The notes below the pieces were generated by a model. It made no database searches. It saw only the letters and a list, made by a program, of their open reading frames with translations, and was not told the DNA's origin. This document shows, piece after piece, positions 1 through 64,000 of a stretch of DNA of 64,000 bases. A program made the translations under genes and the position numbers. Each line of letters starts with the position of its first letter. Positions within the stretch are counted from its first letter, which is position 1. This DNA is from Utricularia gibba (taxonomy: Eukaryota; Streptophyta; Magnoliopsida; Lamiales; Lentibulariaceae): assembly GCA_002189035.1 (NCBI GenBank), contig NEEC01000010.1, positions 2,790,001-2,854,000 of the forward strand, given 5' to 3'.

Positions 1-1729
1 AGGACACGATGATCGGCGGCGCATTCGTCCGGGAGTCTCCGGTGGGGAAAGGAAACGGGTGTGCATAGGAATGAGATACTGATAAACCCATCTCTGCTGC
101 TGCTGGATGAGCCGACATCAGGGCTGGATTCAACCATAGCTTTGAAGATAGTAGACACACTGCACGGCATAGCTGAGGTGTGTATTTGTCGAACCAGTTC
201 AACATAGCAGAGTTTTAGCTGAGGCAAGCTGCAATGGCAGGGCGGGAAAACAGTGATCACCACGATCCATCAGCCGTCGAGCCGCCTTTTCCTGAAGTTC
301 GATAAGCTGGTTCTTCTGGGAAGAGGGAGTTTGCTGTATTATGGGAAGACAACAGAGGCAATGGCTCACTTTTCATCCATAGGATGTTCTCCTCTTATTT
401 CAATGAATCCAGCAGACTTCATGCTTGATCTGGCTAATGGGAACTTGGTAGACATATCTGTGCCATCAGAGCTGGAAGACAAGGTTCAGTTGGGCCATCG
501 GGGATCAGGCGCTGGAGGGAAGAAACCTGCACTTTCACTTCTGATTCACGAGGTAACTGCATAAACTCATCGGCATACTGTGGAAGAACAGCAGGCTTTT
601 CTCATAAACATATTTGACTGAAGCAGTATCTGGTTGAGGCCTACGAGGCGAGGACTGCGGAGAGTGGAAAAAAGAGACATTTGGCACCGACACCTATTGA
701 GAAAGCCGCCAGGAGAGAATGGGGAACAAGCTGGTGGGAGCAGTATTCCATACTATTCTGTAGAGGACTTAAAGAGCGAAGGCATGACTACTTCAGCTGG
801 TTGAGGATCACCCAAGTTCTTGCTATTGCAGCAATCTTGGGAATGTTGTGGTGGCAATCCGGTAGTGATGACCCTGAGAAATTCCAAGAGCAGGTTAGGT
901 TTCAACACGTTACTTGTAATTTTCCAGACAAAAACCAGGCTAAACAGAAGGCCATTGCAGGCCGGATTGCTTTTCTTCATTGCAGTATTCTGGGGATTTG
1001 TTCCAGTCTTCACAGCAATATTTACATTCCCACAAGAAAGAGCCATGCTGAGCAAGGAAAGGGCAGCAGATATGTACAGGCTAAGTGCATATTTTGCAGC
1101 AAGAACTTCAAGTGACCTGCCACTCGACCTAATGTTGCCACTAGTTTTCCTTCTGGTAGTCTATTTCATGGCAGGCTTAAGAATGGAAGCAGGGTCCTTT
1201 TTCCTCACCATACTTACGGTTTTCCTCTGCATCATAGCTGCTCAGGTTCAACATGTTCCTTCATTCACAGAAATCTGAATCTGAAGGGTGACTTTCTACC
1301 TGACATATGAAAACAATGCAGGGCCTGGGGCTAGCTATTGGCGCTACATTGATGGAGTTGAAGAGGGCAACGACTCTGGCCTCGGTTACAGTCATGACCT
1401 TCATGCTGGCTGGAGGCTTCTTTGTTGAGGTGAACTTATGTTTCTTTGTACAGTTCAGTAAATCTGAAACAGGATACCAGAAAATGATCCATTTTAAATT
1501 GTTTCAGAAAATTCCAGTGTTCATCTCATGGATCCGGTATCTCTCCTTCAACTACCACACCTATAAACTACTTCTAAAAGTTCAGTATGGGCATTTAACA
1601 AAAGCAATAGGTGGGATCAAAATCGATGATGGTTATACAGATGTTGGAGCACTCGCAGCAATGGTTGTCTGCTACAGAATACTAGCTTACATTTCTTTAA
1701 GAAGGATGAAACTTCACCTTGTAGCTTAA
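1..1729 (+). CDS. ABCG22: ABCG22-like half-size ABC transporter (5' truncated)
   Basis: This is a G-subfamily half-transporter (ATP-binding domain, then membrane domain) of the plasma membrane; Arabidopsis ABCG22 is linked to stomatal and drought responses. The window opens inside the ATPase domain, with the ABC signature (VSGGERKR-type) and Walker [15 protein letters not shown] at about 25-140. The H-loop TIHQPSSR follows at about 257. Later exons encode the membrane domain, including [42 protein letters not shown] and the last membrane segments, ending [10 protein letters not shown]. Introns with GT/AG borders separate exons near 179-242, 555-627, 894-940, 1243-1319 and 1430-1508. Two single-base losses, at the G run 31-33 and the A run 70-71, break the first exon although all motifs are recognisable; these look like sequencing errors. 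The wording of the linker ([12 protein letters not shown]) favours ABCG22 over ABCG14 or ABCG25. The stop lies 60 bp from the stop of the convergent CRTISO gene. Confidence 0.9.
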
Positions 1730-1789
1730 TCAAGAAACTCATACCTTCCAAAGTCTTCACCTTTCAAGACATATAACTTTGACAGTTTC

Positions 1790-4700
1790 TCATGCTAGTG
1801 TTCTCAGCCAGCGAAGTAGCCCAAGGAGAGATGCATCGAGTGCTTGGTTTTTCTTCTCCAATCCTGCTCAAACACAGAAAATCCCAAGTGAGAAGAGAAC
1901 ATCAAAAGTTTGATAGTGATGAGCTGAATCAATGTGTTGCATGTCGATGGATGATGAGCTTTGAAGTATTAAAAGAGCAACAACTAGCATCACACATCAC
2001 CTAAATCAGCCGCCACACGATGCGCGCACATGACCCCTGAAAAGGCCACAGCTATGACACCTTGCCCAGGAAAGCAACTATCTCCCACACAATACAGGCC
2101 ATTTACAGCCTACAAGTGCCACAGGAAAGGTAGCATCTTAAAATTATTAACTGAAAAAATAGCAAGAACAATGACAACCCTTGTTCCCACAAGGGAATGT
2201 TGAATAGCTTACAGTAGTGTTGAAAGGCATCCCTAACAATCCCTTGGGAATTGAATGAGGCATCGGACCATAAGTACCACTGTCACGAGCTAAGTATCGC
2301 CTGTGAGTTCTTGGTGTCCCAACCTAAAATACAAGTGGATTAAGAAATGAAAAATCCAGTTTCTGCTCAACAGAGCCAGGCATGGTTTTAACTATAGAAT
2401 GGCTCAACAGTATACCTCCTTGAAAACTATAGACGACTCCAGTCCAGGGAACAATTTCTGCTCAAGCCTGTGTATTATTCTTTTAGATAACAATTCCTTC
2501 TTCTCTTCATAATCTTTGCGTGAGAGGCCCTAGAGCAGAGTGGAAATCTGTATAACCATTCTTAAGAACATGAACAAGAAAATCAGCTTGTTATGTCACA
2601 AGTTCTTTCACCAAATGTTTCATTAGTTAAATTCAGATTCAGCTCAATGAACTACTCTGAAAAGCCTGCTATTAAAATAAGCCCAATGGAAAATTAGGAA
2701 ATATGAAATGCTTCGGCAAAAACAACATCCAGAAATAATACCTCCCAATCCTCTATAGGAGAGGTTGTGAATATGTGAAAAATGTGATTTCCCTCGGGAG
2801 CTAACGACTTGTCAAGAACTGTTGGAATGCTCAAAAAGATGCTCCCATACGATTTCTCAAGATGTTTCCAGTCATCCTGCATAGTTAACGAGAGTATAAA
2901 GTACGGCAGCAATCAGAAAACACAAACAGCGAAAAAAAAAGGGTTCACAAATGCAGAAGTTGGTGAATAACAATATGATCTGTCATGCCTCTAGAATGAA
3001 ATGATGGCAATCTGTATTCTCTGGCAAAACATCAGCTTTGACGCCCATGTGAATAGAGAGAAAAGATGGTGCTTTAACATATGCCTCCTGAAATCTTCGT
3101 TCTTCTTCAGGAGTATCCTTGCTTTTCAGGAGCTTCCCTAGGCAAATGGCCAGTGAAGATAAATATTCATATGTTGTTGCCTGTTGAGCCAAAAAGGGCA
3201 TCATACCAAAGGTATCCCATCTAGTAGCATTTGAAATAACTGTTTGAGCGTAGAATTGCCTTCCATCAGATAGCTTCACCCCAACCTATAAAAAAATAAA
3301 TAAGTTGTAAAGGACTTCACGGATCTCCAAGGAATGTAAAATTTTCTCAAAAACCATAATTTCCAGTGGTTAAACTCACAGCTTTTCCATCCTCTAAGAT
3401 AATGCTCGTCACATTTGCCTTGTAAAGTATCCTGCTTGCATGATTAACCAAACCCCTTGCCAAAGACTTGGGGATTTCTCCAACTCCACCCTCGGGGTAA
3501 TTGATCCCACCAAAATGCCTGTCACACAAAACCTGAAGGAAGGAAAAGGAAATACGGCACATCAAGCAATAGAAAAATATTCTGAGAACTAATGAAGTCA
3601 ATTACCATGCTTGCATTTATCATAGGTGTCTGTGTTGCATTCACTGTACTCACTATAAAACACTGGAGGAGAAAAGCAGAACTTTGAGAAATAGATGAGC
3701 GATAAAGGAAACCAAGAGAGTGAGATTCGCGTCTAGGTAAGTAGAAGTCCACCTCAGCATCAATAAAGGACAACAGTTCAGGATCTTTGATGTACTTCCT
3801 AGCTACATTTCCAGCATTCTGAGGCAGATAGTAAGCTGCGAAAGTTTTAAAATTGTACATAAGTTAAAGCAGGAAATAGAGGCATTTGATAGTAAGTGTT
3901 TAGTAGTCAATTTAGAGGAAAAGCGACAGGTAAGTTCAATTACCAAGAGTTAGGCACTCCAGTGGCTTCTTCAAAAACTGATCAAACAGGTAAAGGGGTT
4001 CCTCCAGAGATTTAACTTCCAACGAGTTCAAAGAATTGAATATCTGAAAAAATACCAAAGAATACATGAGTTGAATCCGAACACATGAGCATAATTGAGA
4101 TAATAACCTGAATCGAAACAGACCTTCCAGCAGTCACTGTAAAACTTCCGAATCCCATCTTCCTCGTGAGGAAATTTACCAACAAGTTCTGAGATGAATT
4201 TTTCGTAATCTCGATGCACTTGTACTGAGAGGCCATGAGGTAAATGGAAATGAACAGTAGTAGGGTCAGGTATCACCTGCAACTTACATCCCACTGCAGC
4301 TAATGCTTGAGTAATCAGATTCATATTCCCCTTCAAAGCAATAAAAACAGAAAAAATTTCAAAAAACGAATGAAAGTCATATTACATCCACGCCAGCAAG
4401 TGAGCTAAGTTTGATATCAAACTTACCTTATCACTGAATCCAAACATGACTGATGATCCAACATCAAATGTGAATCCATCCCTCTGGTAAAAGCCTGAAC
4501 TGCCACCAGGAATAACATACTTCTCAAGAACCAACACCTTCGCTCCTTTCACCGCCAGCTGCGTCGCTGCCACTAACCCTCCAATACCAGAACCTATTAC
4601 AATGGCATCATAACTAGACCTCTCCCCTTCATCTACTATGTTTTGAACATTCGTAACTTCGCCCACATCGACTGCTGATTTCACCCTCAAAAAGGTGCTT

Positions 4701-4879
4701 CTTTTCACAAGCTTGAATCTGCTAACGCCAGATTTCAAGCCATGGCTACGATAGCCAGTGGGGTTCCTAGAATTAAAAGGGACAAAACTACGTATTCCAT
4801 GGCGCTGTTTCCTCAAACCATTGCCGCAGTTACAGATCACAAACGGAGCAGACGAAAATCCATAACATAAAACATCCAT
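1790..4879 (-). CDS. CRTISO: Carotenoid isomerase (prolycopene isomerase), chloroplast
   Basis: The enzyme converts poly-cis lycopene (prolycopene) to all-trans lycopene in plastids, a redox-neutral FADred-dependent step of carotenoid synthesis. Exon 1 (4427-4879) encodes a basic, Ser/Arg-rich transit peptide of about 70 residues, then the dinucleotide-binding motif [19 protein letters not shown]. Minus-strand exons follow with family signatures in order: [117 protein letters not shown] and [19 protein letters not shown]. The last small exon (1790-1863) encodes LEKK...LLRWLRTLA, the usual C-terminus; it is easy to miss because reading through its intron gives an early stop near 1990. About a dozen exons are visible and no frame break was seen. 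Tail-to-tail with ABCG22, 60 bp apart. Confidence 0.95.
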
Positions 4880-5642
4880 TTCGCCAACGTAATCAGCCAG
4901 AAATCAATCTCCCATCTAACCAAGTCCCAAAAATTACCCCAGAAAAAATGATTTTTTTGGAGCCCCAAATTGCCAATCAATATCACAAATCAGCTCAAAC
5001 CCAAACGTTGGGACGAAGCCAAACCGCAAATTGATTATTCCTAGCAGCTATCAGCGTTTACGGCTTTCTTGTTCTTGAAGCTTGAAGCTGGACTCCTGGT
5101 TGTTCCTTAATGGAAAAAAAAATACAGCAACTCCTTACTGAAGAGCAATCCAAATACGATTGACGACGTTCCCTGTCACTCGCTTTAATGGCTAGTGTTG
5201 GAACAAATCGCAATGTCCTAAAGGGGCCCTTTTAAAATGACTTTCGACTCAAAACCAAAAATGTGCCTGTTCTTCCGAAAGAGAAGCTACCACGTAGCGA
5301 GTTTCACCTGCTCTTGTAATCCAGACTCTTGTAATTTTTAACATCTTTCTGAATTTTTTGGTTTCTTTTGCTTCTCCGCTCGATTTTCATGAATTTCAAG
5401 TAAAAACTTCGTGGAGAAGAAGTTTCCTCCGTTGACATTCGAACAGTCAGTAAAAAAATTACAAAGTTGATCTCTTGCTTACTGGTCTGGATCAGAGGCT
5501 CCTCACTGAATCTACGCTATCTCATTTACATTACAAATAAGAAATCATCCTCTATAAGACTGAATTCCATCGAGTTCGGAATTACAACACTATCTGGTTT
5601 TCTATTTAAGCAGCATCTTACATTGTGTGCAGAACAGCGCCC
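4880..5642. other. Intergenic: CRTISO 5' flank and CDPK 3' flank
   Basis: No gene is supported here. The interval holds the promoter and 5' leader of CRTISO (read leftward) and the 3' untranslated region of the CDPK gene. Small open frames on the plus strand (about 5467-5912) overlap the EF-hand exons on the other strand and are not credible. Confidence 0.6.
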
Positions 5643-7943
5643 TTATAAAATGTTCCCTTTGAGCATCATCCTCAGAAACTCATTGTAGTCTATTTGCCCA
5701 TCCTGCACAGTAGACCCAATAAAGTTAAAGCACTTTTCTTCAGTGATGGGATTTCGTTTGAAGTTCAAGGTGGTTTAAAAAGTGTTTACATTGTTCTGAT
5801 CTGCTTCCTGAATCATTTCTTTGATGTGGGTGACCCCTGCGCCAAACTCGTCACATGCTTTTTGGAGCTCATCCTGTGTGATGTAGCCACTCCCATCTAT
5901 GTCGAAGTATGAGAATGCTTTCAATAGATGATCTTCCTTGTGTATTTTGTCCGAATGCAGTGTCGCCGCTAAGAACTCGCCGTAGTCAATGGCACCATTG
6001 TTGTTGATGTCCGTCTGAAAAAAGGAGAAAAAAATATAAGGAAAACAGAGATAATGGGATGGTTCTTCACATCCCACAAGAGAAGTTTGCTCACAGCGTT
6101 CATCAAGTGAAAGATCTGAGATTCGTCGTGCTTAGCGCCTAATTGCTCAAGGCCTTCCTTGAGCTCTTCAAATGTGATGTAGCCACTATTGTCTCTGTCT
6201 ATTATCTTGAACATTTCTTTGAGCCCAGCTATTTCTTCTGCTGATAAACTTTCAGCTATAACCTGATGGCAGGATGCTTATCAGAGAATGAATTTCATGA
6301 CAGACTGCGAATGAAGAAGCTTTACAGTTTTTTGTTGTATATATACCATGAGAGCCATTTTCTTGAGATATTCCATGGCTGAAAACGCCGTCAACCGAGT
6401 TAAGATAGCCGAATCAAGAGGCTTGCCAGGGGCTTCACCTTCCACCTGGAGCCAAGGGTGACCTGCATAAAAACGGAAAACCTTCACATCTGGATTCCAG
6501 AGCTCCATGATGTTGGCTAACCAATACATGATATCTAGTATAGATCATAGCTCACATAGCACTTGATGGGCAGTTAGCCTCTGTCTTGGATCCCTTTTGA
6601 GCATCTTCTTGACTAAATCTTTTGCACTCTCAGAGATAGTTGGCCATGGATCTGAGGTGAAATCAATGACACTGTGTAGGATATCTTGAAATAATTCTTC
6701 TTCAGTCTCTGCAAAAAATGATGCTTCAGTGCTGGTTCTGAGTGCTGAATGATACAACTGTAAGACAGAGTGTGTAGATTTACCACCCCAAAATGGAGGT
6801 GTGCCACTGAGCATAATGTAAATCATCACTCCAGCACTCCAAATATCTGCCTCAGGCCCATAGTGTTGAGAGAGAACATCAGGAGCAACATAAAATGGGC
6901 TTCCAACAATGTCACTGAATACTTCTCCTGTATGATTCACAGTGAAACAACAGGTGATCAAATTGAAATATGATGAAAACTATGGTTTTTCATGAATTAT
7001 TTACCTGGTTTGAAGAAAGTGGACAGTCCAAAATCAATGGCTTTCATGGGAGAATCCTCCTCACCATTGACAAACAGAAAGTTTTCAGGCTTGAGATCCC
7101 GATGCATTACACCTAAAGAATGACAGGTTTCCACAACACCAACAATTGTTCTCGCCAGTTCAGAAGCCTTCTTCTCTGAGTAGTGACCACGTTTGACAAT
7201 CCTTTCAAAAAGATCACCACCGGTACAAAGCTCCATGACAGCATGAACAGCCACAGAATCCTCATATGCCCCCTTAATCGAGATCATATTTGGATTACCA
7301 GACAAGTGATGCATGATCTCTATTTCTCTCCTCACATCATCCACATCTTCCTGAGTTAATAATTTCCTCTTTGCAATAGATTTACAAGCATACTCTTTCC
7401 CTGTGCTCTTCTCAAAACAGAGGAATGTCTTCCCAAACTGACCCTGCCCAAGCTTCCTCCCCAAATTGAAGTGCTGTTTCAAATGCCCTGTTTCCGTTTT
7501 CAGCACAGACTTCACCTGGAGTCCTACGCTCATACTTCCTTTAGGTCTCTCGAGTTTCTGGGCTTCATTTCGTTCTGGCATTCCCTCATTCACTCTACAG
7601 ACCTCGTCATTCGCATAAGAAACTAATCTTGGTTTCGTTTCCTTTTCCTTGATCACCTTCTCCCATGCATCAGGCGCCGCCGGCTGTTTCTGCTCCAGTA
7701 CCCGTTCCACCACCGCTACAGATTCCTTCTCCGTCAACTTCAATATCCCCCAATCATCAATTTTCACCATTTCCGGGGTACAATCCCAGGAAACCGCACG
7801 CCCTCCACCGATGACATTCCGCCGACCCTTTCTCCGTGATCATCGCAAGAAATTACCTCTGTAGACTTTGGCGTCCATAATGAAATGGAAACCGTGAAAC
7901 AGGCATATCCAACACCCCCGCCATTGACACACGTGTTTCCCAT
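5643..7943 (-). CDS. Calcium-dependent protein kinase (CDPK, subgroup I type)
   Basis: A Ser/Thr kinase activated by Ca2+ through a built-in calmodulin-like domain. The start is placed at 7943 because it gives MGNTCV, a myristoylation/palmitoylation N-terminus shared with CPK1/2/20-type kinases. The kinase domain has [16 protein letters not shown], the catalytic [18 protein letters not shown] and [20 protein letters not shown] junction/autoinhibitory helix follows ([12 protein letters not shown]). Four EF-hands are visible: [36 protein letters not shown] and a fourth split by an intron ahead of DGQIDYNEF. The protein ends MLKGNIL; expected length is about 600 residues in seven or so exons. 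The variable N-terminal region changes frame near 7826-7831 (a CCC/TTT run); one missing base would join the two parts. Reading from the next Met (7770) would avoid the break but lose the membrane anchor. The specific CPK number is not assignable. Confidence 0.9.
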
Positions 7944-9216
7944 TATCAGAAACCTCTTAAAACACCAAAACAATCAATCAAACCAACAACTTGAGGCAAC
8001 CCAGAAACCCCTGCATCATGCAGAGTTACAAAAGACCCCGCAAGCAGACAATCAGGATTCCTGGGGACTTCAGGGAATGAGGGCATTATAAGGGGAAGTT
8101 TATTGAATGAGATGAGATTTTAGAAAAAGACAGGTACACAGAAGAGACGACCGGAACTTTTTCCGTTGAACTAGAAACTTTCCATAGCAGGGGATGAGGA
8201 GCAGCTACTGCTGATTGGTCACAAATGCGCGTGGAATTATTCAAAATATATTTTTATACACATAATTTCATTACACTCCTTGATTTCATATTCAGGATTA
8301 TATCTCATTTAACTAATTTAAAATAATAATTTTATTTTTTATAAAATATTTTAAAATGCTTATCAAACTTTTTTTACTAAATTACCCTTGTAAAATTTAA
8401 TATAATAACAATATACGTTGATTTGGTCATTTCTTCTGACTTTTTGTCGGCATTTGAAGTTTTCGACACCCCACCTTATTAATATTAATAGTATTATTAT
8501 TAATTAAAAAAAGACTCAGCCACGAGAGTTGTTGAACGAATCAAGATGACGATGGGAGTAATTAAGCAGCTACTTAGATATTCCTAATAATCGGCCTTCA
8601 AAATTATTTCTTGATTTGGGTCCACACGCGCCTTGTAGGCGCGTATATTCCATCATAATGCAAACTAGGTGTAACTCATTTTTTGAATTATAAAAAAAAT
8701 AATAGTAAATTATCTCCTAGGAATTTAGATGAAGATACTTATTATTTAGTTTATTAATTTTAATTTCATTTCTTAGTATAGCATATCCTTTTCTAATGTG
8801 TACCAAGTCTTGAAAACTGAGGATGATTGACTTCATCTTGATTAGGGCAGATGTGTTGTGCCTGCTGAGTTCCAACATGTCTGTAATAATGTTTGATGAA
8901 TACCTTGGTTGTTTACTTGTGGGCTGAACCTGGAAGGAACAATGGATTGATTGGCTTTGGATGGAACTGGTTCATGAACAAAGGGATGGGGAGTAAAAAC
9001 TGAGATCAGTTCGGAGCATGAATCCATGGATTTTCAGTACAGTAATGGAGTGGATCACCAGACAAGTAAAGTGAATTGGCTTTTGATGTATGGCGGAGAA
9101 TAAGAATCAAAATTTCAGCACACTGTATGTAGCTGTAGAAAAGAGACCCGAGTCGAAACATGTGCTCTAAGCTCCTGGTGCAAACTCATAAAACACCATA
9201 GAAGTTGCTACAAATC
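7944..9216. other. Intergenic, AT-rich; no gene supported
   Basis: Promoter side of the CDPK gene followed by AT-rich DNA (8240-8820) without a plausible coding region. A 61-codon minus-strand frame near 8842-9027 has no recognisable homology and no splice context, so it is not annotated. The part next to 9217 probably includes the 3' untranslated region of the CCDC137-like gene. Confidence 0.5.
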
Positions 9217-10599
9217 CTAGGAGGAGGTCAAGGGTGTCGCATTGACAGGCCCGGGAAGCTGAATACCTGGTCTTGAGGTCCATTTTTTACGATCCCGGTA
9301 AGCTTCTACTGCTCGCAGACGAAGCCTTTCTTGGGATGCATTGTGAGTTGTCTTCAGTTGCTGCATATGGAAACAGGGAGGCAGATAAACAGAAGGACAC
9401 CTTGAAACACACATGTGAAGGGAAGGGAGTTTTTGAGAGGGAGAACCTTTGGAACGGTTAGCTTTGGAGGAGCCATCACAACGTCTCCAAATCTTACTTC
9501 TTCATGGCCAGGGAACTCCTCATCATCCTCTGTCTTTGATCTTTTATGCTTCTTCTTTCTTTCTTCCTGGCGCCTGCAAGCATTATCAGGAATGATAATT
9601 TGGGGACCCAGAAGCTTGATCAACCGTGAGAAAATAAGGTGAGTATAACTAGCCAAATGCCCAAATTACAGGAACTCCACAGGGCTCATGATCCTCAAAA
9701 AGATATACAAACTTACTGCTTTTTACGCTGTTTCCTCTGAGAGACACCAACATCAGATTCGGTTAAGGTGCCGAATCTGAAGTCAAGAGACTTTTTTTTA
9801 TCCTTCTTTCTCTTTTTCATGGCCTTCCGGGGGGTATCACTTTCATGCTTATTCTCTCTAGACTCAAGGATAACTACTTGATCATTTCTTTTTCTTTTTT
9901 TACCCGTAGAATGTGAATTGGCTCCTTCCCCTGAAGGATTTACCTGGACACGAGCAATAATAAGAACATTTACGCAGAGAACTCAGGCACCCAACAAACA
10001 AACGATTGTTCTTAGAAGACTAGAAATATCTTTCTCTGATTATTAGTGCTTTCTAAATCAATTTTCAGAACTGCAGCTAGCAATAGGGAAGAAAAATTTC
10101 ACCTTTGCAAGTCTCAAAACTGGAAAGCATAGGTTTTGAAAGGTAAAAAAAAAACTACAAGGTCATTACACATGCATAGCCAGGTCTAATATCAATGCAC
10201 CTTATCTTCTCCGCCGCCTGTGTTCTTCCCGGGACTAAAAGCTTTTCCCCCTGCTAGTGGGAACAACAATCAATTGAAGTACGCCCACAATAACATTAAC
10301 AAGAATTTTAACCAAGAACAAAGAAAAATTTTCACAGGCAAACAGAAATCCAGCGCGCGCGCATGAGAGAATTGTGAAATTATTTCGTATCCGATCAATC
10401 CAAGACAAAAATATGGAGAAATTTCACACAAAAACATGTAGAAAATTGGATCATAACCTGCAATTGACATGATTTTGCGGAGTTTAGAAGGTAAGGCATC
10501 GACAGAGTGAGGATCAGGGGGAGGCGGCAGCCTACTGTTCCCACCGCCGTGTGCCGCCTGGTAATTCTTCTCGCGCCTTCTTCTTCCCTTACCTCCCAT
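9217..10599 (-). CDS. CCDC137-like lysine-rich coiled-coil protein
   Basis: A small, very basic protein resembling the plant members of the coiled-coil domain-containing 137 family (nuclear/nucleolar in animals; plant role poorly known). Exon 1 (about 10459-10599) starts MGGKGRRRREKNYQAAHGGG and contains LPPPPDPHSVDALPSKLRKI, the most conserved block. A short exon near 10203-10257 encodes KAFSPGKN. A Lys/Arg-rich exon near 9717-9945 has KKRKRND and KKKRKKDKKKSLDFRFGTL. The next exon near 9456-9583 encodes RRQEERKKKHKR and EEVRFGDVVMAPPKL. The last exon encodes ASQERLRLRAVEAYRDRKKW and ends RPGIQLPGPVNATPLTSS. Spacing and splice borders fit a five-exon gene with no frame break. The family assignment rests on memory of the conserved blocks; the function should be treated as unknown. 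Confidence 0.7.
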
Positions 10600-10812
10600 T
10601 CGCAACACGCCCAAGTGTGTGTGGCAGAGGGAAAAAGCTCTGGAATAATTGAAACCCTCGGAAAAAATATTCTAATTTTGAAATCCCCAAATATTATATA
10701 AGGAGTTTTTCTTCTTTTTAAACGCTTGGGCTAAAAGCGAAGGGGACCCTGGCTGCAATTTCTTTCTTTCAGGTAACGTCGTCTCGCCGGAGCAGGATCC
10801 TCGGAGAGGTTA
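10600..10812. promoter_or_regulatory. Short divergent promoter between CCDC137-like and ENODL genes
   Basis: Only about 213 bp separate the two divergent start codons, so both 5' leaders and core promoters must share this interval. A TATA-like stretch (attatataagg) lies near 10691, suitably placed for the plus-strand gene. This suggests a bidirectional promoter; no experiment is implied. Confidence 0.45.
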
Positions 10813-11826
10813 ATGGAGGAGGTGGGATCTTCAGCATTCCTTCTTGTTGCGGCATATTTCCTCGTTACTGCATCGGCAGCCGCGACTGTTGGTTACACAA
10901 ACCACACCGTCGGAGGCGACGCCGGATGGTTCTTCGACACAGCCACCAACAAGAGCTCTGCAGATTACACCTCTTGGGCCAATAATCAGACCTTCAATCT
11001 TGGGGACTTTCTGAGTAAGTTTCAGAATGTTGATCTCACAACTGAAGGATTGATGTTGGTAATTGGATCGCATTGTTCAAGTATATGTTACGAGATGAAT
11101 CTCTTCCTTCGTTTATTTTGGATATGCCCAGGGTTCTTAAACTTGAAGTTGTATTGGTATCCAAGATTGGTTATGTTTCACAATGGTGCCTGTTCGAAAA
11201 AATGAGTGCTTTCAACGTCTTGGAGTATTGTGAGATTGTTGGTGTTGCTTGCATTTCCGCTTCTTTGGATTGTGAAAATGGGGATTTTTAGATGGAAGAT
11301 AGCTGCTGATCTGCAGCAAGTTTTGTGTGCGGTGTGCCACTCTCCCAGTGTCACTCACTACATATTCCTCATGTCTGCTCTTTCTTTTCTGCAGTATTCA
11401 ACACGAACACAAACCAAACGGTCTTCCAGACCTTCAACTCGACGACGTACGAGAGCTGCAGCACAGATGACTCATCAGACACTACATTCCAGTATGATGG
11501 AGGTGTTGATATCTTAGGTGAAGCCATTACAATTGCAGTGCCGCTGACCCTAAGGGTCCTCAGTATTACTTCTCAGATGCAAATGATGGTCTCCAATGCT
11601 TCCAAGGAATGGCCTTTGAGATCAACGTGAATCCTGGTCTTGGCCTCCCACCAAGCCTCAACCAACCACCTCCTCCCCTTACGCCCCACCGCCTGTGGAT
11701 GACGGGGAATCTCCACCAATTCCGGTGACTGGTACCTTGGGGAGTGGAGGTATGAAAGCCTCTCCAAGCTTGCAGCTGCTGTTTTTGGTTCTTTCTCCAA
11801 TCTTGTTAACAGCACAGTTATATTGA
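10813..11826 (+). CDS. Early nodulin-like / phytocyanin-type GPI-anchored protein
   Basis: A secreted cupredoxin-fold protein of the cell surface. It begins with a signal peptide (AFLLVAAYFLVTASAAA) and a phytocyanin domain starting HTVGGDAGWFF. The first exon ends after NLGDFL; the second starts near 11396 with IFNTNTNQTV, then SCSTDDSSDTTFQYDGG and LQCFQGMAFEINV. A Pro-rich linker and a hydrophobic C-terminus (LQLLFLVLSPILLTAQLY) follow, fitting a GPI signal. Expected copper-ligand histidines are absent (N/Q at those positions), as in ENODLs, so copper binding is unlikely. Two single-base losses break the second exon: at 11551-11556 (between PLTL and GPQYYF) and in the C run 11675-11678 (within PPPP). 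Because the protein is recognisable in all three frames in order, these look like sequence errors; true pseudogenisation cannot be excluded. Confidence 0.8.
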
Positions 11827-12109
11827 TGGTTTTGTTAGCGTTCATGATTCACTACCATGTTTAAACCTCACAAGAGGCAAGAGTTTCTACCTTGCTTTAT
11901 GTTTTATAGTCAATACAAATCCCAGTTGCCCTTCTACCTGCTTTTTTTTTCCAGAGAAACACTGACAGCATGACAAAACTTGCAGTGGGTTTCAGAGCAC
12001 ATCCCCCTTTCTGATACATTTTTCTCTTCAGCTTCCTAATAAACGGCAGCATCGTCGGCTTCGCTTCCAGATATTTATTCCGGTTGAGAAGCTTTAAAGC
12101 AGGAGAACA

Positions 12110-12395
12110 TTCTCAACATGCTTACCAGGCTCACGCTCTTTGATCCAGCAAATCCTCCAATCCTTTTCTAATCCCGATCAAAGCCGAAAGCACTACAGCA
12201 AGCGAGCGTTAAATTTCCTCTTCATATGATACAGAACTTACAGGTGAAGGGCTTCAAGAAACTTTGTCGTGCTCGAGCTCTGTCCAATCTCCTCTGGTCT
12301 TCCTGATGGTGTAGGCTTTCCGGATCTTCATGTTCAGACCATCCACAGTCGTGGGATGATCCTCCTCCACGCCCCAAAATGCCTGCCAGGAACCC
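12110..12395 (-). pseudogene. REVEILLE-type (LHY/CCA1-like) MYB gene relic
   Basis: A minus-strand remnant of the single-MYB domain of RVE6/RVE8-type clock regulators. From about 12385 to 12243 it reads KIRKAYTIRKTRGDWTELEH then, after a +1 shift at the A/T run near 12264-12266, DKFLEALHL followed by a GT donor. Around 12130-12182 the next exon reads FDRD-stop-KRIGGFAGSKSV, where functional proteins have FDRDWKKIEAFVGSKT, so the Trp codon is now TAG. No SHAQKYF exon and no acidic or C-terminal parts are found. Two lesions plus missing exons mark it as dead. It lies between intact genes, so it is probably a fragment of an ancestral or transposed RVE copy. Confidence 0.7.
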
Positions 12396-12529
12396 AAACA
12401 ACTTGTGCAGTTAGTATAGCATTAGAACTGATAATCCCACACCACGGAGAATCTTGAAAAAAACAGAGGAAGCAACAGGACGAAAATTGCCTGAAACAAC
12501 CAGCAATGGAGCTCACAGAAAATCAATAT

Positions 12530-13116
12530 GCCATCTCATGTGTGTGTTTGTGTGTAAGAGAGATTTATTATATAATATATACTTAATTTATTATCTATCT
12601 GGTTTTATTTTTTTAACAAAGTGATTCTAATAAAAAAAGTTAATTTTTTAAAATACATTTTTTGGTTTATTGTGCTATGAGATGTCTATCATAAATGTGG
12701 TCATCCTTCATAACATCGTGAGAAAATTGATCATACTTAATTAAAAAATTTTACCCAAATATGTAAAATATAATAAGATTATGATCATCACCTTTATAAA
12801 TGATGCAAGGATTCGGTATCTAGGGTTTCCATTTTGAGGTGTTTTTGTTTTGGAAATTCAAGTCAACTGAAAAGACAAAAACGTCCATGTGCCTCGACAT
12901 GCTTAGGTCATACTCAATCATACGGGTTATAATAATAATAATGTAAAAACATAATTATTTTAATTAATTCTGAAACGACAAAATCCTTAGTTCTTCCCCA
13001 ATAAATGAGTCCCACTGTTTCCAACTTTCCATTAATTGCTGCAGTTCAGCTCCCAACTCCATTTACCATCAAACCCCCGGGCCCCGTCAGATGGCACAGT
13101 TTCCTCTCCTTCGCCC
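12530..13116. other. Intergenic AT-rich DNA and ATL promoter
   Basis: No gene is seen. The first 400 bp are AT-rich; the last part, rising in GC toward 13000, is the promoter and leader of the RING-H2 gene. Confidence 0.5.
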
Positions 13117-13721
13117 ATGGACGCCGTTCCGCCGCCGCCGTCTCCGCCGCAGCTCCTGGCTTCCATGGCCGTCAACTCCTCCCCGTCTCTACTCCAGAAC
13201 CTGAGCTCCATCGGCCTCGGCTACGGCATCGCAATGGCCCTCGGGTTCCTCGTCCTATTCTCCACAATCCTCCTCGCTTCCTACATCTGTTTCCGATCCG
13301 CCGCCCTGCGTCGCCAGCAGGTTGCGAATCACGACCGCGGGGCTCCGATGAGAACAGCATTTATTTGCCTAGGGTAATTTTCGTTTCGGAGGAGGACGAA
13401 ATCGAGGCACGAAACGTCGTCGTTGGGCTCGATCAGGCAGTAATTAATTCGTATCCGAAGCTCGTCTTCTCCAAGAGGAATGGGAGACTCGGAAACGACA
13501 CGATTTGCTCCATTTGCTTGTGCGAGTACAGGGAATCGGAAGTCCTCCGGATGTTGCCGGATTGCAGGCATGTTTTTCACGTCATGTGTGTGGATGCGTG
13601 GCTGAAGTTAAACGCCTCGTGTCCGGTGTGCCGGAACTCGCCGCTGCCGACCCCAATGTCCACGCCGTTGAATGAGGTGGTCCCTCTTTCCCAGTATGCC
13701 GACGGCCGGAGACGGCGATGA
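13117..13721 (+). CDS. RING-H2 finger E3 ubiquitin ligase, ATL67-like
   Basis: An intronless membrane-anchored E3 ligase of the ATL family. The N-terminus has a Pro/Ser-rich lead and one membrane segment (GIAMALGFLVLFSTILLASY). Next come a basic stretch, the GLD motif (VVVGLDQAVINSYPK) and a RING-H2 domain: CSICLCEYRESEVLRMLPDC, then RHVFHVMCVDAWLK and ASCPVCRNSPLP. The C-terminus NEVVPLSQY with Arg tail and the STPL repeat are typical of ATL67-like proteins. The start at 13117 places the membrane segment about 30 residues in. The frame changes once, at the G run 13339-13342, between the membrane segment and the GLD motif; a single missing G restores one reading frame, so I treat it as a probable sequence error. 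Substrate unknown. Confidence 0.85.
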
Positions 13722-14817
13722 CGGTATAGGGGTATTTCGGGGATACCATTAAAGATGCTCCCGTTGGTAGTTAGTTGGTAGCCTTTTCTAGGGTTGAATT
13801 GAAAGTAATTTTTTGTTTTCAACTGTTCATTCCCATTTTCAGCCTCGAAATAAACGAAAATTTGTAACATTTTTTTAAAAAAAATAATAATTGGAATACG
13901 TACACATTGGATTTATATCATCATTTAAAAAATTACATGGTCAAAATTCTAATTCATTCTGATTCATGTAAACATGTATTCTATAAATTCACAAATTCTA
14001 AATATATTCATATATAAAAATAAATTTGAATATTATTTATTAAAAAAATAAAAATAATGTTAAATTTGACTATTTTTTATCAAAATGATGGAAGAAAATT
14101 TAAAAACAAAAAAAACTTAGTCTTATAATAGTCAACGCATACTAAAAATCTATAAATAAATTTTCATTGATTTTTGAAAACCAATTAATCAAAGTAAATA
14201 TAAATAACATGTGGCAATGTTATTTGATGAACATTATTCCACAGATTATTAAAATTTAGTAAGGGATTATGCATAAGTATGCCACAAGACATCATTTTCC
14301 ATGTATTTTGAAATCGGCCCATGACACATCACCATCCATGATGCCATCCAGACGTCTCTTTATCTTGGTCTCATGTGTAGCGTTGCAATTATGTTAGTCA
14401 CAAGTAGGGTTTTGAGTGGAGAGAGGATGTGATGCATGATTAAGAATTCACATGTGATGGTGAGGATGTGTGGGTGCGGGCGGGTGCATGTGTAGGTGGT
14501 GTGGCCCGGGCAGCCACACACAACAGCGGGCAGCGGCAGTGGGGGTGGGGGCCCCACCGGGAGTTAGTGCAATTCAACTACTCGCGACGTATCGTGGCTT
14601 TCGTCCTTTTTTCCGGTAAACCGAAACCCCTAATTTACCCGAAACCGCGAGTTTCCCGGGGTTGCTTCTTCTCGACATCATCTCCTTCCCAACTGCCGCA
14701 CTTTCCTCTTGCTTGGCTTGAAATTTATCTGCGGCTCTGGCGTCGGATTAGCTTCTTCTTAATTGTTTTTCTTTTGTTTTAATGGTTTGATGGTTGCGGG
14801 ATTTAGCAGCGGGGGTT
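13722..14817. other. Intergenic, AT-rich then GC-rich leader of ABIL gene
   Basis: 13860-14300 is AT-rich with no coding signal. From about 14450 the GC content rises sharply toward the ABIL start, consistent with promoter and 5' leader. Confidence 0.5.
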
Positions 14818-16503
14818 ATGGAGCCGGAGAAGGGTCGAGGGGAGGCTCGGGGTAGAAGGACGTTCGATGAATTGTCGATGGAGAGCAGCAAGAGCTTCGT
14901 GATGGCGTTGCAGGTGTGATTCTTGGTTGATTGTTCTTCCTGGGGATGGGCTTTTGTTGTGGTTCCTGAATTTGGGCGGGGTCGATTGGTTGGATGAGGA
15001 ATGAGCTGTTTGTATACGTATTTTGTTTTTGGGGTAGGGTTCTGGGTTCTGATCGATTAGCTTACGGTTGTCTCCATTGAATAGGAACTAAAGAACCTCC
15101 AGCCGCAATTATACTCGGCTGCTGAGTATTGCGAGAAGTCTTACTTCAACAGCGACGACAAACAACTGTAAGCCTCTGCTGAATTTTGTCGTTGACACTT
15201 GTTGAAACTGGTCCAAATGTTGTATTCCCTGTTGACTAGAGAAGAATTAAGGTTTCACTGATGTCACTGAGGTTCCGTGGGATTGATTTCTTGTTTTTTT
15301 TCTGGTATACTGTTGGATGAGTTCTACTTACTATCATCAACAGCCAATGAAGGCTCTGTCATATGCTCCTCTTCCCTTTTCTTTTCTGCTTCGGCGTTGA
15401 TCTTTTTTTCTTTTCCTCTTTCAGGGTTCTGGAGAACCTTAAGGATTATACGGTGCGGGCAGTAGTGAATGCAATTGACCATCTTGGTACTGTTGCTTTT
15501 AAGTTGGGCGATATTGTGGACCAACAGACAATGGAGATCTCATCCTTGGAGCTGAAAGTTACAAATATAAATCAGGTACCATTCAGTGATGTTGAACCAA
15601 AAATGAAACTTTGGAACCTGGCTGATTCTTTCCTTTTTCCTTGAACTTGATCCATGCTAGCAACTTTTAACGTGTCAAACATACACGGACAATGAAGGCC
15701 TTCGGCAACAGCAATTATTGGCTGTCATACCAAGACATCACAAGCGTTATATGCTGCCTAGTAAGTCAAAGACTAAGTTTCTGTAGGAGGGTATGTGTTA
15801 ATTTCAGTATTCTCAATTTCTTCTTCTTCTTCTCCTGCTCTATTGGTTAGACTCAGTGAATAAGAAGGTGCATTTTAGCCCCCATGTACAGACGGATCCT
15901 AGGCAGCCTGTACAAGCAAGAGGAAACGTATCTCACTCAGGTGGACATTTTGTAGATATATTGCTATGCAGAACAGTTGGCATTTTTTGCTAATTTGTCC
16001 ATCAAAATGCTCCAGGTGCCGCATCTTCAAAGAGTAGTTTATCATGGCACTTGGCGTCAGAATCAAAGTCATCCTCCAGAAGCTCTTCACACGAAAAGAC
16101 TTCCGGTGCATTTAACTTCTCAGGTATCACCCATCCCTCATAGTGACAAGTTTGAATAAGCATACACTGCTCCACCACCTGTGCTCAACTTCTCGATTTC
16201 CTTTCACCCTCCCAGAAGCTGAAGACGCCTGGATGAAGTCAGGATCACTTTCTTCTCTGCAGCAGCGAACACATGGAGGCTCCAACAAAAGAGTAATGCC
16301 CCAATACTCTCTACGACTTGCTGTGCACTTTTATGAACTTCTGCTCTGTCGCAGGAACTGCTCGAGTCCTCGAAACCTTTACCCGGAAACAGGACCTTCG
16401 TTCTCCCCACCGAACGGGAGGTCTCCTGCACACCTGTTCGAAGCAGGGTCTGCTTTCCGCCTTCTTTAAGCAGAAGACACACAAAGTGAAGACAAACATG
16501 TGA
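14818..16503 (+). CDS. ABI-like (ABIL1-type) subunit of the SCAR/WAVE complex
   Basis: Abl-interactor-like subunit of the SCAR/WAVE regulatory complex, which activates ARP2/3 actin nucleation. Exon 1 (14818-14913) reads MEPEKGRGEARGRRTFDELS and ends at FVMALQ. Exon 2 (15085-15167) has ELKNLQPQLYSAAEYCEKSY, exon 3 (15425-15575) has VLENLKDYTVRAVVNAIDHL and exon 4 (15661-15760) has LLTCQTYTDNEGLRQQQLL. Exon 5 (15851-15940) has NKKVHFSPHVQTDPRQP and exon 6 (16016-16123) has SLSWHLASESKSSSRSS. Exon phases agree. The tail is less clear: an exon near 16216-16290 and a final exon near 16368-16503 ending LSAFFKQKTHKVKTNM, resembling the LSAFF...K C-terminus of ABIL1. The junction phase between these two does not fit cleanly, so one more indel or a different splice is likely. 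The N-terminal helical region is complete. Confidence 0.85.
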
Positions 16504-17087
16504 ACGAACGAATACTCACTCGGTGAACCCTTCTTGATTCAACCAATTGTTTCATTAGTTTTCAGTACAGCAGCATCCATGTATGTTGGTCGGCCGCCGC
16601 CCATCTTCATCTCCTGCCACGCCGTCTCTGCATTCAATCATTGGGTTGTTGATATTGTACAGAAGCAAAACATTTCATTTTATGCGTTTGAGCTTCAATA
16701 ACGAATGAACTCTACTTTCACAAAATATTCATGGGTGTTTCCTATGTTTGTTTACATGTTATATCTAAATATAAATGATTTGATATATTATTAGTTAAAT
16801 TATATGTAAAATGCATATAATTGGTGGTCTGACAGTGGGTATTTTTAAAAATGACCCTGTGTAAAATTGGTGGTCTGAGGCATACACGTGTCGGATGTCA
16901 GATGCGACGCGTGGCTACGAGTAGGACACGGGAGATAATCTGAAGTGGGCCTGAAGGAATGTAAGCCCAACCCAAATGGAATATATATTAAAGGAGGGGA
17001 TTTGCCGGGGTGTTGCTCATTTTGTGATAGGAAAAGCAAGTGTTGGAAGGTGTAATCTCGGAAGTAAAACTTTAATCGATCGTTCGG
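16504..17087. promoter_or_regulatory. eIF1A promoter region with site II-like element and TATA
   Basis: Between ABIL and eIF1A. A TGGGCC element (16946-16951) and an AGCCCAA copy near 16973 resemble site II elements of translation-machinery genes. A TATA-like ATATATATTAAA at about 16981-16992 lies roughly 100 bp before the eIF1A start. The promoter role is inferred from position. Confidence 0.5.
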
Positions 17088-17798
17088 ATGCCGAAGAACA
17101 AGGGTAAGGGAGGTAAGAATCGGAAGAGGGGAAAGAACGAGGCCGATGACGAGAAGCGGGAGCTCGTATTCAAGGAAGACGGCCAGGAGTATGCCCAGGT
17201 TCTGCGTATGCTCGGTAACGGCCGCTGCGAAGCCATGTGCATCGATGGCGTCAAGCGTCTGTGTCACATCCGCGGAAAGATGCACAAGAAAGTTTGGATT
17301 GCTGCCGGCGATATCATCCTTGTTGGTCTCCGTGATTATCAAGTACGTTTTCATGGTTTTGCTGCGCGGATTTTTTTTCCCTAGGGTTTTGGTTAATTGG
17401 TTATTCGTCTAATTGGCTGCGTTGAATATGAATTCCGTTTCTGTGTCTTTATTCGTTGAACGTGAAAGATTACCTTTTTCGAGCATCTTTTCTTTTGCTT
17501 GTCGTCCGCGAGCTTGCTGGTGCGGAGTATGCAGATGTGTGTATGATCCTTGTTGGTTGGCGTTGAAACTTGTGCTCTGACCATCGCTCTCATTGCTGTC
17601 ATGACATGTTACCAGGATGATAAAGCCGATGTGATCTTGAAGTACATGCCAGATGAAGCTAGATTGTTGAAGGCATACTCAGAACTCCCCGAAAACACCA
17701 GGCTCAACGAGGGTATTGCCGGTGGACTTGATGAGGAAGACGAGGGCCCTGGTGATGATTACATTGAATTCGAGGATGAGGACATCAACAAGCTCTAG
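17088..17798 (+). CDS. Eukaryotic translation initiation factor 1A (eIF1A)
   Basis: Promotes 43S assembly, scanning and start-codon choice in the cytosol. Two exons, 17088-17342 and 17616-17798, join in phase 0 (CAA|GAT) to give 145 codons including stop, the usual plant size. The protein begins [20 protein letters not shown] (basic N-terminal tail). It continues through the OB-fold ([58 protein letters not shown]) and the helical part ([20 protein letters not shown]). It ends in the acidic tail [14 protein letters not shown]. All parts are intact. Confidence 0.97.
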
Positions 17799-18202
17799 AG
17801 ATCAGCAGTTGATGGCCCTGAAATGGCTCTGATGTGATGGAGTTTGCTCTAGAGGATGATTAGCCCTCACTTGTTCCTTTCCAAATCAATGTCACCCTTG
17901 CCTTTCCTTTGATGCTCTCTTCACATAACCAAGTGGCTCATCATGGTATTGTGACGGTCTGTTTTACACATTGCCTGCTGCTCCTGGGTTGGGGTTTAAA
18001 CTTAAACTTCACGCAAGAGATGTTTAAAAGGAAACACTCCAACTTCTTCAATTCCATCGGCATATATATACCGTTTCTGAACTGCTAAACTAATGGAGAA
18101 TATATTGCAACAGACTAACTGAATCACCTCTTGCCACCCTTTCGTCTTCAAGCTTCTGTCTTCGCCATCGAGATCGCTTTCTGATCGTGCCCAGATGAAT
18201 TG

Positions 18203-19065
18203 ATGGGTCCTTGGCCACATTTCCTGATGATTTCTGTAACGATCCTGTTTTGGGTATCCATCGAGGATCATCATCATCATCATCAGATAGCCAGCAATCC
18301 AGAGATTCATTGGATTTCTTCATATACCATCACTGTCTCGAAAGACTGTCTCCTCATCCTCGTACGAGCAGACTCTACAGCGTTGATCTCCGGGGGAATT
18401 TCTCAGGGATCGGAGTCTCCTTCATTCGCCTCAGGGCCAGCACTTTGTGGAGAAAAGGAGCGAACCACAATCCCTTTCATGTCCCAAAACACACGCACGT
18501 GTGGCCATTTTCAAGAAGAGTGGATTTAGTGTACCAAAACCTTGGGAACTTGTCCTCGTTCTATTACCATGTCCCCGGTCACACCATCGTCTCCCCTGTG
18601 CTAGGACTCCTTGTGTACAATAACTCGAAGCCGGTGGAACTACGCGTGCCGGGCGGCGACGCCGATGACGAAGAACACCGTATAGTCATTCAGTTCCCAT
18701 CGGCAACAAGTGGGAAATGTGTGAGATTTGATCCAGATGGGAAGGTGGAGTTCCTGAATGTAGACAAGCAAAGCAGATGCATGGTGAGAAAACAGGGCCA
18801 TTTCTGCGTTGCTGTGAGAGACAAGGGGAATGAAGAAGAGAACAGGAAGGTGATCGGAATCGTGGCGGGAGCCGTTGGGATCTTGGTGATCTGCACGACC
18901 GGAGCCGTTCTCTGGAGGAAGTTCAGATGGAAGAAGGTGAAGAAAATGGAGACGCAGTCGGAGAGAAGCGAGAGCCTGGGAACCACTTGGGTCGGAAGCA
19001 GCAGAATGCCCTCCGCTCCCACAATCAGAACACAGCCTGCTATCGAAAACACTTGCGCTCCGTGA
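18203..19065 (+). CDS. DUF1191 single-pass membrane protein
   Basis: A plant-specific protein of unknown function with an extracellular DUF1191 domain and one membrane span. The domain shows VSFIRLRASTLWRKGA, VDLVYQNLGNLSSFYYHVPG and TIVSPVLGLLVYNN. It continues with KCVRFDPDGKVEFLNV and KQGHFCVAV. The membrane helix is VIGIVAGAVGILVICTTGAV, followed by a basic cytosolic tail. A convincing signal peptide (GPWPHFLMISVTILFWVS) starts at 18203 but lies in a different frame from the domain; the switch falls within or just after the CAT repeat near 18268-18300 and needs one added base. Reading from 18211 keeps the domain frame but lacks a signal peptide, which would be wrong for this topology. I therefore prefer the 18203 start with a sequence error or recent slip. 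Confidence 0.8.
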
Positions 19066-19331
19066 TCCATATTTTTATATTAAATATATTAACTATTCTG
19101 ACTGGTAAAAAAACAAGTAATCAACTCAAGAAAAAAAAAAAGAAACATTAAAAAAGCAACTATATGGAACTTATCTTTCGAGAATTCATCTGGAGGTTAC
19201 AGTGGCGTCTCTTCCGAAAGGCATTTTATTCCACTACTGCGACAGAGCAGCTACGGAGTCAGGCGAAAAGACATATAGACAGCAAATGTTTCAATCATAA
19301 GCTGCATGAGGAGACGGTTGCCGCAGCTGCT

Positions 19332-21614
19332 TCAGTCAGAGATCCTGATGTCTACCCCATCAACTCCTTCATTTGTTCGTACGAAACGAAGGCAATGGCG
19401 ATGGAGGGAACAACCTGGACACGTGTGAACAGAGGGGAACTACTCAGGACTGATTAGGTTTAGTTGGTGGATGGGAGGAAACTGACCTTCACACAGTTAG
19501 GGATCAAGCCTTTGTACAATGCTCTGAGGCCCTCGTGCCTCACTGTCTTCCTGAAAGCGTCAACCATGCCGGTGTACTCTAAGGATGCTTGGCTTCTGCC
19601 ATCGCCAGTTACAACTGAAGAAGCATGAGCCCATCCAACCATCTGCATTCTTCGACGGATGACGTCGAGGGGTAGGAAACGGTTTGGCCAACGGTTCCTG
19701 CCACGGCTCCACATCCTAGTCGCATCACAACACTTAGTTCCTTGTTTTCAGCAAGATTGTAGGGATTGGATGTGACCAACCAGTCTTTGAGTGATTCATA
19801 GACTGCAAAGTTGAGACCCACGTACGGAATCTGCACATATGGATAAGAGATCAAATAGCACCCAAGATTCAAACAAAGCAAATGTTTTCAGCGGAGTTTA
19901 ATCAACAATATGCAGGAGACTAGCTATAATCATGTAGCAAACTCTAGATTGTGGATCTTCTTCATAAAAGAACACTGGATCACAGAGAAAAGCAACTTTG
20001 TTATTGTGCTCAGAATGAGTGGGGGATTTAATGGACGTATTTTCATCCTAGAGTGACTAACATGACTGTATGTGACGGCAAAGCTAAGTCATCTTAGAAC
20101 CATGTGCCGTGGTGGTTCTCCAAAACTGTTTAAAAACTTACAACTCCAATAACAGAGGGGAGCCAACCCTTGTACAGTGCACGGAAGCCTTCTTCTCGGA
20201 GTACAGTAGATAAGGCATGACACATCCCTCTATACTGATAAGGGGAACTCTCAGTCTGTAACAAAATGTATAAACACCATTACTACGAATGAATAAGTGT
20301 GCAAACAATGGAAACATTTTCACAACAGACCTGCACAGTGAGCCTGCCCCTAACCATGTCCATCGGGTAAGTAGCAGACATGGCTATTATTCCAGCACAA
20401 GCTCCAGCCGCAAGGCGGAGTACAGGAGTCAGCTGAGCATCATCTACAAGAAAGGGGTATATGGAATTCTCATCAATGCCCATTGTGGTACACTATATAT
20501 TGTTGTACCTACATTGTGACTGAATAAAGAACTTCGTAAAAAAGTCCTTGTAACCTACAATCCCTAGTTTTAGGTCAGTTTTTGGAAAAAAAAAAAAATA
20601 CGTTTCTTAAAATTATTTCACCTCTAATGACACCAAGACATACCATTTCCAGTTCTTTGCTGGTAGAGATACAATATGCCCCTGTAACACCACAGACAGG
20701 CATTTAGAATGAACGCTTCATCAAATATCTCAAAGGCTAGACCCTTCAAAAGTCCATCGGATAAGAAAAGAGTGGAAATGTTCAGTATATTTCTTATTTC
20801 TCATTCAAACTAAACAATTATGATGATTCAAAAAAAAAGAACAATATGAACATATCAAATGACACTCTTTTTCATGAATCACTAGAATTATGGATGGTCA
20901 TACTTGGATGCTTGCTCATAGCTGAAGAACTTTACTGCAGAATTTGGCACAATTCGAGCACAGTTTGTTCCATTACCCTTGAATAAACCACCGAACCCCT
21001 CGGTTCTCCATATGTACTTCAAGCCTTGGATAGTTCCATTGTATTTTATGCTATGAGGATTCTGAACCTGATAAACAATATTACAAGACCCATGTAGCAC
21101 GAGCGTAAAGAGCATTTCAAAAAGCCACGTACGTGATTAACACCACAAGCATGATCTAAGGCACAAATGCAGCAAAGATTCTTTCTAGCTCAGTAAACTA
21201 ACCTGCAAAAGGATTTTCAGACGCTCTAAAGGAGCTACAGCAGTCCTAGACCTGAAAAAAGCGCAAAAGCTCAACAACACGGGACCAGATAAGGGACCAA
21301 ACCATCATTTCATCTCCACGTCAAGAAATTCCATTTCCAAAAGTTGAAAGAATATGCCAGAAGACACAAATCAAAAGATTAAACAAAGCGAAAATGATAA
21401 CTTCTTCCATAAACGCGCACAGAATAAAAAATAGACGATTAACTATCGAAATCACTCACACTGCACCGGCAACACCCCCTGCTATGAGAGACTTGGTGAT
21501 TCTCAACAACTGATATTGGATAGGCTTGATTTCCTCCTTACTAAGTTTCGCCTCCTCCGCAAAATTAACAATCTGAGACACCGCCGATTCAGTCTTCACA
21601 TCCTCCGACGCCAT
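19332..21614 (-). CDS. ADNT1: Mitochondrial adenine nucleotide transporter ADNT1
   Basis: A mitochondrial carrier family member; Arabidopsis ADNT1 exchanges cytosolic AMP for ATP/ADP across the inner membrane. The first exon reads MASEDVKTESAVSQIVNFAE and ends AGGVAGAV. Later exons give VQNPHSIKYNGTIQGLKYIW, FKGNGTNCARIVPNSAVKFF, RLAAGACAGIIAMSATYPMD, IPYVGLNFAVYESLKDWL, LDVIRRRMQMVGWAHAS and GLRALYKGLIPNCVKV. All three repeats of the carrier fold are covered, with the P-x-D/E signatures. Two single-base losses are seen. One is in the run at 19669-19672, between TVSYP and LDVIRRR. The other is at 19355-19358, where a premature stop (19352) replaces a C-terminus that would otherwise end VDIRISD at 19332. 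Both are homopolymer deletions and probably sequence errors. Its 5' end is duplicated next to OSC2. Confidence 0.92.
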
Positions 21615-21935
21615 AACACTACCGCCGCCCAAACTCAAAAACAAAGAACCAATCGCACACCGGATTTCCAAAAAAACAAACGAAACCTACAAAAACAATA
21701 TTAGACAGCTCTGTACTCGCCGAGCGGCGGTAGCGGCGTCGACAGAAACGCGGAGAAGCCAAGGATCGGGAAACCGAGACAAAGATTCCCGCAAGCAGTG
21801 ACTGTGTAGGAGCAACGTCTGCAGGTAAAGCTTTCCCCCAGGGTTTTTATATCGACGGCTGACTCAGCCACTTGCCCTTCCCAAAACTCCAGTAAACTCG
21901 TTAGGTAGACAAATGAGCTTGGCGTACTTGGAAAG
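21615..21935. promoter_or_regulatory. ADNT1 5' leader and promoter, part of the duplicated unit
   Basis: The upstream part (about 21755-21935) reappears at 34436-34825 next to OSC2, including the stretch around aagattcccgcaagcagtga and the later block around gcttggcgtacttggaaagc. It is therefore both the likely ADNT1 promoter and the left edge of the segmental duplication. Confidence 0.6.
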
Positions 21936-22785
21936 CTATTTTTTCATCATTAATTATAATAATAGCTAATAATATCTCCATTTTAACTCCGCCCTTATTT
22001 TAATTTAATTTTAATTGGATAAGCCTAGTTTCTGTACCACATTTTTAAATTGGATGGATTTTCATTTTACAATCAATATACAGTTTAATCATTAATTTTC
22101 AAAATTATATTGTTGTCATTTCAACTTGTTTTTTTATAAATAATTTGATTTTAAATTTATGAAATTACATATTTAATTTTTACATTATCAAAACTAATCG
22201 ATTTTAGATCTTAATATTTTGCCCCAAAATTATAAACATTACGAGGTACAAACATGATATAACTTTAATATAGATATCACTCGATTCTTTGAACACGAAT
22301 TCAAAAAAATTTAACACAAAATTTTTTTGGATTCAAAATAAAAATATTATGAAGCCGTTCATTTTTTTACAAATTTTGAAAAACATTTAGATCTTCAATT
22401 GCAAATTTTTTACAACTTAAAATATTTTTTTGTAATTTTAAAATTTGAACATTAAATTCCTTATATTAACTGAAAATTGAGATATTTTTCTTATAATTTT
22501 TAGTTGATTATGTATCATTTGTTTATATGATTTATGAACGATTAACATATAAAGTTGCAATAAATTTATACGAATGAATAACTAATTTATTACATATTTT
22601 ATAAAATTATACACCACAAATATCACTTAATATATTATAAGTATTATTAAATATATCTGGTTATTTTATTATTATTTGTTTAAAAAAGTTATTGATCATT
22701 AAACCCTAAGCCCTGAATCACCAAACGAATGTCTTATTTATTCAAAAGAATGCCAAATGGTGATCCTTCTTCGGTGCTGGTTCCA
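21936..22785. other. AT-rich intergenic DNA between ADNT1 and OSC1
   Basis: Strongly AT-rich and free of coding signal. The last 80 bp are the 3' untranslated region of OSC1; the block around aaaccctaagccctgaatca near 22702 recurs beside OSC3 at about 42532. Confidence 0.5.
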
Positions 22786-25700
22786 TCAGCCAATACATTT
22801 ACGGTACATGGCTAGAGCCCAGATCGGGAATACATTCCGATAGAGTGGGTAGTGCAGAATGCAGTTTCTCAAGAAGGCTCCAGAAAGTTCCTGAAACTTC
22901 CATTCTCAGTTACTGGATCAAGAGTGCAGTAAACGTTGATTTAGTTACCTGCTGGGGGAAATCTCCATCCTCCAACTGGGCGTTGATCAGAAGCCTTGCT
23001 GCACGGTTGAGTGGGGTGATGTCTCTCTGTGCCTGGAATAAATAATACTTTTTTTAATTTAATATAACAACAAATGGACTGTTGGGTTGGGCTGATGATT
23101 GACCTGGCCCGAATGCATGAGGCCCAACATGGCCCATGAGGTTTGCACCAAGTTTGAGCGATCTCCTTCCAGTGCCACGTACTCCTGTTATTTAATAATT
23201 TTAATTAATTAAGCGTATGTATATATTATTTACATGTTTTCAGAGCTTACCTTCTTAGGGCAAGAAAGGTAGGATTCTCCCCAACCGCCGTCGTCCCTCT
23301 GCGTGCTTAAGAGAAAATTAACTCCTCGACGGATGGCGGAGCAATTCTGGTATGTATTGCCGGCGGCGGATAGTCCGGAGAGTGCGAACCAAGCGCCGTA
23401 GGTGAAGCAAACTGCCCAACTCCCGTACCTTGCAAAACAATATGCTATCGATGATGGTGATTGGGATCGTAAGTGTTGAAGTTCTTTTACCATGAGCCAT
23501 CGGGTCTTTGAATACTCTTGATGTATTCATCAGCTTTCTTGATGGCGATCTCGATTTCTTTATTAAGGTGGTGGGGGTGCAGTTTCTTGAACAGAACTAG
23601 GGCCTCGATTGATGCAGCTGTGCATTCCACGTACTCGTATTCCACGACGATACCTTCGTAAAACTCCGAAGGATTCAGCAACTGCAAAATGTGCTTTTTT
23701 TTTCGGATGAAGTTTAATCGGTTTGGAATGTGGATGTGGGAACCTACCTCAAGCCACTTTGATGCCCCTGCTGGCTCCCAAGCTGAAAAGCCACCATTTT
23801 TGCTCTGCAGTTGTAAACCGTGAGATGGGACAAAATGGAATGGATTATGCCCAACGCGTGTCTGTGAAAAAGTCTCACTTGCAAATACATGATCACATTG
23901 ACAGCATCGTGGAGTTTCACGTCTTTCATCTTGTCTCCAACGATTTCCGGTGACATCATGGAGAAGAGAAGGCAACACTGATAAACAGAAACTCAAAGGG
24001 ATGTCTTTTCCATCAAGAATCAAAATACCAATGGATTGCAAGCGTACCTTTAAACCCTCTGCGGTGCAATCGGAGACTGGCAATCCATGATCTTGATCAG
24101 AAAATGTCCATGATCCTCTAGAAATATGCCGGTACATACTCCGGAAATCACCTGAAGGATTATCCTTCACCTGCATGTGAGTAGCTATTGATATATCTGT
24201 TGATTTGCAGCGTGGCTAGAACATTTGTAATGAAGTAGCAACCTGAGATTTCTTTATGAACTCATGACCCCTCTTTAAGGTCTCTCCTATCTCATCAGTG
24301 AGATCACATTCCAATAATGCTTGTATGGCAGAACTTGCATCCCACAGCTGACTGCCAATACTCTGTTTATGAACCCATGATCAGTTATTGTCAGTTCTAG
24401 ATCATGGATTGTGAGCATTTTTGTTTATAATAACTGAATAAAGCATCGCACTGGTACATTACCTGCATCTTCATGCCATCCTCCGCTACCCACATGTAAT
24501 CGGGGATGCGGGCGAGGTGTTTCTTGACGTACTCCCCCTGAGGATCCTCAACCCAACAAGCCATCAAGCAAAGTGCCTTCTCTATGCAGCCTATGGTAAT
24601 GTATCTACTGTTTTCATCTTCATAATGAACGTGTTTCATGGTAACTTGCAGAGCTTTGTCCCTCAGCTTATAGAAAGGCCAGCGAGACAGTAGAGGCTCA
24701 GCAATTGCATAGCAAGCATCCCAAATGAAGTCCTGTACAAATCCATGCGCATAATACAGATCCTCCTGCCATAGCATACAGGTTTTCAGATCTTGCTCCT
24801 TCCTCTTCATTAAGTGTAATTCATTATCAATGACTAACCTTTGCGCATACTTTTCGCAGGCTTCTCCAATCAATCTTCTCGTAAGGCTCATCATATAACT
24901 CTTGTCTGAGTTCTAAGATCAGAGGAGTGATTGGAGCTACAAATCTCTTGCCATACAAGTAGGACATTGGCATGTAAACCGTACGACAATAACACATCAT
25001 TTTGCCTGCCATTTGAAATAAGATATATCATGTCAACCTGTGTCATGAAAAAGGAAAACAGACAGAAGAGGACCTGGATGCATTGGGAGATATGAAGGGA
25101 ACAACCAGAATTCAGGTGGCATCGGGTTAGTACCGGACCAATCGTACAACCCGATTATCTGAAAATAGGAACAATCATGTACATGTTTCACTAGTCTCAA
25201 TCTCTGAAAGTTTAGAGTTGAGAAAGAGTACCGATAGATAAGTCTTGCCCCAAGAAGGGATGGCCTTAACCGTTCCGTGGTCCATGATCCACTTCCTAGC
25301 TTTGATGCAGGAGGTATTGTTGCTGTCTACGCCCAGAATCCTCATGCAAATGTAACTTAGTGCAGTGCAGAACATCATGCTGTGACCTTCTACATGGAAC
25401 CCCCATCCTCCATCTTCATTCTATCATCAATTCTCAAGTATGTTGTACAGTTTTTTCTCTTGTGCTTAAATTGTTATCTCGTTCTAGTTCTTACCCAAAA
25501 TTGAGTTAGTTTACCTGATGGCAGTACAGATAACGAAGAATCTCTCTGCAGTGTTGGGGTGAGAAAACAGTATTGAGGCATCCCATCATGTACAAGGTCA
25601 TCACCTGCATGGCGTAAGTGGCAAGGTTGAAAAAATTGCAACGCTTTATTTCTAAAACAGGCAAAGGCGAATGCTTTACCAGTGGCGGTAGAAAGTACAG

Positions 25701-26135
25701 CGGGCCGGAGTTTTCTGCGGGCCAGTGGCCGTCGCTGGCTTGCAACGTCGCCAAAAAATGAACCCCACGCCGGAGAGCGGCGGTGGCTTTCTCATGACTC
25801 ACATCTTCATCATCACCCACCCTCACTTGCTGTATCCTTTGCCGAAAGTTACTCTCATGCAAATACTGCACAATTCAGCATGCTATGTAAGTTGGCAATA
25901 ATCACTTGTTCATAAAATTTTCGAACGCAAATACCTGCATCCGCCATAGGAGATCACCGTTTGCCTTCACACGGTGGCGATTCTCCCAAAAGTCACTTCG
26001 GGCCTTCTCCACTGCTTCCCGGAGCTCCGGTGTGCCGTAGTCCTCATCGAAAGTCCACGTCTGTCTTCCCACAAAGTTGTTAGTGGTGTAGAGGTAAGGA
26101 TTATTGTCTCCCTGAGCAACTTTGAGTCTCCACAT
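22786..26135 (-). CDS. Oxidosqualene cyclase 1 (triterpene synthase), beta-amyrin/lupeol-type
   Basis: Cyclises 2,3-oxidosqualene to a pentacyclic triterpene alcohol at the ER membrane. The protein starts [20 protein letters not shown] and ends MYRKCIG, about 760 residues in roughly 17 exons with GT/AG borders, and I see no frame break. Signatures in order: [16 protein letters not shown] (QW-type repeat), [55 protein letters not shown] with the catalytic Asp of [40 protein letters not shown] and [14 protein letters not shown]. The motif that is MWCYCR in beta-amyrin synthases and MLCYCR in lupeol synthases is MMCYCR here. Unlike OSC2, the stretch before DCTAE reads DHGLPVS rather than DxGW-type. 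The product cannot be read from sequence. The 5' flank to about 26620 is shared by all three copies. Confidence 0.95.
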
Positions 26136-26620
26136 GACTGACTACTTGCTATGCTGCGAAGAAAAAATATGATGTCAATGATGGCTTTCTGAAATGCATG
26201 CATGTCGAAGTATTACATGAAAAAACCAAGGTTTGTTTGTCATTTGCAGGCTAGAGAGGAAGGGGGAGTATTCATGACTGGCAAACCTGAATGCCTTGGA
26301 GTTGCCACAAGTGACTCTGAGGAGAAAATGCCTGTGTATCTATAGTTCCATACTACAACAGTAGCTCTGCCTGCATCTTTTATGGGGAGGTAGGAGGTCT
26401 ACATTTACTGCAAGCACGGAGAAGGACATGCATTCAGGCAATTTTTTCTAAAAAACAAAGAATCAAGTTGGAGGGCTGGAGGTATGCAACGATCATCATG
26501 TAATAATTAATGATCCAATATAATTGCTTCACCGTGACCATCTTCCATTCCCTGGACTCTGACACTTTTCAAATCCTAAGGTTTTGCATCACACTCTCCT
26601 GTATTTTGGAGAAATAGGAA
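26136..26620 (-). promoter_or_regulatory. OSC1 5' flank, conserved in all three OSC copies
   Basis: This interval aligns with 38576-39040 (OSC2) and 45982-46345 (OSC3). Shared blocks include ggctagagaggaaggggga and gtgactctgaggaga. It probably contains the promoter and leader, and possibly a 5' leader intron. No specific factor site is claimed. Confidence 0.5.
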
Positions 26621-26813
26621 ATTGTCCTAATCCATAAGCTACACAATTTTTTTACCTGATACGTGTTAAATGTGTGAGTTTTTTACCTATTTTGTTAGAA
26701 ACCATGTCAGACTATATATTTTATTATATTAATTATAAATTTTTTATAATTATAATTAAAAGTATGCATATTTTAATAAAAATATGTTTTATAGTAAAAT
26801 GTTATGTTAATAT

Positions 26814-27365
26814 CTGTGATTGTGACTCGGGTTTCAAAACCGGTTTGACCGGTCAAACTCTGAGTTTGACCGATCAATATATATTATATTAAAATTTATT
26901 TTATTATTATATAATAAAAGTACAAATATAATAACTTAAATCATTATTTGTCATATATAGATATAAAGATTGAGTTTTCATTAATATTATTATTAAATAT
27001 TAATAATAAAGATCATTAACTATTATTATTAAGTTTTCATTAACTCAAACATTGAGCATAAAAAAACAGAGAAATGCATTGATTTTGAATGTCATTTACA
27101 TACCATTGCAATAACAAAACAAGTATTGAAAAATTAGCAAAATTAAAAATTGATAGTGTGCAATATTTATTCAATAGCTATATATAGTACTAAAATCTAT
27201 AAATAAACAATTATTACCCTGCAATTTGATAAAAATAATGGCAGGACTGTTTTTAATAAAAAAATCTTAAAAAATAGGTACTTGATAGACCCTTTAACCG
27301 GTAAAACAAGATAAATCGATTAATCGGTTTGACTCGCCGGTTAACCGGTCGAGTCACAATCACAG
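26814..27365. mobile_element. hAT-like MITE, 552 bp, with 8-bp target duplication
   Basis: The ends are inverted repeats: ctgtgattgtgactcg at 26814-26829 and its complement ending at 27365. Inside both ends lie ccggtt/ggtcaa-rich palindromic motifs. The octamer gttaatat flanks both sides (26806-26813 and 27366-27373). An 8-bp duplication is typical of hAT transposons. There is no coding capacity, so it is non-autonomous. Confidence 0.75.
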
Positions 27366-27373
27366 GTTAATAT

Positions 27374-28344
27374 TTATATTTTAATAAATATGATTCATAA
27401 AACAGAAAATAAACATATATTAAAAATAATAAAATAATAAAAAACATACGTAATAATCATAAATAAATAATTTGATTACCAATGATTATAGTTGAATAAT
27501 GTAAAAATCTTCATAAATATTATTAATAGTGAAAATGATTATTTGTAATAAAAAATATTTTTTCTATATTTTGGATTTGAAATGCTTTAATTTAGTAATA
27601 CTTCATACAAAAATTTCATGTATATTATACATATGTGTTATATTTTTAGTTATATATATGTGAATAGAATAAAATTGTAAAAAATTCACACACTAAACAC
27701 GTAATAGCTAAAATAATTGTGAAGGTAGTGTACCAGTTGGGGGAGTTAATTGGCTGTATAGCTGTACGTATTTTGCAAACCTTGATGTTAAGCCTGGTTC
27801 GGTTTGCAAATGAATATTTCACTTGCATATTAATAGTAATATTAACATTAGTATTTTTAATGAAATTTCATATATTAATATTAATTTCATATGTATATAC
27901 AATAGATAATAAATAAATTATTTTTAAAATTAAAGATTATATGTACTTTCATATAGTATAATTATATAAAAAAATTATTATAACATCCTACAATACATAT
28001 ATTTCTTATAATTTTTCTTTAAAATACTTATATTTTAAAATATTTTTAATTTGTAAACTACACGTATGATTTTTTACAAATTCTTTGCAAAATATTTTGC
28101 AAATGGATTTGTGAAATTACATGGATAAACCCAAGGGGCACCAGTTGGGGGCTGGGATGCGAGACGACTTGTTCAAAATGGAGAGACTGGAAACCCCAGA
28201 CTGCATGAGGTGTTTCAGACCTCCAAATAGTCCTATTGATCCAGGGTGATTTAAAAAAGTGACCACCCTATGTGTAAAATTTTTGCCTCAGTGCGTGAGA
28301 GAGAAAGTGACAGTGGCCATTGATCCATTGCCTACCACCAGCAC
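27374..28344. other. AT-rich spacer ending in duplicated OSC flank
   Basis: 27374-28130 is AT-rich without coding signal. 28138-28344 resembles the OSC2 flank at about 39345-39465 (shared gacgacttgttcaaaatgga and ctggaaaccccagactgcat). It ends in the 9-bp target copy caccagcac at 28336-28344. Confidence 0.6.
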
Positions 28345-28489
28345 GGGTCCTTTAGTTTTCTACCCACTGCAATTTAATGGTATTTGAAAAGTACCCACTA
28401 TGTGTTACTATGTTAAAAAAGTACCCATCTTCTAAAAATTATTTTTTATTTTATACTATTTTATTCATTTTTTATTAAATAAAGATGCA

Positions 28490-28866
28490 GTCCCACTAGA
28501 TCACCGCGCATGGTCAAGCGATTGTGCGGCGGGAATGGCACTTCATGCGTGCCAGTCCATCACCCGCCCGCACATGGCACGAGCGTCTTGTGCGAGGCGC
28601 AACCCGCACACGCTACCCTGACGCCGCTCCCTTGCATGCGAGGGCCGGCGTGCGTGCATCGTGCGCGACTTGATGCAAGGTCGGGACGTGCAGGCGTCCT
28701 GCATGAGTAGCCACCCGTGCATGCTACCCCAATGCCGCTTGTGCACATGCCCACATCGCCGCGTATCCCACATGACCAATGTACGCTGGAGCAGGGTGTG
28801 CGCCTCCATGCAGCGAGGATGACGCCTCGTCGCGCGCAAGCACTTCACCCACTTTCCCGCTTATTT
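28490..28866. other. GC- and CpG-rich island inside the MULE
   Basis: About 375 bp of high-GC, CpG-dense sequence abruptly bounded by AT-rich DNA on both sides. It contains diverged direct repeats about 108 bp apart (gctaccctgacgccgct near 28610 and gctaccccaatgccgct near 28720). Open frames occur on both strands, as expected from high GC. It may be captured foreign DNA or element-specific regulatory sequence. Confidence 0.65.
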
Positions 28867-28971
28867 AATATAATCAATATATATGTAATACAAAAATAAA
28901 TAAATTTAACTATATAATAATAACTTTTTATCATATAATAATAAAAATTTATTATGATGAAATAAATAACT

Positions 28972-29960
28972 GAATTATTTGATTATCATGTGATGTATTT
29001 GTCACTTGTATGTTATTATGGTTGGTCTTCATAATTCTTTATATAATTTAAGTAAAATCTATGATCACTCAACAAATGAGTACATAAAAATTAAAATTAA
29101 TACATTTACATAAGTTGATTGTATATACAATCATTATATATATAACTAATATAATTTCTGATGAAATAGATTTTAACATCATATTTTTTTATAAATATGT
29201 TTAAAGATATAATAATAACTTTTCGTTATTTAGTAATAAATTTAAATTATATTGAAATAAATTTATTTAAATGAATTATTTGATTCGCATGTGATGTGTT
29301 TGCCACTTCACATAATAAATGAATTATGGTTGGCCTTGATAATTGTTTATATAATTTAAGTAAAATTTATGGCCACTTAACGAATAAGTACATAATAATT
29401 AAAATTAATACATTTGCATAACTTGATTGTATATATACTCAATATATATGTAACTAAATATCATTTTTGATGAAATAGATTTTAACATCATTTTTCCTAT
29501 AAATATATTTAAAGATGTAATAATAACTTTTTGTTATTTAGTAATAAATTTGTATTATATTGAAATAAATTTATTTAAATGAATTCTTTGATTAGCATGT
29601 GATGTGTTTGCCACTTCACATAATAAATGAATTATGGTTGGTCTTCATAATTGTTTATATAATTTAAGTAAAATCTATAGCCACTTAACGAATTAGTACA
29701 TAAAAATTAAAATTAATACATTTACATAAGTTGATTGTATATATAATCATTATATATATAACTAATATAATTTCTAATGAAATAGATTTTAACATCAATT
29801 TTCCTATAAATATATTTAAAGATATAATAATAACACTTTATCATTTAGTAATAAATTTATATTATGTTGAAATAAATTTATTCAAATGAATTGTTTAATT
29901 ATTATGTGATGTGTTTGTCACTTACATCTACATGTTATTATGGTTGGACTCCATAATTAT
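28972..29960. repeat. Tandem repeats of about 305 bp in the MULE 5' region
   Basis: Units begin at about 28972, 29273, 29581 and 29888 (spacings 301, 308 and 307 bp). Each opens with a gaatt-tttgatt-catgtgatgt-like block and contains tggttggtcttcataatt and taatttaagtaaaat. Three full copies and a partial fourth are visible. They lie between the left TIR and the transposase, so they may be a subterminal repeat array. Confidence 0.8.
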
Positions 29961-30062
29961 TTATTTTGCATGGGCAATCATTAGGTCCACAATCATTAAT
30001 TTTAGAGCTTATAAATAGCCACACTCTCATTCGAGAGGTTATGCACAATCTTTGAATCTTTC

Positions 30063-32819
30063 TTGATATCTCTTCATTTGTTCTTGCAAATCTCAATGAG
30101 GAAGCTGGTGCGTGTGAGGATTTTTGCTGAAGGCAATATCATCAACTATGGAGATTTTACAACTTATGATACGCCACCGATAGAATTTACGGATTTTGAT
30201 ATAAATATTGAAATGAAGGATCTCATCAATCAATTGTTTGCATTTTGTGGAATCAACTCCAACGAATATACGCTTAATCTATCTGCCCATTACTATGATC
30301 AGGAAAGTAATACAACGCGATACATGCCTATTTATTCACAGATGGAACTTTCTTATATTTTTCATCCAAGTTATATTACTTTACCGGTGAATTTGTATGT
30401 TAGTTCCAGAAAATCTGTCACTCCCTCCTATTTAGGAGATCCCTCAACATATTTTAACAACTTTCCAAGTAGTTATATTAATGTTGAAGATAATGATGTT
30501 TCAGCAGCTTCAAGGGAAAGTGAAGAAGGTATGTTGCATAATTAATTTTATTAACTTTAGCATTTTATGATATATTATAATTTTAATGTATGATATGTAT
30601 TATGAATCTAATTCACATCTCATATATTAGAAGAGTATGCAAATTATGATTTTGGAGTGGCTCCAAATCCTGATGGTGATGCTTATTGGGATTATGACAA
30701 TGGACACCAAGTTCTAGGAGCAGAACTCCCACCTGAAACCAATGAGTCTGATGATGAAAATGATACAAATGATGAAAATATTATTGAACTCGAGGAAGAG
30801 GAATATGAATCTCCATTTACTATTGGTCAGCTATTTGCAGATAAAGAAGACTTTCATAATGCTGTGCGAAATCACATGATCAAAATTGGCAAGGAATATA
30901 TTGTGCATGATAGCGAGCCAAGAGTTCTAGATCTTCGTTACCCCATGTTTGGAGAACAACAGTGTAGATGGAGAATTCGTGCAGCACATTATAAAAAAAT
31001 CAATAGATGGAAGGTGAATAAACTGACTGAGCCTCATATTTGTCGGCGCCTTGGAGGAAGGTTTTTTAATCACAAGAATATCAATGTAACGTATATTGCA
31101 GAAAAGACCAAGCCGTATGTTCAAGCTGATATTGGGACAAAAGTATCTACAATTGTTACTAAAATCATACAGGAAACTGGTTATACTATACCATATCACA
31201 GAGCTTGGTTTGGAAGGCAAAGAGCATTTCAATTGCTCTATGGTTCTTGGGAGGAGTTAGTTCCGAAACTCCCTTCTTTTTTGCAGGAAGTAATGCTTCA
31301 AAATCAAGGAACAGTAATTGACTATAAACATCGGCAAGATGGCGAAACATTACATTATGTATTTTGGGCATTTGGACCGTGTATACGTGCATACCAGCAT
31401 ACACTCCCTGTTATCTCCGTCGATGCAACACATTTGTATTCCTCTTACAAGCATAAACTACTTATTGCAGTGACACTTACACCACTTCGGAAGATGTTGC
31501 CTCTTGCCTTTGCTGTTGTAGATGAGGAGACAGATGAATCTTGGCATTGGTTTTTACAACACATTGGTACTTATATTATATTGGATAAGCCAACATGTCT
31601 AATATCTGATTGATGTGGTTCAATAAGAAAGGGAGCACGACTTGTGTCTGCGTTTAGTGAAGAGCATGGAGGATGTCATTGATATTGCATTTGACATCTT
31701 CGAGCAAATCTTATGGATAAATTTAAAACTCCCGGAGTCAGAGATTGGTTCAACAAAGCGGCACATTCAAGTTACATTGATAAATTTGAAGAATACATGA
31801 ATAACATTAAACATCTTAATGTTAGGGCATGGGAATACCTGCATGCAATTCCTGCGCAAAAATGGACTTTGTCTTATGATGGTGGCAAGAGATATGGTAC
31901 TATGACAACCAATCAAGTAGAAGGAATAAACTGTGTGCTTTTGGGTGCACGACATCTTCCATTAACACCATTAGCTCAGGTATTATATTAACATCATTTT
32001 AAATAAAATATTTTAATCTAATATGTGTATACCTCCCGTAGGCAACATTCACACGGTGCAAAAAATATATGTATGAAGGTTTGGAAGAGGTTCTTAATAT
32101 GGAGCGTCAAAACAAAGTATTCAGCAAAGAAGCTGAACTCCTACTAAAGCGATGGGATAGACCAATCCCATATACAAATGTTGAGGTTTATGATCGTCGA
32201 CATAAGGTGGTTCGAGTCACAACTATTCGGAAGAATGGCTTGGAGAATGTGTGTTTCGTTAAAATCAAAGATCAAACTTGCACTTGTACCAAATGGCAAA
32301 ATTATGGTATACCGTGCTCTCATGCACAACAAGTAATTTCTCAAACCACAACTTGCTTTATATTTTTAAATACAATATTAATTATATACAAATTGTTTTG
32401 CATGAATAGGCTTGCAAGCTTCTTGGGATCGATCCACTAACATTAGTCAATCCAATCCACCTTCTACGCATCTATTGAATGCATATTGAAATCAATTTCA
32501 GCCACTCAGAACTGAGAAACATTGGCCCTCACCACTAGTGGTTCTTCGTGTTGATCCTGAACGTGCTAGACATGTTCGTCGTGGACGCCATCGTAGTACA
32601 CGCTTTCCAATGAACATGGATAGAGGAAGACATAGACATGTGAAAACGGGATATATGCATGTGGATGAAGACACAACTCCAAGTCATTCACAACCACATA
32701 GATCATCTGTGGATGTGCCATATGGACACAACTTCGAGCCGATTCCTCAACCGCCACGTGCCTCTATACAAGAACGTCCACAAAACCTGAACTTCGACCC
32801 ACCAGGACCATCGAATTAA
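30063..32819 (+). pseudogene. MULE transposase gene (MuDR-type), inactivated
   Basis: The first segment (about 30063-30530) has a PB1-like N-terminal region as in MuDR proteins (VRIFAEGNIINYGDFTTYD). A small intron follows, then an acidic stretch. The DNA-binding and MULE domains come next, with FGPCIRAYQHTLPVISVDAT, KMLPLAFAVVDEETDESWHW and TTNQVEGINCVLLGAR supplying the expected D, D and E residues. A SWIM zinc finger CTCTKWQNYGIPCSH ends the core, and a basic/Pro-rich tail ends at 32819. Three in-frame TGA stops at 31611-31613, 31680-31682 and 31692-31694 fall where the family has Arg (R of ISDR, and both Arg of HRYCIRHL), so each is a single CGA to TGA change. The region near 32420-32530 is also disturbed. 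The gene is dead as read. Confidence 0.9.
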
Positions 32820-33349
32820 CAACGACGTAAGAAAAATGCATTTCAAAGAATGTTTAATTTTTTTTCATAAAATGATGTAAACGCTGCAATTTATTATATA
32901 TGTTGGTTATATTGATCATATTTAATTATGTTATATTGAAATTTTTTTTGTATATTTAGCTTTATTTATAATAAATATGTTGTTAAATCTATTTCATAAG
33001 AAACTATATTTAATTACATATATATATATATATATATATTGATTATACATATAGTCAATTTTAAAAAGTGCATGTGTAGTTATATGATTTATAATGAAAT
33101 CAATATTACATATTTATTTATTTACATTTTTTATAAATATAATAGCTATTTTTGTTATAAAAAATACAATATCATATAATATGAATAAAAAACATGAATA
33201 CTTAACAAATTAATAAATCAAAAAAGAGCTAGTGTGATCACAATTCCAGAATTAGATATTTGACTAATAGATTTTTTAAAAGATTTATTTTATTAAAAAA
33301 ATTTGGTAATGAATAATGATATATATTTTATGATTACTAACTAGTAGGA

Positions 33350-33486
33350 TGTTTGGGCGAAACTAAGTGGATGTCCGAACCGACTAATGTTGAAGAATTA
33401 GCGAATGAGTCGTGGTTGGGGGTGAAATGCCATTCAAACCTAGAACTAGCTGGTTCTCCCCAAAATGCGTTGGGTGCAGTAGTTTG
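33350..33486 (+). pseudogene. Plastid 23S rRNA fragment (nuclear copy) inside the MULE
   Basis: About 135 bp read like the plastid 23S rRNA gene: gtccgaaccgactaatgttg, gggtgaaatgcca and agctggttctcccc, followed by aaatgcgttg. The last phrase with its following bases is of plastid rather than bacterial or cytosolic type. Several differences are G to A or C to T, as expected for an old methylated insert. Both edges pass straight into AT-rich element DNA. It is a fragment and not a functional rRNA gene. Confidence 0.85.
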
Positions 33487-33809
33487 ATTAAAGTGAAAAA
33501 TTAGTTATATTTTTAATGTTTTATAATTCTTTTTATATTTAATTATCATATATTTAGCATAAATTAATAATTTTCACATAATTTATCAAATTTACATAAT
33601 AAAATAAATAGAAAATAAAATTAAAACTCATGTCCGGTATCCGAGTAGATAAAATGAATATATAGGATTTTTGTTTAATAGAAATTGAGTAAAATAGAGT
33701 AGAATAAAAAATAATTTTTAGAAGATGGGTACTTTTTTAACATAGTAGCACATAGTGGGTACTTTTCAAATACCATTAAGTTACAGTGGGTAGAAAAGTA
33801 AAAAACTCC

Positions 33810-34369
33810 CACCAGCACCGACATTGAATGCTCTAGTGACAGTTCGACCGGGAGATGGATGCCTTGACCCCATCGTTATCCTTTTACCAGCATGCATTCT
33901 GAGATTAGCAGAGCCGCAGCTGGAGAAGTTAAAACAAAAAACAATCATTCACCAATTTGAGCCGGCCACCAATGTAAGAGGGGTGGTAGCCCATTAGGAT
34001 ATTGTGGCCCAAACAGGATATTCTGTTTCGCTTTATTTCTTGAAAAATTCATTGAAAAAATATTGTGAAAAATAAAGATAAATTTTTAAAAAATTAGTAT
34101 TTTTAATTACATTTTTTATAAATATTATTAAATTATATTTAATAGTAATATATTAGTATATATATAAGTATATTATAATTGAAAATGTTAATTATATATA
34201 AAATTTTAAGGTATAGATATAATTAACTTTATCTCATTTAGTCATATAAAACTGATATACATATATTAATTAATTTATTTATAATTTATACGTAAACTTA
34301 ATTATAAATTTTCTATACTATGATATCAAATATAATTTTGAAAAATTGCGATTCAAGGCTCGTAAACGG
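33810..34369. other. OSC1-unit flank right of the MULE
   Basis: 33819-34060 aligns with the OSC2-unit flank in two parts (39466-39530 and 40170-40500), interrupted there by an AT-rich element. Shared blocks include cgacattgaatgctct and cccatcgttatcc. The rest is AT-rich, with no gene. Confidence 0.5.
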
Positions 34370-34428
34370 AGGAGATGAGAAATCTCAATGGAATGGCATA
34401 TTCCTTGCAGGGGCCGAAGGATGATGCC
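34370..34428. repeat. Duplication-unit end module, copy A
   Basis: The stretch gatgagaaatctca then tggaatggcatattccttgc and aggggccgaag recurs at 41003-41047. In this copy it abuts the ADNT1 promoter relic; in the other it abuts the bHLH gene relic. It marks the right edge of a duplicated unit. Confidence 0.65.
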
Positions 34429-34435
34429 TCAACCC

Positions 34436-34825
34436 ACAGGATCGGAAAACGGGGACAAAGATTCCCGCAAGCAGTGACTGCAGCAGCAACGTCTCCAGGT
34501 AAAGCTTTCCGCCAGGGTTTTTATACCGACGGCTGACTCAGCCGCTTGCCTTTCCCAAAACTCGAGTAAACTATTTGACTGTATTTGATAGAAATTATAA
34601 ATTGAAATAATTAAATAGAACAAAAAACAATATATTTGGTACATAGGATAAATTATATTATTTATAAATATGAAATAAAATAATTCAAAAGTATAGAATA
34701 TAATAAAATTTTACTATCATATACATCATCTTTATATATTTTCTTATCTTTAATATAATTTTTATATATACCAAACATAATCGTTAGGTAGACAAATGAC
34801 CTTGGCGTACTTGGAAAGCTATTTT
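34436..34825. repeat. Duplicated ADNT1 5' flank, split by an insertion of about 215 bp
   Basis: 34436-34570 matches the ADNT1 upstream region (for example aagattcccgcaagcagtga and ggtttttat). The match resumes at about 34785 (cgttaggtagacaaatga and cttggcgtacttggaaagct), while at 21.9 kb the two parts are contiguous. The intervening AT-rich segment has tatttgataga and accaaacata near its edges, suggestive of an imperfectly terminated MITE. The ADNT1 coding part is absent. Confidence 0.7.
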
Positions 34826-35216
34826 TTAATCATTAAATATAATAAAACTAAACTATGTCCATTTCATTTCGACTGGAAATTCCAACTTTATATATTACAT
34901 TTAGATAAAAAAAATTTATACATAATGATCATTTAGTCATATAATCTATCAAACACAAAATATTATAAATATTTATTTATATTTAGATACAATGTTATAA
35001 AACACATATCCAATATAAATAACAAATATCTGTTTATCTAAACAATAATAATTTTAGTGAACAATAAATTAAACAATCGTATCAAACTAGACCTAAAGTT
35101 ATAATTAAATATATCTCATTATTTATTTTTTTAAAAAAAAACTTATTGAACACTTAACAAATGGCTTATTCATTTAAAAGGATGCCAAATGGTGAACCCT
35201 CATCAGTGATGTTCCA
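34826..35216. other. AT-rich spacer before OSC2
   Basis: No coding signal. The final 60 bp are the OSC2 3' untranslated region. Confidence 0.5.
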
Positions 35217-38200
35217 TCAGCCAATACATTTACGGTACATGGCAAGAGCCCAGATAGGGAACACATTCCGATAGAGTGGGTAGTGCAGAATGCAGTTTCT
35301 CATGAAGGCTCCAGAAAGTTCCTGAAACTTCCATTCTCAGTTACTGGATCAAGAGTGCAGTAAACGTTGATTTAGTTACCTGCTGGGGGAAATCTCCATC
35401 CTCCAACTGGGCGTTGATCAGAAGCCTTGCTGCACGGTTGAGTGGGGTGATGTCTCTCTGTGCCTGGAATAAATAATACTTTTTTTAATTTAATATAACA
35501 ACAAATGGACTGTTGGGTTGGGCTGATGATTGACCTGGCCCGAATGCATGAGGCCCAACATGGCCCATGATGTTTGGACCAAGTTTGAGCGATTTCCTTC
35601 CAGTGCCACGTACTCCTGTTATTTAATAATTTTAATTCATTAATCGTTTGAATATATTATTTATTTATTTATTTTCCAGAACTTACCTTCTTTGGGCAAG
35701 AAAGGTAGGATTCTCCCCAGCCGCCGTCGTCCCTCTGGGTGCTTAAGAGAAAATTAACTCCTCGACGGATGGCGGAGCAATTCTGATATGTATTGCCGGC
35801 GGCAGATAGTCCGGAGAGTGCGAACCATGCGCCGTAGGTGAAGCAAACTGCCCAACTCCCGTACCTTGCAAAACAATATGCCATCGATTATGGTGATTGG
35901 AATCGTAAGTGTCGAAGTTCTTTTACCATGAGCCATCGGGTCTTTGAATGATCTTGATGTATTCAACGGCTTTCTTGATGGATATCCCGATTTCTTTATT
36001 AAGGTGGTGGGGGTGCAGTTTCTTGAACAGAACTAGGGCCTGGATTGATGCAGCTGTGCATTCCACGCACTCGTGTTCCACAACGATATCTTCGTAAAAC
36101 TCCGAAGGATTCAGCAACTGCAAAATGTGTTCTTTTTTTTTTTCGGATGAAGTTTAATCGGCTTGGAATGTGGATGTACGAACCTACCTCAAGCCACTTT
36201 GATGCCCCTGCTGGCTCCCAAACCGGAACGCCGCCATTTTTGCTCTGCAGTTATCAACCGTGAGATGGGACAAAATCGAATGGATTATGCCCAAAGCGTG
36301 TTTGTTAAAAGTCTCACTTGCAAATACATGATCATATTGACAGCATCGTGGAGTTTCACGTCTTCTAGCTTGTCTCCAACGATTTCCGGTGACATCATGG
36401 AGAAGAGAAGGCAACACTGAGAAAGAGAAGATCAAATAGATGTCTTTTCCATCAAGAATCAAGATACCAATGGATTGCAAGTGTACCTTCAAACCCTCTG
36501 CGGTGCAATCGGAGACTCCCCATCCCTGATCTTGATCAGAAAATGTCCATGATCCTCTAGAAATATGCCGGTACATACTCCGGAAATCACCTGAAGGATT
36601 ATCCTTTACCTGCATGTGAGTAGCTATTGATATATCTGTTGATTTGCAGCGTGACTAGAACATTTGTAATGAAGTAGCAACCTGAGATTTCTTTATGAAC
36701 TCATGACCCCTCTTTAAGGTCTCTCCTATCTCACCAGTGAGATCACATTCCAATAATGCTTGTATGGCAAAAGATGCATCCCACAGTTGACTGCCAAAAG
36801 TCTGTTTATGAACACAAGATCAGTTATCTCAGTTCTAGATCATGGATTGTGAGCATCTTTGTTTATAATAACTGAATAAATCATCGCACTGGTACATTAC
36901 CTGCATCTTCATGCCATCCTCCGCTACCCACATGTAATCGGGGATGCGGGCGAGGTGTTTCTTCACGTACTCCCCCTGAGGATCCTCAACCCAACAAGCC
37001 ATCAAGCAAAGTGCCTTCTCTATGCAGCCTATGGTAATGTATCTACTGTTTTCATCTTCATAATGAACGTGTTTCATGGTAACTTGCAGAGCTTTGTCCC
37101 TCAACTTATTGAAAGGCCAGCGAGAAAGTAGAGGCTCTGCAATTACATAGCAAGCATCCCAAATGAAGTCCTGTACAAATCCATGCGCATAATACAGATC
37201 CTCCTGCCATAGCATACAGGTTTTCAGATCTTGCTCCTTCCTCTTCATTAAGTATAACTCATTATCAATGACTAACCTTTGCGCATACTTTTCGCAGGCT
37301 TCTCCAATCAATCTTTTCGTAAGGCTCATCATATAACTCTTGTCTGAGTTCTAAGATCAGAGGAGTGATTGGAGCTACAAATCTCTTGCCATACAAGTAG
37401 GACATCGGCATGTAAACCGTACGACAATAACACATCATTTTGGCTGTCATTTGAAATAAGATATATGATGTCAACCTGCATCATGAAAAAGGAAAACAGA
37501 CAGAAGAGGACCTGGATGCATTGGGAGATATGAAGGGAACAACCAGAATTCAGGTGGCATCGGGTTAGTACCGGACCAATCATACAACCCGATTATCTGA
37601 AAATAGGAACAATTATGTGCATGTTTCACTAGTCTCAATCTCTGAAAGTCTAGAGTTGAGAGAGAGTACCGATAGATAAGTCTTGCCCCAAGAAGGAATG
37701 GCCTTAACCGTTCCGTGGTCCATGATCCACTTCCTAGCTTTGACACAAGCGCTATTCTTGTTGTCTACGCCCAGAATCCTCATGCAAAGGTAACTTAGTG
37801 CAGTGCAGAACATCATGCTGTGACCTGCTACATGGAACCCCCATCCTCCATCTTCATTCTGTCATCAATTCTCAAGTATGTTTTTACTTTTTTTTCGCGT
37901 TTGCTCCAATTTTCATCTCATTTTAGTTGTTGCCCAAAATATTACTTAGTTTACCTGGTGGCAGTACAGATAACGAAGAATCTCTCTGCAGTGTTGGGGT
38001 GAGAAAACTGTGTTGAGGCATCCCATCATGTTCAAGGCCATCACCTGCATGGCTTAAGTGGCAAGGTTGAAAAAACTGGAACTCTTTATTTCTTAAACAG
38101 GCAAAGGCGAATGCTTTACCAGTGGCGGTAGAAAGTAGAGTGGACCGGCGTTTTCCGCGGGCCAGTGGCCGTCGCTGGCTTGCAACGCCGCCAAAAAATG

Positions 38201-38575
38201 AACCCCACGTCGGAGAGCGGCGGTGGCTTTCTCATGACTCACATCTTCATCGTCACCCACCCTCACTTGCTGTATCCTTTGCCGAAACTTTCTCTCATGC
38301 AAAGACTGCACAGTTCAGCATGCTATATAAGTTGGCAATGATCACCTGTTCAGAAAATTTTCCAACGCAATTACCTGCATCCGCCATAGGAGATCACTGT
38401 TGGCCTTCACACGGTGGCGATTCTCCCAAAAGTTACTTCTTGCCTTCTCCACTGCTTCCCGGAGCTCCGGTGTGCCGTAGTCCTCATCGAAAATCCACGT
38501 CTGTCTTCCTACAAAGTTGTTAGTTGTGTAGAGGTAAGGATTATTGTCTCCCTGAGCAACTTTGAGTCTCCACAT
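35217..38575 (-). CDS. Oxidosqualene cyclase 2 (triterpene synthase)
   Basis: A close paralogue of OSC1 with the same exon plan and coding ends (start [12 protein letters not shown], end MYRKCIG), and no frame break in the exons I read. It keeps the DCTAE catalytic motif, preceded by DQGWGVS, nearer the usual family form than OSC1. It also keeps the product-switch motif [19 protein letters not shown] and the QW repeats. Differences from OSC1 include VAGHSMMF for VEGHSMMF in the exon near 37800, an A for G just before the MMCYCR exon, [13 protein letters not shown] for [13 protein letters not shown], and several single residues. Introns are also very similar, so the duplication is recent. The 5' flank to about 39040 is shared with the other copies. 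Whether both copies make the same product is unknown. Confidence 0.95.
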
Positions 38576-39040
38576 GACTGACCACTTCTATGCTGCAAAG
38601 GAAGTATGATGTCAATGATAGCATGACTGACCACTTCGTCATTTGCAGGCTAGAGAGGAAGGGGAAGTAGTAGAGAATGGCAAACCTGACTGCCTTGGAG
38701 TTGACACAGGTGACTCTGAGGAGAAATCCCCTGCTTATCTAGTTCCATACTGCAAGAGTAGCTCTGCCTTCATCTTTTATGGTGAGGTAGGAGCTCTACA
38801 TTTACTGCATGCACGGAGAAGGGCACGCATGCAGGCAATTTTTCTAAAAATCTAAGAATCGAACAGGAGGGCTGGAGGGCCACGCATTGCAGACAGCTAG
38901 GTTGTTGTCCTTTTCAAGGTATGCAACGACGATCTTGTAACAATAAATGATCGAACATTTACACCCCGTGACCATCTTCCATTCCTTAGACTCTGAGACT
39001 TTTTAAATCCTTAGGTTTTCCATCACACTCCCTGGACTTT
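38576..39040 (-). promoter_or_regulatory. OSC2 5' flank, conserved with OSC1 and OSC3
   Basis: Aligns with 26136-26620 and 45982-46345; the likely promoter and leader. A short duplicated phrase (gcatgactgaccactt) occurs twice near 38572-38637. Confidence 0.5.
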
Positions 39041-39189
39041 GGTCGGATTGTCCAAGAAGCCTCAGAATCAAGAAGCCCGCCCCCGGTTCCAATCAGATAC
39101 CGAGGCTCGATCCCAAAAAATGCACGCTGATCAAGATGCTGTACAACCTTCCTCCAAAGCATACGGTTTTCTGCCAAATCGCCCCAATC

Positions 39190-39320
39190 ATCTGCTATTT
39201 GCATTTTACCCTACTAATAGAGTTTCTTTGCGTTTTACCTTACTAAAGACAAGATGAAAGTAGGGTAAAACACAAGTAAAATTTTAAAAGTAGGATATTT
39301 ACCCTATTTCCTCGATCTTC
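39190..39320. mobile_element. Short AT-rich non-autonomous element (deletion form)
   Basis: It starts near gctatttgcattttaccc and ends near atttaccctatttcctcgat. The same two ends bound the longer element at 39540-40175, so this looks like an internally deleted copy. Internal complementary phrases (ttttaccttact and its reverse) could fold. No clear target duplication was seen. Confidence 0.5.
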
Positions 39321-39539
39321 TTCTATATGAATCCTATGTGAGAATTGTTAACTGGGGGACAGAGCCAGACGACTTGTTCAAAATGGAGGGGCGGCTGGAA
39401 ACCCCAGACTGCATGCAGTGCATCAGACCTCCAGATGTTGATCCTATCACAACTACCCACACCGACATTGAATGCTCTACTGACAGTTCCACTGTGGGAT
39501 GAATGCCTGGCTCAGTCGACCTTGTACGGGTGTCAGACG

Positions 39540-40175
39540 GCTGCGATTTGCATTTTAGCTCTGCATTTTACCTTACTAACATTTATTTACTGTTTGCTTT
39601 TATTAAAAATAAATAAAATAACTTTATAATTTTATCAAATGGTGTATTAATTTTCCTTTTTTGAGAGGATTACAAAATATAATTATCAAAATAATAAAAT
39701 AAGATACATTATTTTTGACGAATTTTTTTAAATATTATATTAATGATAAAAAAACAAAATAGATTTCATGAAAAATATCAAACAATACAAATGTAAATTA
39801 AAATATTTTATTTATCAAAAAGTAAAAATATATTTTAATACTTTTTCATATTATTACATAATGATTGAAATAAACAAATTACTTATCAGAAAATATAATT
39901 AAAACAATACAAATGTATAATATATATATTATATAATATTGATTCTGTATGAATAAATTGTGTTGTTGAAAATTTTGGTAAAAGAAATGCATAATGCAAA
40001 ATAAATATGATACAAAAAAAATTATTTACTTTTGCATTTTAATTAAAATTTTTGTTCAATAGTAAGGTAAAATGCAAACCAAACAAAAAAAGTAAGGTAA
40101 TTACTAATGACAAGATAAAAGGTAAAACACAAATCAAATTTTAAAATTAGGGTATTTACCCTATTTCCTCGATGA
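39540..40175. mobile_element. Long AT-rich non-autonomous element (about 635 bp)
   Basis: It begins gcgatttgcattttagc and ends tatttaccctatttcctcga, the same edges as the 130-bp copy at 39190. Subterminal phrases attttaccttact and agtaaggtaaaatgca are inverted copies of each other. It splits sequence that is continuous in the OSC1 unit near 33870. No coding capacity. Confidence 0.55.
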
Positions 40176-41002
40176 AGGCCTTTACCCCATCGTTATCCCT
40201 TTCCCGGCGTCATGCTGATGCATTGTGGGATGAATTAGGAAGGTGGCGTCTGTAAAAAAAAAAAAAAAAAAAAGAACACTGAATTTTTTTCTCTCAGAGA
40301 GAAATTGACAGTAACGAGAAGCACTTGGGCCGAACGTTTGGGCCAACCACAAATGCAAGAGGGGTGTTAGCCCATTGGCCCAGTTTATGTGACTGTTGTG
40401 GCCCATAATACATAGCAATGCTTCGCACAAACAAGATATTTCGTTTCGTTTTATTTCTTGAAAAATGCATGGACTCCAATTCATTGAAAAAAGAGTATGA
40501 AAAATAAATATAATTTTTGAAAATTAATATTTTTTTAAAATTTTCTTATAAAGATTATTGAATTAAATTTAAAAATTATGATTTAAGGGTACTAAGGGTA
40601 TGTTTTGTGTTATGAATTTCTTAAAGTAATTCAATTTAATTTTTGAAGATTTTAATTTTTAATTGTTTTATAGTAAAATCAGAAATTCGGATTCTATGAT
40701 TAACTTCATAAATTATTAAATTTCTTGAATCTCTATATCAGAGATTAAATAGACAAATTATATTATTCAAATTTTATCTATTCTAAAAATACTTTTATAT
40801 CATAAAATTAAATTATATAATAATTTAATATATTAAACTTTATAATATATATTTTACTTTATTAAATTTTATAATATTATATTATATTATCCCACAGTTT
40901 TATAATTTTAAATTGATTCTATTCATATAATTTTAAATTTAATTTTATTCGATATAATCTTGAGCAAACTTCAAATAGAGACGAGGCAATAAATGGATTG
41001 GA
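40176..41002. other. OSC2-unit flank, no gene
   Basis: 40176-40500 aligns with 33860-34060 in the OSC1 unit. A run of 20 A residues lies at about 40257-40276. The remaining part is AT-rich. No gene is supported. Confidence 0.5.
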
Positions 41003-41047
41003 TGAGAAATCTCACTGGAATGGCATATTCCTTGCAGGGGCCGAAGC
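41003..41047. repeat. Duplication-unit end module, copy B
   Basis: Same module as at 34370-34428 (gatgagaaatctcactgg then aatggcatattccttgcagg and ggccgaag). Here it joins a bHLH gene relic. Confidence 0.65.
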
Positions 41048-41395
41048 ATCTTCGGCATGCGATTCAGGTGGACTGAAGTGTCCCAGGAAACTGGAACAAC
41101 TTAGAGGTGAGTTTGAAAAGGGGATTGAACAAGTGGGAGGCAGCAAATCAGGTGGAGCGGCAGCAATACTGTGATGATGAAGAAAAAGATACTGGTTCTC
41201 AGGATCAAAGCCTGTGCTCATCTGATGTGATTCATGAAAACTTGCATTCCCTACAGTAAACGCCTCCATTTCAAGAACAGAAGCAGCAGCAGAAGTTTTC
41301 CTTAAGCATGCTCTTCAGCTTTTTCACCTTCCTTGGGTCCATTGACTTGATGGTAAACGCTCCCTTTTTCCCTGCAAGCTTGGCATCATTTTAAG
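41048..41395 (-). pseudogene. bHLH gene 5' relic (copy of the 49.4-49.8 kb exon)
   Basis: Reads MEAFTVGNASFHESHQMSTG, DLLPPTCSIPFSNSPL and SFLGHFSPPESH, matching the first exon of the bHLH gene at 48481-49789, then stops. The bHLH domain and later exons are absent. Upstream, the Lys-rich KVKKLKSMLKE stretch is out of frame because of one extra base near 41300. It is a truncated fragment left by segmental duplication. Confidence 0.85.
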
Positions 41396-42530
41396 GAAGC
41401 GGTAACCTTAAAATGAGAATCAAAGCTTTATGTTTTTCGCTTTTCAACAAGTGATGTAACCGTTTTAACACAGGACAGAAACAGCAGAAGGGAAACGTGG
41501 AAAGAAACTGCATCAGAATGCCGTGCCATGGGAACCTACTCCACAGTCTTCTTGTTCATGGAATCATTGTAGTTTTTTCCTTGAAGCAATTCATGCGCAC
41601 CTGTAAAGACATTTACAAGAGAAGTTAATCAAATTGTCGACGAAACCGTTATTTATAGTTGAATATTCATGGTATATTGTTATGTTCCGATGCTCTGACA
41701 GGTCCATCCAACTGTCTCCCTGATACCAGATACTCTGCTAGAGTCTTTACCTGGGAAATGAAGAAAAAACAGGAGAAGAAGCCTTCTTTCATGTATCAAC
41801 ATGCATATGCATCCTACACTAACAGTGCCCCTGCCCATATAGTCAAGAAATTATGTCGATGATTCATGAACTATACAGCTTCGCTTAAGCTTTCAATTTC
41901 CAACTTCTGTACAGGCACACTTAATAAGAACACAAATGGCATTCATCGCATGTACACTACTACATGGTACAGGCACAGCATTCGTGCACTACTAAAAAAC
42001 TTGATCGATCACCAGGGAGGAGCATCCATGGCATGCCCCATCAGAGCATCAACCCGACACCAACGATACCCAACCCCACCACGAAAACCACAGCATACTT
42101 ACCGATGCCACAACATCCACCAGATCTATGGTCGGGTTTTTTCCGGCTCGTATTGATCCTTGACCTCCTCCTCATTGGTTTCCAAGGTGGAAGTAATGGA
42201 GATCCTGGAAATGCTTGATGACCTTACTGCGTAGAGCCAGCAAATATGTATTGTTTTCCAGCTTCAAAAGTCGGAGCCACTGCTTATAGGCAAAGAGATG
42301 AGATGCTTGTCTCAGGAAAAGCTTGTTTTGCAATGTTATCGGACTCTCTGGCACGTGTTTGAGAATGATGCAGAGCATCTAGTATCCGTGAGGTATCTCC
42401 ATCCATCCTCCCAACGTCTCCAAGGGCAGAGCTATAAGCAGAAGAATGATAGAGAAATAAGGAAACCAAGCACAAGACATTTTTTAAGAAAGCTAGAGGT
42501 GCATGATTTTGTAATAGTTTCACTAAACCC
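41396..42530 (-). pseudogene. Relic of the neighbouring coiled-coil gene plus spacer
   Basis: This stretch parallels 49790-50960. The coding part (about 42170-42450) keeps ALGDVGRMDGDTSRILDALH, TRARESDNIAKQA and LFAYKQWLRLL. It lacks the CEEKEHIIKLVLRQ segment through a small deletion and is frameshifted after LLALRSK. The first exon of the gene is missing altogether. Together with 41048-41395 it is one duplicated block of about 1.5 kb. Confidence 0.85.
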
Positions 42531-42609
42531 TAAGCCCTAAATCACCAAACGAATGTCTTATTTATTCAAAAGGATGCCAAATGGTGATCCTTCTTCGCTG
42601 CTGGTTCCA

Positions 42610-45600
42610 TCAGCCAATACATTTACGGTACACGGCAAGAGCCCAGATCGGGAATACATTCCGATAGAGTGGGTAGTGGGCAATGCAGTTTCTCATGAAG
42701 GCTCCAGTACGTTCCTGAAAATTCCATTCTCAATGACTCAGTAAGTTCCTGAAAATTCCATTCTCAAGCGTGCAGTAAACGTTGATTGAGTTACCTGCTG
42801 GGGAAATCTCCATCCTCCAACTGGGCGTTGATCAGAAGCCTTGCTGCACGGTTGAGTGGGGTGATGTCCCTCTGTGCCTGGAATAAATAATACTTTTTTT
42901 AATTTAATATAACAACAAATGGACTGTTGGGTTGGGCTGATGATTGACCTGGCCCGAATGCATGAGGCCCAACATGGCCCATGATGTTTGGACCAAGTTT
43001 GAGCGATTTCCTTCCAGTGCCACGTACTCCTGTTATTTAATAATTTTAATTCATTAATCGTTTGAATATATTATTTATTTATTTATTTTCCAGAACTTAC
43101 CTTCTTTGGGCAAGAAAGGTAGGATTCTCCCCAGCCGCCGTCGTCCCTCTGGGTGCTTAAGAGAAAATTAACTCCTCGACGGATGGCGGAGCAATTCTGA
43201 TATGTATTGCCGGCGGCAGATAGTCCGGAGAGTGCGAACCATGCTGTCAATATGATCATGTATTTGCAAGTGAGACTTTTTAACAAACACGCTTTGGGCA
43301 TAATCCATTCGATTTTGTCCCATCTCACGGTTGATAACTGCAGAGCAAAAATGGCGGCGTTCCGGTTTGGGAGCCAGCAGGGGCATCAAAGTGGCTTGAG
43401 GTAGGTTCGTACATCCACATTCAAGCCGATTAAACTTCATCCGAAAAAAAAAAGAACACATTTTGCAGTTGCTGAATCCTTCGGAGTTTTACGAAGATAT
43501 CGTTGTGGAACACGAGTGCGTGGAATGCACAGCTGCATCAATCCAGGCCCTAGTTCTGTTCAAGAAACTGCACCCCCACCACCTTAATAAAGAAATCGGG
43601 ATATCCATCAAGAAAGCCGTTGAATACATCAAGATCATTCAAAGACCCGATGGCTCATGGTAAAAAAACTTCGACACTTACGATTCCAATCACCATAATC
43701 GATGGCATATTGTTTTGCAAGGTACGGGAGTTGGGCAGTTTGCTTCACCTACGGCGCGGAGTTTCACGTCTTCCATCTTGTCTCCAACGATTTCCGGTGA
43801 CATCATGGAGAAGAGAAGGCAACACTGAGAAATAGAAACTCAAAGGGATGTCTTTTCCATCAAGAATCAAAATACCAATGGATTGCAAGTGTACCTTCAA
43901 ACCCTCTGCGGTGCAATCGGAGACTGGCCATCCATGATCTTGATCAGAAAATGTCCATGATCCTCTAGAAATATGCCGGTACATACTCCGGAAATCACCT
44001 GAAGGATTATCCTTCACCTGCATATGAGTAGCTATTGATATATCTATTGATTTGCAGCGTGGCTAGAACATTTGTAATGAAGTAGCAACCTGAGAGTTCT
44101 TTATGAACTCATGACCCCTCTTTAAGGTCTCTCCTATCTCACCAGTGAGATCACATTCCAATAATGCTTGTATGGCAAAAGATGCATCCCACAGTTGACT
44201 GCCAAAAGTCTGTTTATGAACACAAGATCAGTTATCTCAGTTCTAGATCATGGATTGTGAGCATCTTTGTTTATAATAACTGAATAAATCATCGCACTGG
44301 TACATTACCTGCATCTTCATGCCATCCTCCGCTACCCACATGTAATCGGGGATGCGGGCGAGGTGTTTCTTGACGTACTCCCCCTGAGGATCCTCAACCC
44401 AACAAGCCATCAAGCAAAGTGCCTTCTCTATGCAGCCTATGGTAATGTATCTACTGTTTTCATCTTCATAATGAATGTGTTTCATGGTAACTTGCAGAGC
44501 TTTGTCCCGTAGCTTAATGAAAGGCCAGCGAGACAGTAGAGGCTCAGCAATTAAATAGCAAGCATCCCAAATGAAGTCCTGTACAAATCCATGTGCATAA
44601 TACAAATCCTCCTGCCAGAGAATACAGGTTTTCAGATCTTGCTCCTTCCTCTTCATTAAGTATAACTCATTATCAATGACTAACCTTTGCGCATACTTTT
44701 CGCAGGCTTCTCCAATCAATCTTTCGTAAGGCTCATCATATAACTCTTGTCTGAGTTCTAAGATCAGAGGAGTGATTGGAGCTACAAATCTCTTGCCATA
44801 CAAGTAGGACATCGGCATGTACACCATACGACAATAAGGCATCATTTTGGCTGTCATTTGAAATAAGATCTATGATGTCAACCTGCATCATGAAAAAGGA
44901 AAACAGACAGAAGAGGACCTGGATGTATTGGGAGATATGAAGGGAACAACCAGAATTCAGGTGGCATCGGGTTAGTACCGGACCAATCGTACAACCCGAT
45001 TATCTGAAAATAGGAACAATCATGTATATGTTTAACCAGTCTCAATCTCTGAAAGTTTAGAGTTGAGAGAGAGTACAGACAGATAGATAAGTCTTGCCCC
45101 ACGAAGGGATGGCCTTAACCGTTCCGTGGTCCATGATCCACTTCCTAGCTTTGATGCAGGAGGTATTGTTGCTGTCTACGCCCAGAATCCTCATGCAAAG
45201 GTAACTTAGTGCAGTGCAGAACATCATGCTGTGACCTGCTACATGGAACCCCCATCCTCCATCTTCATTCTGTCATCAATTCTCAAGTATGTTTTTACTT
45301 TTTTTTCGCGTTTGCTCCAATTTTCATCTCATTTTAGTTGTTGCCCAAAATATTACTTAGTTTACCTGGTGGCAGTACAGATAACGAAGAATCTCTCTGC
45401 AGTGTTGGGGTGAGAAAACTGTGTTGAGGCATCCCATCATGTACAAGGCCATCACCTGCATGGCTTAAGTGGCAAGGTTGAAAAAATTGGAACGCTTTAT
45501 TTCTTAAACAGGCAAAGGCGAATGCTTTACCAGTGGCGGTAGAAAGTACAGCGGGCCGGCGTTTTCTGCGGGCCAGTGGCCGTCGCTGGCTTGCAACGCC

Positions 45601-45981
45601 GCGAAATAATGAACCCACGTCGTAGAGCGGCGGTGGCTTTCTCATGACTCACATCTTCATCGTCGCCCACCCTCACTTGCTGTATCCTTTGCCGAAAGTT
45701 ACTCTCGTGCAAATACTGCACAGTTCAGCATGGTATATAAGTTGGCATCTTGATCAGCATGCATTTTCCAACGCAAATACCTGCGTCCGCCATAGGAGAT
45801 CACCGTTTGCCTTCACAGTGTGGCGATTCTCCCAAAAGTCACTTCGGGCCTTCTCCACTGCTTCCCGGAGCTCCGGTGTGCCGTAGTCCTCATCGAAGGT
45901 CCACGTCTGTCTTCCCACAAAGTTGTTAGTTGTGTAGAGGTAAGGATTATTGTCTCCCTGAGCAACTCTGAGTCTCCACAT
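42610..45981 (-). pseudogene. Oxidosqualene cyclase 3, inactivated by inversion and frameshifts
   Basis: A third OSC copy, starting MWRLRVAQGDNN at 45981 and ending MYRKCIG-like at 42610. Most exons are recognisable, including [10 protein letters not shown]. It carries clear lesions. First, 43241-43757 is inverted: the exons with MIMYLQ, the SKNGG-type exon and [16 protein letters not shown] lie on the plus strand between the outer minus-strand exons. Second, a lost base near 44733 moves the [14 protein letters not shown] region out of frame. Third, a lost C near 45613 shifts the second exon after AALRRG. The product-switch motif reads MMPYCR, losing a conserved Cys. The flanks at 42532-42600 match OSC1 more than OSC2. 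It cannot make a normal cyclase. Confidence 0.93.
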
Positions 45982-46345
45982 GACTGACCACTTTATGCTG
46001 CAAAGAAAGTATGATGTCAATGATGGCTTTCTGAAATGCATGCGTGTCGAAGTATTACATGAAAAAACCAAGGTTTGTTTGTCGTTTGCAGGCTAGAGAG
46101 GAAGGGGAAGTAGTAGAGAATGGCAAACCTGACTGCCTTGGAGTTGCCACAGGTGACTCTGAGGAGAGATCCCCTGCTTATCTAAAGTTCCATACTGCAA
46201 GAGTAGCTCTGTATGGTAGGAGGCCCACATTTTCTTCAAGCACGCAGAATGGCATGCATTCAGCCAATTTTTCTAAAAAACAAAGAATCAAGTTGGAGGG
46301 CTGGAGGGCCACGCATTGCAGACAGCAAAGTTGTCGTTTTCAAGG
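45982..46345 (-). promoter_or_regulatory. OSC3 5' flank, copy of the OSC1/OSC2 upstream region
   Basis: Homologous to the flanks of OSC1 and OSC2 up to about 46345, where similarity ends (near gcaaagttgtcgttttcaag). Confidence 0.5.
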
Positions 46346-47009
46346 TACGCAAACACCGGCCGTTTTGTTAATATGCCTATAAAAAATATATCAAAATATA
46401 TGTTTTTTTTTATAACTTAAATGACTTTATTTTATTTTATTCTTTTACATAAATTTGTAAAAAAATCTGTTATTATAAAAAAATACCTGTGTTTTCCTAG
46501 AATATTTTTTTATTATGTTTTAGATGAATATGTAATTATAAAAAAATAGATGTAATTTTTTTAAAATTGAAAACAAATTTTAAGCATTTTCAATTTATTT
46601 TTATATTTAATCAATAGAAATTTATAAATTTAATTAAATATTGTAATTATACATTTTATATATGTTTGTTTATTTATTAATAAAAATATATTTGAAAAAA
46701 TATTCGAAATTTTGTAATATTTTCATGTTATTTATTTATTTTTTTAACATTTAAAAAATTTATGATACATGAATTGTTTACTAAATGTGATTTCGTTGGT
46801 TTTGAAATATCAGTTCAAAGGTTACAGTACTTGAATCCATGGCTCGCTACATAGATTTGGGATCCAGGCTCTATCAGAACTCGATTCTTTGTTTCTGCTT
46901 CTTTGTTTGGCCTTGTGTCAACAGTTGCCAAGCTACTCTTTGTGAGAATTTGGGACAAAGGGTTCGAAAGATTCACTATAATCTGCAAGTATATCGGGAT
47001 TTTACATAC
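46346..47009. other. AT-rich spacer, no gene
   Basis: Very AT-rich (46380-46800). The last 200 bp are the 3' region of the bHLH gene. The plus-strand frame at 46839-47102 overlaps the bHLH last exon and is not credible. Confidence 0.5.
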
Positions 47010-48222
47010 CTAATTACTATCTGGAGGAGGATCAGCTGCTGCAGACTGCTGATCCACGGCTTCAATCAGTTTGTTGGCCAATGCGCTTGCATAAACAGTT
47101 GAAACTTCATAAATCTGCAACAAAAGGTCAGTCACACATTCTATTTTCTCTGGAAAGGTTGAACTGAAAAAATCTAGAAGTTTCCTACCACCTTTGAATT
47201 GAAGAAAAACGTGTAATAGTCTCCAATGAGTCCTCCAGCAACATGGTGCAGATCTAGCTGAAGCTCATGAAGAACCTTCGAAACAAACACAAGGCAATTG
47301 ATTCTCTTCTGTTGGACAATCTTCACTGTAACTTCATCATCGATGATCTTAACATCAATTATCGTGTTCTTGGATTTTCTCTGTAGCCAAGAGCATCTTA
47401 GGGAGCCATTCTCTTTGTTCACATCTCCAAGAATATTTGACTCCTCAGACTTGAGCATTTTTAGCCGTTCCTTTGTGAACCTCTTCTTCTCCACTAAAAC
47501 TTTCAGCTCAGTCACTGTCCTTTTGAGCTCGTCGATGTAGTCAATGGCGTTCCCTACCGTCGATGCTCTATCGCTCTGGGATCCATGACACGTAAGATAG
47601 TTCACTTATTGTTTTCATCGTGATAATGATGCTTTGTGAAATCAGTTACCTTAGTGGGATTTGGTACCAGTTTCCTCAAAGCTTCAAACTTGTCATTCAA
47701 GCGGACCCTCCTGTGCCTTTCTGTGACAAAGGGCTTGGTGCTTTTCCCTACTCCAGTGAACTCAAATACCCCATTCTCAAATAGAGATCCATTTCTTGGA
47801 GATCTAACAACTAAACCAGTGCTAGGTAAAGAATGAAACATGTCTCTCAGGAAAGGTGGTCGAGGTGGAGGTTGATTCAAAGTGGGGTGATCATTAACTA
47901 TGCTCCCTGTGGTTAGGGAAGCCAACAAGCTGGGAGAATTCTGAGCTGAGTTTAAAAAGTTAACTGAAGAATATGGCAACTCTGTGAGCAATCTTTGAGG
48001 GTGAACAGAAAAAGCAGAGGTGTGGTATTGAAGATACATAGTTTCGCAGTCAAACCCGCTTGTTCTTTGTAAATGAAAGTCAGTAGCAGCTTGTTGAACT
48101 TCGTTCTCATTGGCAACGTTGAAGAATTGATCATCTCCCACGTTGAATCCTTGCTGAAGCTCCATTTCCAGGGTAGCATCTTGCTGGGATAATGAGGTGT
48201 GGCTGAAAGCATTCTCCTCCAT
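47010..48222 (-). CDS. bHLH transcription factor A, bHLH10/89/91 (tapetal) type
   Basis: A nuclear regulator of the bHLH10/89/91 group; in Arabidopsis these act with DYT1 in the tapetum during pollen development. I take MEENAFSHTSLSQQD (48222) as the start; an upstream in-frame Met at 48258 is possible. Exon 1 has a variable Ser/Gln-rich region and the basic region TERHRRVRLNDKFEALRKLV ending NPTK. Exon 2 continues the helix-loop-helix (SDRASTVGNAIDYIDELKRT), then has SLRCSWLQRKSKNTIIDVKI and the ACT-like C-terminal domain (LHELQLDLHHVAGGLIGDYY). The last exon (47010-47114) encodes VYASALANKLIEAVD. No frame break. Tandem with the gene at 48481-49789. Confidence 0.9.
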
Positions 48223-48480
48223 GAAAAAGGGTACAGTGCCCCCTTTTAAAGTTTTCACGTACTAAGCAAAAAAGCTGTAACTGCAAGATCACATTTTTGA
48301 GAGCCTGTTCTTTGTATTTACACTTGTATGTTTGTAAGGGAGAAAAGGGAAGGAATGAAGTAGTTTTGAGAATAGCAGATCAAAGAAAGTCAGTTTAGTT
48401 TTGGTTGGAGTTTGGTGAAAAACTGGAATAGTATGATTTGATGATTGAACTATTCATTCTACTACAAGATAGCAGCACCA

Positions 48481-49789
48481 TCATAAGCTTGATGTTGCTG
48501 CTGCATATTGCAGATCCACAGCTTCAATCAGCTTGTTTGCCAGTGCAGTTGCATACACAATAGAACCTTCACAGATCTACAAAACAGCGAAGAAAATTGT
48601 TTCATTATGATGTCTATCTTTTCTGAAAACGTGAACACTAGTTTTACCTTTGAGTTGAACAAAAAGCTGTAATAATCACCTATGACGCCTCCAGCAACAT
48701 GATGAAGATCAAGGTGAAGCTCATCAAGAACCTTTGAAACATATACAAGGCTGTTGATTGCCCTCTGTTGCACAAGCTTCACAGTAACTTCATCATCTAT
48801 GATTCGAACATCAATCTCAGTGTTCTTAGATTTCCTCTGAAGCCATGAGGTTCTCATGGCACGTCCATCCTCTTGGCGAACATCATCAGTTTCAATCTTG
48901 GGACTCTTGATTCTCTTCTCTTTAGCACTTCTCTTCTTCTCAGCAAGGAGTTTGAGCTCAGCTACTGTCCTCTGTAGCTCATTTATGTAGTCAATAGCGT
49001 CCGCCAGAATGGTGGCTTGATCATTCTTGAATCCAAGTAAAAGAAAAAAAGAAGACGACGAAGAAGAAGAAATCATTAGTTACATATAGCCTTGTTTTGT
49101 GCCAACTTTTGAGTTGATTCCAGATACACAGCCTTGGCTATTAGTATTACCTTAGTGGGATTTGGTATCAGTTTACTCAAATCCTTGAACTTGTCATTCA
49201 TGGAGACTCTTCTCTGCTTTTCATTGCTTGAACATTTGGTCACTTTCCCATCTTTCATGTGACAGGGGCTACCTGTTTCTCCAGCAGTGAACTCGAAGAA
49301 CTCAAAATTTTGACTAGGATACAATGCTCCAGCACCAACACTGCCGTCCAGAAAACCAAACAAAGATTCAACCTTTGGTTCTCCTCCACAAGGAAACGGC
49401 TCCCTCAGCGAAGATGGTTGATTCAAAGACAGCAAAGAGTCATAGCCGACGTTACCCGGATCGTCGGTATGAGATTCAGGTGGGCTGAAGTGTCCCAGGA
49501 AACTGGAATAATTTAGAGGTGAGTTTGAAAAGGGGATTGAACAAGTGGGAGGCAGCAAATCAGGTGGAGCGGCTGCAATACTGTGGTGTTGAAGAAAAAG
49601 ATAATGGTTTTCAGCATCAAAGCCTGTGCTCATCTGATTTGACTCATGAAAACTTGCATTCCCTACGTTAAATGCCTCCATTTCAAGAGCAGAAGCAGCA
49701 GCAGCAGCAGAAGTTTCCTTAAGCATGCTCTTCAGCTTTTTCACCTTCCTTGGGTCCATTGACTTGATGGGAAATGCCCCCTTTTTCAC
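48481..49789 (-). CDS. bHLH transcription factor B, bHLH10/89/91 (tapetal) type
   Basis: A tandem paralogue of the gene at 47010. Exon 1 (49151-49789) can start at 49789 (MKKGAFPIKSMDPRKVKKLK) or at the later MEAFNVGNASFHESNQMS near 49682; the second lines up better with family length. It has a long variable region and the bHLH start NEKQRRVSMNDKFKDLSKLI. Exon 2 (about 48648-49025) has NDQATILADAIDYINELQRT and MRTSWLQRKSKNTEIDVRI, then LDELHLDLHHVAGGVIGDYY. Exon 3 (48481-48576) encodes IVYATALANKLIEAVD. The basic region is EKQRR where the usual form is ERxRR, so DNA contact may be weakened. A truncated copy of exon 1 sits at 41048-41395. Confidence 0.9.
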
Positions 49790-50427
49790 TGCAAGCTTAG
49801 CATCATTTTAAAGAAGCGGAAAGCTTAACTTCAAATACGAATCAAAACTTTCTGTTTTTCCCTTTTCAACAAGTGATGTAACCGTTTTTACACAGGACAG
49901 AAACAGCAGGTGGAAAACGTGGAAAGAAACTGTAACAGAATGCCGTGCCATGGGACCTACTCCATAGTCTTCTTGTCCATGGAATCATTGTAGTTTTTTC
50001 CTTGAAGCAAATCATGCGTATCTGTAAGATATTTACAAGGAAAGATAATCAAATTGTAGACGAAACCGTTATATATAGTTGAATATCCAAAGTATATTGT
50101 TATGGCCCGATGCTCGGACAGGTCCATCCATCTGTCTCCCTGGTACGGCTGCTCTGCTAAAGTCTTTACCTGGGAGATGAAGAAAAAAAAAAAAACAGGA
50201 GAAAAAGCCTTCTTTCATGTATCAACATGCATAAACATCCTACACTAACAGTTCCCCTGTCCATATAATCAAGAAATTATGTCAATGATTCATGAACTAT
50301 CCAGCTTCGCTTAAGCTTTCAATTTCCAACTTCTGTACAGGCACACTTGATAGGAACACAAATGGCATTCATCACATATACACTACTACATGGTACAGGC
50401 ACAGCATAGCATGTTGGACGTGCACTA
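49790..50427. other. Intergenic between bHLH B and the coiled-coil gene
   Basis: Contains the bHLH B promoter and the 3' region of the next gene. Much of it is duplicated at 41396-42165. No gene is seen. Confidence 0.55.
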
Positions 50428-51900
50428 TCACAAACTTGATCGATCACCAGGGAGGAGCATCCATGCCATGCCCCATCCAAGCATCAAGCCAACACCAACC
50501 AGACCCAACCCCACCACGAAAACCACAGCATACTTGCCAATGCCACAGCATCTGCCAGATCTATCGTCTGGCTTTCTCCGGCTCGTATTGATCCTTGACC
50601 TCCTCCTCATTGGTTTCCAAGGTGGAAGTAATGGAGATCCTGGAAATGCTTGCTGACCCTTACTGCGTAGAGCCAGCAAATATGTATTGTTCTCCAGCTG
50701 CAAAAGTCGGAGCCACTGCTTATAGGCAAAGAGATGAGATGCTTGTCTCAGCACAAGCTTGATAATGTGCTCTTTCTCCTCACAAGCTTGTTTTGCAATG
50801 TTATCTGACTCTCTGGCACGTGTTTGAGAATGATGCAGAGCATCCAGTATCTGTGAGGTATCTCCATCCATCCTCCCAACGTCTCCAAGGGCAGAGCTAT
50901 AAACAGAAGAATGATGGAGAAATAAGGAAACTAAGCACAACACAATTTTTAAAAAAGCTAAAGGTGCATGATTTTGTAATATAATGCATTAAAAGCATGA
51001 TGAATTAATTAGAAGATAAACAACATAGATTACAAGCTCGAAGATAACCAGATCATTTTACCAATATGCACTTTCTGATGGTGATCTCCGTGCTGGGTAG
51101 GCACTATGGCCAGCTACATCAGCCGTCAAAGGATCACTAAAACGCAAGTGGCTGGGAGACTGAACCAGATCTTGATGTCTTGACAGAGTGAAAGTTCTAT
51201 GACGGCAAGAAGAGATTGTTTCAGAACTTCGAGAAGTCTTTCCACAAGCAGTCAGAGGTGATGGGAGGTCACAGTTCTCAATCATGCCACGAGATCTTTG
51301 TGCAACTAAAAACGCCAGTTCTTCAGCACCTGCACTCTGCCACCATGGACCACTCTTTTCACAAGATTCTGGATCAAAGTAATTACCAAGAGTACTCTCG
51401 ACAACTTTAACTCCATCATGAGCTTTCTTCCCATCAATGCTGGTACCACAGGTGTCAAATGAATTGAATTTTTCTTCTTTAACTAAAAACTGGGAACTAA
51501 GGACAGATTCGGCAGAAGTCTGATCAACAATCACAAAGTCAGTTTCATTGACTAAAAAGTCTTGTGAAGCTTCTGTTAAATCGGAAGTTTCATCACCGTC
51601 ACTCATCACAGTAAGTTTCTCATCCATTAATCTGCTCTGGTGTCCATAACCTTGCTGCAGATGCATCCACCACTGCGACCTAGTTGATAAATTACAGTAC
51701 ACAGGTTCCGGATCCAACCGCGAAAAATCACCAGGAGGAATTTCTTGGCCACTGGCTGCATCTGCAGGCCTCAACTCAGGTTCTTGGAAAGGAGCAAGCG
51801 ACGAGCAGCATGCTAATTTTGGAGCTCTCTTTGCATCTTCTTGAACAAAGCACCTACTCGCGGCTCTCTGCCAAGCAGCTCTAGCTTCTGCTAGTGCCAT
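50428..51900 (-). CDS. Plant-specific coiled-coil protein with C-terminal membrane anchor
   Basis: An uncharacterised plant protein family. Exon 1 (51062-51900) begins MALAEARAAWQRAASRCFVQ with EDAKRAPKLACC, the typical N-terminal block, then QWWMHLQQGYG, followed by a long acidic, probably disordered stretch. Exon 2 (50428-50896) joins in phase (TG|C) and encodes SALGDVGRMDGDTSQILDAL. A helical segment comes next (SQTRARESDNIAKQACEEKE, LRQASHLFAYKQWLRLLQLE). It ends with a basic patch, the membrane helix YAVVFVVGLGLVGVGLMLGW and a short tail. The build suggests a tail-anchored membrane protein. No biochemical function can be given. Exon 2 has a broken duplicate at 42.2-42.45 kb. Confidence 0.85.
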
Positions 51901-53079
51901 TTCTCCTCATTTCTCTCTGCAAATACCATCTAGATTTAGAAGCACAAACTTCTCAGATGCAGCCGACAAAAACACATCCACGCGAAATTCCAATAACATC
52001 AAAGAACAGTTATCTCAAGCAAACAAATACATATTTCACGTACGAAAAGCAAACAAAGAGAACAATAATCCCAATCTACAACCTAGGTGAAAGCAGATTC
52101 CAGATTCCAGTTTCCAATAAAAAAGAGAGCAGATTCTGAAGCAAACCGATTCCCCTCCCCATCCCAAACCCCCAAAACCCATATCAGCAACCCACCAATA
52201 CTTATCCCACAAAAAGGGAGGCGAAAATCGAACACCCATGTGAGCACAGCAGCCCATCACCAACGAACTCTGAATAACCTTCGTATTAGCAGTTTCCCCT
52301 TCTCAAAGTCCTAATCTTTGATCCCCGAGATCCCGGATCCCCGCTGATCCCGAACCGAAGGCCCCTGCTTTTACCTGCGGTTGCACTCATGCGTCTCCAT
52401 TCCAAGTCACGTGCGTGGACCACGTGTCATCATCACCCTCGTTAGTAATAAAACCTAAGGGCGGTAAAATAGTACACGTTATAAAATAAATTGGTATTAA
52501 TCAAAATTAATCATAGTGGCGGAGTGTGGGAGAGTGCAAGGTCGCTGTGGAAAACGACAGCGTTTCGACATTGAGTTGGATAAGTCTCGACGACTTGTGC
52601 TCGTGATTTTCAATATTAAAAAAAAATTGTCAATCATTTGTAAATTCAATTTTAATTTGTTTTAAATTTTGCAATTTATGATTCAAAATAATTTAATGAT
52701 TAATTTTTTAATTTTTTAAACCGACTACTACTCCTCAAACAGGCCATTTATAAATATATATATTATCACATTCTTTCACATACACCTAAGTAAAATATGT
52801 ATATATATATATATAACATGAACACCTATCTACTTTCAAAACCTGTATATACTCGACAACATTAAAAATTATTTACAAATGTGATGATACTCTCATTCTA
52901 TTTCATATTTTCAGACAAATTTTTTAGTTAAGGATGATCAGTAAGAAGGAATAACTATATTTCTAATAGACTTAGAGAACACTTCATCTTCTACACCTAC
53001 CTTCACATCAAGGAAATCCATCCATCTGTTTAGGACACTTTCAGATCAATGACTAACAAATGAGCAGAAGCATGGAATC
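51901..53079. other. Intergenic; leader and AT-rich spacer
   Basis: 51901-52400 is the 5' leader/promoter of the coiled-coil gene. 52490-52930 is AT-rich with a (TA)n run near 52798-52816. 52930-53079 is the 3' region of the LRAT-like gene. No further gene is seen. Confidence 0.5.
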
Positions 53080-54033
53080 TCAGCTTCGATTCTCAATCTC
53101 CCAGGAAGCCAGATCTTCCACATCTACCTGCACTACGTCGCTCCTGACGCCGATATCCGTTGCATATCGGCTCAGACAATACATCCCTGTAGAAACGGTG
53201 GCCACCGCAATCGGACTTGGCATCAGCCTTTTCAAAGGAGAAGAAAGCATGGCTGCTAGAGGTGCACCGATCAAGGTTGAAGCTTGCCCACTTGTGCCAA
53301 TGCCAGCACGTTCAGATATCAGCAGTCCGGTTTTGCAGTATAGTGCGAAGTCTTCGCAGTTGTTTTGGAAAATATGGTACTTGCCGAATCCATTTCGAAG
53401 CAAATACATGGCTCGATGAACAACTGTTTCGCCATCATCTGATGGGGCCATGGTGCATGTTCCTCCGCGAAGTTTTGCAATGAAAACTGGTGGGGCAACT
53501 CCGTATTCGAAGCGATAAAGAGATCCTTCATGGAGGAAGCAGTCTAGACAGGAAATGAGAACGCTGCTGTTTTGATGCTTGAATCCACAGTCTGGAAAAT
53601 ATGGGCATTCTGAAGGTTGATCACCGGTGGTGTTAAAAGTGTCGATTCGGGTGAAATGAACAACTTTGCCACCACCGACATAGATGCCTGCACAATGTGA
53701 GTGGAACAAGATTTTACTGGATAGATCTCCAAGCAGATCAACAAAGAAGGCAACTTGCAAACGGATCAGCCCTAATTGAGGACAAACACAGGAAAACTAG
53801 ACAGAAATAAGAGATGGGCACTAACATTTAACCTAAAGAGAGATACCCGCATACTTACATTCCTACACAGGGATGAAAATCAGAGAAGCACAGATCGCGA
53901 AGAAGAAAAAAAAAAGAAAATCTGAAAAACATCGCTAACCGTGATGTGAGTAGGCAATTACCGCCCTGTAAGTGTAGATATGATCTCCAGGCTTGATCTC
54001 ATTTCTCCCCAATTCGTTGGAGAGAAGACCCAT
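53080..54033 (-). CDS. LRAT/NC domain-containing protein
   Basis: A small plant protein with an LRAT (NC) domain, a papain-like thiol fold related to NlpC/P60 acyltransferases; its role in plants is unknown. Exon 1 starts at 54033 with [20 protein letters not shown], a typical start, and ends in SHH. Exon 2 (53080-53687) continues [16 protein letters not shown], completing the first catalytic His region. It then has [40 protein letters not shown] and the catalytic [13 protein letters not shown] (NCE motif). A C-terminal hydrophobic segment ([20 protein letters not shown]) follows. An upstream frame that includes part of the promoter would extend the N-terminus but lacks family support. Intact. 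Confidence 0.92.
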
Positions 54034-55618
54034 ACCTTTTCCGCTGAAGAGATTCACAAATCTCAGTTGAAAAACGGCGAAAAATGCAACGACCGACAAA
54101 TGCTTGAACTGGAAACAACCCCCAGGAAACACCCCAATACTTTTCTTGGATCCAAAGAAATGGATTAGCTCAACAACTGCAGAACTGGAATCAAACACTC
54201 GCAAACGAGGGCGACGCTTCGGCTCCCCTCTTCTTCTCCCTCCAGGCTTTTTATTTTTTTATTATATGTTAAATATTAACCATCCTGCTGACCCATTGTT
54301 TGATGGGGCCCCGTTTTGTTTTTATTAAAATATTCAACGTGTGATAATCTTATAAATAAGTTGAACTGACGTTTTAAAATATATAGTTGGACTCCAGAAT
54401 CAATTAGAATAAATTTAAAATTTTCAAATTTAATTATAATAAAAAATAAAATTTTACTTTTATCAATTTTATCCAATTAAAATTTATTTTAACATATGTA
54501 TCATAAGAAAAAATAACAAATTTTTTTATTAATTGAATCTAAACATATTTTTAATATTTCTGATTATTGAATCCATTTGGATTTTTCTTTAAAATTAATA
54601 AAACCAAAACTCATAAAACATAAGTTAGATCCACTTTTAAAAACAATTTTGACTTACTCAAAATTGTGGAAATAGACTACTCTATGTATGCTACAATAGA
54701 AATCGTAAGATATGATTAGCTAGTAAACTTAAACACATGGATCTAGTGAGGATATTTCATATTCTTTATGGACGGATAAGAGAGATGTGTTTAAATAAAA
54801 TAATATTTAATCTTATACAAAACATTTTTCCTAAAAGAGGATAATGTAAACTTATGAATTATATATGTTTTAAATAGATAATATTATATAAAGTCAATTA
54901 AAACTAATATGAAATATCGTCCTTTAATTCAGTCTAAACTTGTAACTAGGTACGAGTAGTGAATTTATTCATTTAAATAATAATTGATATATTTAAAAAA
55001 TTATTGAATATGATCAATTATTTAAAAAATAAAGTCAATTTCATAATTAAATTAAAAATAAATTTAACCAGTTTTTAAAATACTGAAGACCACTAGATGC
55101 ATGCCCTATAGTTTTAGGCGACTTCTATAAAAATGGACCACATGTAACTTGACCAATAAAGATTGAGAATACAATTTCCGAGTTGCTTCTGATCTATTTA
55201 CCGCGACCGTATCGTACAAGTCATGAAAGCTACTAATATTTTCATTTTTTAACGCCATAAAATACCAAAATATCATCACACGGGGTAAGTACTATTCATA
55301 GGAAGGTTCCAGGAAGGTTCTTAGCAACCTCGCCACCATCATCAACCATGTGTTGGAGGGTGGGTGAGTTGGCTTCCTTCCCCTGCACAGCATCAATCAC
55401 CACGCTGCCGTATCTAAGGCATGCGAGGAAGGTTCCGTTCACCTTCTTCATTCATACTGATGTAATTTCGCCATTTAAACTAGCTCCGTTGAAATCCATG
55501 GGCGACGCATGTCTCCCACGTATAAATAGAATACTACCCCATCCCCCACAAGAGCAAGGAGCAGGAACACAACGAACTAGTTGTATTGCCATCACTGCTA
55601 TTCTGTCAGCGTTTTCAC
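54034..55618. other. AT-rich intergenic DNA and KIC-like gene promoter
   Basis: 54250-55300 is AT-rich without coding signal. A TATA box (TATAAATA, 55521-55528) lies about 90 bp before the KIC-like start, with a GC-richer leader. The plus-strand frame 55348-55755 overlaps the promoter and the KIC-like gene out of frame and is rejected. Confidence 0.55.
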
Positions 55619-55990
55619 ATGGAACAAATGGAAGGAATGGAAGAAGTGTACGAGGACTTACTTCCGGTGATGGCGGAGAAGCTGGACGTGGAAGCCTTCA
55701 TGGAGGAGCTCTGCGCTGGGTTCCGGATGCTGGCGGATCCGAGGACAGGGCTTAGGCTCATCACATCCGCTAGTCTGCAGAGGAACTGCCAGCATCTGGG
55801 TCTGCAGGGGATGACCCATGAGGATGCTGTGGCGATGGTCGAAGAAGGGGATCTCGATGGCGATGGTGTGCTCAACGAGATGGAGTTCTGCGTCCTCATG
55901 ATCAGGTTGAGCCCAGAGATGATGGAGGATGCTGTAACTTGGCTTGAGAAGGCCATTCGGGAGGAGCTGGACGAGCAATATAAAGTTTAA
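55619..55990 (+). CDS. EF-hand calcium-binding protein, KIC/PBP1-like
   Basis: A small single-exon cytosolic Ca2+ sensor. The start at 55619 gives MEQMEGMEEVYEDLLPVMAE, matching KIC/PBP1 proteins (partners of the kinesin KCBP and the kinase PINOID in Arabidopsis). EF-hand DLDGDGVLNEMEF is complete. The preceding region LRLITSASLQRNCQHLGLQG and MTHEDAVAMVEEG form the degenerate first hand. RLSPEMMEDAVTWLEKAIRE ends the conserved part. The length of 123 residues is normal. Which partner it binds cannot be told. Confidence 0.9.
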   Translation: MEQMEGMEEVYEDLLPVMAEKLDVEAFMEELCAGFRMLADPRTGLRLITSASLQRNCQHLGLQGMTHEDAVAMVEEGDLDGDGVLNEMEFCVLMIRLSPEMMEDAVTWLEKAIREELDEQYKV

Positions 55991-56865
55991 TTCATGTACG
56001 GTGTGTAGTAACTAAGACATGATCATCCAAATGTTCCACCATTTCAGGATTGATGCAAACCCCAGGCGTCGGCGGCCCATGGCCTAATAAATCTTCTTAG
56101 GCTAACCAAAGAGTCTGAAACCTCAAACCAGAATCAATTTAAAGTCATAAAATTTCAATCCAAATTCAGCATTTCCCTCACACCCATGATCAGTAACAGC
56201 TTTATCTGGAGCAGAAGATCTCACATTGAGAAAAATACAGTCTGCAGAAACCTGATAATCATGATTCGTAGATCACTTCAGTTGACAACAGACAATCACC
56301 TTCCTCCATATTTCTTCCTTAACCCTGAACAACCGAATCAGCTCCTGGTAAATATCTCACCATTCACCTTCTATGCTGAATCTCTACTATATCATAACCT
56401 TCAGGAATTTCATCAAACACCTTCAGTGCACCCTTCCACCACAAGTTCGCGACAACAGTAATATTGCATTTGAATAATCAGGAACAATACGGAAACTTTC
56501 AACGGGCATCTTGAACAGCCTCTTGAAAAGAATCACACCCGTCGCCTGAGCCAGGGCATAAAGCCGATTCTCCCAAGGAACGAACCGATTCTTGGACTCC
56601 TTGGTAACTAACTACTTATGGGCCCATTAACCGCTTCTGTGAGCCCATGTTGAGGCGTTGGGTTAAAAATGCCAAACCCAATACAAGGCCCAATGAATTA
56701 TATAACATTTTAATTCTAAAAATAAATAACAAATATCAATGTACACACTACACAGGCCTATTAAAAAATAATAATAATAAGGTAAAAATAAAAAAGTGTG
56801 AATAAATGAACACAGCTTTGAAGTACCAACTGCTAAACAAGTATAGCAACCATTGAACATCTTTT
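55991..56865. other. Intergenic with an unrecognised coding-like relic
   Basis: Mostly non-coding. On the minus strand about 56430-56605 reads openly (SKNRFVPWENRLYALAQATG and FKRLFKMPVESFRIVPDYS), followed after a frame change by VFDEIPEG. I do not recognise the family and see no start, so it is only a possible relic. Confidence 0.3.
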
Positions 56866-58302
56866 TCACCGTACGATCGTCTCTGGCTCGACTATATCCG
56901 ACGGTTCAATTTTTGAGCAACTTTTCAAACCTAGACGATCGTACAGCTTACGGAACTGATCTTTCGGTGGAGTAGGATCTTTACCGCCGGTGATCTCGGC
57001 CGCCGTCGACGAACCGTGGGTGCTGCTGATCCTCGAGATAGATTTTCCGGAATTCCTGCTGTTCGATTGTAAAGCTAGGATCACAGATCTGAGTGCTCGG
57101 CTCGGTGAGTTCCGATTAACCAGCATCAATTCGCTGACCTCCGCAGCGCTTATGGTGGCGCCGCTCAGAAAGATCTCCTCGACCTGGGGGAACAATTTGT
57201 GCTCCTTTACGCCTAGATAATTGCTAGCCAGATTTTTGAAGGAATTGAAATCGCAGAGCGGAAAGCATATATGGACATCGATTCTCCCCGGCCGGAGCAA
57301 CGCCGAATCGATTCCGTCCTTCGAGTTCATCGTGAAGATCGTGATCTTCTCATCCTGTAAATTCAGTATACCATCCATGAAATTCAGTAGTCCGGAGAAC
57401 GAAATCCGTGGTTGACCCTTGAGATACAGATCTAAATCCTCGACGACGACCACCGATTTGCTTCTGGTTCGCAACAGAAGCGCGTAGAGATCAGCGTCAT
57501 CGGATACTTGCCACAAATTGAGATTATACAGGTCGTAATTGAGCTGCTTCGCCGTCGCGGCGACGAAGCTAGATTTTCCGGTACCAGGAGGGCCACATAG
57601 AAGGTAACTCCGCTTCCAAACGCGCCCTGATTTGTGGTAACTCTGCTCTGATTTCACAAACGTCTCAAGGTCGTTCTTGATTTTGGCCTTCACCTCAGGA
57701 TCAATAACAAGCGAATCGAAACTCGCGGGATGATTGAACGGCGCTGGTCTCCATTTCCCATCAAGGTTATTGTAAATCTTCAGCTGCTTCCCCCTCTGCT
57801 CGATATCCCCTGAAACCGAATGTATATGCTGGAGATACGCCTGCAAAATCCTCCGTCTATCCTTCTTCCTGATCCTGAGAACAAAGCTCCTTGAAACGAC
57901 GCAGTTTCTGTCGTCCCTGACGATCTGATTCACCCACGAAACGCGAGCTCCGAGGAAAACGTCGTCGATGGCCTGATTGCCCTCCGGCGATATAAGAATC
58001 TCATTTGACTTCTTCCCAGATTTCAGGTTCGCGTAGTCGGAGTCCTCCAGAGAATGGAGGGCGTTGAGGTAGAGGGAAACGATTCTGTACAGGTGATTCT
58101 CACGGCGATCGTCCTCGTCCTCGAACTCCGGGACTCTGAAGCGTTGGTGAACGTGCACGAAATCAAGGAGGCGTTCGCACCCTTTCTTGAGGACGTAGAT
58201 GAGGGCAGTGCGGTGGAGGAAGAGCCAAAACAGGTACGCGAATCCCGGTACCGATACGCAGCATATCAAAAAAACTCTGAAATCCCACATCAGAAATCCC
58301 AA
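56866..58302 (-). CDS. AAA-ATPase, At2g46620-like
   Basis: An intronless AAA+ ATPase of the plant membrane-anchored group. The N-terminus holds a membrane segment (VFLICCVSVPGFAYLFWLFL) and the AAA-associated domain (NHLYRIVSLYLNALHSLEDS to VLRIRKKDRRRILQAYLQHI). The ATPase core has Walker A GPPGTGKSSF, Walker B VVVVEDLD, sensor 1 IFTMNSKDGID and the arginine region LLRPGRIDVHICFPL. The 478-residue length and the disordered Ser-rich C-terminus fit the group. The substrate is unknown. Confidence 0.93.
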   Translation of the reverse strand: MGFLMWDFRVFLICCVSVPGFAYLFWLFLHRTALIYVLKKGCERLLDFVHVHQRFRVPEFEDEDDRRENHLYRIVSLYLNALHSLEDSDYANLKSGKKSNEILISPEGNQAIDDVFLGARVSWVNQIVRDDRNCVVSRSFVLRIRKKDRRRILQAYLQHIHSVSGDIEQRGKQLKIYNNLDGKWRPAPFNHPASFDSLVIDPEVKAKIKNDLETFVKSEQSYHKSGRVWKRSYLLCGPPGTGKSSFVAATAKQLNYDLYNLNLWQVSDDADLYALLLRTRSKSVVVVEDLDLYLKGQPRISFSGLLNFMDGILNLQDEKITIFTMNSKDGIDSALLRPGRIDVHICFPLCDFNSFKNLASNYLGVKEHKLFPQVEEIFLSGATISAAEVSELMLVNRNSPSRALRSVILALQSNSRNSGKSISRISSTHGSSTAAEITGGKDPTPPKDQFRKLYDRLGLKSCSKIEPSDIVEPETIVR

Positions 58303-60960
58303 CCCCTCTCTCTCTCCGTTCCTCCGTGAGGATGTGGCAGAGGAAGCAGAGACGGGGTTTAGCGCTCGAACAGAGAACCAGGGAAGAAGACTACTACTAT
58401 AGCTTCTTCATTTCATTCTTTTTCTTTTTCTTTTTTTAATATCCCACATCTTAAACAGAATATCCCCGTTTAGCTTCCAACCGGAGCGGCTCTTTTCCGG
58501 TCCCTCGTCTTGATTATGATGACTTCGCCTGATGTTTTGATTATTAAATTATATTAAACATGAAATATAACTATTTCTATTTTAAAAAAATAGCTCCCAC
58601 TTACACGTAAAAAAAATATTTAAATTTATAATAACAAATAAAATTAGAATCCAAAAAGGAATCCCGGTGGCCGTCGGAGAAGCGAAGGAATCGGAAGTGG
58701 AAATCCAGTCTCCTTCCAACTCATGGGCATGACGAGCTCCTTTTGGCAATGAATGGGTTCCGGTTCATCCAACAGCGACCCGGAGTCCGCCTCACGCATC
58801 CACTCACCAATAACGTGGCAATTCAATGTCCCTAGGTACCCTATTATCCAATTCTTCACGATTTTACGTTATTTTATTTCATTTATCATGATCCATAGGT
58901 TTGAAGAAATTCACTTAATGAAGCTTTGAGTTCATAATATAATAAAAAACATGATATAGAATATGCTTTTCCATAATTAAAGATTCATCGAACGAACGGG
59001 ATTAAAATTCAAATACATAATAAATGTGAATGATATTAAAAAGATTAAATCTAATCGAACGAACGGGATTATTTGTGGTGAAATTCAAATACATAATAAA
59101 TGTGAATGATATTAAAAAGATTAAATCTAATTAATTATAAATGATTTTTTTTTTAAATAAGAAAATCTAAAAAATATTTTTTTTATTTTAATTGACACCG
59201 AAAAAAAATGGATGGTGACGGAGGAGTTGTGTGAAAGGATGATTGGACGATGATGAGGGGGCAGGGGGCGGAGCTTATTTGAGAGGAGTGCATTTGTTCG
59301 TAGGGTATACGTGTCAGGGCGTGGCTTTAAATGAGTCGCAGGAGTCGGCACCGTATCGGAAGCGAAATAATTATTTTATTACAATTGACGCCCCACTTTT
59401 ATTACATAGATTACGTCCCATGAAATAGTTTTTAAAAATAAGATATATTTGAAAAATGATTATTTTATTATGATTTATTTGGTCGCGGTTTGTAGTGGGC
59501 ACGTGTATCCAATCACGTGCGCCTCCGGGTCGTTTCAGATGTGTCCGGTGGAGCCGAGTGCGGATCGGGACACGTAATGGGACATGCGTCGCCGTTGGGA
59601 CGTAGGGTTGGGGGTGATTTCAGTCTTGTAAAATCGTTTATTCAGCGCCGCCGCAGTGTGGGTTGATAAGGCGCCGCCGCCGAATGGTGAATGTGCTCCT
59701 CCGCGGATGTCCTCGGTAACTGTGCCGCTTTGACAGAGTGTTGCGCCTGCCCCTCCGTGATTGCAACGCCGTATCCTAGGAGTAGTACAAGGCGTGGTCA
59801 CCTACAAGGTCTCCGATTTAACCTCCGCCGCTGACGGCCGGAACTCCATCCATATCACCGTTCACCACTTCATCTTCCTACATGCTCTCTGCCGCCGCCG
59901 TCCAACCCAATATTCATCTACTCCACCCCCAAAAAACGCAATCTACCAGCAGGAAGCCTAACGAGCAGCAACAATGTGGTGCCTGAAACTGAGCAGAAAA
60001 ACGTGCTGGTGCAACAGCCTACTCACATACCAATGGAAACCCTCAGAGTCACAGCAATGGCGAATCTTCTAATGGAAACAGGGATCACAAATCTATGGAC
60101 ACAGAAAACAACCCAGAAGAAATGGGAACGTGGGTGGTCGCAGTTGCAGGACATCACAAAGGAGCAGTAATGGCATTCGGCATCAGCAGCGCAAAAGGTC
60201 CTATTTTGGGAAACTCCGATGGTGATTAATCTGGTAAGCCAGTTCGGGCAAGGGTTGAAGAAGAAATCAGTGGCGATTCCGACTCCATTTACAGCCCTCT
60301 TAGCAGCAATCTTCACGGCCTAAAAAACTCAATCATGTATAAATGTTGTTTCAGAAATAACATCCTGGTATTCATCTTTCTCACAGAAGGTTCCCAAATG
60401 GCCGCCACGACTCCACGAAGGTTAAGCAAAGCTGGAAACTTGACGTCCGTTTCCATCTCCCCTGTCATGATTTTTCATCCGAGCTTCTTCTACCTACGGC
60501 TAACTTCATGGAATACGAGACAAATAGAGATACATCATTACGGAAAATGTCTTATTACATTAAATCATGAAAGAGAAAGCAGTTGATAGGAATCAACCAC
60601 CCTCTGACCGGCGACTGGTCCCTTTGATTTAAATCGCATCTTTCTTATCATTATCCACTCATCACTCCAACAACCAATCAATCATTCTGTTATGGATTGC
60701 CTTCCCCAAGCTTTTCGCCTTCCTCATCTTCAATTTCCACAACTTTCTTTTCCCCCCTCTCAGTAACTGAATTAAATGCCAACATGCATCATTGCTGTTG
60801 ATGGATGGAGCAGTAAATGAAACTATATTTATTATTTTTTTCTGGGTCTTGTCTTTTTGCACCGATTCTCGTCTTTATAATGTAAGCCTCGGTTCGGGTT
60901 TCAGTTTCTTGTGTTCATTCATCAGTTCTCCTCTTCCCCTCGAGACGAGGGGCTTGAGTT
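58303..60960. other. Intergenic with a tandem duplication and unclear GC-rich block
   Basis: 58403-59450 is mostly AT-rich and holds a tandem duplication. 59500-60330 is GC-richer with open frames on both strands. The plus-strand frames around 59976-60230 read Asn/Ser-rich then VVAVAGHHKGAVMAFGISS, but I cannot tie them to a family. No gene is called. Confidence 0.4.
58988..59130. repeat. Tandem duplication of about 70 bp
   Basis: Unit 1 (58988-59054) and unit 2 (59055-59130) share tcgaacgaacgggatta and ataataaatgtgaatgatat. The second carries a small insertion (tttgtggtg). Confidence 0.85.
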
Positions 60961-60964
60961 TTTT

Positions 60965-61085
60965 GGGAAGGAGCTTGTGTTTTAGAGGGGAATGTTGTCT
61001 GGCTCGAGGATCTTGTGCTTCTTGAGCAGATCTGTCTTCGGACCAGGCTTCATTCCCCCAAATTCTAGCTCCAGTGTTGCACAAG
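60965..61085 (+). ncRNA. MIR166: MIR166 precursor hairpin
   Basis: The 21-nt segment 61038-61058 is the canonical miR166 (starts tcggaccaggc and ends cattcccc). The opposite arm at 60989-61009 (ggaatgttgtctggctcgag plus g) is the usual miR166 star strand. The arms pair: gggaatg with cattccc, and gagga with its partner, then a gatc/gatc stem (61008-61011 and 61028-61031) closes a loop around tgtgcttcttgag. miR166 cleaves HD-ZIP III transcripts controlling leaf polarity, meristem and vascular patterning. The primary transcript ends are not defined here; a TATA-like ctttataatg lies near 60874. The small frames overlapping it are chance. Confidence 0.95.
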
Positions 61086-61415
61086 CCCTGTAAGAACGGT
61101 AATCATCGCTTTATCATGGCAAAGTTTTCATTTTTTTTTTCTTGATTTTCATTTCTATATCCATGATTTCTACTCAGTTTTCGTCTTTCAGATCCAGCTT
61201 GCTTCTTTCTGTTTTTAGGTTGTGATGTTCTTCTTCCCCAGTAGTCGTGTAATACCCTAACCCCAGTATCTTCTTGTTCATTCTTCCTTGTTTGAAGTTA
61301 AACGTTCATGTACGGATTAACAAAGTACAGTCCAAGTTTTGGTTAGCATCAAACCATTCACCTCTGCTACCAATATAAAACCCTAGTAACACGAGCTTGT
61401 TTTACAAGTTTCAAA
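61086..61415. other. Spacer between MIR166 and the copia LTR
   Basis: No coding signal; probably the 3' part of the MIR166 primary transcript and downstream DNA. Confidence 0.45.
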
Positions 61416-61836
61416 TGCCTGGCATTTCCAATCTGCACCTTCTCCTTGATAGCAGTTTATATCGATGTGTGAGGGTTGTAGAACAGATATTTTTTAATGT
61501 TATGCAAGAGTACACATATTTATAGTTCTTTAGCAACGGTCGCCTACTTCTAGGGATTAGCCGTTGCTCACTACGACTTCCAACAATATTGACTTCAGCA
61601 CGTTGGGCCATATCATCATGTTGGGCCATTTTCTTGAAGTGGATGAGTAGCAAGATCTTTGTTGGTGGCCCATCTTCTGATCTTGCTGTCCAGTATAATC
61701 AGTCCGAGTTGCTGACAGACCTTCTTCTTCTTCCTCCCGTTATCTCTCAACACATTCGTATTTTCCTGTTCTGGGTCCTCCACATTTCTCACAGTTTGCT
61801 GCTGGTTTATCTCATATTCGTCCTCACTCGACATCA
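61416..61836 (-). repeat. Presumed copia 3' LTR
   Basis: TG...CA ends, an upstream polypurine tract and an internal TATA box support it. The pol reading frame runs into it (to 61616), as sometimes seen. It cannot be confirmed without the second LTR. A flanking 5-bp duplication could not be tested. Confidence 0.5.
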
Positions 61837-64000
61837 TTCCTCCTTGAGGAAGAACATGAGATGAGGCAGCAGTAATCAAGGGATTTCTGCGCAGCCCTAA
61901 TAGCTCACGGATTTGAGAGAAATGACTTGGAAAGAGGGCTTTGGTGAGAATGTCTGCGGCTTGTCTTTCTGATGGTAAATACTCCAATTTTATGCTTCCT
62001 TCTTTGATGTATTCCCTAAGAACATGGTATTTGATTTTGATATGCTTCGTCTTCCCAAACATGACCGGATTTTGAGCTATACTTATGGCTGATTTGCTGT
62101 CAATTTTCAGAATGAGTGGCTTGTTAATCTTGATCTGTAAATCTTCACATAATTTCAGGAGCCATTGAGCGTGATTTGCAGCACAAGCTCCAGCCATGTA
62201 TTCTGCTTCGGCTGAGGATTGAGCTACTAAGGTCTGTTTTCTGCTGTTCCAAGCAAATGCAGCAGAGCCCAGAGTAAACAAATAACCAGTGGTGGATTTA
62301 AGATCAGATTCGTCACCTGCGAAATCAGAGTCTACGAACCCTTGAAGAGATAGGTCAGTATGCCTTTTGAAGTATAAACCCATAGTTTTTGTAGCATTCA
62401 GATATTTGAATATTTGTTTAGCTATTCTAAGGTGTAAAGCAAGAGGGTGATGCATAAACCTGGATAGAAACGTTACAGCGAATGTAATGTCCGGTCGAGT
62501 TGAGGTGAGGTATAGTAGGGCACCAACAGTCTTCTGATATTCTCGTATGTTCACTGAATTTTCTTGAGGATCTTGTGGCCCTGAATCGGCAGAATTTAAT
62601 TCTTTCAGATAGTTGTTTGCCTTGTTCTTCAGGTATGGAGTGAAAGGCGTAGTTGCTTCTTTTGCATTGTCCATCCCAAATTTTTTTAGTAAGTCTTCAG
62701 TGTATTTTTGCTGGCTGAGAAATATAAAATTGGGATCTTGTATTATCTCTAGTCCAAGAATATATCTTGCTGGCCCTAGATCAGTCAATTCGAACCGTTG
62801 TTTGAGCCTTGATTTTTGATCTGCTATCAATGTCTCGTTATTTCCTGTTAGTAAGATGTCATCAACGTATAAAGATATGATGACCTTTCCAGTTTGATTG
62901 TTGAGGGTGTATAGAGTAGGGTCGTTCTTGCTTCTGATATAACCCATTTGACCAAAGTATGAATCTATGGTTGAATACCATTCCTTGGGCGCTTGTTTAA
63001 GCCCGTAGAGAGCCTTTTGGAGTTTTAACACCTTATTTGAGCCATCCTTTAGTGTAAAACCGGGAGGATTTTCAACATATATGTCTTCTTTCAAGTCTCC
63101 ATTCAGAAACGCATTCTTTATGTCTAAATGGTGCAGGATCCAACCTTGACTGGCGGCTAATGCGATAATCAATTTTATTGTATCCAGACGAGCTACCGGT
63201 GCGAAAGTCTCCCAGTAGTCTATACCTTCCTTTTGAAGATATCCTTTTGCAACCAGCCTAGACTTTAACTTATTTACTGAGCCGTCTGGATTTAGCTTTG
63301 TGCGATAAATCCATTTTAATCCCAACGGTTTAATATTGAGAGGTTTATCCACCGCTGTCCACACTTGATGCTCTGCTATGGCCTGTAACTCATTATCCAT
63401 TGAGGTTTTCCATGCAGGATCATTGAGAGCTTCGAAGGGAGAGGTAGGTTCACAAATCATAAGCGATCTGTCATAGACTTCAGTAAGAGGACAGTAACCT
63501 CTAGCAGGCTCTTCATCTATGAGATGATCGGCTGACTGCAGCATAAAGTGATGTGTATAGGAATTGTAGTTGTTTGCTGAATCTTCTGAGATATTTTCTG
63601 TGTTATCATGTCTTTCAGATATAATTTGCTCAGAGTTTTGGAAGTGAGATGTATTTTCCTCCTGTTCTTGTAATGAAGAGAATTGATATTCTGATTCTCT
63701 GCTTTCTCCATGTTGAGGCTGTTGCGACGAAGTAGGATATGGCATATGATCATTACTTTGCATGTCTTGATTCCTTTCTGAGTGATGTCTGAAATAATTG
63801 TTGTCCTCTGTTTCTGCACCAACAAGATTGGAATTATTCGTAATAGTGGTATTAGTTTCAGGAAGTTCATTGACAAGATTCTCTTCGTGCATTTCAGTAA
63901 GATTTTCAGATGCATTGATAGGAAATAGGAGTTGCATGTCTCTGGAATATTCAGCTTCGTTTTCAGGAGTAGAAGAGATATTATGCCAGTCATAGGTCAG
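61616..64000 (-). CDS. Copia-type pol polyprotein, reverse transcriptase and RNase H part
   Basis: An open frame of at least 773 codons without stops, entering from outside the window. After a Gln/Asn/Ser-rich linker come the reverse transcriptase parts: KWIYRTKLNPDGSVNKLKSR, VAKGYLQKEGIDYWETFAPV, LDIKNAFLNGDLKEDIYVE, KALYGLKQAPKEWY and the catalytic YVDDILLTG. Then follow YLTSTRPDITFAVTFLSRFM and the RNase H with GFVDSDFAGD, SSAEAEYMA, LKIDSKSAISIAQN and ADILTKAL. The long intact frame suggests a fairly young insertion. The residues after about LLGLRRNP belong to the LTR-proximal tail and are probably not functional. Confidence 0.93.
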   Translation of the reverse strand: MTYDWHNISSTPENEAEYSRDMQLLFPINASENLTEMHEENLVNELPETNTTITNNSNLVGAETEDNNYFRHHSERNQDMQSNDHMPYPTSSQQPQHGESRESEYQFSSLQEQEENTSHFQNSEQIISERHDNTENISEDSANNYNSYTHHFMLQSADHLIDEEPARGYCPLTEVYDRSLMICEPTSPFEALNDPAWKTSMDNELQAIAEHQVWTAVDKPLNIKPLGLKWIYRTKLNPDGSVNKLKSRLVAKGYLQKEGIDYWETFAPVARLDTIKLIIALAASQGWILHHLDIKNAFLNGDLKEDIYVENPPGFTLKDGSNKVLKLQKALYGLKQAPKEWYSTIDSYFGQMGYIRSKNDPTLYTLNNQTGKVIISLYVDDILLTGNNETLIADQKSRLKQRFELTDLGPARYILGLEIIQDPNFIFLSQQKYTEDLLKKFGMDNAKEATTPFTPYLKNKANNYLKELNSADSGPQDPQENSVNIREYQKTVGALLYLTSTRPDITFAVTFLSRFMHHPLALHLRIAKQIFKYLNATKTMGLYFKRHTDLSLQGFVDSDFAGDESDLKSTTGYLFTLGSAAFAWNSRKQTLVAQSSAEAEYMAGACAANHAQWLLKLCEDLQIKINKPLILKIDSKSAISIAQNPVMFGKTKHIKIKYHVLREYIKEGSIKLEYLPSERQAADILTKALFPSHFSQIRELLGLRRNPLITAASSHVLPQGGMMSSEDEYEINQQQTVRNVEDPEQENTNVLRDNGRKKKKVCQQLGLIILDSKIRRWATNKDLATHPLQENGPT

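Follow-up and report, generated by a model that had tools for sequence, protein, structure and literature searches.

The window analysed here is a 64-kb stretch of the Utricularia gibba genome, and wider searches covered the 100.09-Mb assembly (516 contigs). From left to right, the genes of interest are an ADNT1-like mitochondrial carrier (19460..21686, exon ORFs, Pfam Mito_carr), three oxidosqualene cyclase genes (OSC1, OSC2 and OSC3), two bHLH genes (bHLH A, 47010..48261, with a Pfam HLH match on the exon-1 ORF, and bHLH B, 48528..49807, also Pfam HLH) and a coiled-coil gene (50428..51906, seen as ORFs). All are on the minus strand. The coiled-coil gene had no match in a Pfam search; by eye, we take it to resemble CAST/ELKS. 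The bHLH genes form a tandem pair (47035-47721 and 48497-49222, DNA 70% identical over 47035-47550) which is probably older than the OSC duplications.

In a self-BLAST of the window the three OSC units (22696-26609, 35147-39042 and 42520-46352) are mutually 91-93% identical. The homologous copies are adjacent and oriented head-to-tail, as the comparison with a second contig (C237, see below) also indicates, so that the array reported in a preliminary description of this DNA is real. The self-comparison called for there recovered the units as well as both relics and the end module described below, none of which is a chance match. Two details of that description need correction. The match between the three copies holds for the units, but not for positions 43238-43757 of OSC3, which are inverted and nearly identical to OSC2; and only part of the matching 5' flanks are 5' flanks, some being 3' flanks, as all genes lie on the minus strand. 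For the same reason, the ADNT1 relic is downstream (3') of OSC2, while the end module is upstream (5') of each OSC.

Spliced gene models were built against PDB 8j5z, the best solved match, to which the array OSC is 64% identical over the positions available. OSC1 (22789..26135, minus strand) and OSC2 (35220..38575, minus strand) both give intact, open models of 16 coding exons and 752 aa. In OSC1, the copy tested against Pfam, the SQHop_cyclase N and C domains score 148 and 200 bits (cut-offs 26), and the DCTAE catalytic motif is found in OSC1-3. Ks among the three copies is 0.084-0.101 and Ka/Ks is 0.26-0.32, which implies that the copies have been under constraint. OSC1 and OSC2 probably encode working cyclases. 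OSC3 (42613..45981, minus strand) is disrupted in the window, while its C237 allele is collinear.

A motif of the M-x-C-Y-C-R type helps to set the product of an OSC. OSC1 and OSC2 have MMCYCR at this place, whereas the two alleles of OSC3 have MMPYCR. In PMC4346913 the beta-amyrin form is MWCYCR and the lupeol form MLCYCR, and MMCYCR is absent among the 22 OSCs tabulated there. The array thus shares both SQHop_cyclase domains, DCTAE and an M-x-C-Y-C-R motif with the beta-amyrin, mixed-amyrin and lupeol synthases, but these carry MWCYCR or MLCYCR, whereas the array has Met at the second position in place of the Trp of beta-amyrin synthases or the Leu of lupeol synthases. Compared with cycloartenol synthases (MWCHCR), it has Met for Trp and Tyr for His. 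As the motif is neither MWCYCR nor MLCYCR, we assign no product to OSC1-OSC3. A search of the literature library found no report on the oxidosqualene cyclases of Utricularia gibba. The other OSCs found in the genome are a cycloartenol-synthase-like gene on contig C375, which carries MWCHCR, and a group of four mixed-amyrin-like copies (L055-L058) on contig C413 (1912500-1975000), where L058 carries a single in-frame stop and the splicing of L055 is irregular. The latter group resembles the array in being clustered on one contig, but it has the motif MWCYCR and only ~52-57% protein identity to the array.

Scraps of both neighbouring genes are found between the OSC units. Downstream of OSC2 is a relic of the ADNT1 5' region (34438..34864, minus strand, the same in C237), the source of which lies upstream of the ADNT1 start codon (21762..21983, minus strand). 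The relic is split by a 208-bp AT-rich insert, so that 34438-34572 and 34781-34864 correspond to 21762-21898 and 21898-21983 at ~91% identity (E 2e-47 and 4e-25). A longer relic between OSC2 and OSC3 (41048..42516, minus strand) corresponds to 49460-50981 at 88.9% (E 0) and combines exon 1 of bHLH B, an intergenic stretch and the last exon of the coiled-coil gene. Both relics had been proposed from a first inspection and are borne out by self-BLAST; the claim that the duplications carried pieces of both neighbouring genes is supported.

The OSC upstream flanks share a weaker similarity, which ends in a short end module. Its first copy (34370..34428, OSC1 flank) ends at the joint with the ADNT1 relic, and its second (41003..41047, OSC2 flank) is joined to bHLH exon-1 sequence. 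A module shared by these two boundaries had been noted before, but it is not confined to them: a third copy lies upstream of OSC3 in C237 (h16359-16407 of the reverse complement). The end module is part of every unit's upstream flank and not a boundary mark. In the genome it was found in the array and in the haplotype copy of the array but nowhere else, and on this ground we rejected it as a transposon end. A strong conservation of the module was not accepted: two of the three pairwise comparisons exceed the flank (p 1.6e-6 and 6.6e-5), but for the remaining one p is 0.10, and the comparisons are not independent of one another.

C237 is a separately assembled contig of 31,585 bases which, apart from two differences, matches window positions 31897-60623 over its whole length at 99.5-99.7%, and is probably the other haplotype. 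It is collinear with the window from 31897 to 43243 at 99.7%. This interval includes both unit boundaries, and as these are spanned in a separate contig they are probably not assembly errors, which counts against the objection that the units might be artefacts. Within 11.4 kb, the two contigs differ by 27 gap bases but only 6 mismatches, an imbalance which indicates that consensus errors are common. For this reason, no weight was given to frameshifts of a single base in OSC3 or in the OSC2 copy of C237, and two 1-base indels in the C237 allele of OSC3 are possibly sequencing errors.

Relative to C237, the window lacks 2.94 kb at position 46791, a deletion, seen in one contig, in which the OSC3 upstream flank with the third copy of the end module is lost. 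At the window joint there is a short GAT match of the kind that a deletion would be expected to leave. In C237, the OSC3 upstream region runs for ~1.4 kb past the end module before bHLH A is reached. Because of this continuation the joint 41047/41048, taken earlier as the boundary of the OSC3 unit at the start of the bHLH relic, is better read as the end of a later deletion. Flank 1 and the third flank in C237 still match for ~11 bases where flank 2 has already ended, so that the two boundaries represent distinct cuts. The joint between the coiled-coil relic and the OSC3 3' flank (42517..42520) is also present in C237.

The other difference between the haplotypes, again seen in one contig, lies within OSC3. 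The segment 43238..43757 (plus strand) can be aligned to OSC1 and OSC2 in the reverse orientation only, with 92.7% identity to OSC1 and 99.0% to OSC2 (35829..36349, minus strand), while the surrounding OSC3 sequence is 91-93% identical to both. C237 is collinear across OSC3, where it shares 91% identity with the inverted segment. Since exons 11 and 12 and parts of exons 10 and 13 are reversed, OSC3 of the window cannot be spliced normally; on the window haplotype it is a predicted null allele, and its model should not be counted as functional, whether the inversion is genuine or an assembly error. OSC2-type states are also found outside the inversion, at 43200 and 43218, and the sequence is OSC3-like again from 43774. 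The ends of the inverted segment look like those of a two-break event in which 2 and 3 bases were lost. Most simply, a conversion by OSC2 would have been followed by a flip in place; what counts against this account is that the right end of the conversion tract falls within 17 bases of the right end of the inversion.

An assembly error, with the true gene collinear as in C237, is a possibility to be taken seriously, although we find it somewhat doubtful. The collinear C237 allele is itself a point in its favour, most differences between the inverted segment and OSC2 are homopolymer indels, and consensus errors are common to judge from the gaps between the two contigs. However, a collapsed paralogue path would yield a forward and not an inverted OSC2 segment, the OSC2-type states reach outside the inversion, and the ends have the appearance of a two-break event with small losses. 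A single replication-based template switch, by which the paralogue was copied in inverse orientation into the homologous position (an inverted gene conversion, heterozygous here), appears quite unlikely. We favour conversion and subsequent inversion.

Exchange between the copies is not restricted to this segment. The informative sites among the three OSC copies fall into 143 runs, compared to 210+-8.2 upon permutation, with a longest run of 15 sites, a pattern of repeated conversion between copies. The OSC copies are gene conversion mosaics, and because of this their Ks values, computed as the pairwise check suggested earlier, do not order the duplications. Ordering by OSC divergence was rejected on this ground and also because the support for the outgroup joining the branch of OSC2 is no more than 50%. 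The relics were also tried, but the divergence of the ADNT1 relic (0.109+-0.024) overlaps with that of the intergenic part of the bHLH/coiled-coil relic (0.095+-0.013). The earlier claim was that the array records two separate duplications, each anchored on a different neighbour. Its two duplication-type junctions (34428/34438 and 42516/42520) stand, while a separate timing does not follow from relic divergences that are indistinguishable.

We consider the following history of the array likely. The starting point would have been a single OSC, complete with upstream flank and end module, that had ADNT1 on one side and the bHLH/coiled-coil genes on the other. This ancestral gene may then have been copied by two tandem duplications, in which ends were joined in the absence of long homology. 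The first of these would have run from 5' sequence of ADNT1 to a point shortly beyond the end module (joint 34428/34438), whereas the second would have begun in the OSC 3' flank and reached the last exon of the coiled-coil gene (joint 42516/42520), the numbering implying no order. If the second was simple, its left copy should have spanned OSC2, its upstream flank, bHLH A and bHLH B up to the relic; a later deletion (~4 kb missing compared to C237) would have joined the OSC2 end module to bHLH exon 1 at 41047/41048. Interlocus gene conversion has presumably mixed the three copies since. On the window haplotype, OSC3 would have received sequence from OSC2, of which 0.5 kb was then inverted in situ at a cost of 2-3 bases per end, while a separate 2.9-kb deletion would have removed the OSC3 upstream flank. 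As to an origin by unequal crossing-over between long repeats, no long homology is seen at the joints, although the ancestral joints may have decayed. An unexplained coincidence, which speaks against this history, is that the ~4-kb deletion ends within ~14 bases of the other joint.

Instead of two tandem duplications, a single complex rearrangement based on replication (template switching) might have produced both joints. In favour of this are the two cuts at the end module, which lie within ~14 bases of each other, and the relic divergences, which are equal within error and similar to the OSC Ks. We nevertheless regard a single rearrangement as unlikely, as a simple tandem duplication explains each joint and the joint sequences contain no templated filler beyond a few bases. 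Two tandem duplications are thus our preferred reading.

Transposable elements are present in the array. A MULE DNA transposon occupies 28345..33809 in the OSC1 upstream flank (self-BLAST, Pfam), with 136-bp inverted repeats that are 91% identical (28351-28486 and 33667-33802), a perfect 9-bp target duplication (CACCAGCAC) and a transposase ORF (30612-31613). Inside it, self-BLAST shows a tandem repeat at 28896-29964 (unit ~300 bp, ~3 copies, 79-87% identity). Near OSC1, the sequence 27000-27370 has seven relatives at 76-88% elsewhere in the genome and is probably a small transposable element. The complete-looking MULE might suggest that transposon capture, by a Pack-MULE or Helitron, carried the units to their places, but this is highly improbable, as its inverted repeats bound only the element itself, no long inverted repeat was found by self-BLAST to flank any OSC unit, and the units are head-to-tail and adjacent.

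A block on contig C451 is collinear with the window on both sides, carrying homeologs of the ADNT1-like carrier and of the coiled-coil gene, but in the 6.4 kb between these no OSC, bHLH gene or end module is detectable. This fits either differential loss or insertion after a whole-genome duplication. ORFs between the homeologs (L039, C451:6590001-6600000) resemble, by eye, what we take to be a thylakoid rhodanese-like protein (TROL) and a dynamin-related protein; neither was seen in the corresponding interval of the window, which would fit a reciprocal gene loss after genome duplication.

Tandem-duplicated OSC genes occur in other plants as well; in Aralia elata (PMC9038795), for example, tandem duplication has raised the number of triterpenoid biosynthetic gene copies. 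What sets the present array apart is that its joints, neighbour scraps, gene conversion and allele-specific inversion can be read base by base. As a class of thing such an array is ordinary; this one and its joints are well documented. Arrays of specialised-metabolism enzymes usually keep only blurred traces of their growth. Here the steps are readable from two joints with neighbour scraps, together with another haplotype and a homeologous block that lacks the genes. The two OSC3 alleles, one broken and one whole, the mosaic left by conversion and the motif change add further value. The array also warns that, under gene conversion, the divergence between copies cannot date an array. The uncommon residue in the product-determining motif of both intact copies is directly testable.
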